Source of the DNA: Croceicoccus marinus | GTDB taxonomy: Bacteria > Pseudomonadota > Alphaproteobacteria > Sphingomonadales > Sphingomonadaceae | DNA: 64,000 nt | Direction: 5' to 3' | Assembly: GCF_001661675.2 (NCBI RefSeq) | Contig: NZ_CP019602.1 | Location: 1,513,501-1,577,500, forward strand | In this document: positions 1 through 64,000 of the stretch, in pieces | Layout: every line of letters begins with the position of its first letter | Numbering within the stretch: position 1 is the first letter of the stretch | Notes under the pieces: model-generated | Told to the model about the DNA's origin: nothing | What the model saw: the letters and a program-made list of their open reading frames with translations, nothing else | Databases searched by the model: none | Position numbers and translations under genes: made by a program

Positions 1-1416
1 ATCGGCACCGTAGGCGTCGGCGAGGCGACCATCCCCGCGATCAAGGGCTTCAATGCCATGCTCGACATTCCGGAGAACGAGTTTCTCCGCGAGACGCGCG
101 GCACCTTCAAGCTCGGCATCGAATTCGTGAACTGGGGGCGGCAGGGCGACCGCTATATCCACCCCTTCGGCGCGTTCGGCACCGATTTGCACGGCATTCC
201 GTTCCACCAGCTCTGGCTGCGCGAACATGCGCGCGGCGGCGGCGGAGACATCACCGATTTCTCGATGAGCGCCGCGGCAGCCGCCCTGGGCCGCTTCGGA
301 CGCCCCGCCGTGGGTGCCCGTCCCCCGGTGTCCGAAATCAATTACGCCTTCCACTTCGATGCTACGCTCTATGCCGCCTATCTTCGCAGGCTGGCCGAAC
401 GCCAGGGGGCGATCAGGCAGGAAGGCCGGATCGTCAAGGTCCACCGCGATGGCGAAAGCGGTGACGTGACCAGTGTCGAGCTGGAGGGCGGCAGGCTGGT
501 CGAAGGCGATCTCTTCCTCGACTGTTCGGGTTTTCGCGGCCTGCTGATCGAGGACGCGCTTGAAACCGGATACGAGGACTGGAGCCACTGGCTGCCGATG
601 GACCGCGCCATCGCCATGCCCACGGCCAACCGAAGCTCACCCGATCCTTTCACCCGCGCGACGGCCCATGCGGCAGGCTGGCAATGGCGCATACCGCTGC
701 AGCATCGCACCGGCAACGGCCACGTATTCTGCAGCGCCTTCATGCAGGAGGACGAGGCCGAGCGCATCCTGCGTGACACAGTGGAAGGCGAGGAACTGGC
801 CGATCCGCGGCTGATACGTTTCACCACCGGCATGCGGCGCAAGGCATGGAGCCATAATGTCGTGTCGCTGGGCTTGTCCTCCGGCTTTATCGAGCCGCTG
901 GAATCGACCAGCATCCATCTTGTCCAGAACGGGATCGCCCGGCTGTTCGGCCTGTTCCCGGAAAAGGACATCAGCCCCGTCGAGCGTGACGAATACAATC
1001 GCGGCATGCGCGAGATCTATGAGGATGTGCGCGACTTCATCATCCTGCACTACAAGGCGACCCAGCGGGACGATACCGAGTTCTGGCGCAGCGTCCGCGA
1101 CATGGACATCCCCGCCAGCCTGGCGCGCAAGATGGAGCTTTGGCGCCTGCACGGGCGTGTGTTCCGCGAAAATGCCGAACTGTTCACCCTGCCCAGCTGG
1201 GTGGCGGTGATGCTGGGGCAGAACGTGTGGCCCGAACGCTATGATCCGATTGCCGACACACTGGATGAAAACAGGGTGGCGCAGGCGATGGAGAAGATGC
1301 GCGCGGGCTATCGACAGACCGCGCAGCAATTGCCACCGCAGGAACAGTTTTTGCGCAGTGCCAACGCATGGGCCGTGTCGGACGAGATGCCGCTTTCGAT
1401 GGGGGTAGCGCGATGA
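1..1416 (+). CDS. Flavin-dependent tryptophan halogenase family protein (5' truncated by window edge)
   Basis: The frame is open from the first base, so about 40 residues, including the N-terminal GxGxxG FAD motif, lie outside the window. What remains starts inside the conserved GVGEATIP segment of flavin-dependent halogenases. It keeps the TFKLGIEF stretch that holds the active-site Lys of characterised enzymes such as PrnA and RebH, the WxWxIP signature (GWQWRIP) and the EPLESTSIH stretch with the conserved Glu. It is therefore probably catalytically competent. Its substrate cannot be read from sequence; relatives encoded beside TonB receptors act on indoles or have unknown substrates. The next halogenase starts inside its stop codon (ATGA overlap), so the two are translationally coupled. 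Confidence 0.9.
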   Translation: MGTVGVGEATIPAIKGFNAMLDIPENEFLRETRGTFKLGIEFVNWGRQGDRYIHPFGAFGTDLHGIPFHQLWLREHARGGGGDITDFSMSAAAAALGRFGRPAVGARPPVSEINYAFHFDATLYAAYLRRLAERQGAIRQEGRIVKVHRDGESGDVTSVELEGGRLVEGDLFLDCSGFRGLLIEDALETGYEDWSHWLPMDRAIAMPTANRSSPDPFTRATAHAAGWQWRIPLQHRTGNGHVFCSAFMQEDEAERILRDTVEGEELADPRLIRFTTGMRRKAWSHNVVSLGLSSGFIEPLESTSIHLVQNGIARLFGLFPEKDISPVERDEYNRGMREIYEDVRDFIILHYKATQRDDTEFWRSVRDMDIPASLARKMELWRLHGRVFRENAELFTLPSWVAVMLGQNVWPERYDPIADTLDENRVAQAMEKMRAGYRQTAQQLPPQEQFLRSANAWAVSDEMPLSMGVAR

Positions 1417-2948
1417 ACGGCGAACCTATCCGCAAGATCGTGATCGTCGGCGGCGGCACCGCGGGCTGGATGGCCGCGGCAGCAACTTCGCGCATCATGG
1501 GCGCTTTTCCGGGGCTGACGATCGAACTGGTCGAAAGCGAGGCGATCGGTACGGTCGGCGTGGGGGAAGCGACGATCCCGCAGATCATCTCGTTCAACAT
1601 GATGCTGGGGATCGACGAAGCGGAATTCGTGCGCGAGACCCGCGCGACCTACAAGCTGGGCATCGAGTTCGTCGACTGGCTGCGAATTGGCCACAGCTAT
1701 GTCCATCCCTTCGGATCCTATGGCATCGACATGCTGGGGATCGACTTCCACCATTTCTGGCTGCGCGGGCAGCGGGCCGGGCTCGATATGCCGCTGGACG
1801 AATTTTCCATCTCGGCGATGGCGGGAAAGGCGGGCCGGTTCATCCACCCGCGCAAGGACCAGCCGAATTCCCCCCTCGCCCGCATGGCCTATGCGTTCCA
1901 GTTCGACGCGGGGCGCTATGCCCGGTTCCTGCGAAACAGGGCCGAGGCGCAAGGCGTCATCAGGACGGAAGGACGCATAACCGAGGTCTTGCAGGACGGC
2001 GAAACGGGTTTCGTGACAGGCGTCAGGCTAGAAGACGGCAAGATCGTCGAGGGCGATCTGTTCCTCGATTGCTCGGGCTTTCGCTCGCTGCTGCTGGGAC
2101 AGACGCTGGGGGTCGGGTTCACCGACTGGAGCAAGTGGCTTCCCTGCGACCGCGCGATAGCCGTTCCCTGCAGCCTGGCGGGCGATAACGAGCCGCTGAC
2201 CCGATCCACCGCGCAGCCCGCGGGCTGGCAATGGCGCATCCCGCTGCAGCACCGCATCGGCAACGGCCATGTCTATTCCTCCGCGCACATGGAGGACGCA
2301 GAGGCCGAGGACATCCTGCACGCCGGTCTCGACGGGACGCCGCTGGCCGAGCCCAACCGGATCCGATTCACCGCCGGGCACCGCGACAGGATCTGGGAGA
2401 AGAACGTCATCGCGCTGGGCCTGTCGGGCGGGTTCCTGGAACCGCTGGAATCGACCGCCATCCATCTGGTTCAGAGCGGTATAGCGCGGCTGATGATCCT
2501 GTTCCCCTCGCGCGCGTTCAATCCGAAGGAGATCGAGCGCTTCAACCGCGACACCTTTGCCGACTATCTCGACATTCGCGACTTCCTGGTCCTGCACTAC
2601 AAGGCGACCGAAAGGGACGACAGCGAGTTCTGGCGCTATTGCCGCAACCTGCCGCCGCCCGACGGCCTTGCCGACAAGCTAGAAATGTTCCGCAGTTCGG
2701 GGCGTATCATACGGGAACACAACGAACTTTTTACCGAGGCAAGCTGGCTGGCCGTGATGGTCGGACAAGGGGTGGAGCCGTCGGGCTATCACCCCGCCGC
2801 TGCCCTGCTGGATGAGGATGAGACCCGCCGGCGGCTGAGCCATATTCGCCAGACCGTGGCGCACGCCGTCAGCCAGATGCCCACGCAGGACGAATATCTC
2901 GCCGGCATCGGCGGCGCGATCGCAGGCACCGATCGCATGCGCGCATGA
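1413..2948 (+). CDS. Flavin-dependent tryptophan halogenase family protein
   Basis: The protein has 511 residues. The ATG at 1413 overlaps the upstream stop (ATGA); the open frame runs further upstream but that part is not homologous. The FAD motif GGGTAG lies near residues 10-15 and GVGEATIP near 50. Lys81, Trp272/Trp274 of WxWxIP and Glu346 of LEST fall almost exactly where PrnA has Lys79, Trp272/274 and Glu346. The protein should use FADH2 supplied by a flavin reductase, which is not encoded in the window, to chlorinate or brominate an electron-rich ring. It lies between another halogenase and a cupin-like gene in a three-gene unit joined by 4-base overlaps. The natural substrate is unknown. 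Confidence 0.92.
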   Translation: MNGEPIRKIVIVGGGTAGWMAAAATSRIMGAFPGLTIELVESEAIGTVGVGEATIPQIISFNMMLGIDEAEFVRETRATYKLGIEFVDWLRIGHSYVHPFGSYGIDMLGIDFHHFWLRGQRAGLDMPLDEFSISAMAGKAGRFIHPRKDQPNSPLARMAYAFQFDAGRYARFLRNRAEAQGVIRTEGRITEVLQDGETGFVTGVRLEDGKIVEGDLFLDCSGFRSLLLGQTLGVGFTDWSKWLPCDRAIAVPCSLAGDNEPLTRSTAQPAGWQWRIPLQHRIGNGHVYSSAHMEDAEAEDILHAGLDGTPLAEPNRIRFTAGHRDRIWEKNVIALGLSGGFLEPLESTAIHLVQSGIARLMILFPSRAFNPKEIERFNRDTFADYLDIRDFLVLHYKATERDDSEFWRYCRNLPPPDGLADKLEMFRSSGRIIREHNELFTEASWLAVMVGQGVEPSGYHPAAALLDEDETRRRLSHIRQTVAHAVSQMPTQDEYLAGIGGAIAGTDRMRA

Positions 2949-3961
2949 CCACCCTCCCCCAGCCTGCCGCCATCGACGAGTTCGAGGGCAAGCTCGACGC
3001 CGAGCAGTTCGCGATCCTGCGCAAGGCGGGCCAGCCCGTGGTATTGCGCGGCCTGGTCGCGGATTGGCCTGCGGTCGCCGCTGCGTCCGGCGGCGACCGG
3101 GCGATGGCCGGTTACATGGCGCGCGAGCCGAGCACGCGCCCGGTCACGGCCATCGCGGCTCCGCCCAGCGAGGGCGGGCGATTTTTCTACACGCCCGACC
3201 TTTCGCAGCTGAATTTCAGCCGAGGCCAGGGCAGGCTGGAAGCGTTCATCGGCGATCTTATTACCGCGAGCGACCTGCCCGATGCGCCAGCGCTGGCGGT
3301 CCAGTCCGAAGACATCGCCGATCTGCTGCCCCGCTTCGCGGCCGAAAACCGGCTTGCGCTGCTGCCGCAAGTCAGGCCGCGGATCTGGATCGGCAACCGG
3401 ATACGCGTGGCGCCGCATTACGATCTGATGGAAAATGTCGCCTGCTGCGTCGCCGGGCAGCGCCGATTCACCCTGTTTCCGCCGGACCAGATCGCCAATC
3501 TCTATCCCGGCTCGTTCGAACTGACGCCTGCGGGTACGCCCGTCAGCATGGTCGACACGGATGCGCCCGATCTGGATCGTTTTCCGCGCTTCGAAAAGGC
3601 ATGGGCCGCGGCGCGGCAGGCGACGCTTGAGCCCGGCGATGCGATCTATATCCCCTATTGCTGGTGGCACGGAGTGGAATCGCTTGGTCCGCTGAACATT
3701 CTCGTCAACTACTGGTGGAACGAAGGGGAGCCCGAGGGGATCGGATCACCCTATAGCGCGCTGCTTCACGGCATCCTGTCCGTCCGGCATCTTCCGCCCG
3801 AAAAGCGGGCGATCTGGAAGACGATGTTCGACTATTACGTGTTCGAAGAGCACGGCGATCCGGTCGAGCACCTGCCGGTGCAGGCACGGGGCCTGTTCGG
3901 CTCCCCCTCGCCCGCGCTTTTCGCGCGGATGCGCGAGATTATCCGCGGCCTGCTGCGCTAG
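2945..3961 (+). CDS. Cupin-like (cupin_8/JmjC-type) domain protein
   Basis: 338 residues, with the ATG inside the upstream stop (ATGA). The protein has the double-stranded beta-helix pattern of JmjC/cupin_8 Fe(II)/2-oxoglutarate oxygenases: an HxD pair at His158/Asp160 (APHYDLMEN) and a distal His242 (WWHGVES), which together could bind iron. The stretch RRFTLFPPDQIANLYPG between them is nearly identical in the second cupin-like protein at 10078-11124. The family includes hydroxylases, but members in TonB-receptor/halogenase loci have no established substrate. Last gene of the plus-strand unit; its end overlaps the end of the convergent halogenase-like gene by 23 bases. Confidence 0.85.
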   Translation: MTTLPQPAAIDEFEGKLDAEQFAILRKAGQPVVLRGLVADWPAVAAASGGDRAMAGYMAREPSTRPVTAIAAPPSEGGRFFYTPDLSQLNFSRGQGRLEAFIGDLITASDLPDAPALAVQSEDIADLLPRFAAENRLALLPQVRPRIWIGNRIRVAPHYDLMENVACCVAGQRRFTLFPPDQIANLYPGSFELTPAGTPVSMVDTDAPDLDRFPRFEKAWAAARQATLEPGDAIYIPYCWWHGVESLGPLNILVNYWWNEGEPEGIGSPYSALLHGILSVRHLPPEKRAIWKTMFDYYVFEEHGDPVEHLPVQARGLFGSPSPALFARMREIIRGLLR

Positions 3962-5426
3962 CGCGCTGCACGATACTGGCCAGCCACTGCGCATAGGGGG
4001 GTGCGAAAGCCACCGCAGCGCGCGCCCGCTCGGCAAATTCCCGGGCCGCGGCGTCGCTGTTCACTGGCTGCGCGATCTGCATCGATCCCTCACCGAAACC
4101 CAGTGCCCTTAACAGCGCGGCAAGCTCCTGCCTGAGCAAGGGTGCTTCTTCCCAAAAGGGGATCCGGCCGCGGCGGCGCAACTGGTCGATGGTGAGGTCG
4201 AGGCGCTCCGAAAGCCCGGTTGCGCCAAACGGCTGCCTTGCGCGGGGCGCGGCATAGAAGGCGCCCAGGCTATCGCGCGCACCCTGGGCTATCAGCGCAG
4301 AGCGGCGGTTGTATTCGCTGCGCTCGACCGGCTCGGCCACCCTGCCCGGCAGCATTTCGAGCAGCAAGTCGATCTGGCGATGGGCAAGGTCGAGCGGCAG
4401 GCCCAGCAGCGGATGCAGCCTTGCGGCGGCATCGCCGATGGCAATGACATTGCCGATCCAGGCGCGGCATACGCAGCCCGGCTGCAGTTCCACGCGGCTT
4501 TCAATCTCGGCACCCATCGCAGCGCGAATTCTTTCGGGCGGCAGGTCGAGCGGCGCCCCCATCTCGAGCTGCAAGCCGTCGCGGCCCGCGAATTCACTCA
4601 GCCACCCTTCGTCCAGCAGCGTAATCCGGTCTTCCAGCGCGGCCATCGGCTGCCCCGGAACGGCCCGGTAGAGCGCGATCTTCGGCAGGATACCGCTCCA
4701 GTCCTCGACCGCATAGCCCGGCAAGCCCGACAGCAGGCGAGCTTCGCGGCCCGAGCAGTCGAGGTAGAGATCGGCGTCGATCCGCTGCCCGTTCGCGGCG
4801 ATCACTGCCCGCAGTTCGCCGCCGTCATCGATGTCGAGAGACGCTATGGCGCTGCTGACATAGCTAACGCCCAGCTGCCGGGCCTGGCCGATCAGCAGTT
4901 CGCGATAGGCTGCGGCATTCCAGCGCAAGCCATATTCGATGTTCGAGATGGGCGTGACCCGATCGGGGGGCGGCACCGCGAACCTGCCGTTCTGCGCCAG
5001 GATTTCAGCCAGCGATCCTGCAGACGGCGCACTCTCGCCCGGCCTTGCTTGGTCGCCCCATGCCTGCGCGAAGCCCGGCATGGCGGCCCGATCCGCGCCG
5101 CCGCCATAGGGCATGGCGCCATGGCTGGCTTCCTTGTTCCAGCCGAAAAGCCGGGTGACAAGGCGGTGGCTGCCCCCGGCCTGCAGGATGACAGCCTCTT
5201 CCGCTATGCCGAGGCGGTCGTGCAATCGGTTGGTGAAGGGCAAGGAGGTTGCCGCGCGGTCGGCAAGATCCGCCGGACCGGACGGCGCGCCCATGATGAC
5301 GATATCGCATCCCGGCATCGCGCGGCGCATGGCAATGGCGGCAAGCAGCCCCACCTGGCCGTCGCCCGCGACGACGATACGCCGCAACGGCTCGCGCGGG
5401 CCAGTCATCTCGCGCGGGCCAGTCAT
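3939..5426 (-). CDS. Halogenase-like flavoprotein, catalytic residues lost
   Basis: 495 residues, collinear with the neighbouring halogenases but strongly diverged. The N-terminal GxGxxG (GDGQVG, residues 21-26) is kept, so FAD may still bind. The GVGEATIP segment is replaced by AATSLPFT. The active-site Lys is Arg88 (SHRLVTRLFGW), no WxWxIP motif is present, and EPLEST reads HPLLGL, so both Glu are gone. It therefore probably does not halogenate; a partner, scaffold or different oxidoreductase role is inference. The first ATG overlaps the stop of the upstream halogenase (ATGA). A perfect 18-bp direct duplication repeats the start region (MTGPRE twice), so a second ATG lies at 5406-5408. It is the last gene of the minus-strand operon. 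Confidence 0.75.
   Translation of the reverse strand: MTGPREMTGPREPLRRIVVAGDGQVGLLAAIAMRRAMPGCDIVIMGAPSGPADLADRAATSLPFTNRLHDRLGIAEEAVILQAGGSHRLVTRLFGWNKEASHGAMPYGGGADRAAMPGFAQAWGDQARPGESAPSAGSLAEILAQNGRFAVPPPDRVTPISNIEYGLRWNAAAYRELLIGQARQLGVSYVSSAIASLDIDDGGELRAVIAANGQRIDADLYLDCSGREARLLSGLPGYAVEDWSGILPKIALYRAVPGQPMAALEDRITLLDEGWLSEFAGRDGLQLEMGAPLDLPPERIRAAMGAEIESRVELQPGCVCRAWIGNVIAIGDAAARLHPLLGLPLDLAHRQIDLLLEMLPGRVAEPVERSEYNRRSALIAQGARDSLGAFYAAPRARQPFGATGLSERLDLTIDQLRRRGRIPFWEEAPLLRQELAALLRALGFGEGSMQIAQPVNSDAAAREFAERARAAVAFAPPYAQWLASIVQRASAAGRG
5391..5426. repeat. Perfect 18-bp tandem duplication at a start codon
   Basis: The 18-mer CTCGCGCGGGCCAGTCAT occurs twice head to tail (5391-5408 and 5409-5426). 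On the coding strand each copy holds an ATG followed by codons for TGPRE, so the halogenase-like gene has two in-frame starts. Only the outer one overlaps the upstream stop codon. Confidence 0.95.
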
Positions 5427-6946
5427 GCCGCGCGCGCCAGGCGGGCCGCTTCGCTGCGCAGGTAATCCGCGTGGCCGGGCATGGCCGCCACCTCGTCATC
5501 GATTGCCTGTTTCAAACGATCGAGCGCGCCCCTGACGCGGACCGGATCGACCTGCGGAACTCTGGGATCATAGCGTTCGGGCAGCAGACCCTGCCCGACA
5601 TAGACGGCGATCCAGCTCGGCTCGAAGAACAGACCCTCGCCATATTTCTCGACCCGGCCGGTGTTGCGCCACAGTTCGATCTTGTCGGCCAGGCTGTCAG
5701 GCACCTGCATGGTCCGGACATGGTTCCAGAAGTCGGAATCGTTCCTGCGCGTGACGTGATAATGCAGGATCAAGAAGTCGCGGATCCGGTCATATTCCAT
5801 GTCGACCAGCCGGTTGAATTCGTCGCGATCGCGCTGCTCGATCCGTCCGTCGGCAGGAAAAAGCTCGATCAGATTGGTGATCGCCATCTGCGCCAGATAG
5901 ATCGATGTCGATTCCAGCGGCTCCAGGAAACCGCTTGCCAGACCCACGGCGACGACATTGCCCGACCACGACCGGCGCCGCCTGCCGGGCCGGAAGCGCA
6001 GGATGCGCGGATCGGCCAGCGGCTTGCCCCTGGCGGCCCCGCGGATCGCGTCGCACGCCTGATCCTCGGACAGATGGGCGCTGGAGAATACATAGCCGTT
6101 GCCCATGCGGTGCTGCAGCGGAATTTCCCACCGCCAGCCCGCCGGCATGGCAGTGGCGGTGGTATAGGGCGGCAAATCGTCACTCTCATGCGCGCAAGGC
6201 ATGGCGGCGGCGCGGTCGCAGGGCAGCCAATGGGTCCAGTCCTCCCACTCCTCGGCCATTTCCTGGCCAAGCAGCAACGAGCGGAAACCCGAACAATCGA
6301 CAAAGAGATCGCCTTCGATCCTTCGCCCGTCCTTGAGCAGAAGGGCGGCGACGTCGCCGCTTTCTCCATTGCGTTTGACGCTGGTGACGATCCCCTCATG
6401 CCGCGTGACGCCGATCGTCAGGCCGAACTGGCGCATGAACGGACCGAACAGGGTCGCGTCGAACTGATAGGCATAGCCGTAGGTAGAGCCGAGCGAACCG
6501 TCCTGCGCGGGCGGGCGGAACCGGTTTTCACGCGCCGCCCTGACCGCGAAGGAATAATCGCCAATGTCGGAACCGAGACCCAGTCGGCGCTGTTCCAGCC
6601 ACCAGTGGTGGAAGCCGACCGATTGTACCGCCTCGCCGAAGCCGCCGAAGGGGTGGATATAGCTTTCGCCGATTGCGCCGAAATCGCGGAAATCTATACC
6701 AAGCTTATAGGTGGCGTGGGTCGCCTTCATGAAGCTGGCTTCATCGATCCCCAGCCGTTCGACGAAACCCCGAATGTGCGGCAGGGTCGCTTCGCCCACG
6801 CCGACGATGCCGATGTCTTCGCTTTCGATCAGCTCGACCGTGACTTGCCCGGGCAACAGCCGCGCAAGCGAAGCGGCTGTCATCCAGCCCGCCGTGCCGC
6901 CGCCAAGGACGACGACACGCACGGGGCTGGATCCATCTTGTATCAT
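5423..6946 (-). CDS. Flavin-dependent tryptophan halogenase family protein
   Basis: 507 residues. The start ATG at 6946 is placed by homology: MIQDGSSPVR leads straight into VVVLGGGTAGW, the FAD-binding loop, while the longer open frame upstream is the shadow of the porter gene. Key positions are Lys81 (TYKLGIDF), Trp271/Trp273 (GWRWEIP) and Glu345 (EPLESTSIY), so it is expected to be active. It follows the sugar-porter gene after 47 bases containing a hairpin and overlaps the halogenase-like gene by 4 bases. Substrate unknown. Confidence 0.92.
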   Translation of the reverse strand: MIQDGSSPVRVVVLGGGTAGWMTAASLARLLPGQVTVELIESEDIGIVGVGEATLPHIRGFVERLGIDEASFMKATHATYKLGIDFRDFGAIGESYIHPFGGFGEAVQSVGFHHWWLEQRRLGLGSDIGDYSFAVRAARENRFRPPAQDGSLGSTYGYAYQFDATLFGPFMRQFGLTIGVTRHEGIVTSVKRNGESGDVAALLLKDGRRIEGDLFVDCSGFRSLLLGQEMAEEWEDWTHWLPCDRAAAMPCAHESDDLPPYTTATAMPAGWRWEIPLQHRMGNGYVFSSAHLSEDQACDAIRGAARGKPLADPRILRFRPGRRRRSWSGNVVAVGLASGFLEPLESTSIYLAQMAITNLIELFPADGRIEQRDRDEFNRLVDMEYDRIRDFLILHYHVTRRNDSDFWNHVRTMQVPDSLADKIELWRNTGRVEKYGEGLFFEPSWIAVYVGQGLLPERYDPRVPQVDPVRVRGALDRLKQAIDDEVAAMPGHADYLRSEAARLARAA

Positions 6947-6970
6947 GCAGATTACGTTAGAAGCTTGCAG

Positions 6971-6990
6971 CGGAAGGCACCAGCCTTCCG
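6971..6990 (-). other. Hairpin between porter and halogenase genes
   Basis: A perfect 8-bp stem (CGGAAGGC/GCCTTCCG) with a 4-base loop lies just after the porter stop codon. No T-run follows, so it is more likely a pause or mRNA-stability element than a true terminator. Confidence 0.5.
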
Positions 6991-6993
6991 GTC

Positions 6994-8421
6994 TTAACCT
7001 TCCATCTCTTCCAGTTCCTTGCCCTTGGTCTCGACAATGAAGCGCTGCACCAGGAAGAAGCTGATCACTGCGCATACGGCATAGAAGCTGTAGCTTGCCG
7101 CAAGGCCGATGCCGATCGCCATGACCGGGAAGGTCTGCGCGACGAGATAGTTGGCGAACCATTGGAAGAAGCCTGCCACGGCCAGCGCGCTGCCGCGGAT
7201 CTGGTTCGGGAACATCTCGCCCAGCATCACCCACATCACGGGGCCCCAGCTGACGTTGAAGAAGACCACGTACAGATTGGCCGCGATGACGGCTACCATG
7301 CCCATCTCGCTCGACAGCACGAGCGCACCCTCGGCATCCAGCGTGCCCTGGCTGAACGCGTACACCATCACGAACAGCGTCACCGACATGCCGGCCGAGC
7401 CGATCAGCAGCAGCGGCTTGCGCCCGATGCGGTCGATGACCGCGATGCAGATGAAACACGCCGCGATCGACACGGCGCCCGAGAAAATGTTGATCAGCAG
7501 GCTGTCACTCTCGTTAAAGCCGGCCAGCTGCCACAGCGTCGCGCCATAATAGAAGATGACGTTGATGCCGACGAGCTGCTGGAACACGGCCAGCATGATG
7601 CCGACCCAGACGATGGGACGAATGCCCAGGAAGCTCTTCGCTCCCGCAGGGGCAACAACGTCACGCAGGCTGGGGCGGTGGTCGCCGGAAAAGCTGTTGC
7701 GGATCTCGGTCAGCTTCGCCTTGGCCACGACTTCCCCGAACAGGCTGGTCAGCACGCCGAGTGCTTCGGTATCCCGGCTCTTGGCGACGAGATAGCGCGG
7801 GCTTTCCGGGATGAAGAACAGCGCGAGCAGGAAGATTGCGGCGGGCACGGCCTGCGCCAGATACATCCAGCGCCACGCCTGCAGACCGCCCCAGAAGACA
7901 TTGGTCGATTCGCCCGCAGCGGCGGCAAGAACGTAGTTCACGAGGAACGCCGCCGTCAGGCCTGTAATCACCATGATCTGCTGCACGGTCGTCATCCGGC
8001 CGCGAATATTGGCCGGTGCCACCTCGGATATGTAGGCCGGCGAGAGAACCGACGCCGCGCCGACGGCCATGCCGCCCGCGATACGGGCAATGACGAAGAT
8101 CGTGTGCGATTCCGAAAGACCCTGGACCAGCGCACCGATCAGGAACAGCAGCGCGGCAAGCCGCATGACGTTGCGGCGACCGATCGCGTCGGCCAGAGTA
8201 CCAGCGGCGAAAGCACCGATGAAACAGCCGATCAGAAGCGAGCCGACGGTGAAGCCCAGTCCGCCCTCGGTCAGCAGGAATGCCGACTTCAGGCCCGGCT
8301 GCGTCCCGTTTACTGCGCCGCTGTCATAGCCGAACAGCAATCCGCCAATCGTCGCGACACCTACAATCGCCGAGATCAGCGCAAGATTTGTGCCCCCGGC
8401 CTTATCCGTGTTGGTTCCCAT
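6994..8421 (-). CDS. MFS sugar porter family transporter
   Basis: 475 residues and about 12 predicted membrane helices. Sugar-porter hallmarks are GRR after helix 2 (residues 81-83), PESPRYL (205-211) at the end of the first half, QQLVGIN near 285, the second DRIGRK loop, and the C-terminal VETKG. It is a cytoplasmic-membrane, probably proton-coupled, monosaccharide importer. Its place downstream of a TonB receptor suggests the locus takes up a carbohydrate or glycoside. A good ribosome site (GGGAGAG) precedes the ATG. The leader carries a 12-bp LacI-type palindrome and a 9-bp-stem hairpin, so it probably has its own regulated promoter. The sugar is unknown. Confidence 0.9.
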   Translation of the reverse strand: MGTNTDKAGGTNLALISAIVGVATIGGLLFGYDSGAVNGTQPGLKSAFLLTEGGLGFTVGSLLIGCFIGAFAAGTLADAIGRRNVMRLAALLFLIGALVQGLSESHTIFVIARIAGGMAVGAASVLSPAYISEVAPANIRGRMTTVQQIMVITGLTAAFLVNYVLAAAAGESTNVFWGGLQAWRWMYLAQAVPAAIFLLALFFIPESPRYLVAKSRDTEALGVLTSLFGEVVAKAKLTEIRNSFSGDHRPSLRDVVAPAGAKSFLGIRPIVWVGIMLAVFQQLVGINVIFYYGATLWQLAGFNESDSLLINIFSGAVSIAACFICIAVIDRIGRKPLLLIGSAGMSVTLFVMVYAFSQGTLDAEGALVLSSEMGMVAVIAANLYVVFFNVSWGPVMWVMLGEMFPNQIRGSALAVAGFFQWFANYLVAQTFPVMAIGIGLAASYSFYAVCAVISFFLVQRFIVETKGKELEEMEG

Positions 8422-8434
8422 GAATCTCTCCCTT

Positions 8435-8458
8435 GCATCCGCAAATCCCTGCGGATGC
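8435..8458 (-). other. Inverted repeat in the porter leader
   Basis: A perfect 9-bp stem (GCATCCGCA/TGCGGATGC) with a 6-base loop lies between the operator-like palindrome and the ribosome site of the porter gene. It could form in the mRNA leader or be a second protein-binding site. Confidence 0.5.
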
Positions 8459-8463
8459 GGTAT

Positions 8464-8475
8464 GGTAGCGCTACC
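8464..8475. promoter_or_regulatory. LacI-type operator-like palindrome upstream of sugar porter
   Basis: GGTAGCGCTACC is a perfect 12-bp palindrome with the central CG typical of LacI/GalR-family operators. It sits 43-54 bases before the porter ATG. It partly overlaps a weak -10-like ATAGGT (8474-8479) that follows a TTGCTT (8496-8501), a position suited to repression. The same 12-mer recurs at the start of the TonB-receptor gene. No LacI-family gene is in the window. Confidence 0.65.
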
Positions 8476-8563
8476 TATGACGCAAACAACGGTGAAAGCA
8501 AGCCGTCTTGTTTGCGGCCTGCCGAGTTACCCTTCTGCGTCAAAATGCCTGAAATTGCTTCGA

Positions 8564-10081
8564 TTAGCCCGAATGGACCAGCCCTGCCCCCGCCTGTGCT
8601 TTCCCCGATAAAAGTCGCTCGATAAAATCCTGGTGTTTCGGCAGCCGGTCGACATGCGCCGCGATCGCCGCTCGCTGTCGTTCAAGCTCGCCTTCAAGCC
8701 GTCCCTCGCTCATCAACGCGCCGATGCGGTGCCAGTGTTCGGGCTGAAGACGCTGGCCCAGCATGACCTGCAGCCAGCTTTCCGCGCGGAACAGATCGTC
8801 CGGAGCCTGCCATGCCTGCGCCGAACTGGTGAAGCTGGCAATCCGGTGCCGAAGCGAATCGGGAATCGCCAAGTCCCGGCACCTGCGCCAGAACGCGGAA
8901 TCGTCGCGCTCCGTCAGCTTGTAGTGAAGGATGATGAAGTCGCGGACCTTCTCAAGCTCGGTATCCGCCATCGTATTCCAGCGATCGCGGACCGCCTGAT
9001 CGGACCCGGCGAAGGGGAACATCTGGATCAGCCGCGTCACCCCGATCATGACGAGGTGGATGCTGGTGGATTCCAGCGGCTCGACAAATCCGGATGAAAG
9101 CCCAAGCGCCAGACAATTGCCCCGCCACATCTGCTGGCGCTTGCCGGTCTTGTAACGGATCAGCCGCGGCTCGCTCCTCGGCCGGCCGGTGATCGACCCC
9201 ATGAGCCTGTCGCGCGCCTTGTCGGGATCGAGATAATCGCTGGCGAAGACTAGCCCGTTTCCGGTCCGGTGCTGCAGCGGGATGCGCCATTGCCAGCCCG
9301 CATCATGCGCGATTGCGCGCGTAAGGGGCGGCGGCGCCTCATCCGTCTCGGTCTGCACCGCCCAGGCTGCATCTGTCGCAAGCCACTCGCTCCAGTCGTC
9401 ATAGCCGCTGCCCATTGCCTGGCCGATCAGCAAGGCGCGAAAGCCGGTGCAATCGACGAACAGATCGCCTTCGATCTCGCGCCCGTCTTCCAGCACCAGT
9501 GCGGCGATGTCACCGCTTTCGGGCTGATGGCGGACGTCGGCGATCCTGCCTTCGACCCGTTGCGCGCCATTGGTTTCCGCGATGGTGCGCAGGAATGCGG
9601 CATAGCGCCCGGCGTCGAGGTGATAGGCATAGCTGAGCGCCGGCTTGCCTTCATTGGAAAAGCGCCCGGCCAGCGCAGCCTCATGCTCCAGGCAATAGGC
9701 GCCCATCGGCGTGTCGATTCCGGCGTGGCGGGCTTCCAGCCAGAAATGCTGGAAATCGGCGACCCAGTTCTGCAGGGCGAACGTACCGAAAGAGTGGATG
9801 TACTGGTCGCCGGGGCGCGCCCAGTTTTCGAACTGGATGCCAAGCTTGAAGGTCGCACCGGTCGCCTCGACAAAGGCGCGCTCGTCGATGCGCAGGAATT
9901 CGTGGAAGCTGCGCGCGGTGGGGATCGTCGCCTCGCCCACGCCGATGGTTCCGATATCGTCGCTTTCCACCAGGGTGACATCGACCAGGCGGCCAAGCTG
10001 GCGGGCCAGCGCCATCGCGGCGATCCAGCCTGCGGTCCCGCCGCCTGCCACCACGACCCGGGTAGGCGTTACATCGCTCAT
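8564..10081 (-). CDS. Flavin-dependent tryptophan halogenase family protein
   Basis: 505 residues, starting at the ATG that overlaps the cupin-like gene's stop (ATGA). GGGTAG (13-18) and GVGEATIP form the FAD site. Lys79 (TFKLGIQF), Trp263/Trp265 (GWQWRIP) and Glu337 (EPLESTSIH) complete the usual halogenase active-site set. It is preceded by cupin-like and sapC genes in a tightly overlapped unit behind the TonB receptor, and followed after 142 bases by the sugar porter. In this order (receptor, SapC, cupin, halogenase) the protein may modify, or tolerate, an imported aromatic or glycosidic compound; that role is inference. Confidence 0.92.
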   Translation of the reverse strand: MSDVTPTRVVVAGGGTAGWIAAMALARQLGRLVDVTLVESDDIGTIGVGEATIPTARSFHEFLRIDERAFVEATGATFKLGIQFENWARPGDQYIHSFGTFALQNWVADFQHFWLEARHAGIDTPMGAYCLEHEAALAGRFSNEGKPALSYAYHLDAGRYAAFLRTIAETNGAQRVEGRIADVRHQPESGDIAALVLEDGREIEGDLFVDCTGFRALLIGQAMGSGYDDWSEWLATDAAWAVQTETDEAPPPLTRAIAHDAGWQWRIPLQHRTGNGLVFASDYLDPDKARDRLMGSITGRPRSEPRLIRYKTGKRQQMWRGNCLALGLSSGFVEPLESTSIHLVMIGVTRLIQMFPFAGSDQAVRDRWNTMADTELEKVRDFIILHYKLTERDDSAFWRRCRDLAIPDSLRHRIASFTSSAQAWQAPDDLFRAESWLQVMLGQRLQPEHWHRIGALMSEGRLEGELERQRAAIAAHVDRLPKHQDFIERLLSGKAQAGAGLVHSG

Positions 10082-11124
10082 CGCTGCAGCTTTCGTGTGA
10101 CCTGAGCCCGCAAGCGCCGGGCGAGCGCGGCATCCACGGCGCCAAGCGGGCCGCGAATATGATCCGGCAGATGATCGCGCGCCTCGGCGGGGTCGGCGAA
10201 GGCGTAATAGTCGAAGATCGCCGCCCACGCCTTCCGCTCGTGAGCAGGCCGCTGGCGCAGGGACAGCAAGGCGTGCAGCAAGGTCGTCTGCGGCGTGTCG
10301 ACATAGTCGGGCACCGCATTCCACCACCAGTTCAGCAGGATGTTGAAATCGCCCAGCGCCTCGACCTGATGCCACCACATGGCGGGATAGACGATGACGT
10401 CGCCCGGTTCCAGAACGCCGCTGACAGCCGCCTTCATCGCGTCCGGGAAACCGGGAAAACGATCGAGATCGGGGGCGGCGAAGTCGACCATGGTGACCAC
10501 CTGCCCGCCGGGCGTAGGCTCGAGCGGACCGGGATAGAGATTGGCGATCTGGTCCGGCGGAAACAGGGTGAAACGCCTGCGCCCCGCAGCGCAAAGCGCG
10601 CAATTGTTGGAATGATCGTAATGCGCGGCGGTGATCGTCCGATTGCCCATCCACAGGCTGGCCACGACGGGCGCGCCATTCGCTCCCTCGGCCCCTGCGA
10701 CGCCGGGATCGTTTGCTTCGCGGATGCCGGGGAAGAACAGGTCGAGGTCGGTGGAGCCGACATAGATTGCCTGCTGCGCGCCGCGCTGCAGTTCGTCCAG
10801 GACAGCCGGCAGATCCTCTCGCGATCCGGAGAAGTTGAAGCCGTCCAGCGCAGGCGTGTAGTGGAACCGCCCGCGCGTCTCGCGATCGGCGCGATAGACC
10901 GTTACCGGGCGGCCGCTGTGGAACGACAGCAAAAGCTGGCTTGCAGCAGAGGCGGATTTGCGGGCGGCCTGCACGATCGGCAGATCCTTGCCCGCGCCGC
11001 GGAAGATCACCGGTTCCAGCGACGCCTCGACAAAGGCGTTGAGTTCGGACCCGCGCGGCATTGGCTCATGCAATTCGCGGATGGGACGTGGGTCCGAAAT
11101 CTCCAGCGTCGCTGCCCCGGTCAC
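10078..11124 (-). CDS. Cupin-like (cupin_8/JmjC-type) domain protein
   Basis: 348 residues. It begins at a GTG that overlaps the sapC stop (GTGA). The likely iron ligands are His168/Asp170 (AAHYDHSNN) and His252 (WWHQVEA), on a JmjC/cupin_8 fold. It shares RRFTLFPPDQIANLYPG and the following VTMVD...APDLDRFP region with the plus-strand cupin-like protein, so the two are close paralogues. Each belongs to a separate cupin-halogenase module of this locus. The enzymatic activity of such proteins in TonB loci is not established. Confidence 0.85.
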   Translation of the reverse strand: MTGAATLEISDPRPIRELHEPMPRGSELNAFVEASLEPVIFRGAGKDLPIVQAARKSASAASQLLLSFHSGRPVTVYRADRETRGRFHYTPALDGFNFSGSREDLPAVLDELQRGAQQAIYVGSTDLDLFFPGIREANDPGVAGAEGANGAPVVASLWMGNRTITAAHYDHSNNCALCAAGRRRFTLFPPDQIANLYPGPLEPTPGGQVVTMVDFAAPDLDRFPGFPDAMKAAVSGVLEPGDVIVYPAMWWHQVEALGDFNILLNWWWNAVPDYVDTPQTTLLHALLSLRQRPAHERKAWAAIFDYYAFADPAEARDHLPDHIRGPLGAVDAALARRLRAQVTRKLQR

Positions 11125-11825
11125 AATGGCCTGCCCTGCCTTCGATCAGCCAAGGCGTTGATATTGCCGAGCGAATGCGCCGCCATGACGGCCGGCACCA
11201 GCAGCCCCGCCGAGCTCAGCTCACCCAGCGCTTCGGCCGAAAGATCGGCCAGCGTTTCCGGGAGGATCGCGCTGAAATTCTCGAACTGGATCGTGGTCGT
11301 GTCGTCGATATTGATCGAGATCGGAAGCAGCTTCACCAGTTCGTGACGCTGGAAAATCTCGCTCATCGCCGCACATACGCCCTCACCCCGGTGGATCAGT
11401 TGCAGCGCGTCCAGGGCATCGACCAGCGCAGGCGCGTGGCCGCCATGTTCGAGGAACAGCGGATAGCCATCCTGGCCATCGGCAGCGATCCGCGCATGCG
11501 CCATGTCGATATGCACCGCGGGATCTTCCGGCCGGGCGCGGCCGATCATCAACGGACCCCGCCGGACCAGTGCAGGAATATAGCGAGCCTGCCAGCCCCG
11601 ATCCGAGGCGAAGAGGTTTTCCTGCGCCGTCAGGCCCAGGATTGCGACCGGCTGGAGCAGATCGTCTTCGTCCCTGGTGAACAGGATCGGATATTCGCGC
11701 TGCACCAGCACGAACTCCTCTGCGTACACGCCGATCTGGCCGAGTGGATCGCCGGACTGCGCGCCGCGCGCCGCCTTCAGCCGCACATCGGCGTGGCTCA
11801 CGCTGTCGAGAGGCGCAATGGTCAT
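11121..11825 (-). CDS. SapC family protein
   Basis: 234 residues with the SapC pattern (EYPILFTRDE near residue 45, LGLTAQENLF near 65, YIPALVRRGPLMIG near 85, FLEHGG near 125). SapC was named for S-layer protein export in Campylobacter, but in sphingomonads and caulobacters the gene usually sits beside TonB receptors in sugar loci, where its job is unknown. No signal peptide is seen. It starts 93 bases after the receptor stop, behind a strong hairpin, has no clear ribosome site, and overlaps the cupin-like gene by 4 bases. Confidence 0.85.
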   Translation of the reverse strand: MTIAPLDSVSHADVRLKAARGAQSGDPLGQIGVYAEEFVLVQREYPILFTRDEDDLLQPVAILGLTAQENLFASDRGWQARYIPALVRRGPLMIGRARPEDPAVHIDMAHARIAADGQDGYPLFLEHGGHAPALVDALDALQLIHRGEGVCAAMSEIFQRHELVKLLPISINIDDTTTIQFENFSAILPETLADLSAEALGELSSAGLLVPAVMAAHSLGNINALADRRQGRPL

Positions 11826-11852
11826 AGCAACATGTTACCGCGTAGAAATGGT

Positions 11853-11893
11853 GGGGAAAAGACTGCCATTCTGGATTTGGCAGCCTTTTCCCC
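11853..11893 (-). terminator. Strong hairpin between TonB receptor and sapC
   Basis: Read on the minus strand, GGGGAAAAG plus CTGCCA pairs with TGGCAG plus CTTTTCCCC, with one G-U pair in between: about 16 pairs around a 9-base loop, ending in a short T-run. It lies 24 bases past the receptor stop. It would suit partial termination, giving more receptor mRNA than downstream enzyme mRNA, or 3'-end protection. Confidence 0.6.
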
Positions 11894-11917
11894 GTTCCCT
11901 CAGGGAGGCGAGGGAAA

Positions 11918-14900
11918 TCAGAACCGGAAGCGGGCTCCGGCGTAGTAGCGAGGCCGGCTGTCGACGATGAACCAGGGCTGGTTCTTCGTACGAGCAAAGG
12001 TCTCGTAGTTCGAACCGGTCAGGTTGATCGCCTCGAACGACACCGAGATTGCATCGGTGATGTCGTAGCTGACGTTCAGGTCGATCTGTTCATAAGCGTT
12101 GACGAACACCGGGTTACGCGAAGCACCGCGGCTGTTGTTCGACAGGAACGTGTCGCGCCAGTTGTAGGTCAGACGCGCCGACAGGCCGTACTTTTCGTAA
12201 ATGGCCGACAGGTTGACCGTGTCCGACAGACCGAGCAGCGCGAACTGGTCGGCAGTCGTCGGAGCCGTGATGTCATACCCGATATCACCGCGAACGAGCG
12301 TGTAGGCCGCCGCGATGCCGAAGCCCGATTCGCCGAAGAAGTGCTGACCGGCGATTTCCATACCATAGATATGGGCGTCCTCGCTGTTGACCGGCTGCTG
12401 CGTCTGGAACTGGTACAGCGGATCGCCTTCGTTCGCGACCAAGTCGTACTGGCCGAGGACCGAGTCGACGAAGGTCTGGCTAAGCCCACCCGGAGTCAGG
12501 TTCGCCTGGAACTGGTCTACTGCGGCATCAAGTCCGAACTGGTCGATCAGCGCGGTCAGCGTGAACAGGTTCACGTCCGAAATGTCGAGATTGTTGGTCT
12601 GCAGATACTCAAGCGCAGCACCCGAACGAGTCCCCGGAGCGCCCGAGCTGGGATCACGCAGATCGAACAGGCTCTGCGTCGTCTGTCCCGTGCCGACGAA
12701 ATTACGGACACGCTTGTCGAAGAAGCCGGCCGACAGATAGCTCGACGGCGCGAAGTACCATTCGAAGCTGACGTCGAAGTTGTCAGATTCCAGCGGGATC
12801 AGCTGCGGGTTGCCCTGCGTACCGCCCGGAACACCGCCCAGTGCGGTGGGACGGTTGGGCGCGCCCGGATTGGAAGCAGCGAACAGCGAACCGAAGTCCG
12901 GACGCGAAATGGTCCGGCTGAGCGACACCCTGCCCTTGAAGTTGTCGGTGATATCGACCGAAACGTCGATCGACGGCAGGATGTGGTCATAGCTGTTCGA
13001 GCCTTCGACCGGCTGCTCACCCGACGAAAGAACGGTGAGGAAGTCGTTGTCGGCGGTCCAGTCGATGCTCGCCGGGATACCCTGCAACGTGATCGAGCGC
13101 GACTTGGTGTTCTCGTAGCGCACGCCAGCCAGGACGTTGACCGGACGTTCCATCAGTTCGGTATTGAGATCGACCTGCGCATAAAGGGCCCAGATCTTTT
13201 CCCTGACCGTATTGTTCGACGTGCCGTTGATGATCGGAGAATTCACGAACGCATTGAACAGATCCGTGGCGTCCCCGCGGAACGCTGTCGCCAGGGGATC
13301 ACCTTCCGAAACGCCGGTGTCGTAATCCCTGAACTGGCAGACCATGCAAAATGTCTGGACCAGGTCGCCAGCCATCTCCTCGATGTCGCCGATATTGCCC
13401 ACGCCCCAGTCGCCAAGGGTGTTCTGCGTGCTCATCGTCCGGCTGTTCATATCAGCCTCACGATAGTTGCCGCCGAACATCACGCGGTCATCGTCGCCCA
13501 TCTCCCAGATATTGTCGAGGCGAACCTCCTTGACATCCTGCTCCTGGTAAGCGGTCTGGCTACGCGCGATCTGCGAACCCAGGTCGGCAAGGTCGAGTAC
13601 GCCATTGTTGTTGCCGTTGGAGTCGTCGAAGGTGATGAACTGCTGCGGAAAGCCGTTCTCGATGTTCAGCCCCTGGTCGACGATCGACTTCTGCGCCATC
13701 GAGAACAGGGTCGAAGTGTGGCCGAGCGGGTTGTTCGGCTGCGCCTCCGCCTTCGAATAATGGCCGTCGACGATGGTCGTCAGGCTGTCGGTGACTTCAT
13801 ATTCGAGGTTGAGGCCATAGGACATCAACTCGTCCTTGGTGGCGCGATACTGCTGCTCGAAACCGCCGTCCTTGGGGGCGGTGATCACGTCGTCGATATA
13901 GACCGCAGTCGCCACCTTGTAGTTGCCGTCGAACGAGATTTCGTCAAACGGACGGTTGTACCAGGTGGTTTGGTCGGCGCGCTTTTCCTCTGCCGCATTG
14001 CGGTAATAGGTCACGTCGGCGGTGGCGGTGAAGCGGTCGGTCGGCGCGAACTGGGCCGTAAGCTGGCCGTTGATACGCTCACGCTCGAACTCGGAGTAGT
14101 TGTAGCGCGTGTCGTTGGGAATGCCGATCAGCGTGTCACCGGATTGCGGCGCATTGTTGATGATCGTGCTGCCGTCGGCGCGGCGGAAGGTCGTGCTGCC
14201 AAGGAATTGCGAATAGGGCAGGATGTTCCAGTCGTTGGCCGAAACCGCGATCGCGGAGTTGTGGCGCAACTGGTAGCTGCCGAACAGGCCCACGCCGAAA
14301 GTGCCGGCATCGTTCGACCAGTTCACGATGCCCGAAACTTCGGGCGTCACGCGCGAATAGTCATAGGTGTCTGCCGCGTCGTAGACGGCCTTCGCGCCGA
14401 TCGAGCCCGAGAGGCCCGCCGCGCCGTCGAGCGGACGCCGCGTGACGATGTTGATGGCGGCGCCGATGCCGCCGCCGGGGATCGAGGCGCGACCGGTCTT
14501 GTAGACCTCGAGCCTGCTCACGCCTTCGGAAGCGAGATTGGCGAAGTCGAACGAGCGGGTCGTGCCCGAGACGAAGTCGCCATTCTGGTCCTGGCCGACC
14601 GATGCGATGCTGGCCGTGGGCAGCGTGCGCCCGTTCAGCGTGACCAGGTTGAAGCCCGGACCGAAACCGCGAACCGTCACGCGCGAACCTTCGCCGTTGA
14701 CGCGGTCGATCGACACGCCGGTGATACGCTGCAGCGATTCCGCCAGGTTGGTATCGGGGAACTTGCCGATTTCCTCGGCCGAGATGCCGTCGACGACGCC
14801 GGCGTTGTTGCGCTTCAGTTCGATCGAGCGATCGAGCGATGCACGAATGCCGGTGACGACGATGGTGTCGTCCGCTGCCGCTTCCGAATTGCCCGGCTGG

Positions 14901-15019
14901 GCCTGTTCGTCCTGAACAGTGTCCTGCGCATGGGCAATGGTAGCGCTACCAAAAACAGTTGAAAAAACAAGCCACGACGCTGATCGAGCAAGCGTCGAAC
15001 GAAGCTTCGTTCCCTTCAT
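11918..15019 (-). CDS. TonB-dependent outer-membrane receptor
   Basis: 1033 residues. The start ATG at 15019 is followed by a signal peptide ending near AHAQ (residue 31). A plug domain follows (TIVVTGIRASLDRS, EEIGKFPDTNLAESLQRITGVSIDR, VTVRGFGPGFNLVTLNGR), then a large beta-barrel ending in aromatic RFRF, as expected for BAM insertion. This is the long TonB-receptor type common in sphingomonad and caulobacter sugar loci. Ligands pass the outer membrane at the expense of TonB energy; the ligand is unknown, but the porter downstream points to a carbohydrate-containing compound. It heads the operon with sapC, cupin and halogenase genes. A LacI-type palindrome lies inside the signal-peptide codons and a weaker one upstream. 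Confidence 0.93.
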   Translation of the reverse strand: MKGTKLRSTLARSASWLVFSTVFGSATIAHAQDTVQDEQAQPGNSEAAADDTIVVTGIRASLDRSIELKRNNAGVVDGISAEEIGKFPDTNLAESLQRITGVSIDRVNGEGSRVTVRGFGPGFNLVTLNGRTLPTASIASVGQDQNGDFVSGTTRSFDFANLASEGVSRLEVYKTGRASIPGGGIGAAINIVTRRPLDGAAGLSGSIGAKAVYDAADTYDYSRVTPEVSGIVNWSNDAGTFGVGLFGSYQLRHNSAIAVSANDWNILPYSQFLGSTTFRRADGSTIINNAPQSGDTLIGIPNDTRYNYSEFERERINGQLTAQFAPTDRFTATADVTYYRNAAEEKRADQTTWYNRPFDEISFDGNYKVATAVYIDDVITAPKDGGFEQQYRATKDELMSYGLNLEYEVTDSLTTIVDGHYSKAEAQPNNPLGHTSTLFSMAQKSIVDQGLNIENGFPQQFITFDDSNGNNNGVLDLADLGSQIARSQTAYQEQDVKEVRLDNIWEMGDDDRVMFGGNYREADMNSRTMSTQNTLGDWGVGNIGDIEEMAGDLVQTFCMVCQFRDYDTGVSEGDPLATAFRGDATDLFNAFVNSPIINGTSNNTVREKIWALYAQVDLNTELMERPVNVLAGVRYENTKSRSITLQGIPASIDWTADNDFLTVLSSGEQPVEGSNSYDHILPSIDVSVDITDNFKGRVSLSRTISRPDFGSLFAASNPGAPNRPTALGGVPGGTQGNPQLIPLESDNFDVSFEWYFAPSSYLSAGFFDKRVRNFVGTGQTTQSLFDLRDPSSGAPGTRSGAALEYLQTNNLDISDVNLFTLTALIDQFGLDAAVDQFQANLTPGGLSQTFVDSVLGQYDLVANEGDPLYQFQTQQPVNSEDAHIYGMEIAGQHFFGESGFGIAAAYTLVRGDIGYDITAPTTADQFALLGLSDTVNLSAIYEKYGLSARLTYNWRDTFLSNNSRGASRNPVFVNAYEQIDLNVSYDITDAISVSFEAINLTGSNYETFARTKNQPWFIVDSRPRYYAGARFRF
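14938..14951. promoter_or_regulatory. LacI-type palindrome inside the receptor signal-peptide codons
   Basis: TGGTAGCGCTACCA is a perfect 14-bp palindrome whose inner 12 bases equal the element before the sugar porter. It lies in the reading frame, encoding GSAT at residues 24-27, about 70 bases after the ATG. An intragenic operator acting as roadblock or looping site is possible; chance is not excluded. Confidence 0.5.
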
Positions 15020-15360
15020 TATCCCTCTCCTGAACGTCGATCTGAACGACCGATTCTTACGCCACCTAAGGCACGAAGGCTTGCTTATTGCGTAAGTTGA
15101 AGGGTTGTCAACGCGGCCGGACCAGAATTTCAAATCTGAATCGCCCTGCGGCAAATTTGCTACACCGCAGACATACCAACTGCGCCAAATAAGAACTGAA
15201 ATTCTTATATTGCGTGGTAACGCTCTCAAACTCGTGATTTCGTGCGCGCATAGACCTCGGTAAAAACCGCACGCCAGCAACGGCTTGCCGTATACTTGTC
15301 GAAAAGACCCGCTGGTCGATCTGCGTGGTTGCCGTACCACCAGAAGTCTTTGTGACCGGT
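15020..15360 (-). promoter_or_regulatory. TonB-receptor promoter region with candidate operator
   Basis: This 341-base gene-free stretch holds a promoter-like pair for the receptor: TTGACA (15106-15111 on the complement), 17 bases, then ATAAGC (15083-15088), giving a leader of about 55 bases. Further upstream TGGTAACGCTCTCA (15215-15228) matches the palindrome near the gene start at 11 of 14 positions and looks like a LacI-family half-degenerate operator. A weak GACC-AGCG-GGTC hairpin followed by TTTT near 15301-15318 could end the MscS transcript. Confidence 0.5.
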
Positions 15361-16257
15361 CTAAGCCGCGCGCCCATCCGACAGGCCCGGCGGGCGGATC
15401 CCCTTTTCCCGGAATGTGCGCAGGGTCCGCAGGGTGATGTCGGTCTCGAACGCCTTCTCGTGCTTGGTGTCGAGGACATAGGCCTTCAGCCGCAACCGGA
15501 CCGCGACGAAATTCTCCATCGGCACTTGTGACACCAGCACCACGATCGGCTTGGGAAGATAGATGTAGCGGCTCGACAAGGCCGCTTCGGTCAGGACTTC
15601 CCGGGCAAGGTCGAAGTCCTCCCCCGCGCCGATCAGGATGTCGACCACCACCTGCATGTCCAGCGCGCCATAGTTTCCCGACGAGGTGATATCGCTGAGG
15701 AACTTGTTGTTCGGAATGGTGATCGTATTGTCGTCCAGCGTCTGCAGCCGGACCGATCGCAGCCCGATGGCGGTCACGTCACCATAAAACCCGCCGAAGC
15801 TGACGCGGTCCCCCACCTGGAACGGCCGGTCGACGATGATCATGATGCCTGCCACGAAGGACGCCACCAGGTCCTTGAGCGCGAAACCCACGGCCACCGC
15901 GGCCGTACCGCCGATCAGGGCCAGCAGCGTGCTGTCCACCTTGAACGACAGGGCGATGACGATCATGCCGGTCGCGATGAAAATGAAGAATTTCGCGACG
16001 GTGGCGAGCTTGTGCATCGTCAGCCTGCGCGCCGCGAACTGCGAGCTGAAGCGATTGACGAAACCCGACAGCACATTGAGCAGGAACCAAGCCCCTGCCA
16101 GCACGAACAGCGAGGTGACCACGCCGCTCCAGCGGATGAAATCGCCCAGCTGCGCCATGTCGATCTCCGCCTCCTGCGCGATTGCCGGCGCCGCCGTCAT
16201 GGCAAGCAGCAAGGGGGAAAGCAGCAATCGGGTCATGCGCATGATGTTCGCGCTCAT
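15361..16257 (-). CDS. Small-conductance mechanosensitive channel family protein (MscS)
   Basis: 298 residues. A signal-like hydrophobic N-terminus (to about AIAQEAE, residue 30) and membrane helices near 42-62 and 80-105 are followed by the MscS pore helix and beta domain. The family signature is visible in GGTAAVAVGFALKDLVASFVAGIMII, FQVGDRVSFGGFYGDVTAIGLRS (about 143-166) and the PNNKFL stretch. It should be a heptameric inner-membrane tension-gated channel. The ATG overlaps the stop of the upstream ATPase-like gene (ATGA), so the two are made together. This suggests the channel works with that protein instead of as a free-standing osmotic valve. Confidence 0.88.
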   Translation of the reverse strand: MSANIMRMTRLLLSPLLLAMTAAPAIAQEAEIDMAQLGDFIRWSGVVTSLFVLAGAWFLLNVLSGFVNRFSSQFAARRLTMHKLATVAKFFIFIATGMIVIALSFKVDSTLLALIGGTAAVAVGFALKDLVASFVAGIMIIVDRPFQVGDRVSFGGFYGDVTAIGLRSVRLQTLDDNTITIPNNKFLSDITSSGNYGALDMQVVVDILIGAGEDFDLAREVLTEAALSSRYIYLPKPIVVLVSQVPMENFVAVRLRLKAYVLDTKHEKAFETDITLRTLRTFREKGIRPPGLSDGRAA

Positions 16258-18908
16258 GGCAATTCTCCCGCGATCAGGTTCTGGGCCAGCAGCAGCCGCT
16301 TCACTTCCTGGAACCAGTACAGGCTAAGCCGCCATCCGGCGCCCTGCCGCTCGATCACGCCCAGCAGGTCGCAGCTGCGCAAGGTCTCGCCGACGCGGGC
16401 GGGCGAGAGATCGGTGGCAAGCGCGATCTGGTGCGGATGGGCGATGTCCATCTGCAGGATGGTACGCAGAACGAACAGCGTCACCGGCGGCATCGCTGCC
16501 AGCCTGGTGACATCGGGCGCCTTGAACGTGCGAACGCAGACGCGGCCCGTGGCCTTTTCGCGGAACAGGCTGCGTCGCCAGCGTTCCAGCGCGACCGCCG
16601 GATTGCCGCCCGTCTCCTCGGTCAGTGCCGCATAGAATGCGCGGCGGGCGCGCTCCTCCGGTGCGATCTCCTCCTCGAACAGCATGGTACCGGTATCGCT
16701 GCCCGCATATTCGAAGTCCGGATCGATCCCGGCGGCGTGGGTTCGCCGCTCGATCAGTTCGCGGATCTTCGCCTTGGGCCACGGATGAAGATAGATCTCG
16801 TGATCGAACAGCGGACGATCGCCGCGCGCCCGTTCCAGGAAGGGCCAGGCCGCCCCGCCCATGGCGAAGATCCAGCTGGTCGGTGCGGGCGTATGCCTCG
16901 CCAGGTCGAGAATGGCGTCCAGCCGGGTCAGCCCACCAATGGCCGGCACGATGATGCGCTGCAGATCGTCCACGGCCACGCAATGCGGCTGCGCTTTCAA
17001 GGCCTCGGCAATGGCGGCCGGTTCGGGCTCGCAGCCAAGCCTGCGCCCAATCACCTCCGCAACGCTATCCTCGCCCGCGCCCGCTTCGACATAAAGCACG
17101 GGCAGCGCCGAGGCCTTGAGCAGACGCTCGACGACCGTGGTCTTGCCGTGCCCCCTGTCCCCGACGACGATCAGCACATGGCCGGGCATCGGAGCGGCAG
17201 GATGCAGCTTTTCGTCCGGCGGCACGACATCGGACACCGGCCTTCCGTGCGGCGCCAGCAACGCCAGCTCTTCCCTGGTCAACGAGACATAGCGCCCGCT
17301 TTCCTCGTCGGCGGTCGCCTGTTCGCTGGCCTTCTTGCGGGCGCGCTGGCCAAGGATCTCGCGGATCAGCGAAAGCTGGCGAATGCGCCGCGCAATTATC
17401 ACGCGCCCGCCCTGCACCATCAGCACGAAGCCCGCGACGATCCGCCCCAGCGCGCCGCTGATCCCGTCGGGATTGCGCGACACCCAGCCAAGCACCTTGT
17501 TTTTCTTCGCGCCAAGCCGCGCCAGCGCTTCGATCCGGTCGCGCCACCATGTGGTGATGACGAACAGCACGGGAATGGCGAGCAGCCAGCAGAAGGTCAG
17601 TACCCAGCTATAGATCGCGCCGCGGCCGACCAGGTTCGCGGTGACCGTCAGCACCAGCCCGACGCCGACAATAATCGCCGCGACCAGTTGCAGCGAGCGT
17701 CGGCGCAGCGCGGCGCGCGGATCTTCTCCCGGCCCTCCCCGGGCCATCGCGTCGATGATCTGCACCAGCGCCGCCCCGGCGATGACCCAGCACGCCAGCA
17801 GCCACAGCAGCCGCATCGGCGCGGGGGCGAAGACAAGGGGGAACAGCCAGTCCAGCACCAGCAGCAGGATCAGCCAGTTCAGCGGCCTTAGGGCATGACG
17901 CAAAAGACGGGCGAGATAGGCAAGGAACGATGACCAGATGGTCGGCGGCTTGCGGCTTCGCTGCGTGCGTTCCATGTTCGCCAGGACGCTGTCGCCAGCG
18001 CCCTGCCAGAACCGGAACACCAGGACGACGAGCAGAAGCTCCATGATGGCGACGATCGTGCGGGCCCGGAAGTCCATCAGCTCCCCGGCGAACGCCTTGA
18101 GGCCGACGAACCCCGTCGCGGCGTTATAGCGCAGCGTCAGCACGATCTGCTCCACTTCGCGCGCGACCTGGTTCAGCCCCTCCTCTCCGAAACCGGTGAT
18201 GCGCGACCGCAGGCCCGACGACAGCGCGGGGAGCAGCGACAGCCGCGCATCGTTCATCGTCAGCATCGCGGCATAGAGCGTATCGCGCTTGCGGGTCTCC
18301 AGCGCCCGACCATACCGGGCAAGCCATGCGATGCGGTCGACCAGTGCCTGCTGATATTCGATCAGCCGTTCGCCGCCATCGCCGTCGGCCACCAGCGCCG
18401 GATCGATCGGCGGTATCTGCGGGGTGTTGCCATTCCTTCCCCCGCCTGCCCCCAGAGCGTCGGACAAGGCCGAGCGGACCTCTCGCAGCGATGCGATCAG
18501 ATCGGCGTAAAGGACATCCGCCGCCGCCTCGCTGCCGGGTGTCGAGGCTACGGCCAGGACCTTGCGCTGCCAGCCTAGCGCTTCGGTCTGCACCTGTTCG
18601 ATGGCCGCGGCTTCGTTCTCAAGCCGCGCAGCTTCGGCCTTGACGACTTCATGCGCCAGACGCAGCCGTTGCCATTCCGCCAGCAGCAATTGGCGCCGCT
18701 CGGCTTCGGCGATAGCACGCGCGTGTTCCGCTTCGGCCATCTGGCGGGCTGTCTCGTTCCCGAGCGCCCCCTCCTCCAGTACCGCAGGACGCTCTCCGGC
18801 AATGTCCTGCGCTTGGGCGCTTGGGCGAACATCCATGGGAAGGAGGAACAGGGCGAGCAGCAGCGCAGCCAGACCCGCCACGCGGCGCAGGGCTGGCCCG
18901 CTTTTCAT
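16254..18908 (-). CDS. Large membrane protein with periplasmic coiled coil and cytoplasmic P-loop ATPase domain
   Basis: 884 residues from the ATG at 18908, chosen because it follows a GGAGAGGG ribosome site and opens a signal peptide (to about AQAQ, residue 34). Residues about 50-110 form an Ala/Glu-rich coiled coil. Membrane helices follow near 285-305, 345-370, 375-400, 415-440 and 445-465. A cytoplasmic part has a Walker A loop (VGDRGHGKTT, Lys589) and a Walker B-like VAVDDL. The C-terminal 80 residues resemble a winged helix. The periplasmic coiled coil plus membrane layout recalls MscK-type channel sensors, but with an ATPase where the channel should be; the MscS channel is the next gene. 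I do not recognise a named family. Mechano-osmotic control is inference. Confidence 0.7.
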   Translation of the reverse strand: MKSGPALRRVAGLAALLLALFLLPMDVRPSAQAQDIAGERPAVLEEGALGNETARQMAEAEHARAIAEAERRQLLLAEWQRLRLAHEVVKAEAARLENEAAAIEQVQTEALGWQRKVLAVASTPGSEAAADVLYADLIASLREVRSALSDALGAGGGRNGNTPQIPPIDPALVADGDGGERLIEYQQALVDRIAWLARYGRALETRKRDTLYAAMLTMNDARLSLLPALSSGLRSRITGFGEEGLNQVAREVEQIVLTLRYNAATGFVGLKAFAGELMDFRARTIVAIMELLLVVLVFRFWQGAGDSVLANMERTQRSRKPPTIWSSFLAYLARLLRHALRPLNWLILLLVLDWLFPLVFAPAPMRLLWLLACWVIAGAALVQIIDAMARGGPGEDPRAALRRRSLQLVAAIIVGVGLVLTVTANLVGRGAIYSWVLTFCWLLAIPVLFVITTWWRDRIEALARLGAKKNKVLGWVSRNPDGISGALGRIVAGFVLMVQGGRVIIARRIRQLSLIREILGQRARKKASEQATADEESGRYVSLTREELALLAPHGRPVSDVVPPDEKLHPAAPMPGHVLIVVGDRGHGKTTVVERLLKASALPVLYVEAGAGEDSVAEVIGRRLGCEPEPAAIAEALKAQPHCVAVDDLQRIIVPAIGGLTRLDAILDLARHTPAPTSWIFAMGGAAWPFLERARGDRPLFDHEIYLHPWPKAKIRELIERRTHAAGIDPDFEYAGSDTGTMLFEEEIAPEERARRAFYAALTEETGGNPAVALERWRRSLFREKATGRVCVRTFKAPDVTRLAAMPPVTLFVLRTILQMDIAHPHQIALATDLSPARVGETLRSCDLLGVIERQGAGWRLSLYWFQEVKRLLLAQNLIAGELP

Positions 18909-19043
18909 CCCTCTCCATCCTGTCACGTCATAGCCCCCGGCGGTCGGTCCGTTTTGGCCGGGACGATATGTCAAAAAACGCCGCCATGCACCTGTACCTT
19001 CGAAACGAGGACCGATCGGCGCATTGACACACGGACGAAGGGT

Positions 19044-19078
19044 AAAAAAAGAGGGAGCGCGCGGCTCCCTCTTTCATG
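19044..19078 (-). terminator. Rho-independent terminator of the BON-domain gene
   Basis: On the minus strand an 11-bp stem (AAAGAGGGAGC/GCTCCCTCTTT, 5-base loop, 19048-19074) runs into a TTTTTTT tract about 25 bases past the BON gene's stop codon. Confidence 0.85.
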
Positions 19079-19097
19079 CAGCGATGATCGAAAAAAA

Positions 19098-19913
19098 TCA
19101 GCTGTCGGTATTCTTCCGCACGCGCAGATTGTTCTGAACATGCGATACGCCGGATACGTGGTCCGCGCAGTCTTCCGCACGGCGCTTGGCACCCTTCTGG
19201 GGGACGGTGCCACTTAGCGTGACCTCGCCATCTTCAACCGTGACGGTGATCTCGCGTCCATCGACATAGCGGTCTTCGGTCAGACGGTCGCATACGTCTT
19301 CCAAGATGCGCTCGTCCGAACGGCGATAGCCCTGCGGGCCGTTGCCCCGGTGGTCCATCTCGCGGCGCCTGGTGGCTTCGTCGTCCCCGAACCAGCTGGC
19401 GATCTCGTCGCCCGCGCGCTCGAAGAAGGACCTGTCGCCATGGCGATCCCGGTCATATCCGTGCCGTTGGCTGTCATAGTCGTATGGCGAGGGATATTGC
19501 GCGCCCATACCCGACTGACGACCGCCGGAGTATCCGTAATACGGAGCCCTTGCAGAATTCGAAAAGTCCCGTCCACCATAGCTTTCGGATGTAAACCGGC
19601 CATAGCCGCGATCCGATACAGGATCGTAATGTCCACCGCGATAGGCTCTCATCTCGTCGCGGTCGCGCCTCTCGCCGCCCCATTGGCGTGTGGCTCGGTC
19701 GTTACGCGAAAAGCGTTCGTCGCGATCGAACCGGTTGCCGCGGTCGAATGATTTGTCATCGTCATAGTTGTCAGCCCGAAAGGACTGCCAATCCCTGCGG
19801 TCGGTCCGGCTCTGATCGGAATTGCGATAGGAACTGTCATCCCATTGCTGCGGCTGTTCCTGTCGATAATCTTCGTTCTGCTGGCTGTTTCTGTTCTCTT
19901 CCCTGTTGTCCAT
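19098..19913 (-). CDS. BON-domain protein with long disordered N-terminal region
   Basis: 271 residues. Residues 1 to about 160 are low-complexity and rich in Asp, Arg, Tyr, Ser, Gly and Gln with almost no aliphatic residues, as in disordered regions. A SWFGDDEATRRRE stretch follows. The last 75 residues form a BON domain (SDERILEDVCDRLTED... ITVTVEDGEVTLSGTVPQKGAKRRAEDCADHVSGVSHVQNNLRV), a fold that often binds phospholipid and occurs in osmotic-stress proteins such as OsmY. There is no signal peptide, so it is likely cytoplasmic. A strong ribosome site (GAGGAGAG) precedes the ATG and a terminator follows, so it is a single-gene transcript. Stress function is inference. Confidence 0.8.
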   Translation of the reverse strand: MDNREENRNSQQNEDYRQEQPQQWDDSSYRNSDQSRTDRRDWQSFRADNYDDDKSFDRGNRFDRDERFSRNDRATRQWGGERRDRDEMRAYRGGHYDPVSDRGYGRFTSESYGGRDFSNSARAPYYGYSGGRQSGMGAQYPSPYDYDSQRHGYDRDRHGDRSFFERAGDEIASWFGDDEATRRREMDHRGNGPQGYRRSDERILEDVCDRLTEDRYVDGREITVTVEDGEVTLSGTVPQKGAKRRAEDCADHVSGVSHVQNNLRVRKNTDS

Positions 19914-20056
19914 GAAAACTCTCCTCGTTGTCTTTTGGTGCCTCCGAAAGGGGCTGATACTTACACAACGGGCGAGTGAGGGTTGCTGTCCCCAAGTTGG
20001 CGCGGCTGAAGTGCAGCTTGCCGCAAAACCCCGGAATAGCGCCGTTCAGGCAACGA

Positions 20057-20860
20057 TCAGGCGGCGGAATGCGCAAGCGCCGCGTCGCGAATGGACGGCA
20101 TCGCCTGTCCGGCAGCCTCGCCGATCAGCAGCAACGCCGGGCCGTCGCCGATGGCAGTCTTCACCATGATCGCCAGCAGATCCAGCCGGCCGGTAAAGAT
20201 CCGCGCATGGGGCAGGCTGGCATTCTCGACGATGGCGACGGGCGTGGCCCCGGCAAGGCCGTGCGCCATCAATTGCCGCGACACCTCTTCCGCCGCCGCC
20301 TTGCCCATATAGATCGCAAGCGTGGCCTTGGGATCGGCCAGCACCTTCCAGTCGAGGTCGAGCTGCTCTCCCTTTCGGGCGTGGGCCGTGACGAATGTCA
20401 ACCTGCGCGCCAGGCCCCGCAGGGTCAGCGAAATGCCAAGCTCTGCCCCGGCAGCGCTGGCGGCGGTGATGCCGGGGCAGATGCGGATCGTGACGCCCGC
20501 CGCGCGGCATGCCGAGATTTCCTCGGTGGCGCGGGCAAAGATCGCCGGATCGCCCCCCTTCAGCCGCACCACGCGCTGTCCCGACAGGGCAGCCTCGACG
20601 ATCAGCATGTCGATGGTCTTCTGGTCCCTGGAGTGGCGGCCTGACCTCTTGCCTACATGGACCAGCCGCACGCCGTCCGGGATCAGCGCAAGCACGCCTT
20701 CGCCGACCAGCGCATCATGGAAAACTACGTCGCAGCCGTTCAGCAGCCGCTCCGCCTTGCGGGTCAGCAGGTCGGGATCGCCCGGCCCCGCCCCCACCAG
20801 CCAGACCTCGCCGGGCTGGATCAGGTCGCCTGCATCGGGTGTCGTCTTGCGTTCGGTCAT
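20057..20860 (-). CDS. cobA: Uroporphyrinogen-III C-methyltransferase (siroheme branch)
   Basis: 267 residues. The SAM-dependent methyltransferase pattern is clear: VWLVGAGPGDPDLLTRKAERLL (about 19-40), VFHDALV, VGKRSGRHS, VVRLKGGDPAIFARATEE (about 97-115), GITAASAAGAELGISLT and the C-terminal VAIVENAS. The enzyme converts uroporphyrinogen III to precorrin-2, precursor of siroheme and cobalamin. It is only the methyltransferase part, not a CysG fusion, so oxidation and iron insertion must come from elsewhere. It closes the nitrite-reductase gene run, fitting siroheme supply to NirB, and is separated from the channel gene by a GC-rich hairpin. Confidence 0.93.
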   Translation of the reverse strand: MTERKTTPDAGDLIQPGEVWLVGAGPGDPDLLTRKAERLLNGCDVVFHDALVGEGVLALIPDGVRLVHVGKRSGRHSRDQKTIDMLIVEAALSGQRVVRLKGGDPAIFARATEEISACRAAGVTIRICPGITAASAAGAELGISLTLRGLARRLTFVTAHARKGEQLDLDWKVLADPKATLAIYMGKAAAEEVSRQLMAHGLAGATPVAIVENASLPHARIFTGRLDLLAIMVKTAIGDGPALLLIGEAAGQAMPSIRDAALAHSAA

Positions 20861-20880
20861 CGTCGGCCTCCGTCAGGAAA

Positions 20881-20908
20881 GGCGCGCCGCAGGCGTGTGC
20901 GGCGCGCC
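20881..20908 (-). terminator. GC-rich hairpin between nitrite channel gene and cobA
   Basis: A perfect 11-bp stem (GGCGCGCCGCA/TGCGGCGCGCC) with a 6-base loop, followed on the minus strand by TTTCC. The short T-run suggests partial termination or a pause, which would lower cobA expression relative to nirBD. Confidence 0.55.
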
Positions 20909-20922
20909 CCAGGGCTTTCACG

Positions 20923-21780
20923 TCATTCGGCAGCGATCGAGAGATATTCCTCGTCATTCACGATCGCGGGCCGCGCATTGCGGGCGGGCGATGCCTTGTA
21001 ATGGGTGGCATAGAGCATGCCGCCCACGAAGGTCAGGCCGCCGACCAGATTGCCGATCACGGTCGGAATCTCGTTCCAGATGAAATAGTCCATCCAGGTG
21101 AACTCGCCGCCCAGCATGATGCCCGAGGGGAAGAGGAACATGTTCACGATCGAATGTTCGAAGCCCAGGTAGAAGAAGACGAGGATCGGCATCCACATCC
21201 CCATGATCTTGCCCGGCACCGAATTCGACATCATCGCGGCCACGACCCCGGTCGACACCATCCAGTTGCACATCACGGCCCGGATGAAGAGCGTCAGCAT
21301 CCCCGCCCCGCCCGCGGCGGCGTAACCCAGCGTCCGGCTCTCGCCGATGACGCCGATCTTCTGCCCGATCTCGTTCGGGGCCTGGCTGAAGCCGGTGGTA
21401 AAGATGATAGCCATGAAGACGGCCACCGTCATCGCGCCCGCGAAATTGCCGCAAAACACAAGGCCCCAGTTGCGCAGCATCCCGCCGATGGTGACGCCGG
21501 GCCGCTTGTCGAACAACGCCAGCGGGACAAGGGTGAACACGCCGGTCAGCAAGTCGAAACCCATCAGGTAAAGCATGCAGAAACCGACCGGGAACAACAG
21601 CGCACCCAGCAGCGGGTTGCCGGTGTTGACGGTGATGCTGATCGCAAAGGCCGCGGCAAGGGCAAGGATTGCGCCGGCCATATAGGCGCGCACCAGCGTG
21701 TCCTTGGTAGACATGAACACCTTGGATTCGCCGGCATCGACCATCTTGGCCGCGAATTCGGCGGGAGCGATATAGGACAT
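20923..21780 (-). CDS. nirC: Formate/nitrite transporter family channel (nitrite)
   Basis: 285 residues and about six membrane helices with the FNT family pattern: an N-terminal amphipathic PAEFAAKMVDAGESK, GGMLRNWGLVFCGNFAGA, the central VMCNWMVSTGV and FLGFEHSIVNMFLFPSGIMLGG with the channel His. FNT proteins form pentameric anion channels for formate, nitrite or hydrosulfide. Its place right after nirBD, 30 bases downstream of nirD, points to nitrite uptake or release. The symbol rests on this context. Confidence 0.88.
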   Translation of the reverse strand: MSYIAPAEFAAKMVDAGESKVFMSTKDTLVRAYMAGAILALAAAFAISITVNTGNPLLGALLFPVGFCMLYLMGFDLLTGVFTLVPLALFDKRPGVTIGGMLRNWGLVFCGNFAGAMTVAVFMAIIFTTGFSQAPNEIGQKIGVIGESRTLGYAAAGGAGMLTLFIRAVMCNWMVSTGVVAAMMSNSVPGKIMGMWMPILVFFYLGFEHSIVNMFLFPSGIMLGGEFTWMDYFIWNEIPTVIGNLVGGLTFVGGMLYATHYKASPARNARPAIVNDEEYLSIAAE

Positions 21781-21810
21781 ATCGAATTCCTTTCTGGAAT
21801 GATCGGCCGT

Positions 21811-22164
21811 TCAGGCCGGATATTGCAGTTGCAGGTAGATGGCGCCGTCTTCCAGCCGCACCGGATAGGTCGGTACGCGGCCCTTGTCGGCACCCTGGGC
21901 CAGCCCGGTTTCAAGGCTCAGCACCCAGCTGTGGAGCGGGCAGGTCACGCAGTTTCCGTGCACGATGCCCTGGCTGAGCGGGCCGCCCCGATGCGGGCAT
22001 CGGTCCTCCATCGCGAAGATGCGGTCATCCTCGGTGCGGAACACGGCGATGGTCGCCCCGTCGGTCTTCACGCAGCGTGCGCCCTGCCGGGGGATGTCGT
22101 CGATCATGCCCACGCGGACCCAATCGACATCGGCAACACGGGCAATCGAGGTCGCGGCGTTCAT
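21811..22164 (-). CDS. nirD: Nitrite reductase (NAD(P)H) small subunit, Rieske-type
   Basis: 117 residues from the ATG at 22164, which overlaps the nirB stop (ATGA); the longer open frame upstream is a shadow of nirB. A Rieske [2Fe-2S] pattern is present: Cys56-x-His58 (RCPHRGG) and Cys75-x2-His78 (CPLHSW). Assimilatory NirD subunits often lack some ligands, but all four are here, so a cluster is likely. It partners NirB in six-electron reduction of nitrite to ammonium in the cytoplasm. Confidence 0.92.
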   Translation of the reverse strand: MNAATSIARVADVDWVRVGMIDDIPRQGARCVKTDGATIAVFRTEDDRIFAMEDRCPHRGGPLSQGIVHGNCVTCPLHSWVLSLETGLAQGADKGRVPTYPVRLEDGAIYLQLQYPA

Positions 22165-24647
22165 TCTGCAGGCTCCATGCTGGAGGAGGAGTGATTGCGG
22201 CTGGAGAGATCCGCCATCGGCTTGAACTCGTGCTTGTCCTTGCCCGAGACGCGCTCGGACCACGGATCGGTCTGCGAAAAGCGCTGCGAGAACACGAAAC
22301 GGTCGTAATAGGCGCGGCGCGTGTCTGGATTGTCGAGGATCTGCGCACGGATCGTGTCGTGCCCGACGCGGTCGGCCCATTTGTAGATGCGTTCCAGGTA
22401 GAAGCCCTGCTCGCGGTACATTTGCATCATGGCGGCGGTGATCTCCATCACCTCCTCCTCGGTCTCGACCGTGGTCAGCCTGGTCGTCCCCTGGATGTGG
22501 ATGCCGGCCGCGCCTGCGTAATGCAGCTCGTATCCGCTATCGACGCAGACGATGCCGATGTCCTTGCAGGTCGCCTCGGCGCAATTGCGGGGGCAGCCCG
22601 ATACGGCCAGCTTCACCTTGTGCGGCGTCCACGATCCCCACAGGAACTTCTCGAGCGCGACGCCAAGGCCGGTCGAATCCTGCGTACCCATGCGGCACCA
22701 GTTCGTGCCGACGCAGGTCTTCACTGTGCGCAGCGACTTGCCATAGGCATGGCCAGACACCATGCCCGCCTTGTTCAGATCGGCCCAGACGCCGGGCAAG
22801 TCTTCCTTCTTCACGCCGAGGAGGTCGATGCGCTGCCCGCCGGTGACGTGGACGGTGGGGATGGCGAACTTGTCGACCACGTCGGCGATGGCGCGCAGTT
22901 CCTGCGAGTTGGTCATGCCGCCCCACATGCGCGGGATCACCGAATAGGTGCCGTCCCTCTGGATATTGGCGTGCACCCGCTCGTTGATGAAACGGCTCTG
23001 GTTGTCGTCGACATATTCGCCGGGCCAGTCGGCCAGCAGGTAATAGTTGAGCGCGGGGCGGCACTTGGCGCAGCCGCCGCTGGTGGTCCATTCCAGTTCC
23101 TGCATCACCGCAGGGATGGATTTCAGCGCGTTCGCCTTGATCAGGCGACGCACGTCGCCGTGTGGAAGATGGGTGCAGTTGCACATCGCCTTGGGGGCGG
23201 AAGCATCGAAGCTGTCGCCCAGCGTCAGCGCCATCAGGCTCTCGACCAGATTGGTGCAGGTGCCGCAGGACGCGGACGCCTTGGTGTGGGCGCGCACTTC
23301 GTCCAGCGCGGACAGGCCCTTGTCCTTTATCGCGCCGGTGATCGCCCCCTTGCAGACGCCGTTGCAGCCGCAGACCTCCGCGTCGTCTGCAAGGCTGGCG
23401 ACAGCCGCAAGGGGGTCAGGCTTTCCCCCAGAGGACAATACATCCTGGAACGCCTGCCCGAAGATCAGCGTCTCGCGCAGGTCGCGCACGCATTCGCCCT
23501 TGCGCAGCAGTTCGTTGTACCAGCCGCCGTCGGCCACATCGCCATAAAGCACCGCGCCGATGATGCGGTCGTCCTTGACGATCACCCGCTTGTAGGTGCC
23601 GCGCGCGGCATCGCGCAGCACCACTTCCTCGCGGTCGTCGCCTTCCGCGAAATCGCCGACCGAATAGAGGTTCACGCCGGTGACCTTCAGCTTGGTCGGC
23701 GTTTCGGCATGGAGGAAATTCTCGACCGGCGTGCCCGCCAGATCGGCGGCAAGGATCTTCGCCATGGTGTAGAGCGGCGCGACGAGGCCATAGACCCGGC
23801 CGTCCACCTCGACGCATTCGCCGATGGCGCTGATCGCCGGGTCGCTGGTGCGCAGCTGCGCGTCGCAGACGATGCCGCGGCTGACTTCCAGCCCGGCTTC
23901 CCTGGCCAGCGCCGTGCTGGGCCGTATGCCGACCGCCATCACGACCATGTCGGCGTCGATCACCGTGCCGTCGTCCAGTTCGACCGCGATCACTCTGTCC
24001 TCGCCAAGGATGGCCCTGGTGTTGGCGCCGCAGCGGATGTCGATGCCGCGCCCTTCCAGCTCCTTTTGCAGCAGATAGCCGGCAGCAGTATCCAGCTGGC
24101 GTTCCATCAGCGTGGGCATCAGGTGGATGACGGTGACCTTCATGCCCTGCATGTGCAGTCCGGCGGCAGCCTCAAGCCCAAGCAGGCCACCGCCGATCAC
24201 CACCGCGTTTCCGCGGAACGAGGCATAGCGCTGCATCGCCTCGACATCGTCGAGATCGCGGTAGGCAAGCACGCCTTCCAGCTGATGGCCGGGCACGGGG
24301 ATGATGAAGGGGCTCGATCCCGTCGCGATGACCAGACGGTCGTATGGCGCGGTAATGCCGTTCGCCGAGGTTACGGTTTTCGCCGCGCGGTCGATCCCGG
24401 TCACGCGCGCGCCGCGGTGCAGGGTGACGTTATGGGTTTCGTACCAGCCATCGTCGTGGATCACGATGTCGTCGAACGATTTCTCGCCCGACAGCACCGG
24501 CGACAGCATGATGCGGTCATAGTTCACGCGCGGTTCGGCGTTGAAGATCGTGACGTCGTATCGGCCGGGCGCCTGCTCGAACAGATGCTCCAGCATGCGG
24601 CCCGGGGCCATGCCATTTCCGACGATGACGAGTTTCTCAAGTGCCAT
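22161..24647 (-). CDS. nirB: Assimilatory nitrite reductase (NAD(P)H) large subunit
   Basis: 828 residues. The order is a pyridine-nucleotide/FAD reductase module (LVIVGNGMAPGRMLEHL at the start, second dinucleotide site near 145), BFD-type [2Fe-2S] motifs (CGCNGVC...CGTC near 420-460), a nitrite/sulfite-reductase ferredoxin-like half, and the siroheme/[4Fe-4S] cysteines Cys645, Cys651, Cys685 and Cys689 (CVGTNWC and SGCPRNC). It reduces nitrite to ammonium using NAD(P)H. It overlaps nirD by 4 bases. A 288-base leader with several hairpins separates it from nasA, and the start lies behind a GGAGGG ribosome site partly inside an inverted repeat. Confidence 0.96.
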   Translation of the reverse strand: MALEKLVIVGNGMAPGRMLEHLFEQAPGRYDVTIFNAEPRVNYDRIMLSPVLSGEKSFDDIVIHDDGWYETHNVTLHRGARVTGIDRAAKTVTSANGITAPYDRLVIATGSSPFIIPVPGHQLEGVLAYRDLDDVEAMQRYASFRGNAVVIGGGLLGLEAAAGLHMQGMKVTVIHLMPTLMERQLDTAAGYLLQKELEGRGIDIRCGANTRAILGEDRVIAVELDDGTVIDADMVVMAVGIRPSTALAREAGLEVSRGIVCDAQLRTSDPAISAIGECVEVDGRVYGLVAPLYTMAKILAADLAGTPVENFLHAETPTKLKVTGVNLYSVGDFAEGDDREEVVLRDAARGTYKRVIVKDDRIIGAVLYGDVADGGWYNELLRKGECVRDLRETLIFGQAFQDVLSSGGKPDPLAAVASLADDAEVCGCNGVCKGAITGAIKDKGLSALDEVRAHTKASASCGTCTNLVESLMALTLGDSFDASAPKAMCNCTHLPHGDVRRLIKANALKSIPAVMQELEWTTSGGCAKCRPALNYYLLADWPGEYVDDNQSRFINERVHANIQRDGTYSVIPRMWGGMTNSQELRAIADVVDKFAIPTVHVTGGQRIDLLGVKKEDLPGVWADLNKAGMVSGHAYGKSLRTVKTCVGTNWCRMGTQDSTGLGVALEKFLWGSWTPHKVKLAVSGCPRNCAEATCKDIGIVCVDSGYELHYAGAAGIHIQGTTRLTTVETEEEVMEITAAMMQMYREQGFYLERIYKWADRVGHDTIRAQILDNPDTRRAYYDRFVFSQRFSQTDPWSERVSGKDKHEFKPMADLSSRNHSSSSMEPAE

Positions 24648-24935
24648 GAAAGGCCCTCCGTGTTCGGCAGCGGTCAGGCTGCGAATTGCTGGGAAGCAGG
24701 AACACGGGGGTGCAATGGGCTGACCGCGTTCCCCGATCAGCCGGATATCCGGTTGATCGACCGCGCAGCGCCATTGCTGCTGTTAAAGATTGGATCTGGA
24801 TGATGACGATACCGCTTCGGCGCGGAAAGCCCCAACGGGGCCTGTCATCGATGCATCATTGTTACCGCGATTCGCCCATTGCTGCAACGCAAAAAGACCG
24901 GGCTGAGCAAGACGCGGTAATCACATGCGAAATCG
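24648..24935 (-). promoter_or_regulatory. Structured leader of nirB with candidate NasT-binding hairpin
   Basis: Along the minus strand after nasA: a hairpin AGGCCCC-GTT-GGGGCTT (24827-24843) followed by TCC; a 5-bp hairpin GCAGC-AAUGGC-GCUGC (24765-24780) whose hexaloop has A at position 1 and G at position 4, as ANTAR targets do; a long hairpin CGATCA-n-CCGG with ATAT loop (24734-24759); a hairpin with hexaloop CUGACC (24667-24682); and an outer 8-bp repeat CCGTGTTC/GAACACGG (24658-24665 with 24700-24707) that touches the ribosome site. Only one ANTAR-like loop is clear here, unlike the two other leaders. Confidence 0.45.
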
Positions 24936-27503
24936 TCACACTTTGCTTGCCAAGACCCGTTCTTCTTCGACCATGCGGGCGATCAGCGGGCGGCAGCTTC
25001 CGCAGTTGCTGCCTGCTCCGGTCCGCTCGGCAATCTCGTTCAGCCTGGCGCAGCCTGCGCGAATGGCGGATCGCACCTCGTTCTCTCCCACGTCCAGGCA
25101 CAGGCAGACGAGCTTGCCGCGATCGGGTGCGGGCTGTGCCGGGCGGCCCGCCAGCAATTCGGTGGCGCTGGCATCCTCGGCCACGAATTGCCGCGCCACC
25201 CAGTCGCGATCGGGCAAGGATCCGCTGCGGGTCAGGTACAGCACGGCGGCAAGCGCTCCGTCCTCTGCGCGCACGACGATGCGGGTCATGCCGCGGGCCT
25301 TGTCCGCAGCCTCGGACCGGACGCCTTGCGGCAGCAGCGCCTCGACATCCACCGCACCCACGCCTGCCAGTTCGGTCAGCCAGCCGCCCTCTACGCGGGC
25401 CAATGCCCAGAACAGGCTGCCCGGCCGCACGGCTTCGCGCGTGACCAGAAAGCCGCGCCAGTCGGGCGTGACGGGTGCGACCATCGCGGCGACGTTCTTG
25501 AACCCCGGCTGGCCCGAAACCGGATCGACAGCGGGATGCATCAGCCTGCCGGTGCGCCCGCTGCCGGTCAGGTCGGTCCAGTGCATCGGCACGAAGATCT
25601 CGCCCGCGCGCTGTCCATCGGTTACCGCCACGCGATAGACGGCTTGCCCCCAAGGCGTGGAAACCTGCGCAAAACCGCCATCCTCCAACGCGAAGCGCGC
25701 GGCATCGGCAGGCGCGATTTCCACCAGCGGTTCGCGGCGATGGATCGACAGCTTGGGGCTAAGCCCCGTGCGCGTCATCGTGTGCCACTGGTCGCGGTAG
25801 CGCCCGGTGTTCAGCCGCAGCGGGAAATCGGGATCCACCGCAGGCGGTGCCGCAGGCTGAACCGCGACGATACGCGCCTTGCCGTCGGCAAAGGCGAAAC
25901 GCCCGGCGGTGGGATGCTCGCCGCCCCAGCGGAACGGCTCCATCGCGTCATACTCCGCCGGGCTGCAGCCTGCCCAATCGGTCAGGTCGAGCAGCCTGCC
26001 TTGATCGACGCTCAGCCGGGTCATGGCGGCATATTCGGCGAAGATGTCGGCGGGATGATCGAACGCGAATGCCGCTCCGTGCCCCAGCCTGTGGGCCACG
26101 TCGCACATGATCCGCCAGTCGGCACGCGCTTCTCCGGGCGCTGGCAGCAGGGCGCGTTGTCGGCTGACCCGGCGTTCCGAATTGGTGACCGTGCCGTCCT
26201 TCTCTCCCCAACCCAGCGCGGGCAGGCGAATGCCGGCCAGTTTCGCGGTATCGGTCTCGGCAATCACTTCGGACACGACCAGTGTTTCGCAGCGCGCCAG
26301 CGCCTCGCGCACGAAGCCCGCGTCGGGCATCGATACGGCGGGATTGGTGCCCATGACCCACAGGAATTTTATGCGGCCTTGGTGCACGGCACGGAACATC
26401 TCGACCGCCTTGCTGCCGGGGCCGGAGCTGAGGTTGGGCGCGTTCCAGAACGCGGCCACCGCGGCGCGCTCGTCATCCTCGAAGCCGAGATGGCAGGCCA
26501 GCATGTTGGCCAGCCCTCCCACTTCGCGCCCGCCCATCGCATTGGGCTGGCCGGTCATGCTGAAGGGGCCGCTGCCCGCGCGATTGATCCGCCCCGTCGC
26601 CAGATGCAGGTTGATGATCGCATTGCCCTTGTCGGCCCCGCAGACCGACTGGTTCGCGCCTTGGCTGAACAGGCTCACCATGTTGGGATGGTCTGCCACC
26701 AGATCGCAAAGGCTGGCGAAAATGTCGGGATCGAGCCCATGGGCGGCCACGTCCAGCCCGTCGATGAACCCGCCGGGCTGCTCGCAATGCTTCGCCATGT
26801 AATCGGCGTCGAGCATTCCGCGATCGCGCATCGCGGCCAGCAGCGCGTTGAACAGCGCCACGTCGCCATCGGGCGCGACCGGCACGTGCAAATCGGCGCG
26901 TTCCGCGGTTTCGGTACGGCGCGGGTCGATCACGACCAGCTTCGTCCCGTGCTGTTCCCGCGCCTGTTCGATGCGCTGCCAGATGACCGGGTGGCACCAT
27001 GCGGTGTTCGACCCGACCAGCAGGATCAGATCGGCCCGGTCCAGGTCCTCATAGCTGCAAGGCACCACGTCCTCGCCGAAGGCGCGGTTATGCGCGGCGA
27101 CCGCGCTGGCCATGCACAGGCGTGAATTGGTGTCGATATTGGCGGTGCCGACAAAGCCCTTCAGCAGCTTGTTGGCGACATAGTAATCCTCGGTCAGCAA
27201 TTGGCCAGAGACATAGAAGGCGACGCTGTCGGGGCCATGCTCGGCAACTGCGGTGCGCATCCGCTGCGCGACGAGGTCCAGCGCCTCGTCCCATTCGGCG
27301 CGCTCTTCGCCGATCATCGGATGCAACAGGCGGCCTTCTAGCCCGGTGGTCTCGCTCAGCCACGTGCCCTTGGAACAGAGCCGCCCGTGATTGGCGGGAT
27401 GGTCCGGGTTGCCCGCCACCTCGATCCGGCGCGGGCCGGTGACGCGCGCGGCAATGCCGCAGCCGACACCGCAATAGGCGCAGGTGGTGCGGATTGCGGT
27501 CAT
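24936..27503 (-). CDS. nasA: Assimilatory nitrate reductase catalytic subunit
   Basis: 855 residues from the ATG at 27503, chosen because MTAIRTTCAYCGVGCG places the [4Fe-4S] cysteines (Cys8, Cys11, Cys15 and the later CSKG) at the usual distance from the N-terminus; the longer frame adds leader sequence. The body is a molybdopterin (bis-MGD) oxidoreductase, with the MPT-binding dihydropteridine part in the C-terminal third. The last 55 residues carry an extra BFD-type [2Fe-2S] domain (CLCLD...CGSCRPLI), which likely takes electrons from a reductase or ferredoxin. It reduces nitrate to nitrite in the cytoplasm. It is preceded by its own promoter and antitermination leader and followed by nirB. 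Confidence 0.95.
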   Translation of the reverse strand: MTAIRTTCAYCGVGCGIAARVTGPRRIEVAGNPDHPANHGRLCSKGTWLSETTGLEGRLLHPMIGEERAEWDEALDLVAQRMRTAVAEHGPDSVAFYVSGQLLTEDYYVANKLLKGFVGTANIDTNSRLCMASAVAAHNRAFGEDVVPCSYEDLDRADLILLVGSNTAWCHPVIWQRIEQAREQHGTKLVVIDPRRTETAERADLHVPVAPDGDVALFNALLAAMRDRGMLDADYMAKHCEQPGGFIDGLDVAAHGLDPDIFASLCDLVADHPNMVSLFSQGANQSVCGADKGNAIINLHLATGRINRAGSGPFSMTGQPNAMGGREVGGLANMLACHLGFEDDERAAVAAFWNAPNLSSGPGSKAVEMFRAVHQGRIKFLWVMGTNPAVSMPDAGFVREALARCETLVVSEVIAETDTAKLAGIRLPALGWGEKDGTVTNSERRVSRQRALLPAPGEARADWRIMCDVAHRLGHGAAFAFDHPADIFAEYAAMTRLSVDQGRLLDLTDWAGCSPAEYDAMEPFRWGGEHPTAGRFAFADGKARIVAVQPAAPPAVDPDFPLRLNTGRYRDQWHTMTRTGLSPKLSIHRREPLVEIAPADAARFALEDGGFAQVSTPWGQAVYRVAVTDGQRAGEIFVPMHWTDLTGSGRTGRLMHPAVDPVSGQPGFKNVAAMVAPVTPDWRGFLVTREAVRPGSLFWALARVEGGWLTELAGVGAVDVEALLPQGVRSEAADKARGMTRIVVRAEDGALAAVLYLTRSGSLPDRDWVARQFVAEDASATELLAGRPAQPAPDRGKLVCLCLDVGENEVRSAIRAGCARLNEIAERTGAGSNCGSCRPLIARMVEEERVLASKV

Positions 27504-27534
27504 GGTCACGTCAACCTTTCCGTCTTGCGCACGC

Positions 27535-27580
27535 AAGAAAGCCGCCACGATCCTGCACCCATCGGGCAGGTTCGGGCGGC
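27535..27580 (-). terminator. Attenuator hairpin in the nasA leader
   Basis: On the minus strand GCCGCC pairs with GGCGGC across an inner CCTGC/GCAGG stem, and the run TTTCTT follows. The 5' arm (27575-27580) is also the 3' arm of the preceding hexaloop hairpin, so the two structures exclude each other, as in an antitermination switch. A nearly identical element precedes nrtA. Confidence 0.75.
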
Positions 27581-27657
27581 ATCATTGCCACGCGCGTTGC
27601 GATTTGGGGTCGATGCCTTGCGGTGAAGCCCGACCATGGACTTCGCGGCATCGACCC
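27576..27657 (-). promoter_or_regulatory. nasT-binding leader: Two-hexaloop ANTAR-type antiterminator RNA before nasA
   Basis: Transcript order: an outer perfect 11-bp stem (27647-27657 with 27607-27617) encloses a 7-bp hairpin GAAGUCC-AUGGUC-GGGCUUC (27625-27644). Then comes a 5-bp hairpin GUGGC-AAUGAU-GCCGC (27576-27591). Both hexaloops have A at position 1 and G at position 4, the consensus for ANTAR-domain antiterminators. The second hairpin uses the 5' arm of the attenuator. NasT, encoded at 34921-35496, is the obvious ligand. Confidence 0.75.
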
Positions 27658-27661
27658 TGCC

Positions 27662-27691
27662 ATTATAACGCGATTTATGGGATTGCGACAA
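27662..27691 (-). promoter_or_regulatory. Sigma-70-like promoter of nasA
   Basis: On the minus strand TTGTCG (27686-27691), an 18-base spacer and a perfect TATAAT (27662-27667) lie a few bases before the hexaloop leader, so transcription would start right at the antiterminator RNA. Confidence 0.65.
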
Positions 27692-27705
27692 GACGCGGCT
27701 CCGGA

Positions 27706-28947
27706 TCAGAAGCTGAAACCGGCCTGCAGCCAGAACTTCTCGGTATCCGTGCCGAAATTGCCGGCCTGGTAATTGGCATATTTGGCCAGGACGCCGATCT
27801 TGCCGACCTTGAAGCTGACCACCGCATCCCATTCGCTGCCATAATCGATGCCGCCGACGTCGCTGTCGAACTGGTGATAGGTGACATTGGCGGCCAGCCC
27901 CTTCATCACCGCGACATCGCCCAGCTTGATGCCGGCGGTGCCGTAATAATCCTGCAGGCCGTTGGCGGGCGTCGACAGGAACAGATCGGCGAAACCGTTG
28001 AACTTGTGCAGCGTCGCCAGGGGAGTCTGGAATGCCGCTACCCCGTCGTCGCTGCCCAGCAGCTCGTACCCGCCCCTCAGCGCCACGGGGCCGATGGCAA
28101 AGCCTGCCTCGCCATTGATGTAATCCGCCGAGTAAGAGGTGGGATTGTTGCCGTAATCGCTCTGCCTTGCATAGCTGGCGAGGTAGTCGAGCTTGAACGT
28201 CTCGCCGATGGGAACGGTGCCCATTGCGCGAAAGCCATAGCTCTGGCTGGAATAGACGAGGCGTGCGGGCTTCTCGTCGTCGTAGTCGAGCAGATAGGCG
28301 AAGGCCTTCACCTGCGCGATCTTCACGTCGATCCCGCCGTTCAGCAGGATCATGTCCCCGTCGAAATGCGAATTGGGGCTGTCGATGCCAAAAATGGTGC
28401 GCTGCGAGATCGCATAGGTCGCATCCAGCGCCGCCGGCCCGATATTGCCCTGCGCGCGCACCGCGTCGAAGGTCTGCTCGTTCTGGCGCCAGCCGACATT
28501 GCCGACGAAACGGTGATCGTCGTGGATGATGCGCTGGCGCCCGACCGTCAGCGTGCCCGCCTTGCTCTTGTAGCCGACCTGCAGGCGGTTGACTTCGACG
28601 TTTTCCGGATCGGGGACGACCGAGTAGGGCTCGATCCCGTTGCCGGGGATGGTGTCGTTGTAATCGTCGATGATCGCCAGCGTCGCCTCGGTCTCGCCAA
28701 GCACGAAGAAGCCGTGGCTGACCAGTTCCGCGCCCGAGCGGATGCGGAACGTCAGCGCATCGGCGTCCCTGACCGGCAGGTCGGGCTGGCTGACGGTTTC
28801 ATAGCGCAGCATGCCGTCGACGATCACGTCGAGCGTGGTGTCCTCCGCGATCGCGATCGGGCCGTCGACGAACGGCCCGGATTGCGCATGGGCCGAAGTG
28901 GCCGCGCAAGCGGTCGATACGGCGCACAGCAGAGCAAGTTTCTTCAT
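27706..28947 (-). CDS. Outer-membrane porin, alginate-export-like, of the nitrate locus
   Basis: 413 residues. A signal peptide (MKKLALLCAVSTACAATSAHAQ, cleavage about residue 22) precedes an all-beta sequence of alternating strands ending in aromatic GFSF, typical of an outer-membrane barrel. The pattern (LRYETVSQPDLPVRDADALTFRIRSGAEL, GRQRIIHDDHRFVGNVGWRQNEQTFDAVR) is that of alginate-export-family porins. Inside a nitrate operon it more likely passes nitrate or nitrite across the outer membrane; that is inference from position only. It lies between the fused ABC ATPase and nasA, with a 208-base leader and a strong AGGGAGG ribosome site. Confidence 0.8.
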   Translation of the reverse strand: MKKLALLCAVSTACAATSAHAQSGPFVDGPIAIAEDTTLDVIVDGMLRYETVSQPDLPVRDADALTFRIRSGAELVSHGFFVLGETEATLAIIDDYNDTIPGNGIEPYSVVPDPENVEVNRLQVGYKSKAGTLTVGRQRIIHDDHRFVGNVGWRQNEQTFDAVRAQGNIGPAALDATYAISQRTIFGIDSPNSHFDGDMILLNGGIDVKIAQVKAFAYLLDYDDEKPARLVYSSQSYGFRAMGTVPIGETFKLDYLASYARQSDYGNNPTSYSADYINGEAGFAIGPVALRGGYELLGSDDGVAAFQTPLATLHKFNGFADLFLSTPANGLQDYYGTAGIKLGDVAVMKGLAANVTYHQFDSDVGGIDYGSEWDAVVSFKVGKIGVLAKYANYQAGNFGTDTEKFWLQAGFSF

Positions 28948-29155
28948 CGTACACGGCCTCCCTGCAGGGCCAGCGGGCCCGGTGTCGTCATTGGAAAAGG
29001 ACAGGCCTCATCGCCCGCCGATGTGGTTGGAAAGGCGGGCCCCTCATGCGCCCGCCGGTATCAATCGCCAACGCGGCCGGGCGCCCTTGCCCGGATCGCG
29101 GCGTGAATGCGATCAGTCGGTGCCCGGCCGGATCCTTCCGGTCCGGGCGAAACCC
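28948..29155 (-). other. Leader between ABC ATPase and porin genes
   Basis: A 208-base gene-free stretch. One clear hairpin, GGCGGGC/GCCCGCC with a 9-base loop (29034-29056), is followed on the minus strand by TTTCC. No A1/G4 hexaloop was found. It may partly terminate the ABC transcript. Confidence 0.4.
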
Positions 29156-30835
29156 TCAGGCCGCCCTGGCCGAGGGACCGTGATCATATTCGGCAAGGAA
29201 GTGCAGCACCTCCTGCCGGTAACGGTAGAATTTCGGATCCTCCAGCAGCGCCTTGCGGTCGCGCGGGCGTGGCAGGTCGACCTTCAGCACCTTGCCGATG
29301 GTGGCGTTGGGACCATTGGTCATCATCACCACGCGGTCGGCCAGCAGGATCGCCTCGTCCACGTCATGGGTGACCATGATCGCGGTGACCTTGGTGCGGT
29401 TCCACACCTCGACCAGCACGTCCTGCAGGTCCCAGCGCGTCAGGCTGTCGAGCATGCCGAAGGGTTCGTCCAGCAGCAGCAGCCGGGGGCTGAGCGCGAA
29501 GGCGCGGGCGATGCCTACACGCTGGCGCATGCCGTTCGACATCTCGGCGGCCATCTTGTCCTTGGAATCGGCCAGCCCGACGCGGTCCAGGTAATAATCC
29601 ACGATGTCGCGGCGCTCGGCGCGGGCGGCATGCGGATAGACCCGCTCGACCCCCAGCGCCACGTTCTGCCGCGCGGTCAGCCACGGCATCAGGCTGGGCG
29701 CCTGGAACACCACCGCCTTGTCCGGTCCCGCCGCGCTGATTTCCCGGTTGTCGAGGACGATGCCGCCCCTGGAAATCTCGTTCAGGCCCGCCGCCATGGT
29801 CAGCACGGTCGACTTGCCGCAGCCCGAATGGCCAATCAGCGAGACGAATTCGCCCCGGTTCATGATCAGGCTGAAATCCTCGACCACGGTCAGCGGCCCC
29901 TTGGGCGTCGGATACACCTTGTCGAGCTTGAAGAATTCCAGATAGCGGGTCTCGACATTGCTCTGCCCCGCCTCGCGATAGGCCTTGGGCGGGGGCGCGA
30001 GGTCGAGCGGGATCACGCCGGGCAGTTCGGTGCCGTTTTCGCCGACGCTGGACGAGGCATCGTTCAGCCTGGCCAGATAGTTCACGATGCGGGCGCGCAG
30101 GGCCTTGTAGCGGTCGTCGTCGTTCATCGCCTCACGCTCACGCGGGCGGGTGATGTCGACCTCGAAGATCTGGCCGATCCTTGCGGCGGGTGCGGGCGTC
30201 AGCACCGCGACGCGGTCGGCCAGCAGCAGCGCCTCGTCCACGTCATTGGTGACGAGGATGATGGTGCGCTTTTCCTCCTCGCGGATGCGCTCTATCTCGT
30301 CCTGCAGCTTGGCGCGGGTCAGCGCGTCGAGCGCGGAGAGCGGCTCGTCCAGCAGCAGGATCTCGGGCTCCATGGCGAGCGCGCGTGCGACCGACACACG
30401 CTGGCGCATGCCGCCCGACAATTGCGCCGGCTTGCGGTCCATCGCATGGCCCAGCCCGACCAGCTCCACCTTCTGGCGGACCAGCGCGGCGCGGTCGGCC
30501 TTGCTGCGATCCTTGTGCACCGCGTCGACGGCCAGCGCGACATTCTGCTGCACCGTCAGCCAGGGAAACAGCGAGTAGGACTGGAACACCAGCCCCCGGT
30601 CGCGGTCCGGCCCGTCGATGGCCTTGCCGCGCAGCAGCACTTCGCCGCCGTCCGCCTCGACCAGCCCCGCAATGGTGCTGATCAGCGTGGTCTTGCCGGC
30701 CCCCGAAAAGCCCAGGATGGCGATGAATTCGCCTTCCTCGACGTCGAGGTCGATACCGCCCAGCACTTCGGTGACGCCGCCGGCCTTGCCGGTGTAGCTT
30801 TTCGTGACATTCTTCAGCGAAAGGATCGGCTGCAT
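29156..30835 (-). CDS. Nitrate ABC transporter ATPase, two nucleotide-binding domains fused
   Basis: 559 residues from the ATG at 30835. Domain 1 (about 1-255) has Walker A GFSGAGKTT (42-50), signature LSGGMRQRV and Walker B ILLLDEP. A linker of about 50 residues follows. Domain 2 (about 300-559) has Walker A GHSGCGKST (Lys341), signature MSNGMRQRV and LLLLDEP. Each half resembles NrtC/NrtD/TauB-type ATPases of the nitrate/taurine/bicarbonate family. The fusion supplies both ATP sites of one transporter in a single chain. It follows the permease by 41 bases. Confidence 0.9.
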   Translation of the reverse strand: MQPILSLKNVTKSYTGKAGGVTEVLGGIDLDVEEGEFIAILGFSGAGKTTLISTIAGLVEADGGEVLLRGKAIDGPDRDRGLVFQSYSLFPWLTVQQNVALAVDAVHKDRSKADRAALVRQKVELVGLGHAMDRKPAQLSGGMRQRVSVARALAMEPEILLLDEPLSALDALTRAKLQDEIERIREEEKRTIILVTNDVDEALLLADRVAVLTPAPAARIGQIFEVDITRPREREAMNDDDRYKALRARIVNYLARLNDASSSVGENGTELPGVIPLDLAPPPKAYREAGQSNVETRYLEFFKLDKVYPTPKGPLTVVEDFSLIMNRGEFVSLIGHSGCGKSTVLTMAAGLNEISRGGIVLDNREISAAGPDKAVVFQAPSLMPWLTARQNVALGVERVYPHAARAERRDIVDYYLDRVGLADSKDKMAAEMSNGMRQRVGIARAFALSPRLLLLDEPFGMLDSLTRWDLQDVLVEVWNRTKVTAIMVTHDVDEAILLADRVVMMTNGPNATIGKVLKVDLPRPRDRKALLEDPKFYRYRQEVLHFLAEYDHGPSARAA

Positions 30836-30876
30836 GTGCGTTTTCCCTGTCCGTGCGATCGGATAAGTCCGCGCGA

Positions 30877-31935
30877 TCAGATCTGGTGGTTTCTGGAAAC
30901 GAGCGACTGCAGGCTCATCATGATCCGGTCGAGGCCGAAGCCGATGAAGCCGATCACGACCACCGCGAACATGATGCGCGCCAGCGACTGCGAGGATCCG
31001 TTCTGGAATTCGTCCCACACGAACTTGCCCAGGCCCGGGTTCTGCGCCAGCATTTCCGCCGCGATCAGCACCATCCAGCCCACGCCCAGCGACAGCCGCA
31101 TTCCAGTGAAGATATAGGGCAGGCTGGCAGGCAGGACCAGGCGGCGAAGCTTGGCGAACCAGCCCAGTTTCAGCACGCGGCCCACGTTCAGCAGGTCCTT
31201 GTCGATGCTGGCGGTGCCAACGGCGGTATTGATCAGCGTCGGCCACAGCGAGCAAAGCATCACCACCAGCGCCGAGATCACGAAGGCCTTGGGCAGGATC
31301 GGATCGACGCTGCTGATCGTGGCGCTGATGACCATGGTCACGATCGGCAGCCAGGCCAGCGGGCTGACCGGCTTCATGATCTGGATCAGCGGATTGATCG
31401 CCGCGTTGAACAGTGGCGATAGGCCCGCCGCCAAGCCCAGTGGCACCGCGACCAGCGTGGCAAGGCCAAAGCCCAGCGCGACCGTTTTCAGCGAGGTGAA
31501 GATCTGGTCGAGGAAGGTGGGCGGGCCCGCATATTCGAAGTCGCGGACCGCGCCCGGATTGCCCGCTGACAAGGCCTCCGCGTTGCGGGCATCCTGATCG
31601 GCATAGAACTGCGCTTCGGTCTCGCGCGCAGCCTGCCATTCGCCGAACAGGCTGACGCCTTGCTCGGCAACCTGAACCGGGCCGGGCAGGGCACCCAGCG
31701 AGGTATCGACCTGCGGAGCGAGCGCCGCCCAAAGGCCCAGGAAGGCCAGGATGCCCAGCACCGGAGCGACGATCGTCTGGCCCCATTTGGCCATGATCCC
31801 CGTCAGCGGCGAGGCGGCGCTTGCCGTCTTCGTCTCCGCCGGCGCGGACACCTTGCCCGCGACCGAGCCGGCCATGGCTTCGGTCGCCGGCTGGGCGGTT
31901 CCGTCGTCGAACTTGTCTGCAAATACGGTCGCCAT
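30877..31935 (-). CDS. nrtB: Nitrate ABC transporter permease
   Basis: 352 residues. I place the start at the ATG at 31935 because AGGAG stands 7 bases before it; an ATG at 31959 would put that ribosome site inside the gene. After a polar 40-residue N-terminus come membrane helices and the permease coupling loop (about GRVLKLGWFAKLRRLVLPASLPYIFTGMRLSLG), in which the EAA-like motif is recognisable. An insert of about 50 polar residues between helix 1 and helix 2 (QDARNAEALSAGNPGAVRDF) is longer than in the best-known NrtB. It works with the lipoprotein upstream and the fused ATPase downstream. Confidence 0.9.
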   Translation of the reverse strand: MATVFADKFDDGTAQPATEAMAGSVAGKVSAPAETKTASAASPLTGIMAKWGQTIVAPVLGILAFLGLWAALAPQVDTSLGALPGPVQVAEQGVSLFGEWQAARETEAQFYADQDARNAEALSAGNPGAVRDFEYAGPPTFLDQIFTSLKTVALGFGLATLVAVPLGLAAGLSPLFNAAINPLIQIMKPVSPLAWLPIVTMVISATISSVDPILPKAFVISALVVMLCSLWPTLINTAVGTASIDKDLLNVGRVLKLGWFAKLRRLVLPASLPYIFTGMRLSLGVGWMVLIAAEMLAQNPGLGKFVWDEFQNGSSQSLARIMFAVVVIGFIGFGLDRIMMSLQSLVSRNHQI

Positions 31936-31964
31936 CTGATCGCTCCTGTTCGCGGTCACTGGGT

Positions 31965-32036
31965 GGTTATTGGCCGGCAGCTTACTGGCCAGTAGCTTAT
32001 TGGCCGGTAGCTTATTGGCCGGTAGCTTATTGGCCC
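31965..32036. repeat. 15-bp tandem repeat at the end of nrtA
   Basis: About 4.8 copies of a 15-bp unit (GCTTATTGGCCGGTA on the plus strand; starts at 31965, 31980, 31995, 32010 and 32025). Units 3 and 4 are identical, 5 is cut, 1 and 2 differ by a few bases. The last copy overlaps the nrtA stop codon; since 15 is a multiple of 3, four of the five copies repeat an in-frame TAA (TAA in unit 2 too). It fills most of the nrtA-nrtB gap. Confidence 0.95.
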
Positions 32037-33451
32037 GTCACGCCCGATGCGGCGACCCGCTGGCCCTGCTTCAGGCCGATGGGGAATTTCGCCAGATAGG
32101 CGTTGGGCTGCGACCCATCGAAGCTGATATTGTCGATGAAGCCGGACTGCTCGCCCCGGAAACCGTCGGTCTGCGGGATGGAGGCCGCGGGGATTACCCC
32201 GTCCGCCACCAGCTTGTTGGCAGCCGCCAGATAGAGGTCGGGACGGTACACCGACTTGGCCTTTTCGATGTACCATTCGTCGGTCTGATCCTGGGGAATC
32301 TGGCCCCACCGGCGCATCTGGGTCAGGTACCAGATCGCGTCCGAGTAATAGGGATAGCCCGCATATTTATCGAAGAAGATGTTGAAGCCCTTGGCATCGC
32401 GGGTGTCGCCCTTTTCGAAGGTGAACTTGCCCGTCATCGATGCCGCGATCACTTCCTCGTCCGCGCCGACATAATTGGGCTGGGCCAGGATCTTCACGGC
32501 CTCGGCCCGGTTCGCGCCATGATCGGCGTCCAGCCATTGCTGCGCCTTGATGATCGCGCGCAGCATTGCGGCGGTGGTCGCGGGATATTGCTCGGCGAAA
32601 TCCTTGCGGATCGAAAAGACCTTTTCCGGATTGTCGTGCCAGATCTCGTCATCGGTGATGACCGGCACGCCGATGCTCTTCTGCACCGCGGCCTGGTTCC
32701 AGGGCTCACCGACGGAGTAGCCTTCGATCGTTCCAGCCTCCAGCGTGGCGGGCATCTGCGGGGGCGGCGTGACCGACAGCTTCACATCGGCATCGACCGT
32801 GCCCGACACGTCGCCATCGGTGTAATAGCCGGGATTCAGCCCGCCCGCCGCCAGCCAGTAGCGCAGCTCGTAATTATGGGTGGAGACCGGGAAGACCATG
32901 CCCATGTTGAAGGGCTTGCCCTGCTGCGCATAGGAATCGACCACCGGCTTCAGCGCCGAGGCGCTGACCGGGTGCCTGATCCTGCCGCCTTCGGTGGGCA
33001 GGCTAGGCTTGATCTGCGACCAGACCTTGTTCGACAGCGTGATGGCATTGCCGTTGAGGTCGAGGCTGAGCGGAGCGATCAGATCGGCCTTGGTGCCATA
33101 GCCGATGGTCGCCGCGATCGGCTGTCCCGCCAGCATGTGCGCCCCATCGAGCTGCCCGCCGATCACCCCGTCGAGCAGGACCTTCCAGTTCGCCTGCGGC
33201 TCGAGCGTGACGTTCAGCCCTTCCTCCGCGAAGAAGCCCTTTTCCTTGGCGATGGCCAGCGGCGCCATGTCGGTCAGCTTGATGAAGCCCAGCTTCAGGT
33301 TCGGCTTTTCCGGCTGCCCGTCGACCGAAATTGCCGCGGCCGCCTCGCTAGTCGCATCGCCGCCGCAGCCGGCCAGCGCGACCGAAGCCAGCATCGCCAC
33401 GACGACGGTGCGCCGCTTCAGTCCCGAATTCTTCCCGTCACGTGCGAACAT
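32027..33451 (-). CDS. nrtA: Nitrate ABC transporter substrate-binding lipoprotein
   Basis: 474 residues from the ATG at 33451; a TTG at 33457, closer to the GAGGG ribosome site, is an alternative. A lipoprotein signal ends in LAGC with Cys29 as the lipidated residue. The mature part is a NrtA/NasF-type binding protein: [53 protein letters not shown] and GEPWNQ. It would capture nitrate at the periplasmic face of the membrane. First gene of the transporter operon, behind an antitermination leader. Confidence 0.92.
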
Positions 33452-33483
33452 TGCCAATCGATCCCTCTGTGGCCGGACAACGC

Positions 33484-33528
33484 AAAAAAGCCGCCTCGAA
33501 GCACTTCCATTGGGAAGGTTCGGGCGGC
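33484..33528 (-). terminator. Attenuator hairpin in the nrtA leader
   Basis: On the minus strand GCCGCC-CGAA pairs with TTCG-A-GGCGGC around an inner CTTCC/GGAAG stem, followed by TTTTTT. Its 5' arm is shared with the preceding hexaloop hairpin. Sequence and layout closely match the nasA attenuator. Confidence 0.85.
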
Positions 33529-33588
33529 GACGTTGCCACGCAATTTCGTAGATGCAGCACGGTTCGCTGGGTCACCCGTCCATGGGCG
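33524..33588 (-). promoter_or_regulatory. nasT-binding leader: Two-hexaloop ANTAR-type antiterminator RNA before nrtA
   Basis: Transcript order: hairpin CGCCC-AUGGAC-GGGUG (33573-33588), then hairpin GUGGC-AACGUC-GCCGC (33524-33539). Both loops are six bases with A at position 1 and G at position 4. The second shares its 3' arm with the attenuator. GCGTGGCAA and GCCGCCCGAACC are common to this leader and that of nasA. It lies directly downstream of nasS and nasT. Confidence 0.75.
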
Positions 33589-33671
33589 GCGATCCGTTCG
33601 CTGTTCCTGTGTCCTAACCGATTCGCGCCGGATGCGTAAAGCGGTTTTTGCAGTGCACCATGAACATTCGG

Positions 33672-34886
33672 TCAGGACGGGCCGGCAAGATATTCCTCAA
33701 GTTGCTCGGGATCAAAGGTTTTGCCATCGAAAAATGCGTCGGGCTCCATGACCAGCTGGCCCTGCTCGGTCCCCGCACCGATCGTGCCGGTGACGGCCCC
33801 CTCCACCTTTGAACTCGCACCCGGCAGGGGCGAATCGAGACCGCGCAGCGCGCTGCGATAGATGTCGGGACGGAACACCGATGCCGCGCTGGCGGCGTCG
33901 GCGGGGCTATATTCCATCCGGTCCCAGCGGACCATCTGGGTGTAGAGCCACTGCGCCTGGCTGATCCACGGAAAGTTCGCCGCCTCGCGGTGCTGGAACA
34001 TGAAGTCGGAATAATGCACCGCCGGGCCGTCCTGTCGCAGCACCAGCCGGTCCGAGATGGCGCCAAGGACCAGCTTCGGGTCGGACGCGAGATATTCCCC
34101 GCGCGCCAGCAGCTGGGCATTGGCTTCCCAGTTTGCCGGGTCGACGAAATGCTCGCCCGCACGGCGCAGCGCGCGGATCATGCGTTCGACCGCGTCGCGG
34201 CGCTGGTCCAGCACCGGCTGGCGCATGGCGAGCACCTTTTCGACGCCGCGCCGCCAGATCTGCGCCGTCGCCAGCACGATCCGGCCCACGCCGCGGTCGA
34301 CCGCGACCGAATTCCATGGCTCGCCCACGCAGCTTCCGTCGATCTCGCCCGTTGCCAGCGCATCGGCCGTGAACGGCGGCGCCACCGTGACGATCTCGAC
34401 ATCCTCGTCCGGCCTTATGCCGCAGCCCGCCAGCCAGTAGCGCAGCATGTAGTTATGGCTGGAATAACGATGCACCACGCCAAGGCGGATGGGTCGCCCC
34501 TCAGCCTTTCGCTTCAACGCTTCGTCGCGCAGTTTCGCGCCCAGTTCCGCGGGATCGCACAGCCTGTCGGGTTCGCTTCGCGTCAGCATATCGGCCAGAT
34601 CGTTCGACAAGGTCACCGCATTGCCGTTCAGCCCCAGCACGAAGGGCGCGACCAGCGGCTGCGCCGGGCGCCCGCGGCCCAGCGTCGTCGCGATGGCCAG
34701 CGGCGCCAGCATATGCGCCACGTCGCTATGCCCGTACAACAGGCGGTCCAGAACCGTCGCCCAGCTGACGTCGCGCAGGAAGCGAAGGGTTACCCCCTCC
34801 TCCTCGGCAAAGCCGCATTCCTGCGCGATGATCGGCAGGCAGGCATCGACCAGCGGAAGAAACCCCACGTTCAACTGTTCGGTCAC
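33672..34886 (-). CDS. nasS: Nitrate-sensing NrtA-like regulator
   Basis: 404 residues, homologous to the NrtA binding protein (LNVGFLPLVDACLPIIAQECGFAEEEG, HSDVAHMLAPLAIA, SSHNYMLRYWLAGCG, GSCVGEPWNSVA) but with no signal peptide or lipobox, so it is cytoplasmic. In Azotobacter, Paracoccus and Bradyrhizobium such proteins (NasS) hold NasT inactive and release it when nitrate or nitrite binds. nasT is immediately upstream (34 bases) and target leaders are downstream, so the same role is very likely here. Confidence 0.9.
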   Translation of the reverse strand: MTEQLNVGFLPLVDACLPIIAQECGFAEEEGVTLRFLRDVSWATVLDRLLYGHSDVAHMLAPLAIATTLGRGRPAQPLVAPFVLGLNGNAVTLSNDLADMLTRSEPDRLCDPAELGAKLRDEALKRKAEGRPIRLGVVHRYSSHNYMLRYWLAGCGIRPDEDVEIVTVAPPFTADALATGEIDGSCVGEPWNSVAVDRGVGRIVLATAQIWRRGVEKVLAMRQPVLDQRRDAVERMIRALRRAGEHFVDPANWEANAQLLARGEYLASDPKLVLGAISDRLVLRQDGPAVHYSDFMFQHREAANFPWISQAQWLYTQMVRWDRMEYSPADAASAASVFRPDIYRSALRGLDSPLPGASSKVEGAVTGTIGAGTEQGQLVMEPDAFFDGKTFDPEQLEEYLAGPS

Positions 34887-34920
34887 CGGCAGGCCCCCGT
34901 CCGCATTTCCATCCCCCGTC

Positions 34921-35496
34921 TCATTCGCGCATCAGCTCATGCGCCGTTACCAGCGCATCGGCAATGTCGGCGATCCGCCGCGACGACGACATCGCCTTGC
35001 GCCTGAGCTCTGCATAGGCCTCGGGCTCGGTAATGCCGCGCGTGTCCATCAAGATGCGCTTGGCCTTGTCGATGGCGGCGCGTTCGGCCAGCTTGCTGTT
35101 CGCCTCGTCCAGATCGGCCTGCAGGCGGGCAAAGGCGTTGAAGCGCCGCACCGCCATTTCGATCAACGGGCGGATGCGCCGGGCGGAAAGCCCGTCCACC
35201 ACATAGGCCGACACGCCCGCGTCGATGCTGGCGGCGATCGCATCGTCGTCGGACTGGTCGACGAACATGGCGATCGGGCGCGACAGCGCGCGGCTGACCA
35301 CGAAATATTCCTCCAGCACGTCGCGGGAGGGATTGCCCAGGTCCATCAGGACGATTTCGGGATCGATCTCGGCAATGCGCGCCAGCAGGCCGTGCCGGCT
35401 GGTGATGACCGAGATCTCGCAATCGTGCAGCTGCGACAAGCCTTCTTCTATGATCGATGCGCGCGAGGCGCTTTCGTCGATGATGGCGATCCGCAT
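34921..35496 (-). CDS. nasT: ANTAR-domain antiterminator
   Basis: 191 residues from the ATG at 35496 (MRIAIIDES); the longer frame is non-homologous. Residues 1 to about 120 are a receiver-like domain in which the usual C-terminal Lys is missing (YVVDGLSA). A helix linker follows, then an ANTAR domain (about 130-190: LAERAAIDKAKRILMDTRGITEPEAYAELRRKAMSSSRRIADIADAL), which binds paired hexaloop RNA and prevents termination. It is expected to be controlled by NasS instead of phosphorylation. The targets are the leaders before nrtA and nasA, perhaps also nirB. Confidence 0.92.
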   Translation of the reverse strand: MRIAIIDESASRASIIEEGLSQLHDCEISVITSRHGLLARIAEIDPEIVLMDLGNPSRDVLEEYFVVSRALSRPIAMFVDQSDDDAIAASIDAGVSAYVVDGLSARRIRPLIEMAVRRFNAFARLQADLDEANSKLAERAAIDKAKRILMDTRGITEPEAYAELRRKAMSSSRRIADIADALVTAHELMRE

Positions 35497-35683
35497 CCCG
35501 TTGTATTGCACTGCAGCACGGGCCGATGGCAAGGCGCTTTCTGCCCAGCCCCCGCCGCCCACAGGCCGTCGCACCGGCAATTTTTGACAGGGGGCCGGCC
35601 ATCCTCCAATGGTTTACCGGGCCGCGGGCCGCCGAAACGGCTTGCACCCCGTTCGCCGTCCCTGCTGCAGGAGTGAGGCCGAG
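35497..35683. other. Divergent intergenic region nasT/eutB
   Basis: 187 bases between oppositely oriented genes, presumably holding both promoters. I see no convincing -35/-10 pair, operator palindrome or cobalamin riboswitch. Confidence 0.4.
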
Positions 35684-37087
35684 ATGTCCGGACCGTACCG
35701 CACAGATTTGTCGGGCACGCGATACGGCTTCGACACGCTGGCCGCATTGCTCGCCGCCGCGTCGCCCGCGCGTTCGGGCGACGAACTGGCCGGGGTGGCC
35801 GCCCAATCGGCGCAGGAACGGATCGCCGCGCAAATCATACTCGCCGACCTGCCGCTGGCCGAGTTCACCAGGCATGCCGTGATCCCCTATGAGGATGATG
35901 AGGTCACGCGCCTTATCGTCGACAGCCACGATGACGATGCCTTCGCGGCGATCTCTCACCTGACGGTCGGCGAATTCCGCGAATGGCTGCTGGCCAACGA
36001 GACGGAGGGCGAGACCATCGCCCGCGCCGCGCCGGGCATCACGCCCGAAATGGCCGCGGCGGTGTCCAAGATCATGCGCAGCCAGGACCTGGTCGCGGCC
36101 GCGCGCAAGATCAGGGTCGTCACCGCCTTTCGCACCACCATCGGGCTGCCGGGACGCTTTTCGGTGCGGCTGCAGCCCAATCACCCGACCGACGATCCGG
36201 CGGGCATTTCGGCATCCATCCTCGACGGTCTGCTGATGGGCATTGGCGATGCCGTCATCGGCATCAATCCCGCGACCGACAGCATCGGGCAGACGCGCGA
36301 GCTGCTGTTGCTGCTGGACGACATTCGCCAGCGGCTGGGCATGCCGGTGCAAAGCTGCGTGCTCAGCCATGTTACGAACACCATCGAACTGATCGAGGGC
36401 GGCGCGCCGGTCGACATCGCGTTCCAGTCGGTCGGCGGGACGGAGGCGACCAATCGCGGCTTCGGCATCGATCTGGCCCTGCTGACCAAGGCGCATCAGG
36501 CCGCGCTCTCGCTCGGCCGCGGGACGGTGGGCGACAACGTCATGTATTTCGAAACGGGGCAAGGGTCCGCCCTGTCGGCCGATGCCCATCACGGGCTGGA
36601 CCAGCAGACCGCGGAGTGCCGTGCCTATGCCGTCGCCCGCGCCTATCGCCCGCTGCTCGTCAATTCGGTCGTGGGGTTCATCGGCCCCGAATATCTCTAT
36701 GACGGCAAGCAGATCATGCGGGCTGCGCTGGAGGACCACTTCTGCGGCAAGCTGCTGGGCCTGCCGATGGGCGTCGACGTGTGCTACACCAACCATGCCG
36801 AGGCCGACCAGGACGACATGGACGCGATCCTGACCATGCTTGGCGTCGCAGGCGTCAATTTCGTCATCGGTGTCCCCGGCGCGGACGACATCATGCTGCA
36901 GTACCAGAGCACCAGCTTCCACGACGCGCTCTATCTGCGCGAGGTGCTGGGCCTGCGCCCCGCCCCGGAGTTCGAGAGATGGTTGACCGAGATCGGGCTG
37001 ATGCAGCCGGGCGGCCGCATCGCCCCGCCGTACCAGCTTGCCATAGAGGGGCGCAGGCGGATGATCGGGCTGATCGATCATGGCTGA
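35684..37087 (+). CDS. eutB: Ethanolamine ammonia-lyase large subunit
   Basis: 467 residues from the ATG at 35684, behind AGGAGTGAGG. The TIM-barrel large subunit is recognised by VRLQPNHPTDDPAGISASILDGLLMGIGDAVIGINPATDS, FQSVGGTEATNRGFGIDL, YFETGQGSALSADAHHG and GLPMGVDVCYTNHAEADQDDMD. With EutC and adenosylcobalamin it cleaves ethanolamine to acetaldehyde and ammonia. There are no shell-protein, reactivase (eutA) or aldehyde-dehydrogenase genes nearby, so it probably serves nitrogen supply, in keeping with the nitrate genes next door. It overlaps eutC by 8 bases. Confidence 0.95.
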   Translation: MSGPYRTDLSGTRYGFDTLAALLAAASPARSGDELAGVAAQSAQERIAAQIILADLPLAEFTRHAVIPYEDDEVTRLIVDSHDDDAFAAISHLTVGEFREWLLANETEGETIARAAPGITPEMAAAVSKIMRSQDLVAAARKIRVVTAFRTTIGLPGRFSVRLQPNHPTDDPAGISASILDGLLMGIGDAVIGINPATDSIGQTRELLLLLDDIRQRLGMPVQSCVLSHVTNTIELIEGGAPVDIAFQSVGGTEATNRGFGIDLALLTKAHQAALSLGRGTVGDNVMYFETGQGSALSADAHHGLDQQTAECRAYAVARAYRPLLVNSVVGFIGPEYLYDGKQIMRAALEDHFCGKLLGLPMGVDVCYTNHAEADQDDMDAILTMLGVAGVNFVIGVPGADDIMLQYQSTSFHDALYLREVLGLRPAPEFERWLTEIGLMQPGGRIAPPYQLAIEGRRRMIGLIDHG

Positions 37088-37829
37088 ACCGCAGGACGCC
37101 GTCAGCCTGCTGCTTCGCCGGCTTAGCGCCACCAGCCGGGCACGGGTCGGGCTGGGCCGCGCGGGGCAGGGTCTGCCCACGCGAGAGACGCTGGCCTTCC
37201 GGCTCGCACACGCGCAGGCGCGCGACGCGGTGGCAGCCGGGCTGGACACCGAAGCGCTGCGGCAGCGCCTGGACGAAGACAGCGTTATCGTCAGCAGCGC
37301 CGCCGCTGACCGGACGGCCTATCTGAAGGACCCCGGTGCGGGGCGCAGGCTGGACGATGACAGCCGCGAAAGGCTTCAGCCCGGCGATTACGATGTCGCG
37401 GTGGTGATCGCCGATGGCCTGTCGGCAGTCGCCGCGAACAGCAACGCCCTTCCCGTTTATGCCGAACTGCGCCGGATCATGGACGGCGCCGCATTCGCCC
37501 CCGTCATCTTCGCGCATCTGGCGCGCGTGGCGCTCGGCGACGAGATCGGAGAGCGGCTCGGCGCCCGATCCATTGTCATGCTGATCGGCGAGCGGCCGGG
37601 ACTTAGCAGTGCGGACAGCCTTGGCGCCTATATCACGCGCTCGCCCCGCAAGGGTCGGGCGGATAGCGAGCGCAACTGCATATCGAACATTCGCCCCGAC
37701 GGGCTTTCCCATGAACAGGCAGCACGAAACATCGCATGGATCCTGAAGGAGGCCGAGCGTATCGGCGAAACCGGAATCGCCCTGAAGGACCGGCGGGATC
37801 GCCGAACCCTAAGTCAGGACGCGGGTTAG
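37080..37829 (+). CDS. eutC: Ethanolamine ammonia-lyase small subunit
   Basis: 249 residues. EutC features are visible: SRARVGLGRAGQGLPTRETLAFRLAHAQARDAV (about 19-51), YDVAVVIADGLSA (about 103-115), the ARVALGDEIGERLGARSIVMLIGERPGLSSADSLGAYIT core and CISNIRPDGLSHEQAA. It supplies part of the cobalamin-binding site of the lyase. It starts inside the end of eutB, so it is translated with it. Confidence 0.94.
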   Translation: MAEPQDAVSLLLRRLSATSRARVGLGRAGQGLPTRETLAFRLAHAQARDAVAAGLDTEALRQRLDEDSVIVSSAAADRTAYLKDPGAGRRLDDDSRERLQPGDYDVAVVIADGLSAVAANSNALPVYAELRRIMDGAAFAPVIFAHLARVALGDEIGERLGARSIVMLIGERPGLSSADSLGAYITRSPRKGRADSERNCISNIRPDGLSHEQAARNIAWILKEAERIGETGIALKDRRDRRTLSQDAG

Positions 37830-37961
37830 CTGACAAGCTGATGGCAGCCCGCATGGCGCATCAATTTTTGCAACGGTCCGTGCGTTTCATTGCGTATGAT
37901 CGGCAGGGCAGGCGTTGGCAGCTATGACCGCCATGCAGCGCCGCACCCAGGTCCCGATTTC

Positions 37962-38975
37962 ATGACATCGCCTTCCCTGCTCAAAAGGGTCGATCCCTTT
38001 CTGCTGATGCTTGTCATCGTGGTGACGCTTGCGTCGCTGGTGCCGGCGCGCGGGGTCGAGGCGGTGGTGTTCGAATGGCTGGCCGACATCGCCATCGCGC
38101 TGCTGTTCTTCCTGCACGGAGCCAAGCTTTCGCGCCAGGCGATCGTCGCTGGCATCGGCAATCTCAAGCTGCATGCGCTGACCCTGTCGGCGACCTATGT
38201 CGTGTTTCCCCTTGTCGGGCTGGCGGTCGTGGCCGCGGTGCAAGGCTGGATCAATCCGCTGCTGGTGTCGGGGGTCCTGTTCCTGACGCTGCTTCCCTCG
38301 ACCGTGCAATCCTCGATCGCATTCACCTCGATCGCGCGCGGCAATGTGGCGGCGGCGGTGTGCGGCGCTTCGCTTTCCAACCTTCTGGGGATCATCGTCA
38401 CCCCGCTGCTGGTGGGGCTGCTGATCCATTCGGGAGCTTCTGGCGAAGGGTTCGACTGGGGCGGCGTGCGGGCCATCGTCATCCAGCTTCTGCTGCCGTT
38501 CCTGGCCGGCCATTTCCTGCGTCCGCTGATCGGCCGGTGGGTCGACGGGCACAAGAAGCTGCTGGGTCCGATCGATCGCGGATCGATCCTGCTGGTGGTC
38601 TATTCAGCATTCTCCGCCGCTGTGGTCGACGGGATCTGGCAGGCGCTGGACGTGGTCGATTTGATCTGGCTGCTGGGCCTTAGCGCGCTGATACTCGCGG
38701 CGGTGATGGCCTATACCAACGGCGCGGCGCGCCTTGCGGGCCTGCGGCGCGAGGACAGCGTCGTGCTGCTGTTCTGCGGTTCGAAGAAATCGCTCGCTTC
38801 GGGCGTGCCGATGGCGGGCGCGCTGTTCGCCCCGGCCGAGGTGGGAATGATCGTCCTGCCGTTGATGATCTTCCATCAGCTGCAGCTGTTCGTATGCGCC
38901 TGGCTGGCCGCGCGCATGGCAAGGCGCGTCGATGCGGCCGGTGAAACCTCGACCGATCCTGCCGCCGGGAAATAG
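37962..38975 (+). CDS. Bile-acid:sodium symporter-like membrane protein
   Basis: 337 residues from the ATG at 37962; the upstream part of the frame lacks homology. About nine or ten membrane helices follow the SBF-like/YfeH pattern: LHGAKLSRQAI, VSGVLFLTLLPSTVQSSIAFTSIARGNVAAAVCGASLSNLLGI and FCGSKKSLASGVPMAGALF. Bacterial members are uncharacterised or carry organic anions with sodium. It follows eutC by 132 bases in the same direction, but a role with ethanolamine is not supported by the family. Confidence 0.85.
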   Translation: MTSPSLLKRVDPFLLMLVIVVTLASLVPARGVEAVVFEWLADIAIALLFFLHGAKLSRQAIVAGIGNLKLHALTLSATYVVFPLVGLAVVAAVQGWINPLLVSGVLFLTLLPSTVQSSIAFTSIARGNVAAAVCGASLSNLLGIIVTPLLVGLLIHSGASGEGFDWGGVRAIVIQLLLPFLAGHFLRPLIGRWVDGHKKLLGPIDRGSILLVVYSAFSAAVVDGIWQALDVVDLIWLLGLSALILAAVMAYTNGAARLAGLRREDSVVLLFCGSKKSLASGVPMAGALFAPAEVGMIVLPLMIFHQLQLFVCAWLAARMARRVDAAGETSTDPAAGK

Positions 38976-38996
38976 GGAACACGGTGGATGATGGTA

Positions 38997-39087
38997 TGGC
39001 GGAGCGGGAGGGATTCGAACCCTCGATACGGGGTTACCGTATACACACTTTCCAGGCGTGCGCCTTCGACCACTCGGCCACCGCTCC
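38997..39087 (-). tRNA. tRNA-Ser (anticodon GGA)
   Basis: Read on the minus strand: acceptor GGAGCGG pairs with CCGCTCC, discriminator G, and an encoded CCA at the 3' end. The anticodon loop CTGGAAA gives anticodon GGA (39051-39053), decoding UCC/UCU. A long variable arm (about ATACGG-TAAC-CCCGTAT) marks the serine type, and the T arm is GAGGG-TTCGAAT-CCCTC. Confidence 0.95.
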
Positions 39088-39184
39088 GCTTGCCTGTCCC
39101 GTAAGGGAAACGCGCCCTAACCCCGGCGAAGGGATTGTGCAAGGCACCAGATGCGCAAAACTGCCATCCGGCGAAAGACGCCTG

Positions 39185-40168
39185 TCAAACGGCCACCACC
39201 GACGGTCCGACGCGCGCGAAATAGGAGCACATGGCGTCCTGCGCGCTCTGGCTCAGCCGGATGATCGCGCGGCGGCGATCGGCAGGATCTGGCAGCCTTT
39301 CGAACAGCCCCGCCTCGGTCATCTGCCCGATCCAGCGCAGCGCCGTGGTCGCCGGCACGCCCGATGCGATGCACAGGCTGGATACGCAGACCTCGTTCCC
39401 CTCGGCCCGCGCAGCCGTCAGGTCGAGCAGCATGTCCCACGCGGGATCCGCGAACAGCTCTCCCTCGAAGAAGCTGGCGCGCAGCTGGCGCTGGCGGATC
39501 ATCTCGCGCAGCAAGGACGCGGATGGCAGCTTGCGCTCTGCACGTTTGCCTTCGCCGGCGCGCGGCGAATCCGCGGATGGAAAGGCCATATAGGCGAAGG
39601 ACGGCGAACGCAGCTGATCGGGGGCCTCGACCTCAACCGGCATTGCTCCCAGCTTGCGGGCGAGCGAATGGACCTGCTCGGTCAGCCGGACGAGCGCCAG
39701 CTGATCCTCTCGCGCAAGCTCGTGCACCGATCGGCCCGGCAGGCGCGCCAGCGCCGCGCCGATCGCCAGCGCATATTCGGCAGGCGAGGGATCGATGAGG
39801 AACTGCACGTCGCAACAATCCATCGCGCCGAACACCGCATCGATCGCCTCTACCTTGGTCGAAACGACAAGCTGCGTCCCGCTTTGCGCGGCCCGGGCAT
39901 CAAGCCGCGCAAGTGCCGCCAGGAATTCGGCACCGGGAGCAGGAATGTCGATGACGACGATATCGCCGAGGACAAAGGCCTCGTCCGACAGAAGCCGGTC
40001 GAGCGGATCGGCCTGCCGCAGCAGCAGGCCTGCCTCAAGCAGCTGATCGACCAGTTCCGCGCGGATACGCGGCCGGTCCGACAGGACCGATACGGGCACC
40101 GAGGCCAGCTCGGCCCCGGCCATCGGTTCATCCCCGTCCTCGAATACGAACGGCTGGGCAATCTGCAT
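39185..40168 (-). CDS. Regulator with receiver-like N-terminus and MarR-type winged helix
   Basis: 327 residues from the ATG at 40168, preceded at 12 bases by AGGGGG; an ATG at 40198 is the alternative. Residues about 20-150 alternate strands and helices like a receiver domain (VSVLSDRPRIRAELVDQLLEAG, DIVVIDIPA, TQLVVSTKVEAIDAV, QFLIDPSPAEYA) but lack the usual Lys-Pro and acidic pair. The C-terminal 110 residues are a winged helix of MarR/sphingomonad type (CVSSLCIASGVPATTALRWIGQMTEAGLFERLPDPADRRRAIIRLS). It lies next to the tRNA-Ser gene and 80 bases after purA. Target unknown. Confidence 0.7.
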   Translation of the reverse strand: MQIAQPFVFEDGDEPMAGAELASVPVSVLSDRPRIRAELVDQLLEAGLLLRQADPLDRLLSDEAFVLGDIVVIDIPAPGAEFLAALARLDARAAQSGTQLVVSTKVEAIDAVFGAMDCCDVQFLIDPSPAEYALAIGAALARLPGRSVHELAREDQLALVRLTEQVHSLARKLGAMPVEVEAPDQLRSPSFAYMAFPSADSPRAGEGKRAERKLPSASLLREMIRQRQLRASFFEGELFADPAWDMLLDLTAARAEGNEVCVSSLCIASGVPATTALRWIGQMTEAGLFERLPDPADRRRAIIRLSQSAQDAMCSYFARVGPSVVAV

Positions 40169-40247
40169 GATTCGGCGTCCCCCTTTGACAAGGCACAACT
40201 AAGGAACATTACGGAAACAAGTCAAGACGTTCCGCAACGATTCCCGA

Positions 40248-41537
<1,290 letters not shown>

Positions 41538-41672
41538 AGTATTGCCTTTCCCGCCTAGGAATCTACCCGTAGCGGCGCTTAGGGACTGGCGCTGCGCACG
41601 GCAAGGGGATCGGCGCGGTAATTACCGGCCCGTTCGGCTCAGCGAAAGCATTCGCCGATTATCAGGAGCGTC

Positions 41673-42614
41673 ATGAAAGCGATCGCCTCTCTATCCGCAA
41701 CGCTATGTGCCGCCAGCCTGGCCGCGGCCCCGTTCCTGGCACAGGCGCAGGTTTCGGCCCCCGCCCCCGCTTCGGTTCCGGCGCCGAACACGGCACCTGG
41801 CGCGCCTGCGCAGCCCGTTACGCCGACCGCACGGGAACTGTCGTTCGGTTCGCACCCGCTGCAGCGACTGGACTTCTACAGCTCGGCAGTACCCGGGCCG
41901 CGACCGCTGATCCTGTTCGTCCATGGCGGCGCATGGGTCGGGGGCGACAAGTCGGATTCGACCGGTTCGGCCAAGATCCGCCATTACACACAGGCCGGCT
42001 ATCAGCTCGCCAGCGTGAACTACCGCCTGCTGCCCGAGGTGGATATCGAGCATCAGGCCGACGATGTCGCCGCCTCGCTTGCCGCCTTGCTGGATCGATC
42101 GGCAGAGCTGGGCATCGATACGCGGCGCGTCGTGCTGATGGGGCACAGCGCGGGCGCGCATCTGGCCGCGCTGGTCGCGACCGACCCGCGCTATCTGAAA
42201 CGCTACGATCTTACGCCCGAAGACATCGGCGGGGTCGCCCTGCTGGACGGGGCCGCCTATGACGTGCCCAGCCAGATCGTCGATGCGGGGCCGCTGCTGG
42301 GCTTTGCCTATCAGGTCGCGTTCGGGTCGGGATCGTCCAGGCAATTGTCGCTGTCGCCCGCCAATCACGCGGGCGGCGACAATGCGCGCGATTTCCTGCT
42401 GCTGCATGTCGAGCGTCCCGAAGCCCAGCGCCAGGCCTATCGCCTTGCCGAGGCCTTGCAGGGCGCGGGCACGCGCGCGACCGTGGCCGGGGTCCCGGGG
42501 CGCGGGATGGAAGGGCACAACCGCATCAACGCGATGCTGGGGCGCACCGATTCGCAGGCGACACCGATCGTCGACGAGTGGCTTGCCGGGCTGTTCGCCC
42601 GCAGCGCCTATTAG
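41673..42614 (+). CDS. Exported alpha/beta hydrolase (esterase/lipase type)
   Basis: 313 residues, ATG preceded by AGGAG. A signal peptide ends near AQAQ (residue 26), followed by a Pro/Ala-rich linker. The fold shows the oxyanion HGGAWVGG (about 86-93) and nucleophile elbow GHSAG with Ser159; the C-terminal EGHNRI holds the likely catalytic His. It resembles carboxylesterases of the hormone-sensitive-lipase/BD-FAE kind acting in the periplasm. It stands alone between purA and hisZ, and its end overlaps the end of hisZ by 4 bases. Confidence 0.82.
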   Translation: MKAIASLSATLCAASLAAAPFLAQAQVSAPAPASVPAPNTAPGAPAQPVTPTARELSFGSHPLQRLDFYSSAVPGPRPLILFVHGGAWVGGDKSDSTGSAKIRHYTQAGYQLASVNYRLLPEVDIEHQADDVAASLAALLDRSAELGIDTRRVVLMGHSAGAHLAALVATDPRYLKRYDLTPEDIGGVALLDGAAYDVPSQIVDAGPLLGFAYQVAFGSGSSRQLSLSPANHAGGDNARDFLLLHVERPEAQRQAYRLAEALQGAGTRATVAGVPGRGMEGHNRINAMLGRTDSQATPIVDEWLAGLFARSAY

Positions 42615-43789
42615 ATCGCTTCGGGGCCCGCCGCGCCCAGCACATGGGTGCAGCCCAGCGCGTGTCCGTCGTCCGTGTCATGCAGCGCGGCGCGCGTGCG
42701 CCAGCCGTCGAAGCGCAGCGCGGCGGCAGCCCCGCGGTCATGGCCCAATGGCAGGAAGACGATCCGGCTGGCGGGCGTCAGGCCGTTCGCATCGATCAGC
42801 GGATCAGGATAGAGCGAGAAGCCGGTCGCCACCTCGTCGTGCGGCGGGTGTCCAGCCTTCGCCTCGCCCGATACGCGATAGGTGCCGCCGCGGCCCAGCG
42901 CGCCGCGCAGTCCCTCGGCATAGACGGTGAAGCCGAACCAGCTCTGGTATTCGAAACCGTGGCGCTCGGTCGGGTCCAGCGTCAGCCGCGCGGCATCGCC
43001 GACCAGCGCCGCGATCTCGCGCAGCGCCGCGATCCGCGTGCCCAGCGCGCCGCCGTCGATGATCGCGCGGTCGAATTCCTCAAGCTTGGCGATGGCGCTG
43101 TCGAACGGGCCGGTCGCATAGAGCAGCGGCAGGAACGCTTCCCCGCCCGCCGACGCCAGCCCGCCTGCATCCTTGGCGTCAAGCTCGCGGCGCACTGCGT
43201 CGATCGTGTCCGCGGCCATCGGATGCGCTCGCTCTGCCAAAGTATCGACCAGGTCGGGCAGCGTGAAATCGACCGAGATGCCGCTTGCACCCGCTGCCTT
43301 CAGCGCGTCGATCGCCAGCAGCACGGCTTCCGCCGCGGCGGCGACATTGTCGGCCCCGATGATCTCGGCCCCGATCTGCAATTGCTCGCGCTCGGGCTCA
43401 AGCCCGTCGCCCCTGATGCGCAGCACCTGGCCCGCATAGGACAGGCGCATCGGGCGCGGCGCATCGCCCATTCCGGTCGCGGCGATCCGCCCGACCTGCA
43501 CCGTCATGTCGGCCCGAACCGCCAGCGTGCGCAGCGAAACGGGATCGGTGAAGCGCACCATGCGATTGGTCCGCACCCCCGCCATGCGCGCGGCGAGCGA
43601 GCGTTCGAATTCGACCAGCGGCGGCTGAACGGGATCATAGCCATGCGCGGCCATCGCATCGACCATCGCGCGGGTCACGCGCATCGCTTCGGCCGCGCGC
43701 GGCGGCAGGCGGTCGGCCAGCCCCTCGGGCAGCAGGTCGGGATCGGGCGCACCGCTGCGCGGCGGGCGAATGGCGGTCGGCTTGGTCAT
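42611..43789 (-). CDS. hisZ: ATP phosphoribosyltransferase regulatory subunit
   Basis: 392 residues, similar to class II histidyl-tRNA synthetase catalytic cores but without the anticodon domain: LLPEGLADRLPPRAAEAMRVTRAMVDAMAAHGYDPVQPPLVEFERSL, FTDPVSLRTLAVRADMTVQVGRIAAT and RLSYAGQVLR. HisZ makes short-form HisG sensitive to histidine. HisZ next to purA is a common order in alphaproteobacteria; here an esterase gene lies between them in the opposite direction. Confidence 0.92.
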   Translation of the reverse strand: MTKPTAIRPPRSGAPDPDLLPEGLADRLPPRAAEAMRVTRAMVDAMAAHGYDPVQPPLVEFERSLAARMAGVRTNRMVRFTDPVSLRTLAVRADMTVQVGRIAATGMGDAPRPMRLSYAGQVLRIRGDGLEPEREQLQIGAEIIGADNVAAAAEAVLLAIDALKAAGASGISVDFTLPDLVDTLAERAHPMAADTIDAVRRELDAKDAGGLASAGGEAFLPLLYATGPFDSAIAKLEEFDRAIIDGGALGTRIAALREIAALVGDAARLTLDPTERHGFEYQSWFGFTVYAEGLRGALGRGGTYRVSGEAKAGHPPHDEVATGFSLYPDPLIDANGLTPASRIVFLPLGHDRGAAAALRFDGWRTRAALHDTDDGHALGCTHVLGAAGPEAI

Positions 43790-43864
43790 CGTGAGGCGCG
43801 TGTATGACGGCGCGCGGGGAGAGGCAAGGCGATTGCCGCCCGCCCCGCCCCGCGCGTCGGTCCC

Positions 43865-45448
43865 TTAGAAGGAAAGCGCCTTCACGACCTTCACACCCGG
43901 GGTGTCGCAGATCTGCTTCATCACGTCCTGATTGATCGGCTGGTCGACCGACAGCAGCAGTACCGCTTCCCCGCCCGCTTCGCGGCGGCCAAGGTGGAAG
44001 GTGCCGATATTGATGCCGTTCTTGCCAAGCAGCGAACCGATGCTGCCGATGAAACCGGGCGCATCCTCGTTCACTACATACAGCATGTCGCCGGTCAGGT
44101 CCGCCTCGATCCCGATGCCGAAGATATCGACGAGGCGCGGCTGGGTCTTGCCGAACAGGGTGCCGGCGACGCTGCGTTCGCCCTGCTCGGTATCGACCTT
44201 CACGCGGACCAGCGTCTGGTAGTCGCCTTCGCGCTCGCGCCGGATCTCGCGCACGTCGAGGCCGCGCTCCTTGGCGAGGAACGGCGCATTGACCATGTTC
44301 ACGCTTTGCGAATAGCGCTTCATCAGCCCCGCCAGCACCGCGCCGGTGATCGGCTTGATGTTGAGCTGCGCCGCCGCACCCTCGACCTCGATCCCGATGC
44401 GGGTCAGATTGCCATGCGCCAGCTGCCCGACCAGCGAGCCGAGCTTTTCGGCCAGCGCCATATAGGGCTTGAGCTTGGGTGCTTCCTCAGCCGACAGCGA
44501 CGGCATGTTGAGCGCATTGGTGACGCCGCCATTGACGAGATAATCGGCCATCTGCTCGGCCACCTGCAGCGCGACATTGACCTGCGCCTCGGTCGTCGAT
44601 GCGCCCAGATGCGGGGTGCAGATGAAGCCCGGCGTGCCGAACAGCGGGCTGTCCTTGGCCGGTTCCTTGGCAAACACGTCCAGCGCCGCGCCCGCGACAT
44701 GCCCGCTGTCGAGCAGGTCCTTCAGCGCCGCCTCGTCGATCAGCCCGCCGCGCGCGCAATTGACGATGCGCACGCCCTTCTTGGTGCGCTCCAGCCGCTC
44801 GCGGCTCAGGATATTGCGCGTCTCATCGGTCAGCGGGGTGTGGAGCGTGATGAAATCGGCCCGCTCGATCAGCGCTTCCAGATCGACCTTTTCCACGCCC
44901 ATCTCGATCGCGCGCTCCTCGGTCAGGAACGGATCGTAGGCGACGACCTTCATGCGCAGGCCCAGCGCGCGGCTGGCGACGATCGCGCCGATATTGCCCG
45001 CGCCGATCAGGCCCAGCGTCTTGCCGGTAACCTCGACGCCCATGAAGTCGTTCTTGGGCCATTCGCCGGCCTGGGTGCGCGCATTCGCGGCCGGAATCTG
45101 CCGCGCGAGCGCCATGATAAGGGCAATCGCATGCTCCGCAGTGGTGATCGAGTTGCCGAACGGGGTGTTCATAACCACCACGCCCTTGGACGAGGCGGCG
45201 GGGATATCGACATTGTCAACGCCGATCCCGGCGCGGCCGATGACCTTCAGATTGGTCGCGGCCTCGAGAATTTCGGCGGTGACTCTGGTCGAGGAGCGGA
45301 TCGCGAGACCGTCGTAATCGCCGATGCGGGCGATCAGCTGCTCGGGCGTTTCGCCGGTGATGACATCGACATCGCAGCCGCGCGCCTCGAAGATGCGGGC
45401 GGCATTGGGGTCCATCTTGTCGGAAATAAGGACTTTCGGCTTGGTCAT
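43865..45448 (-). CDS. serA: D-3-phosphoglycerate dehydrogenase
   Basis: 527 residues from the ATG at 45448 (GAAAGG upstream); the longer frame is not homologous. It is the long form: a substrate/NAD-binding core with LGLIGAGNIGAIVASRA (about 143-159), the catalytic Arg/Glu/His region (NCARGGLIDEAAL, HLGASTTEAQ), an intervening domain (about 320-450) and a C-terminal ACT domain (about 455-527: LYVVNEDAPGFIGSIGSLLGKNGINIGTFHLGRREAGGEAVLLLSVD) that usually senses serine. First step of serine synthesis; cotranscribed with serC 70 bases upstream. Confidence 0.96.
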   Translation of the reverse strand: MTKPKVLISDKMDPNAARIFEARGCDVDVITGETPEQLIARIGDYDGLAIRSSTRVTAEILEAATNLKVIGRAGIGVDNVDIPAASSKGVVVMNTPFGNSITTAEHAIALIMALARQIPAANARTQAGEWPKNDFMGVEVTGKTLGLIGAGNIGAIVASRALGLRMKVVAYDPFLTEERAIEMGVEKVDLEALIERADFITLHTPLTDETRNILSRERLERTKKGVRIVNCARGGLIDEAALKDLLDSGHVAGAALDVFAKEPAKDSPLFGTPGFICTPHLGASTTEAQVNVALQVAEQMADYLVNGGVTNALNMPSLSAEEAPKLKPYMALAEKLGSLVGQLAHGNLTRIGIEVEGAAAQLNIKPITGAVLAGLMKRYSQSVNMVNAPFLAKERGLDVREIRREREGDYQTLVRVKVDTEQGERSVAGTLFGKTQPRLVDIFGIGIEADLTGDMLYVVNEDAPGFIGSIGSLLGKNGINIGTFHLGRREAGGEAVLLLSVDQPINQDVMKQICDTPGVKVVKALSF

Positions 45449-45481
45449 GGTAAGCCTTTCGTATCTTTGAAATTCAGGGGG

Positions 45482-45511
45482 TTGCGGGCGGAAGCTGAGC
45501 TCCGCCCGCAA
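45482..45511 (-). other. Hairpin between serC and serA
   Basis: A perfect 11-bp stem (TTGCGGGCGGA/TCCGCCCGCAA) with an 8-base loop fills much of the 70-base gap. No T-run follows on the minus strand, so it is more likely an mRNA-processing or stability element than a terminator. Confidence 0.5.
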
Positions 45512-45518
45512 GTAGGGA

Positions 45519-46640
45519 TCAGGCGGTCAGCAGACCGTAGGCCCAGTCGAGCCACGGGCCGAGCGCCTCGATATCCGCGGTATCCACCGTCGAACCGCAC
45601 CAGATCCTGAGGCCCGGAGGCGCATCGCGATAGCCCGCGATGTCATAGGCCGCGTCCTGATCCTCGAGCAGCTTGGCGAACTGCTTGATGAAACCGGCAT
45701 CGGCGTTCTTGACCGTCAGGCAGACGCTGGTGTTCGACCGGATCGCCGGCTTCTCGACCAGGTGGCCCAGCCAGTGCCGAGCCTCGACAATGGCGTTCAG
45801 CGCCGCCGCATTGGCGTCGGCCCGCGCCTTCATCGCGGACGCGCCGCCGATCTTCTTTGCCCATTCCAGCGACACGATCGCGTCCTCGACCGCCAGCATC
45901 GACGGGGTATTGATCGTCTCGCCCTTGAAGATACCCTCGATCAGCTTGCCGCCCTTGGTCAGGCGGAACACCTTGGGCAGCGGCCAGGTCGGCGTGTAGC
46001 TTTCCAGCCGTTCGACCGCGCGGGGGCCCAGGATCAGCACGCCGTGGCCGCCCTCGCCGCCCAGCGCCTTCTGCCACGAGAAGGTGGCCACATCGATCTT
46101 GTCCCAGGGAATGGTCTGCGCGAAAACCGCGCTGGTCGCGTCAGCGAAGGACAGCCCCTCGCGGTCGTCCGCGATCCAGTCGCCGTTCGGCACACGCACG
46201 CCGCTGGTGGTGCCGTTCCAGGTGAACAGGACGTCGTTCGACCAGTCGACCTGCGAGAGATTGGGGATGTCGCCGTAATCGGCCTTCATCACGGTCGGGT
46301 CGAGCTTCAGCTGCTTGACCGCGTCGGTCACCCAGCCTTCGCCAAAGCTTTCCCAAGCCAGCGTGGTGACGGGGCGCGCGCCCAGCATCGTCCACATCGC
46401 CATTTCATAGGCGCCGGTGTCCGAACCGGGCACGATGCCGATCCGGTGCGTGTCGGGCAGCTCGAGCAGTTCGCGCATGAGATCGATGCAATAGGCGAGA
46501 CGCGCCTTGCCGATCCCGGAGCGATGCGAGCGCCCAAGCGATGCGGGATCGAGTTTTTCGGGAGTCCAGACCGGCGGCTTGGCACAGGGACCGGAGGAGA
46601 AATAGGGACGCTCCGGCAGCGTCGGTTTTGTATCAGTCAT
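45519..46640 (-). CDS. serC: Phosphoserine aminotransferase
   Basis: 373 residues of the alphaproteobacterial SerC type: PERPYFSSGPCAKPPVWTPEKL at the N-terminus, GIVPGSDTGAYEMAMWTMLGARPV, and the PLP lysine Lys191 in FSWQKALGGEGGHGV. It transaminates 3-phosphohydroxypyruvate with glutamate. It heads a serC-serA operon and is preceded by a short structured leader resembling the serC RNA motif. Confidence 0.96.
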   Translation of the reverse strand: MTDTKPTLPERPYFSSGPCAKPPVWTPEKLDPASLGRSHRSGIGKARLAYCIDLMRELLELPDTHRIGIVPGSDTGAYEMAMWTMLGARPVTTLAWESFGEGWVTDAVKQLKLDPTVMKADYGDIPNLSQVDWSNDVLFTWNGTTSGVRVPNGDWIADDREGLSFADATSAVFAQTIPWDKIDVATFSWQKALGGEGGHGVLILGPRAVERLESYTPTWPLPKVFRLTKGGKLIEGIFKGETINTPSMLAVEDAIVSLEWAKKIGGASAMKARADANAAALNAIVEARHWLGHLVEKPAIRSNTSVCLTVKNADAGFIKQFAKLLEDQDAAYDIAGYRDAPPGLRIWCGSTVDTADIEALGPWLDWAYGLLTA

Positions 46641-46646
46641 TTAAGA

Positions 46647-46690
46647 CTCTCCTTGCAGAGAGCTCGCGCGGCGTTGGGACCGCGTGGCCC
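46647..46690 (-). ncRNA. serC-type leader RNA motif
   Basis: Within the 50 bases before serC the transcript can form GGGCC-ACGC-GG-U-CCC (46676-46690) and CUCUC-UGCAAG-GAGAG (46647-46662). The second hairpin contains the serC ribosome site (AGGAGAG). This matches, from memory, the alphaproteobacterial serC motif described upstream of serC genes. A cis-acting translational control of serine synthesis is likely; the ligand or factor is unknown. Confidence 0.6.
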
Positions 46691-46697
46691 GTCGGCC

Positions 46698-46725
46698 GAC
46701 CTAGAGATGTTCGCCGCCGTGTCAA
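46698..46725 (-). promoter_or_regulatory. Promoter of serC-serA
   Basis: On the minus strand a perfect TTGACA (46720-46725), 16 bases, then TAGGTC (46698-46703). Transcription would begin near 46690, right at the first hairpin of the leader. Confidence 0.6.
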
Positions 46726-46802
46726 GCGAATGCGGCGCCGGTGCGCCGGCCGGTGGTTCAGGCAGGGTGAAGCCCCGCGCCGTGAAAACGTTGGAAAAGC
46801 GA

Positions 46803-46822
46803 GGGCGGCCGCTTGGCCGCCC
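46803..46822. other. Hairpin upstream of the extensin-like gene
   Basis: GGGCGGCC and GGCCGCCC form a perfect 8-bp stem with a 4-base loop in the divergent serC/extensin-like intergenic region, about 30 bases before the latter's ATG. On the minus strand it is followed by CTCGCTTTT, but no minus-strand gene ends here. Confidence 0.4.
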
Positions 46823-46850
46823 GTTCGCAACAGGCTTAAGGATCGCAGCC

Positions 46851-47573
46851 ATGGACACGCCCCGCCCAGCCCGCCCGACGATTTCCGGACGCGCCCTGCC
46901 GCCGCGACTCGGACGCTTGGGTGCATGGGCGGTGCTGGTCCTGCTGGCCGCCTGCGCGCCCGAGGCGACGCGCGAGATTCCCCGCACCGCGCCGCGACCT
47001 GCCGCCCGCCCGGACACCGCGCCCAGTCTGCCCACGGCGGATGAGCGGATATGCCGCAGCCGTCTTGCCGAGCTGGGTGCCGATTTCGTGCCGCTGCCCG
47101 ATCTGTCCGCCGGGTCGTGCAGTTCCAGCAATGCGGTCACTCTCTACCATCTGGCCAGCGACAATACGCGCGTGGTGGTGACCAATCTTCCCCGCATTTC
47201 CTGCACATTGTCGCAGGATCTTTCGAACTGGACGCGCTTTGGCGTCAGCCGCGCGGCACAGCAGATCCTGGGCAGCCCGGTGGTCAAGCTCGAGACCTTC
47301 GGAAGCTATAGCTGCCGCAACGTCGCCGGCTCCAGCCGCCTGTCCGCCCATTCCACCGCCAGCGCGGTCGACATATCCGGCTTCATCCTGGCCGACGGGC
47401 GCCGCATCACGATCAAGGGCGGCTGGCAAGGCAGCAGCGGCGAAAGACAATTCCTGCGCACCATCCACCAAAGCGCGTGCAAGCGGTTCGGCACGGTGCT
47501 CGGCCCCGATTACAACCGTGCGCATGAGGATCATCTGCATCTGGAACTGGGTGGCGGCGGCTTCTGCCGATGA
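46851..47573 (+). CDS. Extensin-like lipoprotein
   Basis: 240 residues from the ATG at 46851; the long open frame upstream is the antisense of serC. A basic N-terminus and LVLLAAC (Cys near residue 37) form a lipoprotein signal, followed by a Pro/Ala/Thr-rich linker. The C-terminal 180 residues are the bacterial extensin-like domain: ICRSRLAELGADFVPLPD, CTLSQDLSNWTRFGVSRAAQQ, RLSAHSTASAVDISGFILADGRRI and YNRAHEDHLHLEL. The conserved His/Asp residues resemble zinc peptidases of the peptidoglycan LAS group, so cell-wall action is suspected but not proven for the family. Confidence 0.85.
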   Translation: MDTPRPARPTISGRALPPRLGRLGAWAVLVLLAACAPEATREIPRTAPRPAARPDTAPSLPTADERICRSRLAELGADFVPLPDLSAGSCSSSNAVTLYHLASDNTRVVVTNLPRISCTLSQDLSNWTRFGVSRAAQQILGSPVVKLETFGSYSCRNVAGSSRLSAHSTASAVDISGFILADGRRITIKGGWQGSSGERQFLRTIHQSACKRFGTVLGPDYNRAHEDHLHLELGGGGFCR

Positions 47574-47697
47574 CGCTTGATCGGCAGCGGACCTTCCCTT
47601 AACCCGCCGCGTCGTTCGGGAAGGCATCGACATGCTTGACGGGCCCGATCCGGGTTCGCGAACCGGGTGCCGGATGTGCTGGATTGAAAGTTGATCG

Positions 47698-48270
47698 ATG
47701 GAAGCCTTCCTGACCTCCACCGCAGTCGTCGCGCTTGCCGAGATCGGCGACAAGACAATGCTGCTCGCCATCGTGCTGGCAGCCCGGTTTCGCCGGCCGT
47801 GGCCGGTGGTATGGGGCATATTGTTCGCGACCATCGCCAACCATTTCCTGGCCGCCTTGCTGGGTGCGACCGCTGCCGATTTCCTCGACGGCGTGTGGTT
47901 CCGCTATGCGGTGGCGGCGGGCTTCGTCGCGATGGGCCTGTGGACGCTGGTGCCCGACAGGCTGGACGAGGACGAGGAGCCGAAGAGCCGCGGCGGCGCC
48001 TTCATGACCACGCTGATCACCTTTTTCCTGGTGGAGATCGGCGACAAGACGCAGATCGCCACCATCGCGCTGGGCGCGCGCTTTGACGCCACGCTGGCGG
48101 TGACGGCAGGAACGACGCTGGGCATGATGATCGCCAATGTACCCGCGGTCTTCGCGGGCGACGCCCTGACCAAACGGATTTCGCTGAAGGCGATCCGCCT
48201 TGTTGCCGCAGCCCTGTTCGTCGTGATCGGCCTGGTGCTGGCGGCGCAGACGGCGGGCTGGCTGGGCTGA
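47698..48270 (+). CDS. GDT1/TMEM165 family (UPF0016) transporter, probably Mn2+ export
   Basis: 190 residues and six membrane helices in two repeats, each with the family's ExGDK(T/S) motif: ALAEIGDKTML near residue 14 and FLVEIGDKTQI near residue 111. Homologues move Mn2+ or Ca2+ out of the cytoplasm. The 124-base leader has the palindrome GGTTCGCGAACC (47653-47664) but nothing that I can recognise as a manganese (yybP-ykoY) riboswitch. Confidence 0.88.
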   Translation: MEAFLTSTAVVALAEIGDKTMLLAIVLAARFRRPWPVVWGILFATIANHFLAALLGATAADFLDGVWFRYAVAAGFVAMGLWTLVPDRLDEDEEPKSRGGAFMTTLITFFLVEIGDKTQIATIALGARFDATLAVTAGTTLGMMIANVPAVFAGDALTKRISLKAIRLVAAALFVVIGLVLAAQTAGWLG

Positions 48271-48291
48271 TCGCCGCCGGACGCCCGCCGT

Positions 48292-48828
48292 CTAGGTCAG
48301 CCGTTCCAGCAGGATGACGTCACCGCCTTCGTGCGTGCCCTGGCCGAATGGCCGGTAGCCCAGCCTTGCGGCGAGCGACAGGCTGGGCGCGTTTTCGGGA
48401 TCGATCATGCAGATCGTGCGCTGCGGCCCGAACCTTTCGAAGAACCAGCTGTGCGCGGCCTGCGCAGCCTCGTGCGCGATGCCGCGTCTGCGCGCCTTTT
48501 CCAGCATGACCCACGCAGCCTCCGCCGCTTCGTTCATCGCCTCGATCGAGCGGCCGAAGCGCGCGAGGCCAGTATCCCCCAGATAGGACCCGTCGCGGCG
48601 ATCGGTGACGATGAATATTCCATAGCCAAGCAGCGCCCACAGCCCGCAATTGCGCGTGAACTTGGCCCACGCCGTTCCGCGATCGATCGGCGGCGAACCC
48701 CGCACGATCGGCGGCATCGACCGTGCGGCTTCGTAGAATTCATCAAAATCGCCAAGCCGGGGCGGACGCAGCACCAGTCGCTCGGTGATGATAGCCAGTT
48801 CGCAGGGAAGTTGGGGCGGCAGGTTCAT
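48292..48828 (-). CDS. GNAT family acetyltransferase (RimJ-like)
   Basis: 178 residues. The N-terminus IITERLVLRPPRLGDFDEFYE is typical of the RimJ/RimL subgroup; the acetyl-CoA loop is recognisable as EKARRRGIAHEAAQAAHSWFF (about 108-129), followed by IDPENAPSLSLAARLGYRPFG. It transfers acetyl from acetyl-CoA to an amine, such as a protein N-terminus or small molecule; the substrate is not predictable. It lies between the GDT1-type transporter and the FixJ-like regulator. Confidence 0.85.
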   Translation of the reverse strand: MNLPPQLPCELAIITERLVLRPPRLGDFDEFYEAARSMPPIVRGSPPIDRGTAWAKFTRNCGLWALLGYGIFIVTDRRDGSYLGDTGLARFGRSIEAMNEAAEAAWVMLEKARRRGIAHEAAQAAHSWFFERFGPQRTICMIDPENAPSLSLAARLGYRPFGQGTHEGGDVILLERLT

Positions 48829-48863
48829 CGGGCATGAATAAACCTGCCGCCCACCAGGAGCAA

Positions 48864-49478
48864 TCAGTGACGCCAGTCGACCAGGCCAGCCTCAAGGCAC
48901 AGGCGCACCGCTTCGGCGGCGTGGCGCGCGCCCAGCTTTTCCATCATGTTGCCGCGGTGGATTTCCACCGTGCGCGGAGAGATCGCCAAATCCCGCGCGA
49001 TCACCTTGTTCGAACAGCCTTCGCTCAACCGGTCGAGCACTTCGCGTTCGCGGTTGGAGAGCATCTCGATCCGCATGCGGGCTTCCATCGCGCGGCGGCG
49101 ATGCCGCGCCTGCATCTCCGCCTCCCCCGCCACGCGGCGCAGGGCGGTGGAGAGTTCGTCCGCGTCCAGCGGCTGCGCAAGATAGTCGAATGCACCGGCG
49201 CGCATCGCGCCGACCACGCGGTTCATTTGGGGGTTCTGCGCCATCGCGATGACGGGCAGCCAGGTCCCCCGGCGCGAAATTTCGTCCATCAATCCGATCA
49301 CGCCGTTTTCTGGATCGTCATTCGCAATGACGATGCCCTGGCTGGGCAGGCGGGCCAGAAGCTCTTCGGCCCCCTCGTAAACTTCGGCATGATGGCCGAG
49401 ATCGAAGATCGTCCGTGCACAGACGGCACGGTTGCGGGGGTCGGCGTCGACGATGTGGATGATGATGCGCTGTTCCAT
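48864..49478 (-). CDS. FixJ/LuxR-type regulator with degenerate receiver domain
   Basis: 204 residues from the ATG at 49478 (MEQRIIIHIVDADPRN); an ATG four codons upstream is possible. The receiver-like domain (1 to about 120) keeps the fold but has lost key residues: the phosphoacceptor strand reads GIVIANDDP with Ala or Asn where FixJ has Asp, the switch Thr is Ala (VIAMAQN) and the KP Lys is Gln (YLAQPLDADE). The LuxR-type helix-turn-helix (about 140-200: LSNREREVLDRLSEGCSNKVIARDLAISPRTVEIHRGNMMEKLGARH) is intact. It is probably a phosphorylation-independent DNA-binding regulator. There is no histidine kinase next to it. Confidence 0.85.
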   Translation of the reverse strand: MEQRIIIHIVDADPRNRAVCARTIFDLGHHAEVYEGAEELLARLPSQGIVIANDDPENGVIGLMDEISRRGTWLPVIAMAQNPQMNRVVGAMRAGAFDYLAQPLDADELSTALRRVAGEAEMQARHRRRAMEARMRIEMLSNREREVLDRLSEGCSNKVIARDLAISPRTVEIHRGNMMEKLGARHAAEAVRLCLEAGLVDWRH

Positions 49479-49678
49479 GACCACGAGCATGTCGCTGGTC
49501 CGGCATAGCTGCCACTAGGGATGATTCCGTAATGGACCTATTGCAATTGTTTGACTTTCCTGTGCGCGGAACACCGTGAAAAGTCCCTCCGCAATGGATG
49601 TATTCGCCATGGGGTCAGCGTCGGTTTCGCGGGCGGATCGGCCTTTGTCGATGCAAGATCGACATCTAACGCGTCTGG

Positions 49679-50437
49679 TCAGCCGACCGACTCGTCCCGG
49701 TCGTTGAAGCTGTAATCGGGCAGCGAATGGAATGCCGTGCGCAGGGCATCGCTCCAGCTGGAGGAGATTTCCTGGAAATAGGGATCGCTGGCCATGATCC
49801 GCCTCTCATGCAGCGGGTCGAACCGGTCCCGCTCGAGCACCAGCACGTCGAGCGGCATGCCGACCGACAGGTTCGCCGCCAGGGTGGAATCCATCGACAC
49901 CATCAAAAGCTTGACCCCGTCCTCGAAGCTCATCGTCCGGTCATAGCCGCGGATGATGATGGGGCGGCCATATTTGGTCTCGCCGATCTGGAAGAAGGGC
50001 GTGTCGGCGCTCGCCTCGATGAAATTGCCTTCGGGATAGATAAGGAACAGGCGCGGCTCCATGCCCGCGATCTGCCCGGCGACGATCAGGCTGGCGGAAA
50101 AGCGCGGACCGCCCGCCTGCCCGTCGACGGACATCTGCCGCTCCTCGATCGTGGCGCGCAGCAATTCGCCGACCAGGTTCGCGACCTGGAACATGGTGGT
50201 GCATTTCAGGATAGAGGGCTCGCGGTCCTCGGGCGCCTTGTTGCGTTCTTCCAGCTTGCTGACGACGGCCTGCGTGGTGGCCAGATTGCCCGCGGTCATC
50301 ACCGCGATGATGCGGTCGGTGTCCGACCACTGGAACATCTTGCGAAAGACCGAGATGTTATCGACGCCCGAATTCGTGCGGGTATCGCTCATCATGACGA
50401 TCCCTTTTTCCAGCATCATGCCGACGCAATAGGTCAC
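49679..50437 (-). CDS. Anbu, bacterial proteasome-homologue peptidase
   Basis: 252 residues starting at GTG (50435-50437) behind GAGGGGC. The N-terminus MTYCVGMMLEKGIVMMSDTRTNSGVDNISVFRKMF is diagnostic for Anbu, an Ntn-hydrolase related to proteasome beta subunits, with Thr2 as the expected nucleophile after Met removal. Anbu forms large self-assembled rings or helices; its substrate is unsettled. It is the last gene after ATP-grasp, alpha-E and transglutaminase genes, the association known for the family, which has led to proposals of a peptide-tag synthesis and removal system. Confidence 0.92.
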   Translation of the reverse strand: MTYCVGMMLEKGIVMMSDTRTNSGVDNISVFRKMFQWSDTDRIIAVMTAGNLATTQAVVSKLEERNKAPEDREPSILKCTTMFQVANLVGELLRATIEERQMSVDGQAGGPRFSASLIVAGQIAGMEPRLFLIYPEGNFIEASADTPFFQIGETKYGRPIIIRGYDRTMSFEDGVKLLMVSMDSTLAANLSVGMPLDVLVLERDRFDPLHERRIMASDPYFQEISSSWSDALRTAFHSLPDYSFNDRDESVG

Positions 50438-50564
50438 TCTTGCCCCTCACCCATCCAATGATCGCCTGGCCCAAGCGAAAGTTCACACGCGCCGCGCGCA
50501 TCCCTTTGCACGCCGGCCATGTCACAATAGCCGCAAATATTGCGATTTACAGGGGCGCGCCCCG

Positions 50565-51500
50565 TTAATCCTGTGGGCCGGGCGGCGTATCCGGGCCCAA
50601 ATCGTCCTGCTGCGACTGCCTTTGCTGCGTCTGGCTCTGCGACATTCCGTTGCCGCCGATATTCTGGCTCTGCGTCTGGCCGTCCTGCGACTGACGCTGC
50701 TCCTGACGGCGGATCGACAGCTCTACGTCCAGCCCGGCATCGCTGCCGCCAAGGGAAATGCCCTTGACCGGCGCCGCCTCGGCATAATCCTGTCCGGTTG
50801 CGACGCGGATATAGCGTTCGTCGGGGCAGATCTGGTTCGAAACATCGAACCCGACCCAGCCGAGCCCGTCGACATGCGCTTCGGCCCAGGCATGGCCAGC
50901 ATCCTGCATTTCCTGGCCGTCCATCATCAGATAGCCCGATACATAGCGGGCCGGCACACCCAACAGCCGGGCGCAGCCGATGAAGATGTGGGCATGGTCC
51001 TGGCAGACGCCCTCGCCGGTACCCAGCGCTTCCTCGGCCCGCGTGGCGCTGTCGGTGCGGCCGGTCTGATATGCCACCGCATCCAGCACCGCCGCGGACA
51101 ATTCATGCAGCATCGGCAGCGTGTCGGCGCCGGGATCGAACTTGTCTGCCAGGGCCCGCATGCGCGCGCCCGGACGGGTCAGATCGGTATGGCCGGAAAA
51201 ATGCCAGCACGGCAGATGGCCCGCATGGCGTCCGATGATGCCGTGATTGTCGGCAGTCTCGATCGTGCCCTCGCACTCGATGACCACTTCCTTCACGCCC
51301 GGCTCGATCGCGATCAGCACCGTGGTGTTCATGTTGTGATCGTCGAACTGCAGCTGCTCGTACGCGCCCTCATAGCTCATCTTCCAGTCCAGAACGCGCT
51401 GTCCGCTGGTCGATTTCGGCGTCAGGTGCAGCCGCTGCAACGCGTGCACGACAGGATCGCCAAAGGAATAGCGGGTGCGGTGATGGACAGCGAGGCGCAT
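50565..51500 (-). CDS. Transglutaminase-like cysteine peptidase with Gln-rich tail
   Basis: 311 residues. A bacterial transglutaminase N-terminal beta domain (MRLAVHHRTRYSFGDPVVHALQRLHLTPK) precedes the catalytic core with the triad Cys166 (GEGVCQDHAHIF), His203 (DAGHAWAE) and Asp219 (GFDVSN). The last 50 residues (about 262-311) are low-complexity, mostly Gln, Ser, Asp and Gly, and unlikely to be folded. No signal peptide is seen. The family acts as a peptidase or amidase. It is one of the fixed partners of Anbu. Confidence 0.9.
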   Translation of the reverse strand: MRLAVHHRTRYSFGDPVVHALQRLHLTPKSTSGQRVLDWKMSYEGAYEQLQFDDHNMNTTVLIAIEPGVKEVVIECEGTIETADNHGIIGRHAGHLPCWHFSGHTDLTRPGARMRALADKFDPGADTLPMLHELSAAVLDAVAYQTGRTDSATRAEEALGTGEGVCQDHAHIFIGCARLLGVPARYVSGYLMMDGQEMQDAGHAWAEAHVDGLGWVGFDVSNQICPDERYIRVATGQDYAEAAPVKGISLGGSDAGLDVELSIRRQEQRQSQDGQTQSQNIGGNGMSQSQTQQRQSQQDDLGPDTPPGPQD

Positions 51501-51523
51501 GGGACGATTACGATCTCCTTCGA

Positions 51524-52468
51524 TCAGTCGGCAAATCTGTAGTCGGTTTCGACGGCATGGGCGATTTCTGAATTGTCGGCGATGAAATCCGACAGGAACT
51601 CATGCAGGCCCTGTTCGAAGATGGAGTCGATGTCCGTATCGTGCAAGCGCATGTCGAACTTGCGGATCAGTTCGTGCGCGTAAAGTTCCTCGCCATATTG
51701 CAGCGCCAGGCTGGCCAGATTGCTGCGGATCTTGGCATGACAGAACGCCAGCGAGCGCGGGAACCGTCCGTCCAGGATCAGAAAATCGGCGATCCCCTTG
51801 GCATCCATCTGCCCCGCGTTCAGCCAGCGATAGGCACGCTCCGCGCCCAGCGAACGCAGGATCGTCTCCCACTGAACATTGTCCAGGCTGGACCCGACAT
51901 AGGACAGTGAGGGCAGCAGCACGTAATATTTGACGTCGAGGATGCGCGCAGTGTTGTCCGCGCGTTCGACGAAGCTGCCGATCCGACCGAAATTATAGAT
52001 GTCGTTGCGCAGCATCGACCCGTCCATCGCGCCGCGCACCAGCGTCGCCTCACGCTTTACCGCGGCGATGGCGTCGCCCAGATTGGCCTGGGTGACTGGG
52101 CGCGAAAGCAGTTCGTTGACCTGCAGATAGCTTTCGTTGACCGCCAGCCACAGCTCTGCCGTGATGACGTTGCGCACCGCGCGCGCATTGGTCCGGACCT
52201 GCCCGATCAGCGAGCGGATCGAATTCGGGTTGTCCTTCTCGCGCAGCATGTAGTTCCACACCTGCAGGCCGGTGAAGGTGCCGTTCTTCTCCAGATAGGA
52301 TTCGGTCATCCCGGCGGTTTCCAGGACCGAGCTCCACTCCTGCTCCGCGGTGATGGAATCGCTGGTCAGCGCCATGCGGAACCCGGTGTCGAGAAGGCGC
52401 GCGCAGTTCTCCGCCCGCTCGAGATAGCGGAACATCCAGAAAACGCCATTTGCACTGCGACCGAGCAT
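51524..52468 (-). CDS. Alpha-E domain protein
   Basis: 314 residues, all helical, from the ATG at 52468, whose A is also the last base of the ATP-grasp stop (TAATG). The family pattern is clear: MLGRSANGVFWMFRYLERAENCARLLDTGFRM and GRIGSFVERADNTARILDVKYY, with two Arg-Ala-[ED]-Asn repeats. Alpha-E proteins have no assigned reaction but always accompany the circularly permuted ATP-grasp, and are proposed to form part of a peptide-ligase complex. Confidence 0.92.
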   Translation of the reverse strand: MLGRSANGVFWMFRYLERAENCARLLDTGFRMALTSDSITAEQEWSSVLETAGMTESYLEKNGTFTGLQVWNYMLREKDNPNSIRSLIGQVRTNARAVRNVITAELWLAVNESYLQVNELLSRPVTQANLGDAIAAVKREATLVRGAMDGSMLRNDIYNFGRIGSFVERADNTARILDVKYYVLLPSLSYVGSSLDNVQWETILRSLGAERAYRWLNAGQMDAKGIADFLILDGRFPRSLAFCHAKIRSNLASLALQYGEELYAHELIRKFDMRLHDTDIDSIFEQGLHEFLSDFIADNSEIAHAVETDYRFAD

Positions 52469-53910
52469 TATTCCTCCAGCACCCAGCTGTCCTTGGTGCC
52501 GCCGCCCTGGCTGGAATTCACCACCAGCGATCCTTGTTTCAGCGCCACGCGCGTCAGCCCGCCGGGCGTGATGTCGATGCCATTGGGGCTCATCAGCACG
52601 AACGGCCGCAGGTCGACGTGCCGGGGGGTAAGGCCCTTCTTCGCGAGGATCGGCACGGTCGAAAGCGACAGCGTGGGCTGCGCGATATAGTTCTGCGGAT
52701 TGGCTTTCAGCTTCTGCACGAATCTGGCGATCTCGCGCCGCGAAGACGCGGGGCCGATCAGCATGCCATAGCCGCCCGACCCGTGCACTTCCTTCACCAC
52801 GAGCTCGTGGATGTTGTCGATCACGTATTTCAGCGCATCGGGCTCCATGCAGCGCCATGTCTCGACATTGGGCAGCAGCGCCTTTTCGCCGGTGTAGAAC
52901 TCGACGATGTCGGGCATGAAGCTGTACAGCGCCTTGTCGTCCGAGATGCCCGTGCCCGGCGCATTGGCGATGGTGATCCCGCCCGAACGATAGACGTCCA
53001 TGATCCCCGGCACGCCCAGCATGCTTTCCGGATTGAACGTCAGCGGGTCGAGGAAATCATCGTCCACCCTGCGATAGATCACGTCGAGCGGCTTGTAACC
53101 GCGCGTGGTGCGCATCTGGACCCGCCCGTCGATCACGCGCAAATCGCTCGCCTCCACCAGTTCCGCGCCCATCTGGTCGGCGAGGAAGCTGTGCTCGTAA
53201 TAGGCCGAATTATAGATGCCGGGGGTCAGCACCGCGATGGCCGGCTTGGTCCCCGCCGCGCCATCGAAGGCGGGCGGTGCACAGGCGGCCAGGCTGCGCG
53301 CCAGCCTGCGCGGATAGTTCGAGACGGGCGCGACCTTCACCCGCGTGAACAGTTCGGGGAACATCGCCATCATCGTCTCGCGGTTCTCCAGCATATAGGA
53401 GACGCCGCTGGGCGTGCGGGCATTGTCTTCCAGCACGTGGAAGTCGTCCGGGCCGGTGCGGACAAGGTCGATGCCGGTGATATGGGTATAGATCCCGCCC
53501 GGCGGGGTGAAGCCGCACATGTGGGGCAGGAACGCCGCATTGCCGCGCAGCAGCCATTCGGGCACGCGGCCCGACCGCACGATTTCCTGCCGGTGGTACA
53601 GATCGTGGAGGAAGGCGTTCAGCGCCCTCACCCGCTGTTCGATCCCGCGCGACAGGCGGCGCCATTCGTGCGCGGTGATGATGCGCGGAACGGGGTCGAA
53701 CGGGATCAGCCGCTCTTCCGCCTCATCCTGTCCATAGACGTTGAAGGTGATGCCCGTTCGGCGAAAGAATGCCTCCGCCTCGCGGTGCTTCCTGCGCAGC
53801 GCCTGCGGATCCTGCTCGTCGAACCAGTCCGAATACCCACGATAGGCTGGCCGGACGGATCCATCCGCATCATGCATCTCATCGAAAATCGGCTGCTCGT
53901 CCCGGCTCAT
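52468..53910 (-). CDS. Circularly permuted ATP-grasp protein
   Basis: 480 residues. Features of the type 2 circularly permuted ATP-grasp family include RLIPFDPVPRIITAHEWRRLSRGIEQRVRALNAFLHDLYH (about 66-106), FHVLEDNARTPSGVSYMLENR (about 157-177), DVIYRRVDDDFLDP, TIANAPGTGISDDKALYSFMP and the metal/ATP-binding VVKEVHGSGGYGMLIGP. It likely activates a carboxylate with ATP for ligation to an amine or peptide. First gene of the core four-gene Anbu unit; an alpha/beta hydrolase gene ends 10 bases upstream. Confidence 0.92.
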   Translation of the reverse strand: MSRDEQPIFDEMHDADGSVRPAYRGYSDWFDEQDPQALRRKHREAEAFFRRTGITFNVYGQDEAEERLIPFDPVPRIITAHEWRRLSRGIEQRVRALNAFLHDLYHRQEIVRSGRVPEWLLRGNAAFLPHMCGFTPPGGIYTHITGIDLVRTGPDDFHVLEDNARTPSGVSYMLENRETMMAMFPELFTRVKVAPVSNYPRRLARSLAACAPPAFDGAAGTKPAIAVLTPGIYNSAYYEHSFLADQMGAELVEASDLRVIDGRVQMRTTRGYKPLDVIYRRVDDDFLDPLTFNPESMLGVPGIMDVYRSGGITIANAPGTGISDDKALYSFMPDIVEFYTGEKALLPNVETWRCMEPDALKYVIDNIHELVVKEVHGSGGYGMLIGPASSRREIARFVQKLKANPQNYIAQPTLSLSTVPILAKKGLTPRHVDLRPFVLMSPNGIDITPGGLTRVALKQGSLVVNSSQGGGTKDSWVLEE

Positions 53911-53920
53911 GCACTATCGC

Positions 53921-54907
53921 TCATGAGTCGAGCTTGTCCCTGCTTTTTTGCTGCGTTGCAAGATGCGTAAAACTTTCGGGTGATCCCGCCAGCACGCGGG
54001 ACACCGCCTCGATCGCTGCGGGGTGCCAGGCAAAACCCATGTGGGTGCAGCGCACCGACATGGCATGATCGCGCTCTCCCGCCTTGCCGCAGGCGCAGTG
54101 GCGGTGGACCACACCGTCCTGCGCGCTCCACATCGCGACGGTCGGCACGGGCGGCTTGGCCGCGAATTCCCCGCTGACGGGCGGTTCGTCGACCGGATGG
54201 CCCGCGATCGCGTGATAGATGCGCCATCCGTTATTGCCATGCATGTCGCCGGAAAACGGGGATCCCATGGTGATCACCATCTCCACATGGTCGGGCAGCC
54301 GCTTGGCAGCCTCGCGCGCGAAGACGCCGCCCAGACTCCAGCCCACCAGCGTGATCTTGCGTCCTTCGGCGCGCGATACGCGGCGGATGCGCGACAGCAG
54401 GCGTTCGAAGCGGTCCTCGCTCGCGCCCAGGTTCCAGCCGAGGCCCCAGTCGGTGACCGAATGCCCCGCCTCGGCGAGCGCCTTGTGCATCGGCGCCATG
54501 CGCCACGGATGCGATCCGAAGCCCGGCAGCAGCATCACCGCGCGCGGGCGTTCCGGTGCCGCGATGTCCATCTTGCCATAGGCCATGCGAAACACCGCGG
54601 GCGCGGCGAGCGAGGCCAGTTCCTTCAGCAGCATCCGCGACGACGGCGTCGGCACCCCGTCGGGCTGCGGACGCAGCGCCAGCGACTGGCGGCGCTGCCA
54701 TTCGCGGAAAAGCACCGCGAAGCCCCTTCCCGGCCTCGAGCCCCTTACCGCCCGGTCGCCGTTTTCGCCGGACGGCCCGCCTGCCGTCTTGGCGGCCGGA
54801 ACACCGTCACGTTTCGCCTCGGCGGCATCGGCCCACTCCCTTGCGGAAAGGGCCCCGGCCGCGGCGCGGGGCAGCAATGTGCCCGAGGGTAAGTCCTGAG
54901 ATTTCAT
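53921..54907 (-). CDS. Alpha/beta hydrolase
   Basis: 328 residues from the ATG at 54907; a GTG at 54937 is possible and neither has a good ribosome site. An Arg/Ala/Gly-rich stretch of about 90 residues precedes the hydrolase fold: AVMLLPGFGSHPWRM with the oxyanion region, and nucleophile elbow GWSLGG with Ser191. His near CTHMGFAWHPAAI is the likely catalytic base. It resembles lipase/PGAP1-like esterases. Its stop is 10 bases from the ATP-grasp start, so it probably belongs to the Anbu operon, an uncommon extra member. Confidence 0.8.
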   Translation of the reverse strand: MKSQDLPSGTLLPRAAAGALSAREWADAAEAKRDGVPAAKTAGGPSGENGDRAVRGSRPGRGFAVLFREWQRRQSLALRPQPDGVPTPSSRMLLKELASLAAPAVFRMAYGKMDIAAPERPRAVMLLPGFGSHPWRMAPMHKALAEAGHSVTDWGLGWNLGASEDRFERLLSRIRRVSRAEGRKITLVGWSLGGVFAREAAKRLPDHVEMVITMGSPFSGDMHGNNGWRIYHAIAGHPVDEPPVSGEFAAKPPVPTVAMWSAQDGVVHRHCACGKAGERDHAMSVRCTHMGFAWHPAAIEAVSRVLAGSPESFTHLATQQKSRDKLDS

Positions 54908-54949
54908 GCAAGATTTCTGTAACAGTGTTGGCTTCACTTAACCAATGCG

Positions 54950-54980
54950 AAAACGGCCCCGCGGTTTCCCGCGAGGGCCG
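54950..54980 (-). terminator. Rho-independent terminator of the DUF3617-like gene
   Basis: On the minus strand CGGCCC-(T)-CGCGG pairs with CCGCG-GGGCCG around a GAAA loop and is followed by TTTT. It lies 26 bases past the lipoprotein gene's stop codon and ahead of the Anbu operon. Confidence 0.8.
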
Positions 54981-55005
54981 CCTTGCCGTGCGCGAAAAAG
55001 CCGCG

Positions 55006-55554
55006 TCAGGCCGCGCAGTCGCCAGTGCGGGTCTGCTTCATCCGCATCGTCATCGACACGGTCTGCCCCTGCGCGGTCATCCTGGTGTCGGCGGTGATGT
55101 CCGAACTGGTCGAGCTGACGGTGCCGTTCATGTCCATCTCCATCGATCCGCCCTCAAGCTCGCAGACGGCCTGGGCGCTGACGGTGCCTTCATCGACGGA
55201 CAGATCGTTGAAATTGCACTGGCCGTTCTGCGCGACCTGCGCCAGCTGCTCCTCAAAGCCTCTCTCGGCTTCCTCGGGCGTAAGGCAGAAGCCGTCCTGA
55301 TAGGCGCCCTCCATCGCGCTGCGCATCTGCTCCAGCGCGCCCTCGGGCGCTCCCGGCATCTCGAAGCTGACGACCTCGACGTCGAGGTCGTATTGCCCCG
55401 GCTGCGGGGTTTCCAGCTTGCTGAATTCGCGCGCCGCATCCTCGACCGCCATGGGCGTGTCGCCCGCCGCCGTTTCGTCGGTCTCGCTTGAGCAGCCCGC
55501 AAGCGCCATGGCGGCGACGATCGCCAGCCCCGCAGTCTTCCGATAAAAAGTCAT
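55006..55554 (-). CDS. DUF3617-like lipoprotein
   Basis: 182 residues from the ATG at 55554; the upstream frame is a shadow. MALAGC gives a lipoprotein signal with Cys near residue 21. The mature part has the DUF3617 layout: [33 protein letters not shown], a Cys in [30 protein letters not shown] and a final [21 protein letters not shown]. Function of the family is unknown. It is divergent from uvrB and ends at a terminator. Confidence 0.8.
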
Positions 55555-55592
55555 TCTTCTAGCTCCCCTGTATCGCCCGGCTGCCGATGGCC

Positions 55593-55637
55593 CAGCCGCC
55601 GAAAGGTCAGCCGCCGGAAGGCCAGCCGCCGAATGGA
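55593..55637. repeat. 15-bp tandem repeat upstream of uvrB
   Basis: Three head-to-tail units of 15 bp beginning CAGCCGCCG (starts at 55593, 55608 and 55623), with a degenerate fourth unit before them. They lie in the 184-base divergent gap between the lipoprotein gene and uvrB, where both promoters must be; no clear promoter pair was identified. Confidence 0.85.
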
Positions 55638-55738
55638 TGGTCCCGTTGCTTCGTCCCGAAGGCATCGCAGATGGCAAACCGCTTTGCAATTGCACCGGGC
55701 ATTTGCACAAACCCGCCATCGCACCCATATCAAGCGGC

Positions 55739-57976
<2,238 letters not shown>

Positions 57977-58013
57977 ATTGCGTTCTGCCGCCGATGCCCG
58001 CATTAGGTCGGGC

Positions 58014-59552
58014 ATGATCAAGACCTTGCGACCCACGCGCCGCGCCGCGCTCGCCCTTGCCGGTTCCGTGCTGGCCAGTTCCGTCCTTGCCGCCGGCATG
58101 GCCCCCGCGCCCGCAATGGCGCAGGAAGACACCAAGGCCGAGGCGAAGCCGGCCGCGGACTACACGCCCAATGCCGCGTCGAGGGACTTCACCGGCACCT
58201 TTGGCGGCAAGCGCATCAGCTATACCGCCACGGTGGAGGAGCAGGTGCTGAAGGACGAGGACGGCAACCCCGCCGCCGCGATCGTCACGACCGCCTATGT
58301 CGCCGATCCGCAGGACAAGTCCCGCCCGGTCACCTTCCTGTACAATGGCGGGCCGGGATCGGGATCGGTCTGGCTGCAGATGGGCGCGTTCGGGCCCAAG
58401 CGCGTCGCCATCCCCTCGGACGCACGCGACGATGGCGGGCCGCCCTATCCGATCCTCGACAACCCGGATTCGCTGCTCGACGTCACCGACCTCGTCTTCA
58501 TCGATCCCGTCGGCACCGGCTTTTCGCACGCGATCGGCGAAACCGATCCGCAGGATTACTGGGGCGTCACCGCCGACGCCAAGTCGGTGGCAGAGGTGAT
58601 CCGCAAGTGGATCAGCGAAAATGGCCGCTGGAACAGCCCCAAGTTCCTGGGCGGCGAAAGCTATGGCACCACCCGCAGCGCCGCCGTCGTGAACGAGCTT
58701 GAGGGTGCCTATAACGACGTCGGCCTCAACGGCGTGATCCTGATCTCGACCATCCTCGACTTCGCGGCGGGCGCGGATACCGAGGGGAACGAGCTGTCCT
58801 ATATCACCAACCTGCCGACCATGGCCGCAACCGCGCATTATCACGGCAAGGTACAGGCCCCCTCGGTCGAGGGGCTGGTGGAGGAAGCGCGCCAGTTCGC
58901 GATCGGCCCCTATGCCGCCGCCCTGCTGAAAGGGCAGGCACTGGGCGATGCCGAACGTGCCAGCGTGCGCGCGCAGCTTGCCCGGCTGACCGGGTTGTCG
59001 GAAACCTATCTCGACCGCGCCGATCTGCGCGTCAGCCCCAGCCGGTTCTATAAAGAACTGCTGCGCGACCGGGGCCTGACCGTCGGGCGGCTCGACAGCC
59101 GCTATACCGGCGTCGATTACGACAGCGCGGGCGAAACGCCCGACAACGACCCCAGCTTCTATGGCATCGATGCGGGCTATGCCGCCGCGATCAACAGCTG
59201 GATGCGCGACAGCATCGGTTACGACACCGACCGGCAATACGTCACCATCGGCAGCGTGGGCGACTGGGACTGGAAACTGCCCGGCTGGCGCGACACCAAT
59301 GCCTATCTGACCGTCGCCCCCTATCTGGGCAAGGCCATGCGCGAAAATTCCGACATGCGCATCTTCGTCGGCCAGGGCTGGTACGATTTCGCCACACCGT
59401 TCTTCGCCGCCGAATATGCGCTGTCGCGCACCGGCTTCGACCCCTCGCGGATCGAGTACCGCTATTACGACGCGGGCCACATGATGTATATCCGCGACGA
59501 GGACCGCTCGAAACTGACCGCCGACGTCAGGGCCTTCATCAATGCGCGTTAG
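58014..59552 (+). CDS. Secreted S10 (serine carboxypeptidase-like) peptidase
   Basis: 512 residues from the ATG at 58014; the longer open frame is a shadow of uvrB. A signal peptide ends near APAMAQE (residue 37). S10 features are LYNGGPGSGSVWLQMGAFGP (oxyanion region, about 106-125), FIDPVGTGFSHA, GGESYGTTRS with catalytic Ser216, FVGQGWYDFATPF with the likely Asp, and the C-terminal GHMMY with the likely His. It probably removes C-terminal residues from peptides in the periplasm. Its end overlaps the next gene by 11 bases. Confidence 0.88.
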   Translation: MIKTLRPTRRAALALAGSVLASSVLAAGMAPAPAMAQEDTKAEAKPAADYTPNAASRDFTGTFGGKRISYTATVEEQVLKDEDGNPAAAIVTTAYVADPQDKSRPVTFLYNGGPGSGSVWLQMGAFGPKRVAIPSDARDDGGPPYPILDNPDSLLDVTDLVFIDPVGTGFSHAIGETDPQDYWGVTADAKSVAEVIRKWISENGRWNSPKFLGGESYGTTRSAAVVNELEGAYNDVGLNGVILISTILDFAAGADTEGNELSYITNLPTMAATAHYHGKVQAPSVEGLVEEARQFAIGPYAAALLKGQALGDAERASVRAQLARLTGLSETYLDRADLRVSPSRFYKELLRDRGLTVGRLDSRYTGVDYDSAGETPDNDPSFYGIDAGYAAAINSWMRDSIGYDTDRQYVTIGSVGDWDWKLPGWRDTNAYLTVAPYLGKAMRENSDMRIFVGQGWYDFATPFFAAEYALSRTGFDPSRIEYRYYDAGHMMYIRDEDRSKLTADVRAFINAR

Positions 59553-60078
59553 GGCGGGCCTGCTGCTGGCCGCGCTGGCCTGTTCGGGGGCGCTGGCCGC
59601 CTGTTCGGGCGATGACGAGAAGACCGCCGGCGCGCCGATCCGGATGCAGCTCAGCGATGCCAAGCCCGCGCCGGACGAACATCCGATGCCGGGCAAGATC
59701 GATCCCCCCGACGGCCGCTGGGTGCGCGAGGGGACGGGCGCGACCTATGGCGAACCGGGCATGCCCGCCCTGCTGAAGCTGTCGTGCCGGAACGGGCTGG
59801 TCCAGGCGACGCGCAACGTTCCGTCGGACGACGGGGCCAAGGCCATGCTCTCGTTCGTGGGTTACCGCGGCATCCTGCGCCTGCCCGTCACCAATGACGG
59901 CGACGAATGGAGCGGCGCGCTGGCGTCCGACGACCCGCACTGGATCGCGCTGACCGGCGGGCCGTTCTATGCGACCGTCGCGGGCGGCGGGAAGGTGATC
60001 TTTCCCGCCTCCTCGACGCTCAAGGAACTGGTCGACGGCTGCAAGTCGCGGCTGGCGAAACGCGGCGACGACGCTTAA
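59542..60078 (+). CDS. Lipoprotein of unknown function
   Basis: 178 residues, ATG 11 bases inside the end of the peptidase gene, so likely cotranslated. LAACSG gives a lipobox with Cys near residue 21. The mature part is mostly beta (LLKLSCRNGLVQATRNVPSDD, LSFVGYRGILRLPVTNDGDEWSGALASDDPHWIALTGGPFYATVAGGGKVIFPASSTLKELVDGC). I do not recognise a family. Its two mature-region cysteines may form a disulfide. Confidence 0.75.
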   Translation: MRVRAGLLLAALACSGALAACSGDDEKTAGAPIRMQLSDAKPAPDEHPMPGKIDPPDGRWVREGTGATYGEPGMPALLKLSCRNGLVQATRNVPSDDGAKAMLSFVGYRGILRLPVTNDGDEWSGALASDDPHWIALTGGPFYATVAGGGKVIFPASSTLKELVDGCKSRLAKRGDDA

Positions 60079-60094
60079 GGGCCGCCCCCGCCCC

Positions 60095-60730
60095 CTACAG
60101 CTTGCCGAACTTTTCCTCATAGGAAGCCGTATCGCCCGAGGCGAGGTAGCGCGCCTGCGTGCGCCAGTCGTCACGCTCGATCCGCCCGGCGAAGCGGCCC
60201 ATCCGGGAATCGATTTCCTGCACGTCGGTATCGCTCCACGCCGCGATCTGGTCATAGCGCGAGATACCCATCGACGACAGCAGCTCGGCCAGCTTGGGCC
60301 CGACGCCCTTGATCCGCAGCAGATCGTCGGACGCGCCATCGTCATGGATCTTGACCGCCGCGGCCACCGCCTGGGCGTCGCGCGGCGTGTCGGGCATCTG
60401 GTCTTCCGGCGTGTGCCGGGCCTGCTCGGCCGCCTCGTGCTCTTCCTCGGCCATCAGCGCGGCGGCGGCCACGGCAACGCCCGCGCCGCCGATCGTCTCG
60501 GGCACGGCGGGAGGCTCATGCTCATGCGCGGGGCGGCCCGCGCTGGCGGGGGGAGCGTCGATGAAGGCCTGGTTGCGCTGGGCAGGCGCGACGCCTTCGT
60601 CCAGCACGTCGGGGCGATAGCTGCGATCCTGCGGCTTTTTCGGCCTTGCGATCAGCCAGATGGCGATCAGCACGGCCACGATCACGACCAGCAGCACCGC
60701 CAGCCAGTTCGACTGGATCATCTCAACCAT
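60095..60730 (-). CDS. Membrane-anchored helix-hairpin-helix protein
   Basis: 211 residues. One N-terminal membrane helix (about 8-28, WLAVLLVVIVAVLIAIWLIA) is followed by a low-complexity linker rich in Ala, Glu and Pro. The C-terminal 80 residues (DDLLRIKGVGPKLAELLSSMGISRYDQIAAWSDTDVQEID) carry a helix-hairpin-helix like that in proteins labelled flap-endonuclease-like. The ATG directly abuts the stop of the small membrane-protein gene upstream, with GAGGAAA as ribosome site. The domain often binds DNA or proteins, but no enzyme activity can be claimed. Confidence 0.75.
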   Translation of the reverse strand: MVEMIQSNWLAVLLVVIVAVLIAIWLIARPKKPQDRSYRPDVLDEGVAPAQRNQAFIDAPPASAGRPAHEHEPPAVPETIGGAGVAVAAAALMAEEEHEAAEQARHTPEDQMPDTPRDAQAVAAAVKIHDDGASDDLLRIKGVGPKLAELLSSMGISRYDQIAAWSDTDVQEIDSRMGRFAGRIERDDWRTQARYLASGDTASYEEKFGKL

Positions 60731-60925
60731 CTAGATTTCCTCGCTCTTCCCAAATGTCCCATCCGCCGGCTGACCAGCCTTCCGGCCTTTCGATAGATGA
60801 CGCCTTGCACGCTGGCGCGTCAAGCGCGCAAGCCGCGCGCGGCGCTGCAGCCAGCTCATCATCAGCGCAAGCACCGCGCCATAGATGATCAGCATGAAGA
60901 CCATCAATTCGACCCATAGCGGCAT
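60731..60925 (-). CDS. Small membrane protein
   Basis: 64 residues. One membrane helix (about 4-25, WVELMVFMLIIYGAVLALMMSWL) is followed by a strongly basic cytoplasmic tail (QRRARLARLTRQRARRHLSKGRKAG). A ribosome site GGAGAACGCC precedes the ATG, and its stop is immediately followed by the start of the helix-hairpin-helix gene. This coupling and the basic tail support a real gene. Family unknown. Confidence 0.7.
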   Translation of the reverse strand: MPLWVELMVFMLIIYGAVLALMMSWLQRRARLARLTRQRARRHLSKGRKAGQPADGTFGKSEEI

Positions 60926-60950
60926 GGCGTTCTCCTGACCCGCGTCCGGC

Positions 60951-61709
60951 CTAGCCCGCGTCGGGTATGTCGATCGGCGTGGGCCGCAGGGGCGCGACCT
61001 CTATCACCGAAAATTCGATGCGGCGATTGGCGGGATCCTCGGGCTGCAGCCCCTCGATCGGCTGCGCGGAACCCCGACCCGTGGCCCGCAGCGAATCGCG
61101 CGGCAGCCCGCGCTCGACCAGCTCGCTGCGCACTGCCGCCGCCCGTTCGCGCGACAGGCGCAGATTGACCGAGGCATCGCCGACCGCGTCCGAATGGCCG
61201 GTAATCGCGATGATGCTGCCCCGGCATGGCTTCAGCGCGCCCGCGACCTCGTCCAGCAGGATTTCGCTTTCCGGATCGATCTCCGCGCTGCCCTGCCCGA
61301 AGCGGATCACGCGCACCGACAGCAGCGTTTCGACATCGCGCTGGCAGTGAAAGGGCCCGGTCTCGATCTCGGGCTCCGGCGCGATCACGCTGCGCGAACG
61401 GCTGTCCCAGTGCGCGCCGCCGACGCCGGGAAGATCGGCCACCGCCCGTGCCACCCGCGCGCGGATGTCGTCGGGCAGGTCATCTCCGCCGACCAGCACC
61501 GGATGGCGCGTGGGCCAACCGGCAGAGGTGGTGAAGTCGGCGGTGATCCCGGTGCCGCCGTTTTCGGCGATGGCCCGCTCGGCGCGCGCTTCCAGCCGCT
61601 CCACCAGATTGCGGCCCGTCTGCGCATGGGCGAACAGCGCGATGCAGCCGACGATCACCGCCCCGGTGACGACGCGCAGCCAATCCGGAATCTCGTACAG
61701 AACTCTCAT
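60951..61709 (-). CDS. OmpA-family protein (peptidoglycan-associating domain)
   Basis: 252 residues from the ATG at 61709 (MRVLYEIPDWLRVV). One N-terminal membrane helix anchors it; a region related to BON (ITADFTTSAGWPTRHPVLVGGDDLPDDIRARVARAVADLPGV) precedes the OmpA C-terminal domain (IRFGQGSAEIDPESEILLDEVAGALKPC, GHSDAVGDASVNLRLSRERAAAVRSELVERGL, GSAQPI...NRRIEF). The conserved Asp and Arg that bind meso-diaminopimelate are present. It probably links inner membrane and cell wall. It follows the flippase gene by 10 bases. Confidence 0.85.
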   Translation of the reverse strand: MRVLYEIPDWLRVVTGAVIVGCIALFAHAQTGRNLVERLEARAERAIAENGGTGITADFTTSAGWPTRHPVLVGGDDLPDDIRARVARAVADLPGVGGAHWDSRSRSVIAPEPEIETGPFHCQRDVETLLSVRVIRFGQGSAEIDPESEILLDEVAGALKPCRGSIIAITGHSDAVGDASVNLRLSRERAAAVRSELVERGLPRDSLRATGRGSAQPIEGLQPEDPANRRIEFSVIEVAPLRPTPIDIPDAG

Positions 61710-61719
61710 CCCCGGCGTC

Positions 61720-63303
61720 CTAGCGCTCCCCCGGCGCCGAAGGAAGCGCCTCCTCGGCCGATGGAGGTAACGGAGTATCGGCGGGGGCGGGGACGGCTTT
61801 CCCGGCCGACTTGAACAGCACGCGGTCTTCCGGCCCAAAGCCCTTTCGCCAGATCACGAAGCCATAGGTGGCCAGGATGGCGGGCACGCCGACGGCAAGC
61901 TCGATCCATTCCGGCGCCAGCGTGAACAGATGGCCGACCACCACCGCGGGCGCGATCGCCCAGATCAGCGGCCAGCGGAAATTGTTGATCGATTCGCCCA
62001 GCATGCGGCCCAGCATGCGCGACTTGGTGATCGACGCGAACCCCAGCGCCAGCCCCAGCGCAAGCGCCGCCGACGCCGCCTGGTACGGCTCGGCAAGGCC
62101 CAGCCGCTGCGCCGCCGTGACCAGCGCCAGGGTCAGCACCGCCTGAAGGCAGATCGTGGCGATGGACACCGCCAGGTTGCGCATGCGCGCCAGATAGATC
62201 AGCGCCGCTTCAGACACGACCGCGGTGGCGGCCACCACCTCGGCCAGCAGCAGGAACGCAAGCGCGCCGGTGCCGCCGACGAAGCCCGGTCCGACCAGCC
62301 CCATCACCGCCTCGCCCGTGATGCCCAGCCCCAGCGCCACGCCGGTCTGCGCCGCGATGATCCAGAACCCCGCCTGGCAGACCTGCCGCGCGATGGCCGC
62401 ATAGTCCTTCTCGTTCAGCTTGCGCACGATCACCGGGCCCAGGATCGGCTCGAAACTGGTCTTGAGCTTCTGCGGCAGGCTGGCGACCTGCACCGCGACG
62501 TAATAGATGCCGACCGTCGCCGGGCTGACAAAGAAGCCCAGGATCGCGATGTCCAGCCGGCGGGTGCCCCATTCGATCGCATCGGCCAGCGCCAGCGGCA
62601 GATTCTCGCGCGCAAGGCGCAGCAGGCGGATGGTCTGCGGGGCCCAGTCGCGCGGCAGGCCGTACATGCGCAGCATCGGGATAAAGGCGGTGACCGCCGC
62701 CGCGAACACCGACAGCAGATAGCTGATCGCCAGTCCGCCCTCTGCCAGCGCGGGCACGAACAGCAGCGTACCGGCCGCGATCGACAGCACCCAAGGCTCG
62801 ACCACCGCGCGGCTGCGCACGGTGGCGGCGATGTTATAGCGGAACGCCAGCGCCGCCAGCATCACTTCGGTCAGGGACAGGAACACCAGCGCGAAGGGCA
62901 GCAGCAGGTCCCAGCGGCTGTTCATGCCATTGGGGAACATCGGGTCCGGAAACACGAACAATATGCCCGCCAGCAGCGACGAGAACAGCAGCGACAGCAG
63001 CAACCCGTCGGCGACGACGGCCGCCTCCTCGCGCCCGCCCTGTCCCAGTTCCCTGGCCAGCCCGCGCTTGAGCCCCAGCGTGGCGAGCTGGCCGCCGATC
63101 TCGATGATGATCAGCGCCGATGCGAAACGCCCCAGCTGGTCAGCGCCATAAAAGCGCCCCGCGATGAACAGGAACGGCAGCCGCGCAAGCAGGCGCAGCA
63201 GGAAGCCGAAGAAATTGGTTCGCCCGCCCTTCGCCAGAGTGGCAAGGTCGCTTGAGCCGCCCTCGTCCGGTGTTGCCGGACCGGCCTTGCCCTGATCGGT
63301 CAC
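61720..63303 (-). CDS. Polysaccharide flippase (MOP/Wzx-like)
   Basis: 527 residues starting at GTG (63301-63303), which overlaps the gpsA stop (GTGA). The longer open frame upstream is a shadow of gpsA. About 12-14 membrane helices, with the polysaccharide-synthesis/MATE-like pattern (FFGFLLRLLARLPFLFIAGRFYGADQLGRFASALIIIEIGGQLATLGLKRGLAREL). It would move lipid-linked sugar units across the inner membrane. The C-terminal 40 residues are a Pro/Ala-rich cytoplasmic tail. Coupling to gpsA and ompA-like genes suggests an envelope-related operon. Confidence 0.85.
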   Translation of the reverse strand: MTDQGKAGPATPDEGGSSDLATLAKGGRTNFFGFLLRLLARLPFLFIAGRFYGADQLGRFASALIIIEIGGQLATLGLKRGLARELGQGGREEAAVVADGLLLSLLFSSLLAGILFVFPDPMFPNGMNSRWDLLLPFALVFLSLTEVMLAALAFRYNIAATVRSRAVVEPWVLSIAAGTLLFVPALAEGGLAISYLLSVFAAAVTAFIPMLRMYGLPRDWAPQTIRLLRLARENLPLALADAIEWGTRRLDIAILGFFVSPATVGIYYVAVQVASLPQKLKTSFEPILGPVIVRKLNEKDYAAIARQVCQAGFWIIAAQTGVALGLGITGEAVMGLVGPGFVGGTGALAFLLLAEVVAATAVVSEAALIYLARMRNLAVSIATICLQAVLTLALVTAAQRLGLAEPYQAASAALALGLALGFASITKSRMLGRMLGESINNFRWPLIWAIAPAVVVGHLFTLAPEWIELAVGVPAILATYGFVIWRKGFGPEDRVLFKSAGKAVPAPADTPLPPSAEEALPSAPGER

Positions 63304-64000
63304 GGCGTTTCCATTTCCGTGCGCAGCGGGCGCGCCAGAATGTCGCGCACCATGTCGGTCACGCTGACCTTGCCAGCCAGCAATCCGCAGACCGCATCGG
63401 TGATCGGCATGGCGACGCCCATGTCGTCGGCCAGGGCTTTCAGGACAGGGGCGGTAAAGGCGCCTTCGGCCACGGTGCGGCGGCTGGCCATCAGTTCGGA
63501 CGCGGGCGTTCCCTTGGCCAGCGCACGCCCCAGCGAAAAATTGCGGCTGGATGTCGACGAGCAGGTCAGCACCAGGTCGCCCAGCCCGCACAGGCCCGAC
63601 AGCGTCTCCGCCTGCGCCCCGCGCGCAAGGCCGAAGCGCAGCATCTCGGCATAGCCGCGCGCGATGGTGGCGGCACGCGCGTTCTGGCCCAGCGCCAGCC
63701 CGTCGACCACGCCGCACGCGATGGCGAGCACGTTCTTGACCGCGCCGCCAATCTCGGCCCCGACGATGTCGTCGGAGTAATAGGGCCGGAAGCTGGGCCG
63801 CGCGATCTGCGCCGACAAGCGCTGCCACTGCGCGTCGCCGCGCTTGCACGCCAATGTGACAGCGGTCGGCAATCCCTCGGCCACTTCATGCGCGAACGTG
63901 GGTCCGGACAGGACCGCAAGCTGCGCTTTCGGCGCCACGTCATGCGCGACCTCTGCCATCAGGCGGCCCGATCCTGCCTCGATCCCCTTGGCGCACAGCA
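63300..64000 (-). CDS. gpsA: Glycerol-3-phosphate dehydrogenase [NAD(P)+] (C-terminal part)
   Basis: The frame is open to the window end, so about 100 N-terminal residues are missing. What is seen begins at LCAKGIEAGSGRLMAEV and includes VLSGPTFAHEVAEGLPTAVTLA, the catalytic VGAEIGGAVKNVLAIACGVVDGLALGQNARAATIARGYAEM region and GLCGLGDLVLTCSSTSSRNFSLG, all typical of GpsA. It makes sn-glycerol-3-phosphate from DHAP for phospholipids. The stop overlaps the flippase GTG. Confidence 0.95.
   Translation of the reverse strand, partial: LCAKGIEAGSGRLMAEVAHDVAPKAQLAVLSGPTFAHEVAEGLPTAVTLACKRGDAQWQRLSAQIARPSFRPYYSDDIVGAEIGGAVKNVLAIACGVVDGLALGQNARAATIARGYAEMLRFGLARGAQAETLSGLCGLGDLVLTCSSTSSRNFSLGRALAKGTPASELMASRRTVAEGAFTAPVLKALADDMGVAMPITDAVCGLLAGKVSVTDMVRDILARPLRTEMETP

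Follow-up and report, generated by a model that had tools for sequence, protein, structure and literature searches.

By its predicted gene content, the region at the start of the 64,000-nucleotide window (the whole stretch of Croceicoccus marinus DNA that was analysed) represents the receptor-proximal half of a CUT-type locus for glucuronoxylan utilisation, in which flavin-dependent halogenases (FDHs) stand beside TonB-dependent receptors (TBDRs). The best overall explanation is a xylan locus with receptor-coupled cytoplasmic oxidative enzymes, putative brominases together with an FIH-like hydroxylase, that may act on a receptor-system polypeptide. As a whole, this explanation is put forward tentatively, at somewhat less than even confidence; its part concerning the locus and the receptor linkage is highly probable. 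The locus content, synteny, shared operator, receptor linkage, and conservation of residues and pseudohalogenases were read from the compared sequences.

Gene Organization and Recurrence of the Locus

Only half of the locus falls within the window. The other half lies upstream in the same genome and contains TBDR-A, a GH10, two GH3, and a GH67 enzyme, a LacI regulator, and an IlvD-type dehydratase. A TonB receptor, glycoside hydrolases, a regulator, and an inner-membrane transporter share this one locus, as in CUT-type systems. The original prediction had counted a single TonB receptor; there are two, as TBDR-A, transcribed divergently from FDH1, lies immediately before the window.

FDH1 (1..1416, plus strand; PF04820) runs past the window edge at its 5′ end, and the whole gene is L001:15352-16917. 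Completed from the genome, FDH1 matched PF04820 with an E value of 1.1e-192 and had the catalytic residues; the match opens 108 bp ahead of window base 1, and the chosen start codon lies 150 bp ahead. FDH2 (1413..2948, plus strand; Pfam E 5e-185) and cupin A (2945..3961, plus strand; 3.3e-64), a Cupin_8/FIH-like 2-oxoglutarate oxygenase, follow, each with an ATGA overlap with the preceding gene. Facing them on the minus strand are the MFS sugar porter (6994..8421; 1.9e-107), FDH4 (5423..6946; 4.3e-179; start codon inspected), and the pseudohalogenase FDH3 (3939..5426; 2.9e-45), which has an intact ORF and an ATGA overlap with FDH4. The porter scored above the cut-off of the sugar porter subfamily; XylE was the nearest named model, with a score under the XylE cut-off. 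Also on the minus strand, FDH5 of the SapC-type module (8564..10081; 1.3e-180) has an ATGA overlap with cupin B (10078..11124; Cupin_8, 7.7e-62), the GTG start of which overlaps the stop of the SapC family gene (11121..11825; 4.6e-50). TBDR-B (11918..15019, minus strand) matched TIGR01782 with 653 bits against a cut-off of 310, and its start was set after signal-peptide inspection.

Profile searches recovered all five predicted halogenase-type genes (the three intact ones lying whole in the window at E values from 4.3e-179 to 5e-185), as well as the two Cupin_8 genes, SapC, the sugar porter, and the receptor. Two convergent modules, each bearing a cupin, had also been proposed. FDH1-FDH2-cupin A does face MFS-FDH4-FDH3, whereas TBDR-B-SapC-cupin B-FDH5 is a separate unit. 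A search of other genomes for the same gene order found the core (TBDR-A and FDH1-FDH2-cupin facing MFS-FDH4-FDH3) in 16 more genomes from the same family. With FDH3 as bait, 17 other sites were obtained, and 16/17 had the same core beside GH10. FDH5-cupin-SapC-TBDR-B recurred as a separate module.

PF04820 enzymes are classical tailoring enzymes, which would suit a natural-product (RiPP or NRPS) tailoring cluster. Such a cluster is very improbable here. No scaffold synthase or precursor peptide was found among the 18 genes scanned, in agreement with the earlier statement that a scaffold-making enzyme is lacking, and the genes are conserved together with glycan genes. The window part leaves no room for a precursor, because the genes overlap and the gaps are only 47, 142, and 92 bp. 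Since similar enzymes adjoin sugar-receptor genes in many bacteria, the FDHs probably serve the receptor system and not a drug-like product. A "tryptophan halogenase" match beside a TIGR01782-class receptor should accordingly not be taken as a natural-product cluster.

The xylan/xylose CUT loci of Xanthomonas campestris and Caulobacter crescentus, as described in the main text of their report, likewise group a TonB receptor, a LacI-type regulator, a sugar porter, and glycoside hydrolases into a single regulated locus, and their xylose-induced receptor genes are preceded by a palindrome (Blanvillain 2007, PMC1790865). The locus here adds four core FDH-type genes, a fifth in the added module, and FIH-like cupins; the words halogenase and SapC are absent from that main text.

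Shared Operator

In 17/17 xylan loci, one palindromic operator was found at three promoters, among them those of both halogenase operons, with distances measured to stop-to-stop ORF ends and not to proven start codons. The operator is common to receptor and enzyme promoters, as in CUT-type loci. The first search used a palindrome modelled on the Caulobacter/Xanthomonas xylose box, and the later consensus was built from the matches; 58 sites were counted across the 17 xylan loci, compared with 0.3 in shuffles. In the window, the operator-like palindrome TGGTAGCGCTACCT (8463..8476) lies upstream of MFS-FDH4-FDH3, and an equivalent site is present in each of the 17 loci. The exact palindrome TGGTAGCGCTACCA (14938..14951) lies within the signal-peptide codons of TBDR-B and may be either an operator or a coding coincidence. 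The operator was present in 11 of 25 named pseudohalogenase loci and in 4 of 53 other named loci, the locus rows not being independent (L131 and L037 seem to represent one contig; L122/L123 and L151/L161 closely resemble each other). The LacI protein would repress the three promoters via this shared palindrome.

Linkage of Halogenases to TIGR01782 Receptors

A TIGR01782 receptor lay ≤6 kb from 46 of the 54 full-length FDHs examined across 13 genomes, compared with about 1.7 expected from a simple product (receptor number multiplied by span over genome size). No FDH lay within 6 kb of 51 of the 86 TIGR01782 receptors, and 8 of the 54 FDHs had no such receptor within 6 kb. Among 80 named loci, which are the best 80 of at least 585 confirmed and therefore biased to FDH1-like proteins, a receptor was present in 71, a cupin in 19, and SapC in 2, so the full gene set is not general. 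The linkage was inherited, with 11 label changes compared with 41.8 in shuffles. Receptor and FDH distances correlated over all modules (0.376; largest permutation 0.137); within genomes, no significant correlation was found (37 pairs, permutation p 0.13). This conserved linkage agrees with the uptake-linked system of the original prediction. As far as linkage is concerned, the halogenases are not the unrelated lineages without receptor association that had been named as evidence against it.

FDH-receptor pairs accompany xylan, starch-type (GH13/GH31/GH97), GH30, and GH95 gene sets; a C. vibrioides locus of the L161 kind, for instance, holds TBDR-FDH-GH3-GH30. The genome analysed here itself has two more such loci (L080 and L081) among the FDH-receptor loci with GH13, GH31, GH97, GH30, or GH95. 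Pfam counts covered 98 of the 99 proteins selected in 25 loci and 92 of the 99 selected in 27 of 53 loci, with long ORFs omitted for size and genes already labelled (FDH, TBDR, cupin, SapC, MFS, GH3, GH10, GH67, and LacI) left out. The FDHs had been proposed to halogenate or detoxify an imported aromatic or glycosylated compound, of which the hydroxycinnamates on xylan would be an example. Plant xylans bear hydroxycinnamates, and GH10 and GH67 are present in the xylan locus. Starch-type glucans have no aromatic group, and no aromatic-degradation gene was found among the 18 genes scanned. Because FDHs accompany xylan, starch-type, and other glycoside-hydrolase sets, aromatic detoxification is quite improbable.

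Intact Halogenases

FDH1, FDH2, FDH4, and FDH5 carry GxGxxG, the catalytic Lys and Glu, and WxWxIP, as expected of BrvH/Xcc4156-type halogenases. The intact class was defined by Lys87, Trp277, Trp279, and Glu351. Beyond these four residues, 34 further columns were invariant in all 215 main-clade intact FDHs. They include the pocket residues His104, Phe106, Ser352, and Thr353 (identical in 215/215), which were the same whatever the accompanying glycan. The invariant pocket speaks against the suggestion that each halogenase acts on a different position or ligand, although differences further out are possible.

In the tree, the FDH1 ortholog clade spans 19 loci; FDH1, FDH2, and FDH4 each cluster with their counterparts from other genera, and the neighbours of FDH5 are FDHs of other SapC-type modules. 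Recent local duplication, for which a phylogeny had been suggested, did not appear in this tree, by which FDH1, FDH2, and FDH4 are old lineages.

The closest solved proteins to FDH1 were BrvH (6frl), Xcc4156 (6y1w), and 9luq; BrvH and Xcc4156 are also the closest to FDHs of Brevundimonas and Xanthomonas receptor loci. BrvH and Xcc4156 have the same catalytic residues as the intact FDHs here (PMC5945002, PMC7336383), and by analogy the latter would use halide. According to the available text of these reports, BrvH and Xcc4156 brominate indoles with bromide preferred, and BrvH and the Xanthomonas enzymes take free indole and indole derivatives (PMC5945002, PMC7336383). BrvH had low specific activity on indole, and its authors doubted that indole is the natural substrate (PMC5945002). 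An open site and a possible peptide substrate were proposed for both enzymes. The available text of the two papers gives no receptor context, with no occurrence of the word TonB in either (PMC5945002, PMC7336383). The BrvH authors drew a comparison with MibH, a peptide tryptophan halogenase with an open site that acts on Trp within a peptide. MibH is part of a lantibiotic pathway, whereas no precursor peptide was found here.

The acceptance of free indoles by these relatives (PMC5945002, PMC7336383) would also suit a small aromatic molecule, diffusible and derived from indole, tryptophan, or phenol, as the FDH substrate; it would act as a signal, co-inducer, or inhibitor tied to glycan feeding. 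The constant pocket across glycans and the xylan operator at the FDH operons are consistent with it. This substrate is nevertheless rather unlikely, given the low and doubtfully natural indole activity (PMC5945002), the redundancy of several divergent FDHs per locus for one molecule, and the finding of no aromatic-synthesis genes among the 18 genes scanned.

FDH3 and the Pseudohalogenase Family

In FDH3, Lys87 is replaced by Arg, and WxWxIP and the catalytic Glu are lost. The predicted division into four intact halogenases and one degenerate one was correct for the catalytic residues; the "degenerate" FDH3 is, however, an intact ORF. The catalytic Lys was Arg in 16/17 and Gln in 1/17 members of the FDH3 clade, and Glu was lost in 17/17. 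Pseudohalogenases, a status that rests on alignment columns, made up 48 of 284 FDH-like ORFs, after four ORFs (split-gene parts, an overlapping frame, and a short poorly aligned ORF) had been set aside. In 46 of the 48, an intact FDH was located beside the pseudohalogenase on the same strand. Both catalytic Lys and Glu were missing in 41/48; the Lys column was kept in 4 and the Glu column in 4, with one keeping both. Gene debris was rejected as a description of FDH3, which belongs to a widespread conserved family. FDH3, overlapping FDH4 and without catalytic residues, may be a partner or regulatory subunit.

The widespread branch without catalytic Lys and Glu would fit reuse of the FDH fold for a function other than halogenation, for example oxidation by the flavin, or the sensing of redox state or of a ligand for the receptor system. 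No flavin reductase was found among the 18 genes scanned, which points the same way; flavin reductases are often unlinked to halogenase genes. The 34 extra invariant columns of the main clade, pocket residues included, argue against this reuse and make it improbable. Bromination by the relatives argues against it as well (PMC5945002, PMC7336383).

Cupins and SapC

The best solved relatives of cupin A were FIH and JMJD5, with HxD and the distal His aligned (E 1e-19). Cupin B also has HxD and the distal His in a pairwise alignment with cupin A, and both are Cupin_8 proteins with the Fe ligands of the FIH-like fold. Factor inhibiting HIF (FIH) and JMJD5/JMJD7 are protein hydroxylases. Cupin A aligns with the FIH core, but the cupins here differ in being bacterial and FDH-coupled. 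By this relationship, the cupins may hydroxylate a protein side chain. They had been called close paralogues, which was overstated because they are 42% identical. The AlphaFold2 model of SapC had a pLDDT of 94.2 and gave no match when compared with solved structures.

Proposed Function

From the enzyme families present, the lipoprotein-like GH10 would cleave xylan, TBDR-A and perhaps also TBDR-B would import the oligosaccharides, and the exported GH67 and GH3 enzymes would complete their breakdown. The sugar would be taken up via the sugar porter, and the IlvD-type dehydratase would use an aldonate as substrate. Signal peptides are lacking in the FDHs, FIH-like cupins, and SapC, the genes of which overlap, and these proteins are therefore probably cytoplasmic; they would be receptor-coupled accessory proteins co-induced with the receptor. 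In the shared open pocket of the intact FDHs, an indole- or phenol-type group would be halogenated at the expense of FADH2, O2, and halide.

The favoured, if somewhat doubtful, FDH substrate is a receptor-system polypeptide, either a partner protein or the receptor itself while nascent, rather than the imported sugar. Because the receptors are exported, a cytoplasmic enzyme would need to act before export. Among 117 FDH-linked and 48 unlinked receptors (49 listed, one with an internal stop dropped), the linked ones drawn from more genomes, no model column of the receptor alignment was conserved at ≥0.8 in the former and ≤0.2 in the latter. Over these columns, the search for a target residue specific to FDH-linked receptors was thus negative, which speaks against a receptor polypeptide as substrate. 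The best Trp column reached 0.49 in linked and 0.18 in unlinked receptors, and the strongest columns of any residue were Arg154 (0.92 and 0.33) and Asp396 (0.90 and 0.33).

As a broader and unlikely generalization, dedicated protein-modifying enzymes may serve the large TIGR01782 carbohydrate receptors of alpha-, beta-, and gammaproteobacteria. An open-site brominase, sometimes with an FIH-like hydroxylase and SapC, would mark the receptor or a partner, either ahead of export or in the course of it, and in plant-wall loci a dead halogenase would regulate the active ones. BrvH/Xcc4156-type halogenases have been studied as biocatalysts although, according to the available text of the reports, their native substrates are not known (PMC5945002, PMC7336383). 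The question of their native role is made experimentally tractable by the inherited receptor linkage across glycans, the shared xylan operator, and the conserved pseudohalogenases. If the proposal is true, it would be a bacterial post-translational halogenation system for nutrient uptake and would supply the missing native role of these orphan halogenases.

Gene Arrangement at the Xylan Locus

The first halogenase gene, FDH1, is cut by the start of the window (C1:1513501-1577500), and its PF04820 match begins 108 bp upstream of base 1. The adjoining upstream stretch of this 4.1 Mb genome carried genes for an IlvD-type dehydratase, LacI and GH67, followed by divergent GH3, GH3 and GH10 genes. 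The receptor gene TBDR-A, on the minus strand, was divergent from FDH1-FDH2-cupin A. FDH3-FDH4-MFS faced the latter genes, and FDH5-cupin B-SapC-TBDR-B lay behind. A GH43 gene with a beta-xylosidase-type C-terminal domain was located a few kb upstream of this xylan locus (L229:12666-14441).

The original prediction placed the halogenases around one TonB receptor. TBDR-B was indeed such a receptor, but the upstream TBDR-A was a second; both matched TIGR01782 (653 and 638 bits, respectively; cut-off 310) and were distant from each other, with 33% identity across 286 N-terminal residues. The dehydratase scored above the cut-offs for two broad IlvD subfamilies and below those of the xylonate- and arabinonate-specific models. 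XylE was the nearest model for the sugar porter (MFS), which scored under the XylE cut-off.

In the window, ATGA overlaps joined FDH1-FDH2, FDH2-cupin A, FDH4-FDH3 and cupin B-FDH5, and a GTGA overlap joined SapC-cupin B. The FDH4-FDH3 junction was an in-frame ATGA overlap in 11 of 17 xylan loci; in the other six it was GTGA (five) or TTGA (one), scored by position alone. The overlaps favour co-translation and possibly complexes. Start codons of the halogenases were near the flavin-binding motif, and by inspection the halogenases, cupins and SapC had no signal peptide.

Conservation in Other Genomes

FDH3 was used as bait (E <= 1e-70) against 296 genomes of the order, representing 80 genera. 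Matches were found in 17 genomes, including the window's own, and in nine genera. The 17 matches outside the window had 42-53% identity and no internal stops. At 16 of these 17 sites, one per genome and all in the same family, the window's arrangement of TBDR-A, FDH1, FDH2, FDH4, FDH3, MFS and GH10 recurred. The remaining site, L065, had a receptor and halogenases and no xylan enzymes. With the window counted, cupin A adjoined FDH2 in 15/17 loci, and GH67 was inside the fetched stretch in 10/17. In one genome, FDH2 was split in two ORFs (L047:22133-23368 and its neighbour) with the remaining core intact. FDH5-cupin B-SapC-TBDR-B was outside the conserved core; units of receptor, SapC, cupin and halogenase occurred elsewhere (L069, L071, L076, L097, L098, L099).

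A Shared Palindrome

A 14-bp palindrome with the consensus TGGTAGCGCTACCA was present near three promoters in all 17 xylan loci. These positions were next to GH3 on the side facing GH67, LacI or TBDR-B, in the gap separating TBDR-A from FDH1, and ahead of MFS-FDH4-FDH3. Searching with up to one mismatch to the degenerate consensus gave 58 sites in the xylan loci versus 0.3 after triplet shuffling; L065 had no site. The Caulobacter xylose-regulon box is presumably similar in sequence to this palindrome. A 20-bp palindrome of that regulon is described upstream of xylose-induced Xanthomonas receptor genes (PMC1790865). By sequence, the halogenase operons would be members of a xylan regulon. An exact copy also lay within the TBDR-B signal-peptide codons (window 14938-14951); it may be a genuine operator within the gene or a chance product of the coding sequence.

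Among the best 80 of at least 585 confirmed halogenase loci, chosen by likeness to FDH1, 11 of the 25 that hold a pseudohalogenase contained the palindrome (16 sites versus 0.2 expected), each with a site adjoining the receptor gene; of the 53 that lack one, 4 contained it (4 sites versus 1.0 expected).

Intact Halogenases and Pseudohalogenases

Lys87, Trp277, Trp279 and Glu351 (FDH1 numbering) were retained in 232 of 284 halogenase-like ORFs. Four of the other 52 were set aside, leaving 48 pseudohalogenases. The 215 main-clade intact halogenases had 38 invariant columns, comprising the four defining residues and others including His104, Phe106, Ser352 and Thr353, which on our reading of the alignment would correspond to RebH/BrvH pocket residues. 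A second intact clade of 17 members (L081, L083, L089, L090, L091, L094, L126, L147) also adjoined receptors or SapC; Gly replaced Pro of WxWxIP in eight.

All 48 pseudohalogenases retained the first Gly of GxGxxG, and 43 retained Trp277. Residues in the Lys column were Arg (27), Ser (10), Lys (4) or others (7), and both Lys and Glu were lost in 41. Forty-six adjoined an intact halogenase on the same strand, 24 being flanked on both sides, and 45 had a receptor within 10 kb. FDH3 had been called degenerate, which its 17 stop-free matches outside the window contradict. Mean identity within its clade was 52% (17 sequences) versus 70 to 79% for FDH1, FDH2 and FDH4, and 81 positions were nearly invariant (at least 16/17), including Arg87 (16/17). 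Faster evolution with a fixed key-residue replacement fits a subunit that may have a new role rather than decay.

Linkage of Halogenases and Receptors

Across 13 genomes, a TIGR01782 receptor lay no more than 6 kb from 46 of 54 full-length halogenases (chance about 1.7) and from 32 of 36 halogenase clusters, so the linkage on which the original prediction depended was conserved. Conversely, 35 of 86 such receptors had a halogenase within 6 kb. Linked and unlinked receptors clustered coherently, with 11 label changes versus 41.8 in shuffles (minimum 35). One receptor of the window's genome (G000:C2:309018-311597) contained an in-frame TAG and was left out of the receptor comparison.

Among the best 80 of at least 585 loci, a receptor was present in 71, and in 53 of the 57 at least 20 kb long. 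These loci spanned Sphingomonas, Caulobacter, Asticcacaulis, Brevundimonas, Pelomonas, Massilia, Undibacterium, Xanthomonas, Cellvibrio, Gilvimarinus and Glaciecola, among others. Cupin_8 occurred in 19 of the 80 and SapC in two; therefore, the halogenase-receptor pair is the general component, to which cupin and SapC are optional additions.

Within the family, 148 of 149 genomes had SapC. Its predicted model (pLDDT 94.2, pTM 0.89) matched no solved structure. Of 26 SapC genes, 13 were within 6 kb of a halogenase; the other 13 were far from any halogenase, exactly one in each of 13 genomes (L003-L032).

Possible Substrates

Neighbours of the 25 pseudohalogenase loci included 8 GH43 and 7 GH9 among 98 proteins. 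Among 92 neighbours from 27 of the remaining 53 loci, there were 12 GH13 alpha-amylases and 5 glucokinases. Halogenase loci carried GH13 and GH31 in a Xanthomonas sp. MAG, GH31 and GH97 in Brevundimonas, GH3 and GH30 in C. vibrioides, and GH13 and GH31 (L080) or GH95 (L081) elsewhere in the window's genome. A partner kept across such varied loci is unlikely to act on the aromatic decorations of one glycan, and the imported aromatic or glycosylated substrate first proposed is accordingly unlikely.

The solved chains nearest FDH1 were 6y1w, 9luq and 6frl. BrvH and Xcc4156 are described as brominating indoles and not free tryptophan, with an open site, a possible peptide substrate and an unknown native substrate (PMC5945002, PMC7336383). 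Cupin A was similar to protein hydroxylases. A receptor-coupled reading of the halogenase system is best supported. A polypeptide of the receptor system is tentatively the single most likely substrate class, because the relatives' pocket is open, part of the loci have a protein-hydroxylase-type partner, and the halogenases are independent of the glycan and tied to individual receptors. Counting against it, 51 of 86 TIGR01782 receptors had no halogenase within 6 kb. Aligning 117 linked and 48 unlinked receptors gave no position conserved in linked receptors only; the strongest columns were Arg154 (0.92 versus 0.33) and Asp396 (0.90 versus 0.33). The within-genome correlation of receptor and halogenase trees was not significant (p 0.13). 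A small-molecule substrate is a serious, though less likely, rival.

A table of Sphingomonas colony-morphology mutants includes a single insertion that hit a 'tryptophan halogenase' gene (PMC11340318), possibly a phenotype for this family. If a polypeptide is the substrate, TIGR01782 receptors may be served by dedicated protein-modifying enzymes, a brominase sometimes joined by cupin and SapC, with a catalytically dead halogenase as regulatory partner in plant-wall loci; this is a rather doubtful proposal, its odds slightly lowered because cupin and SapC are optional.
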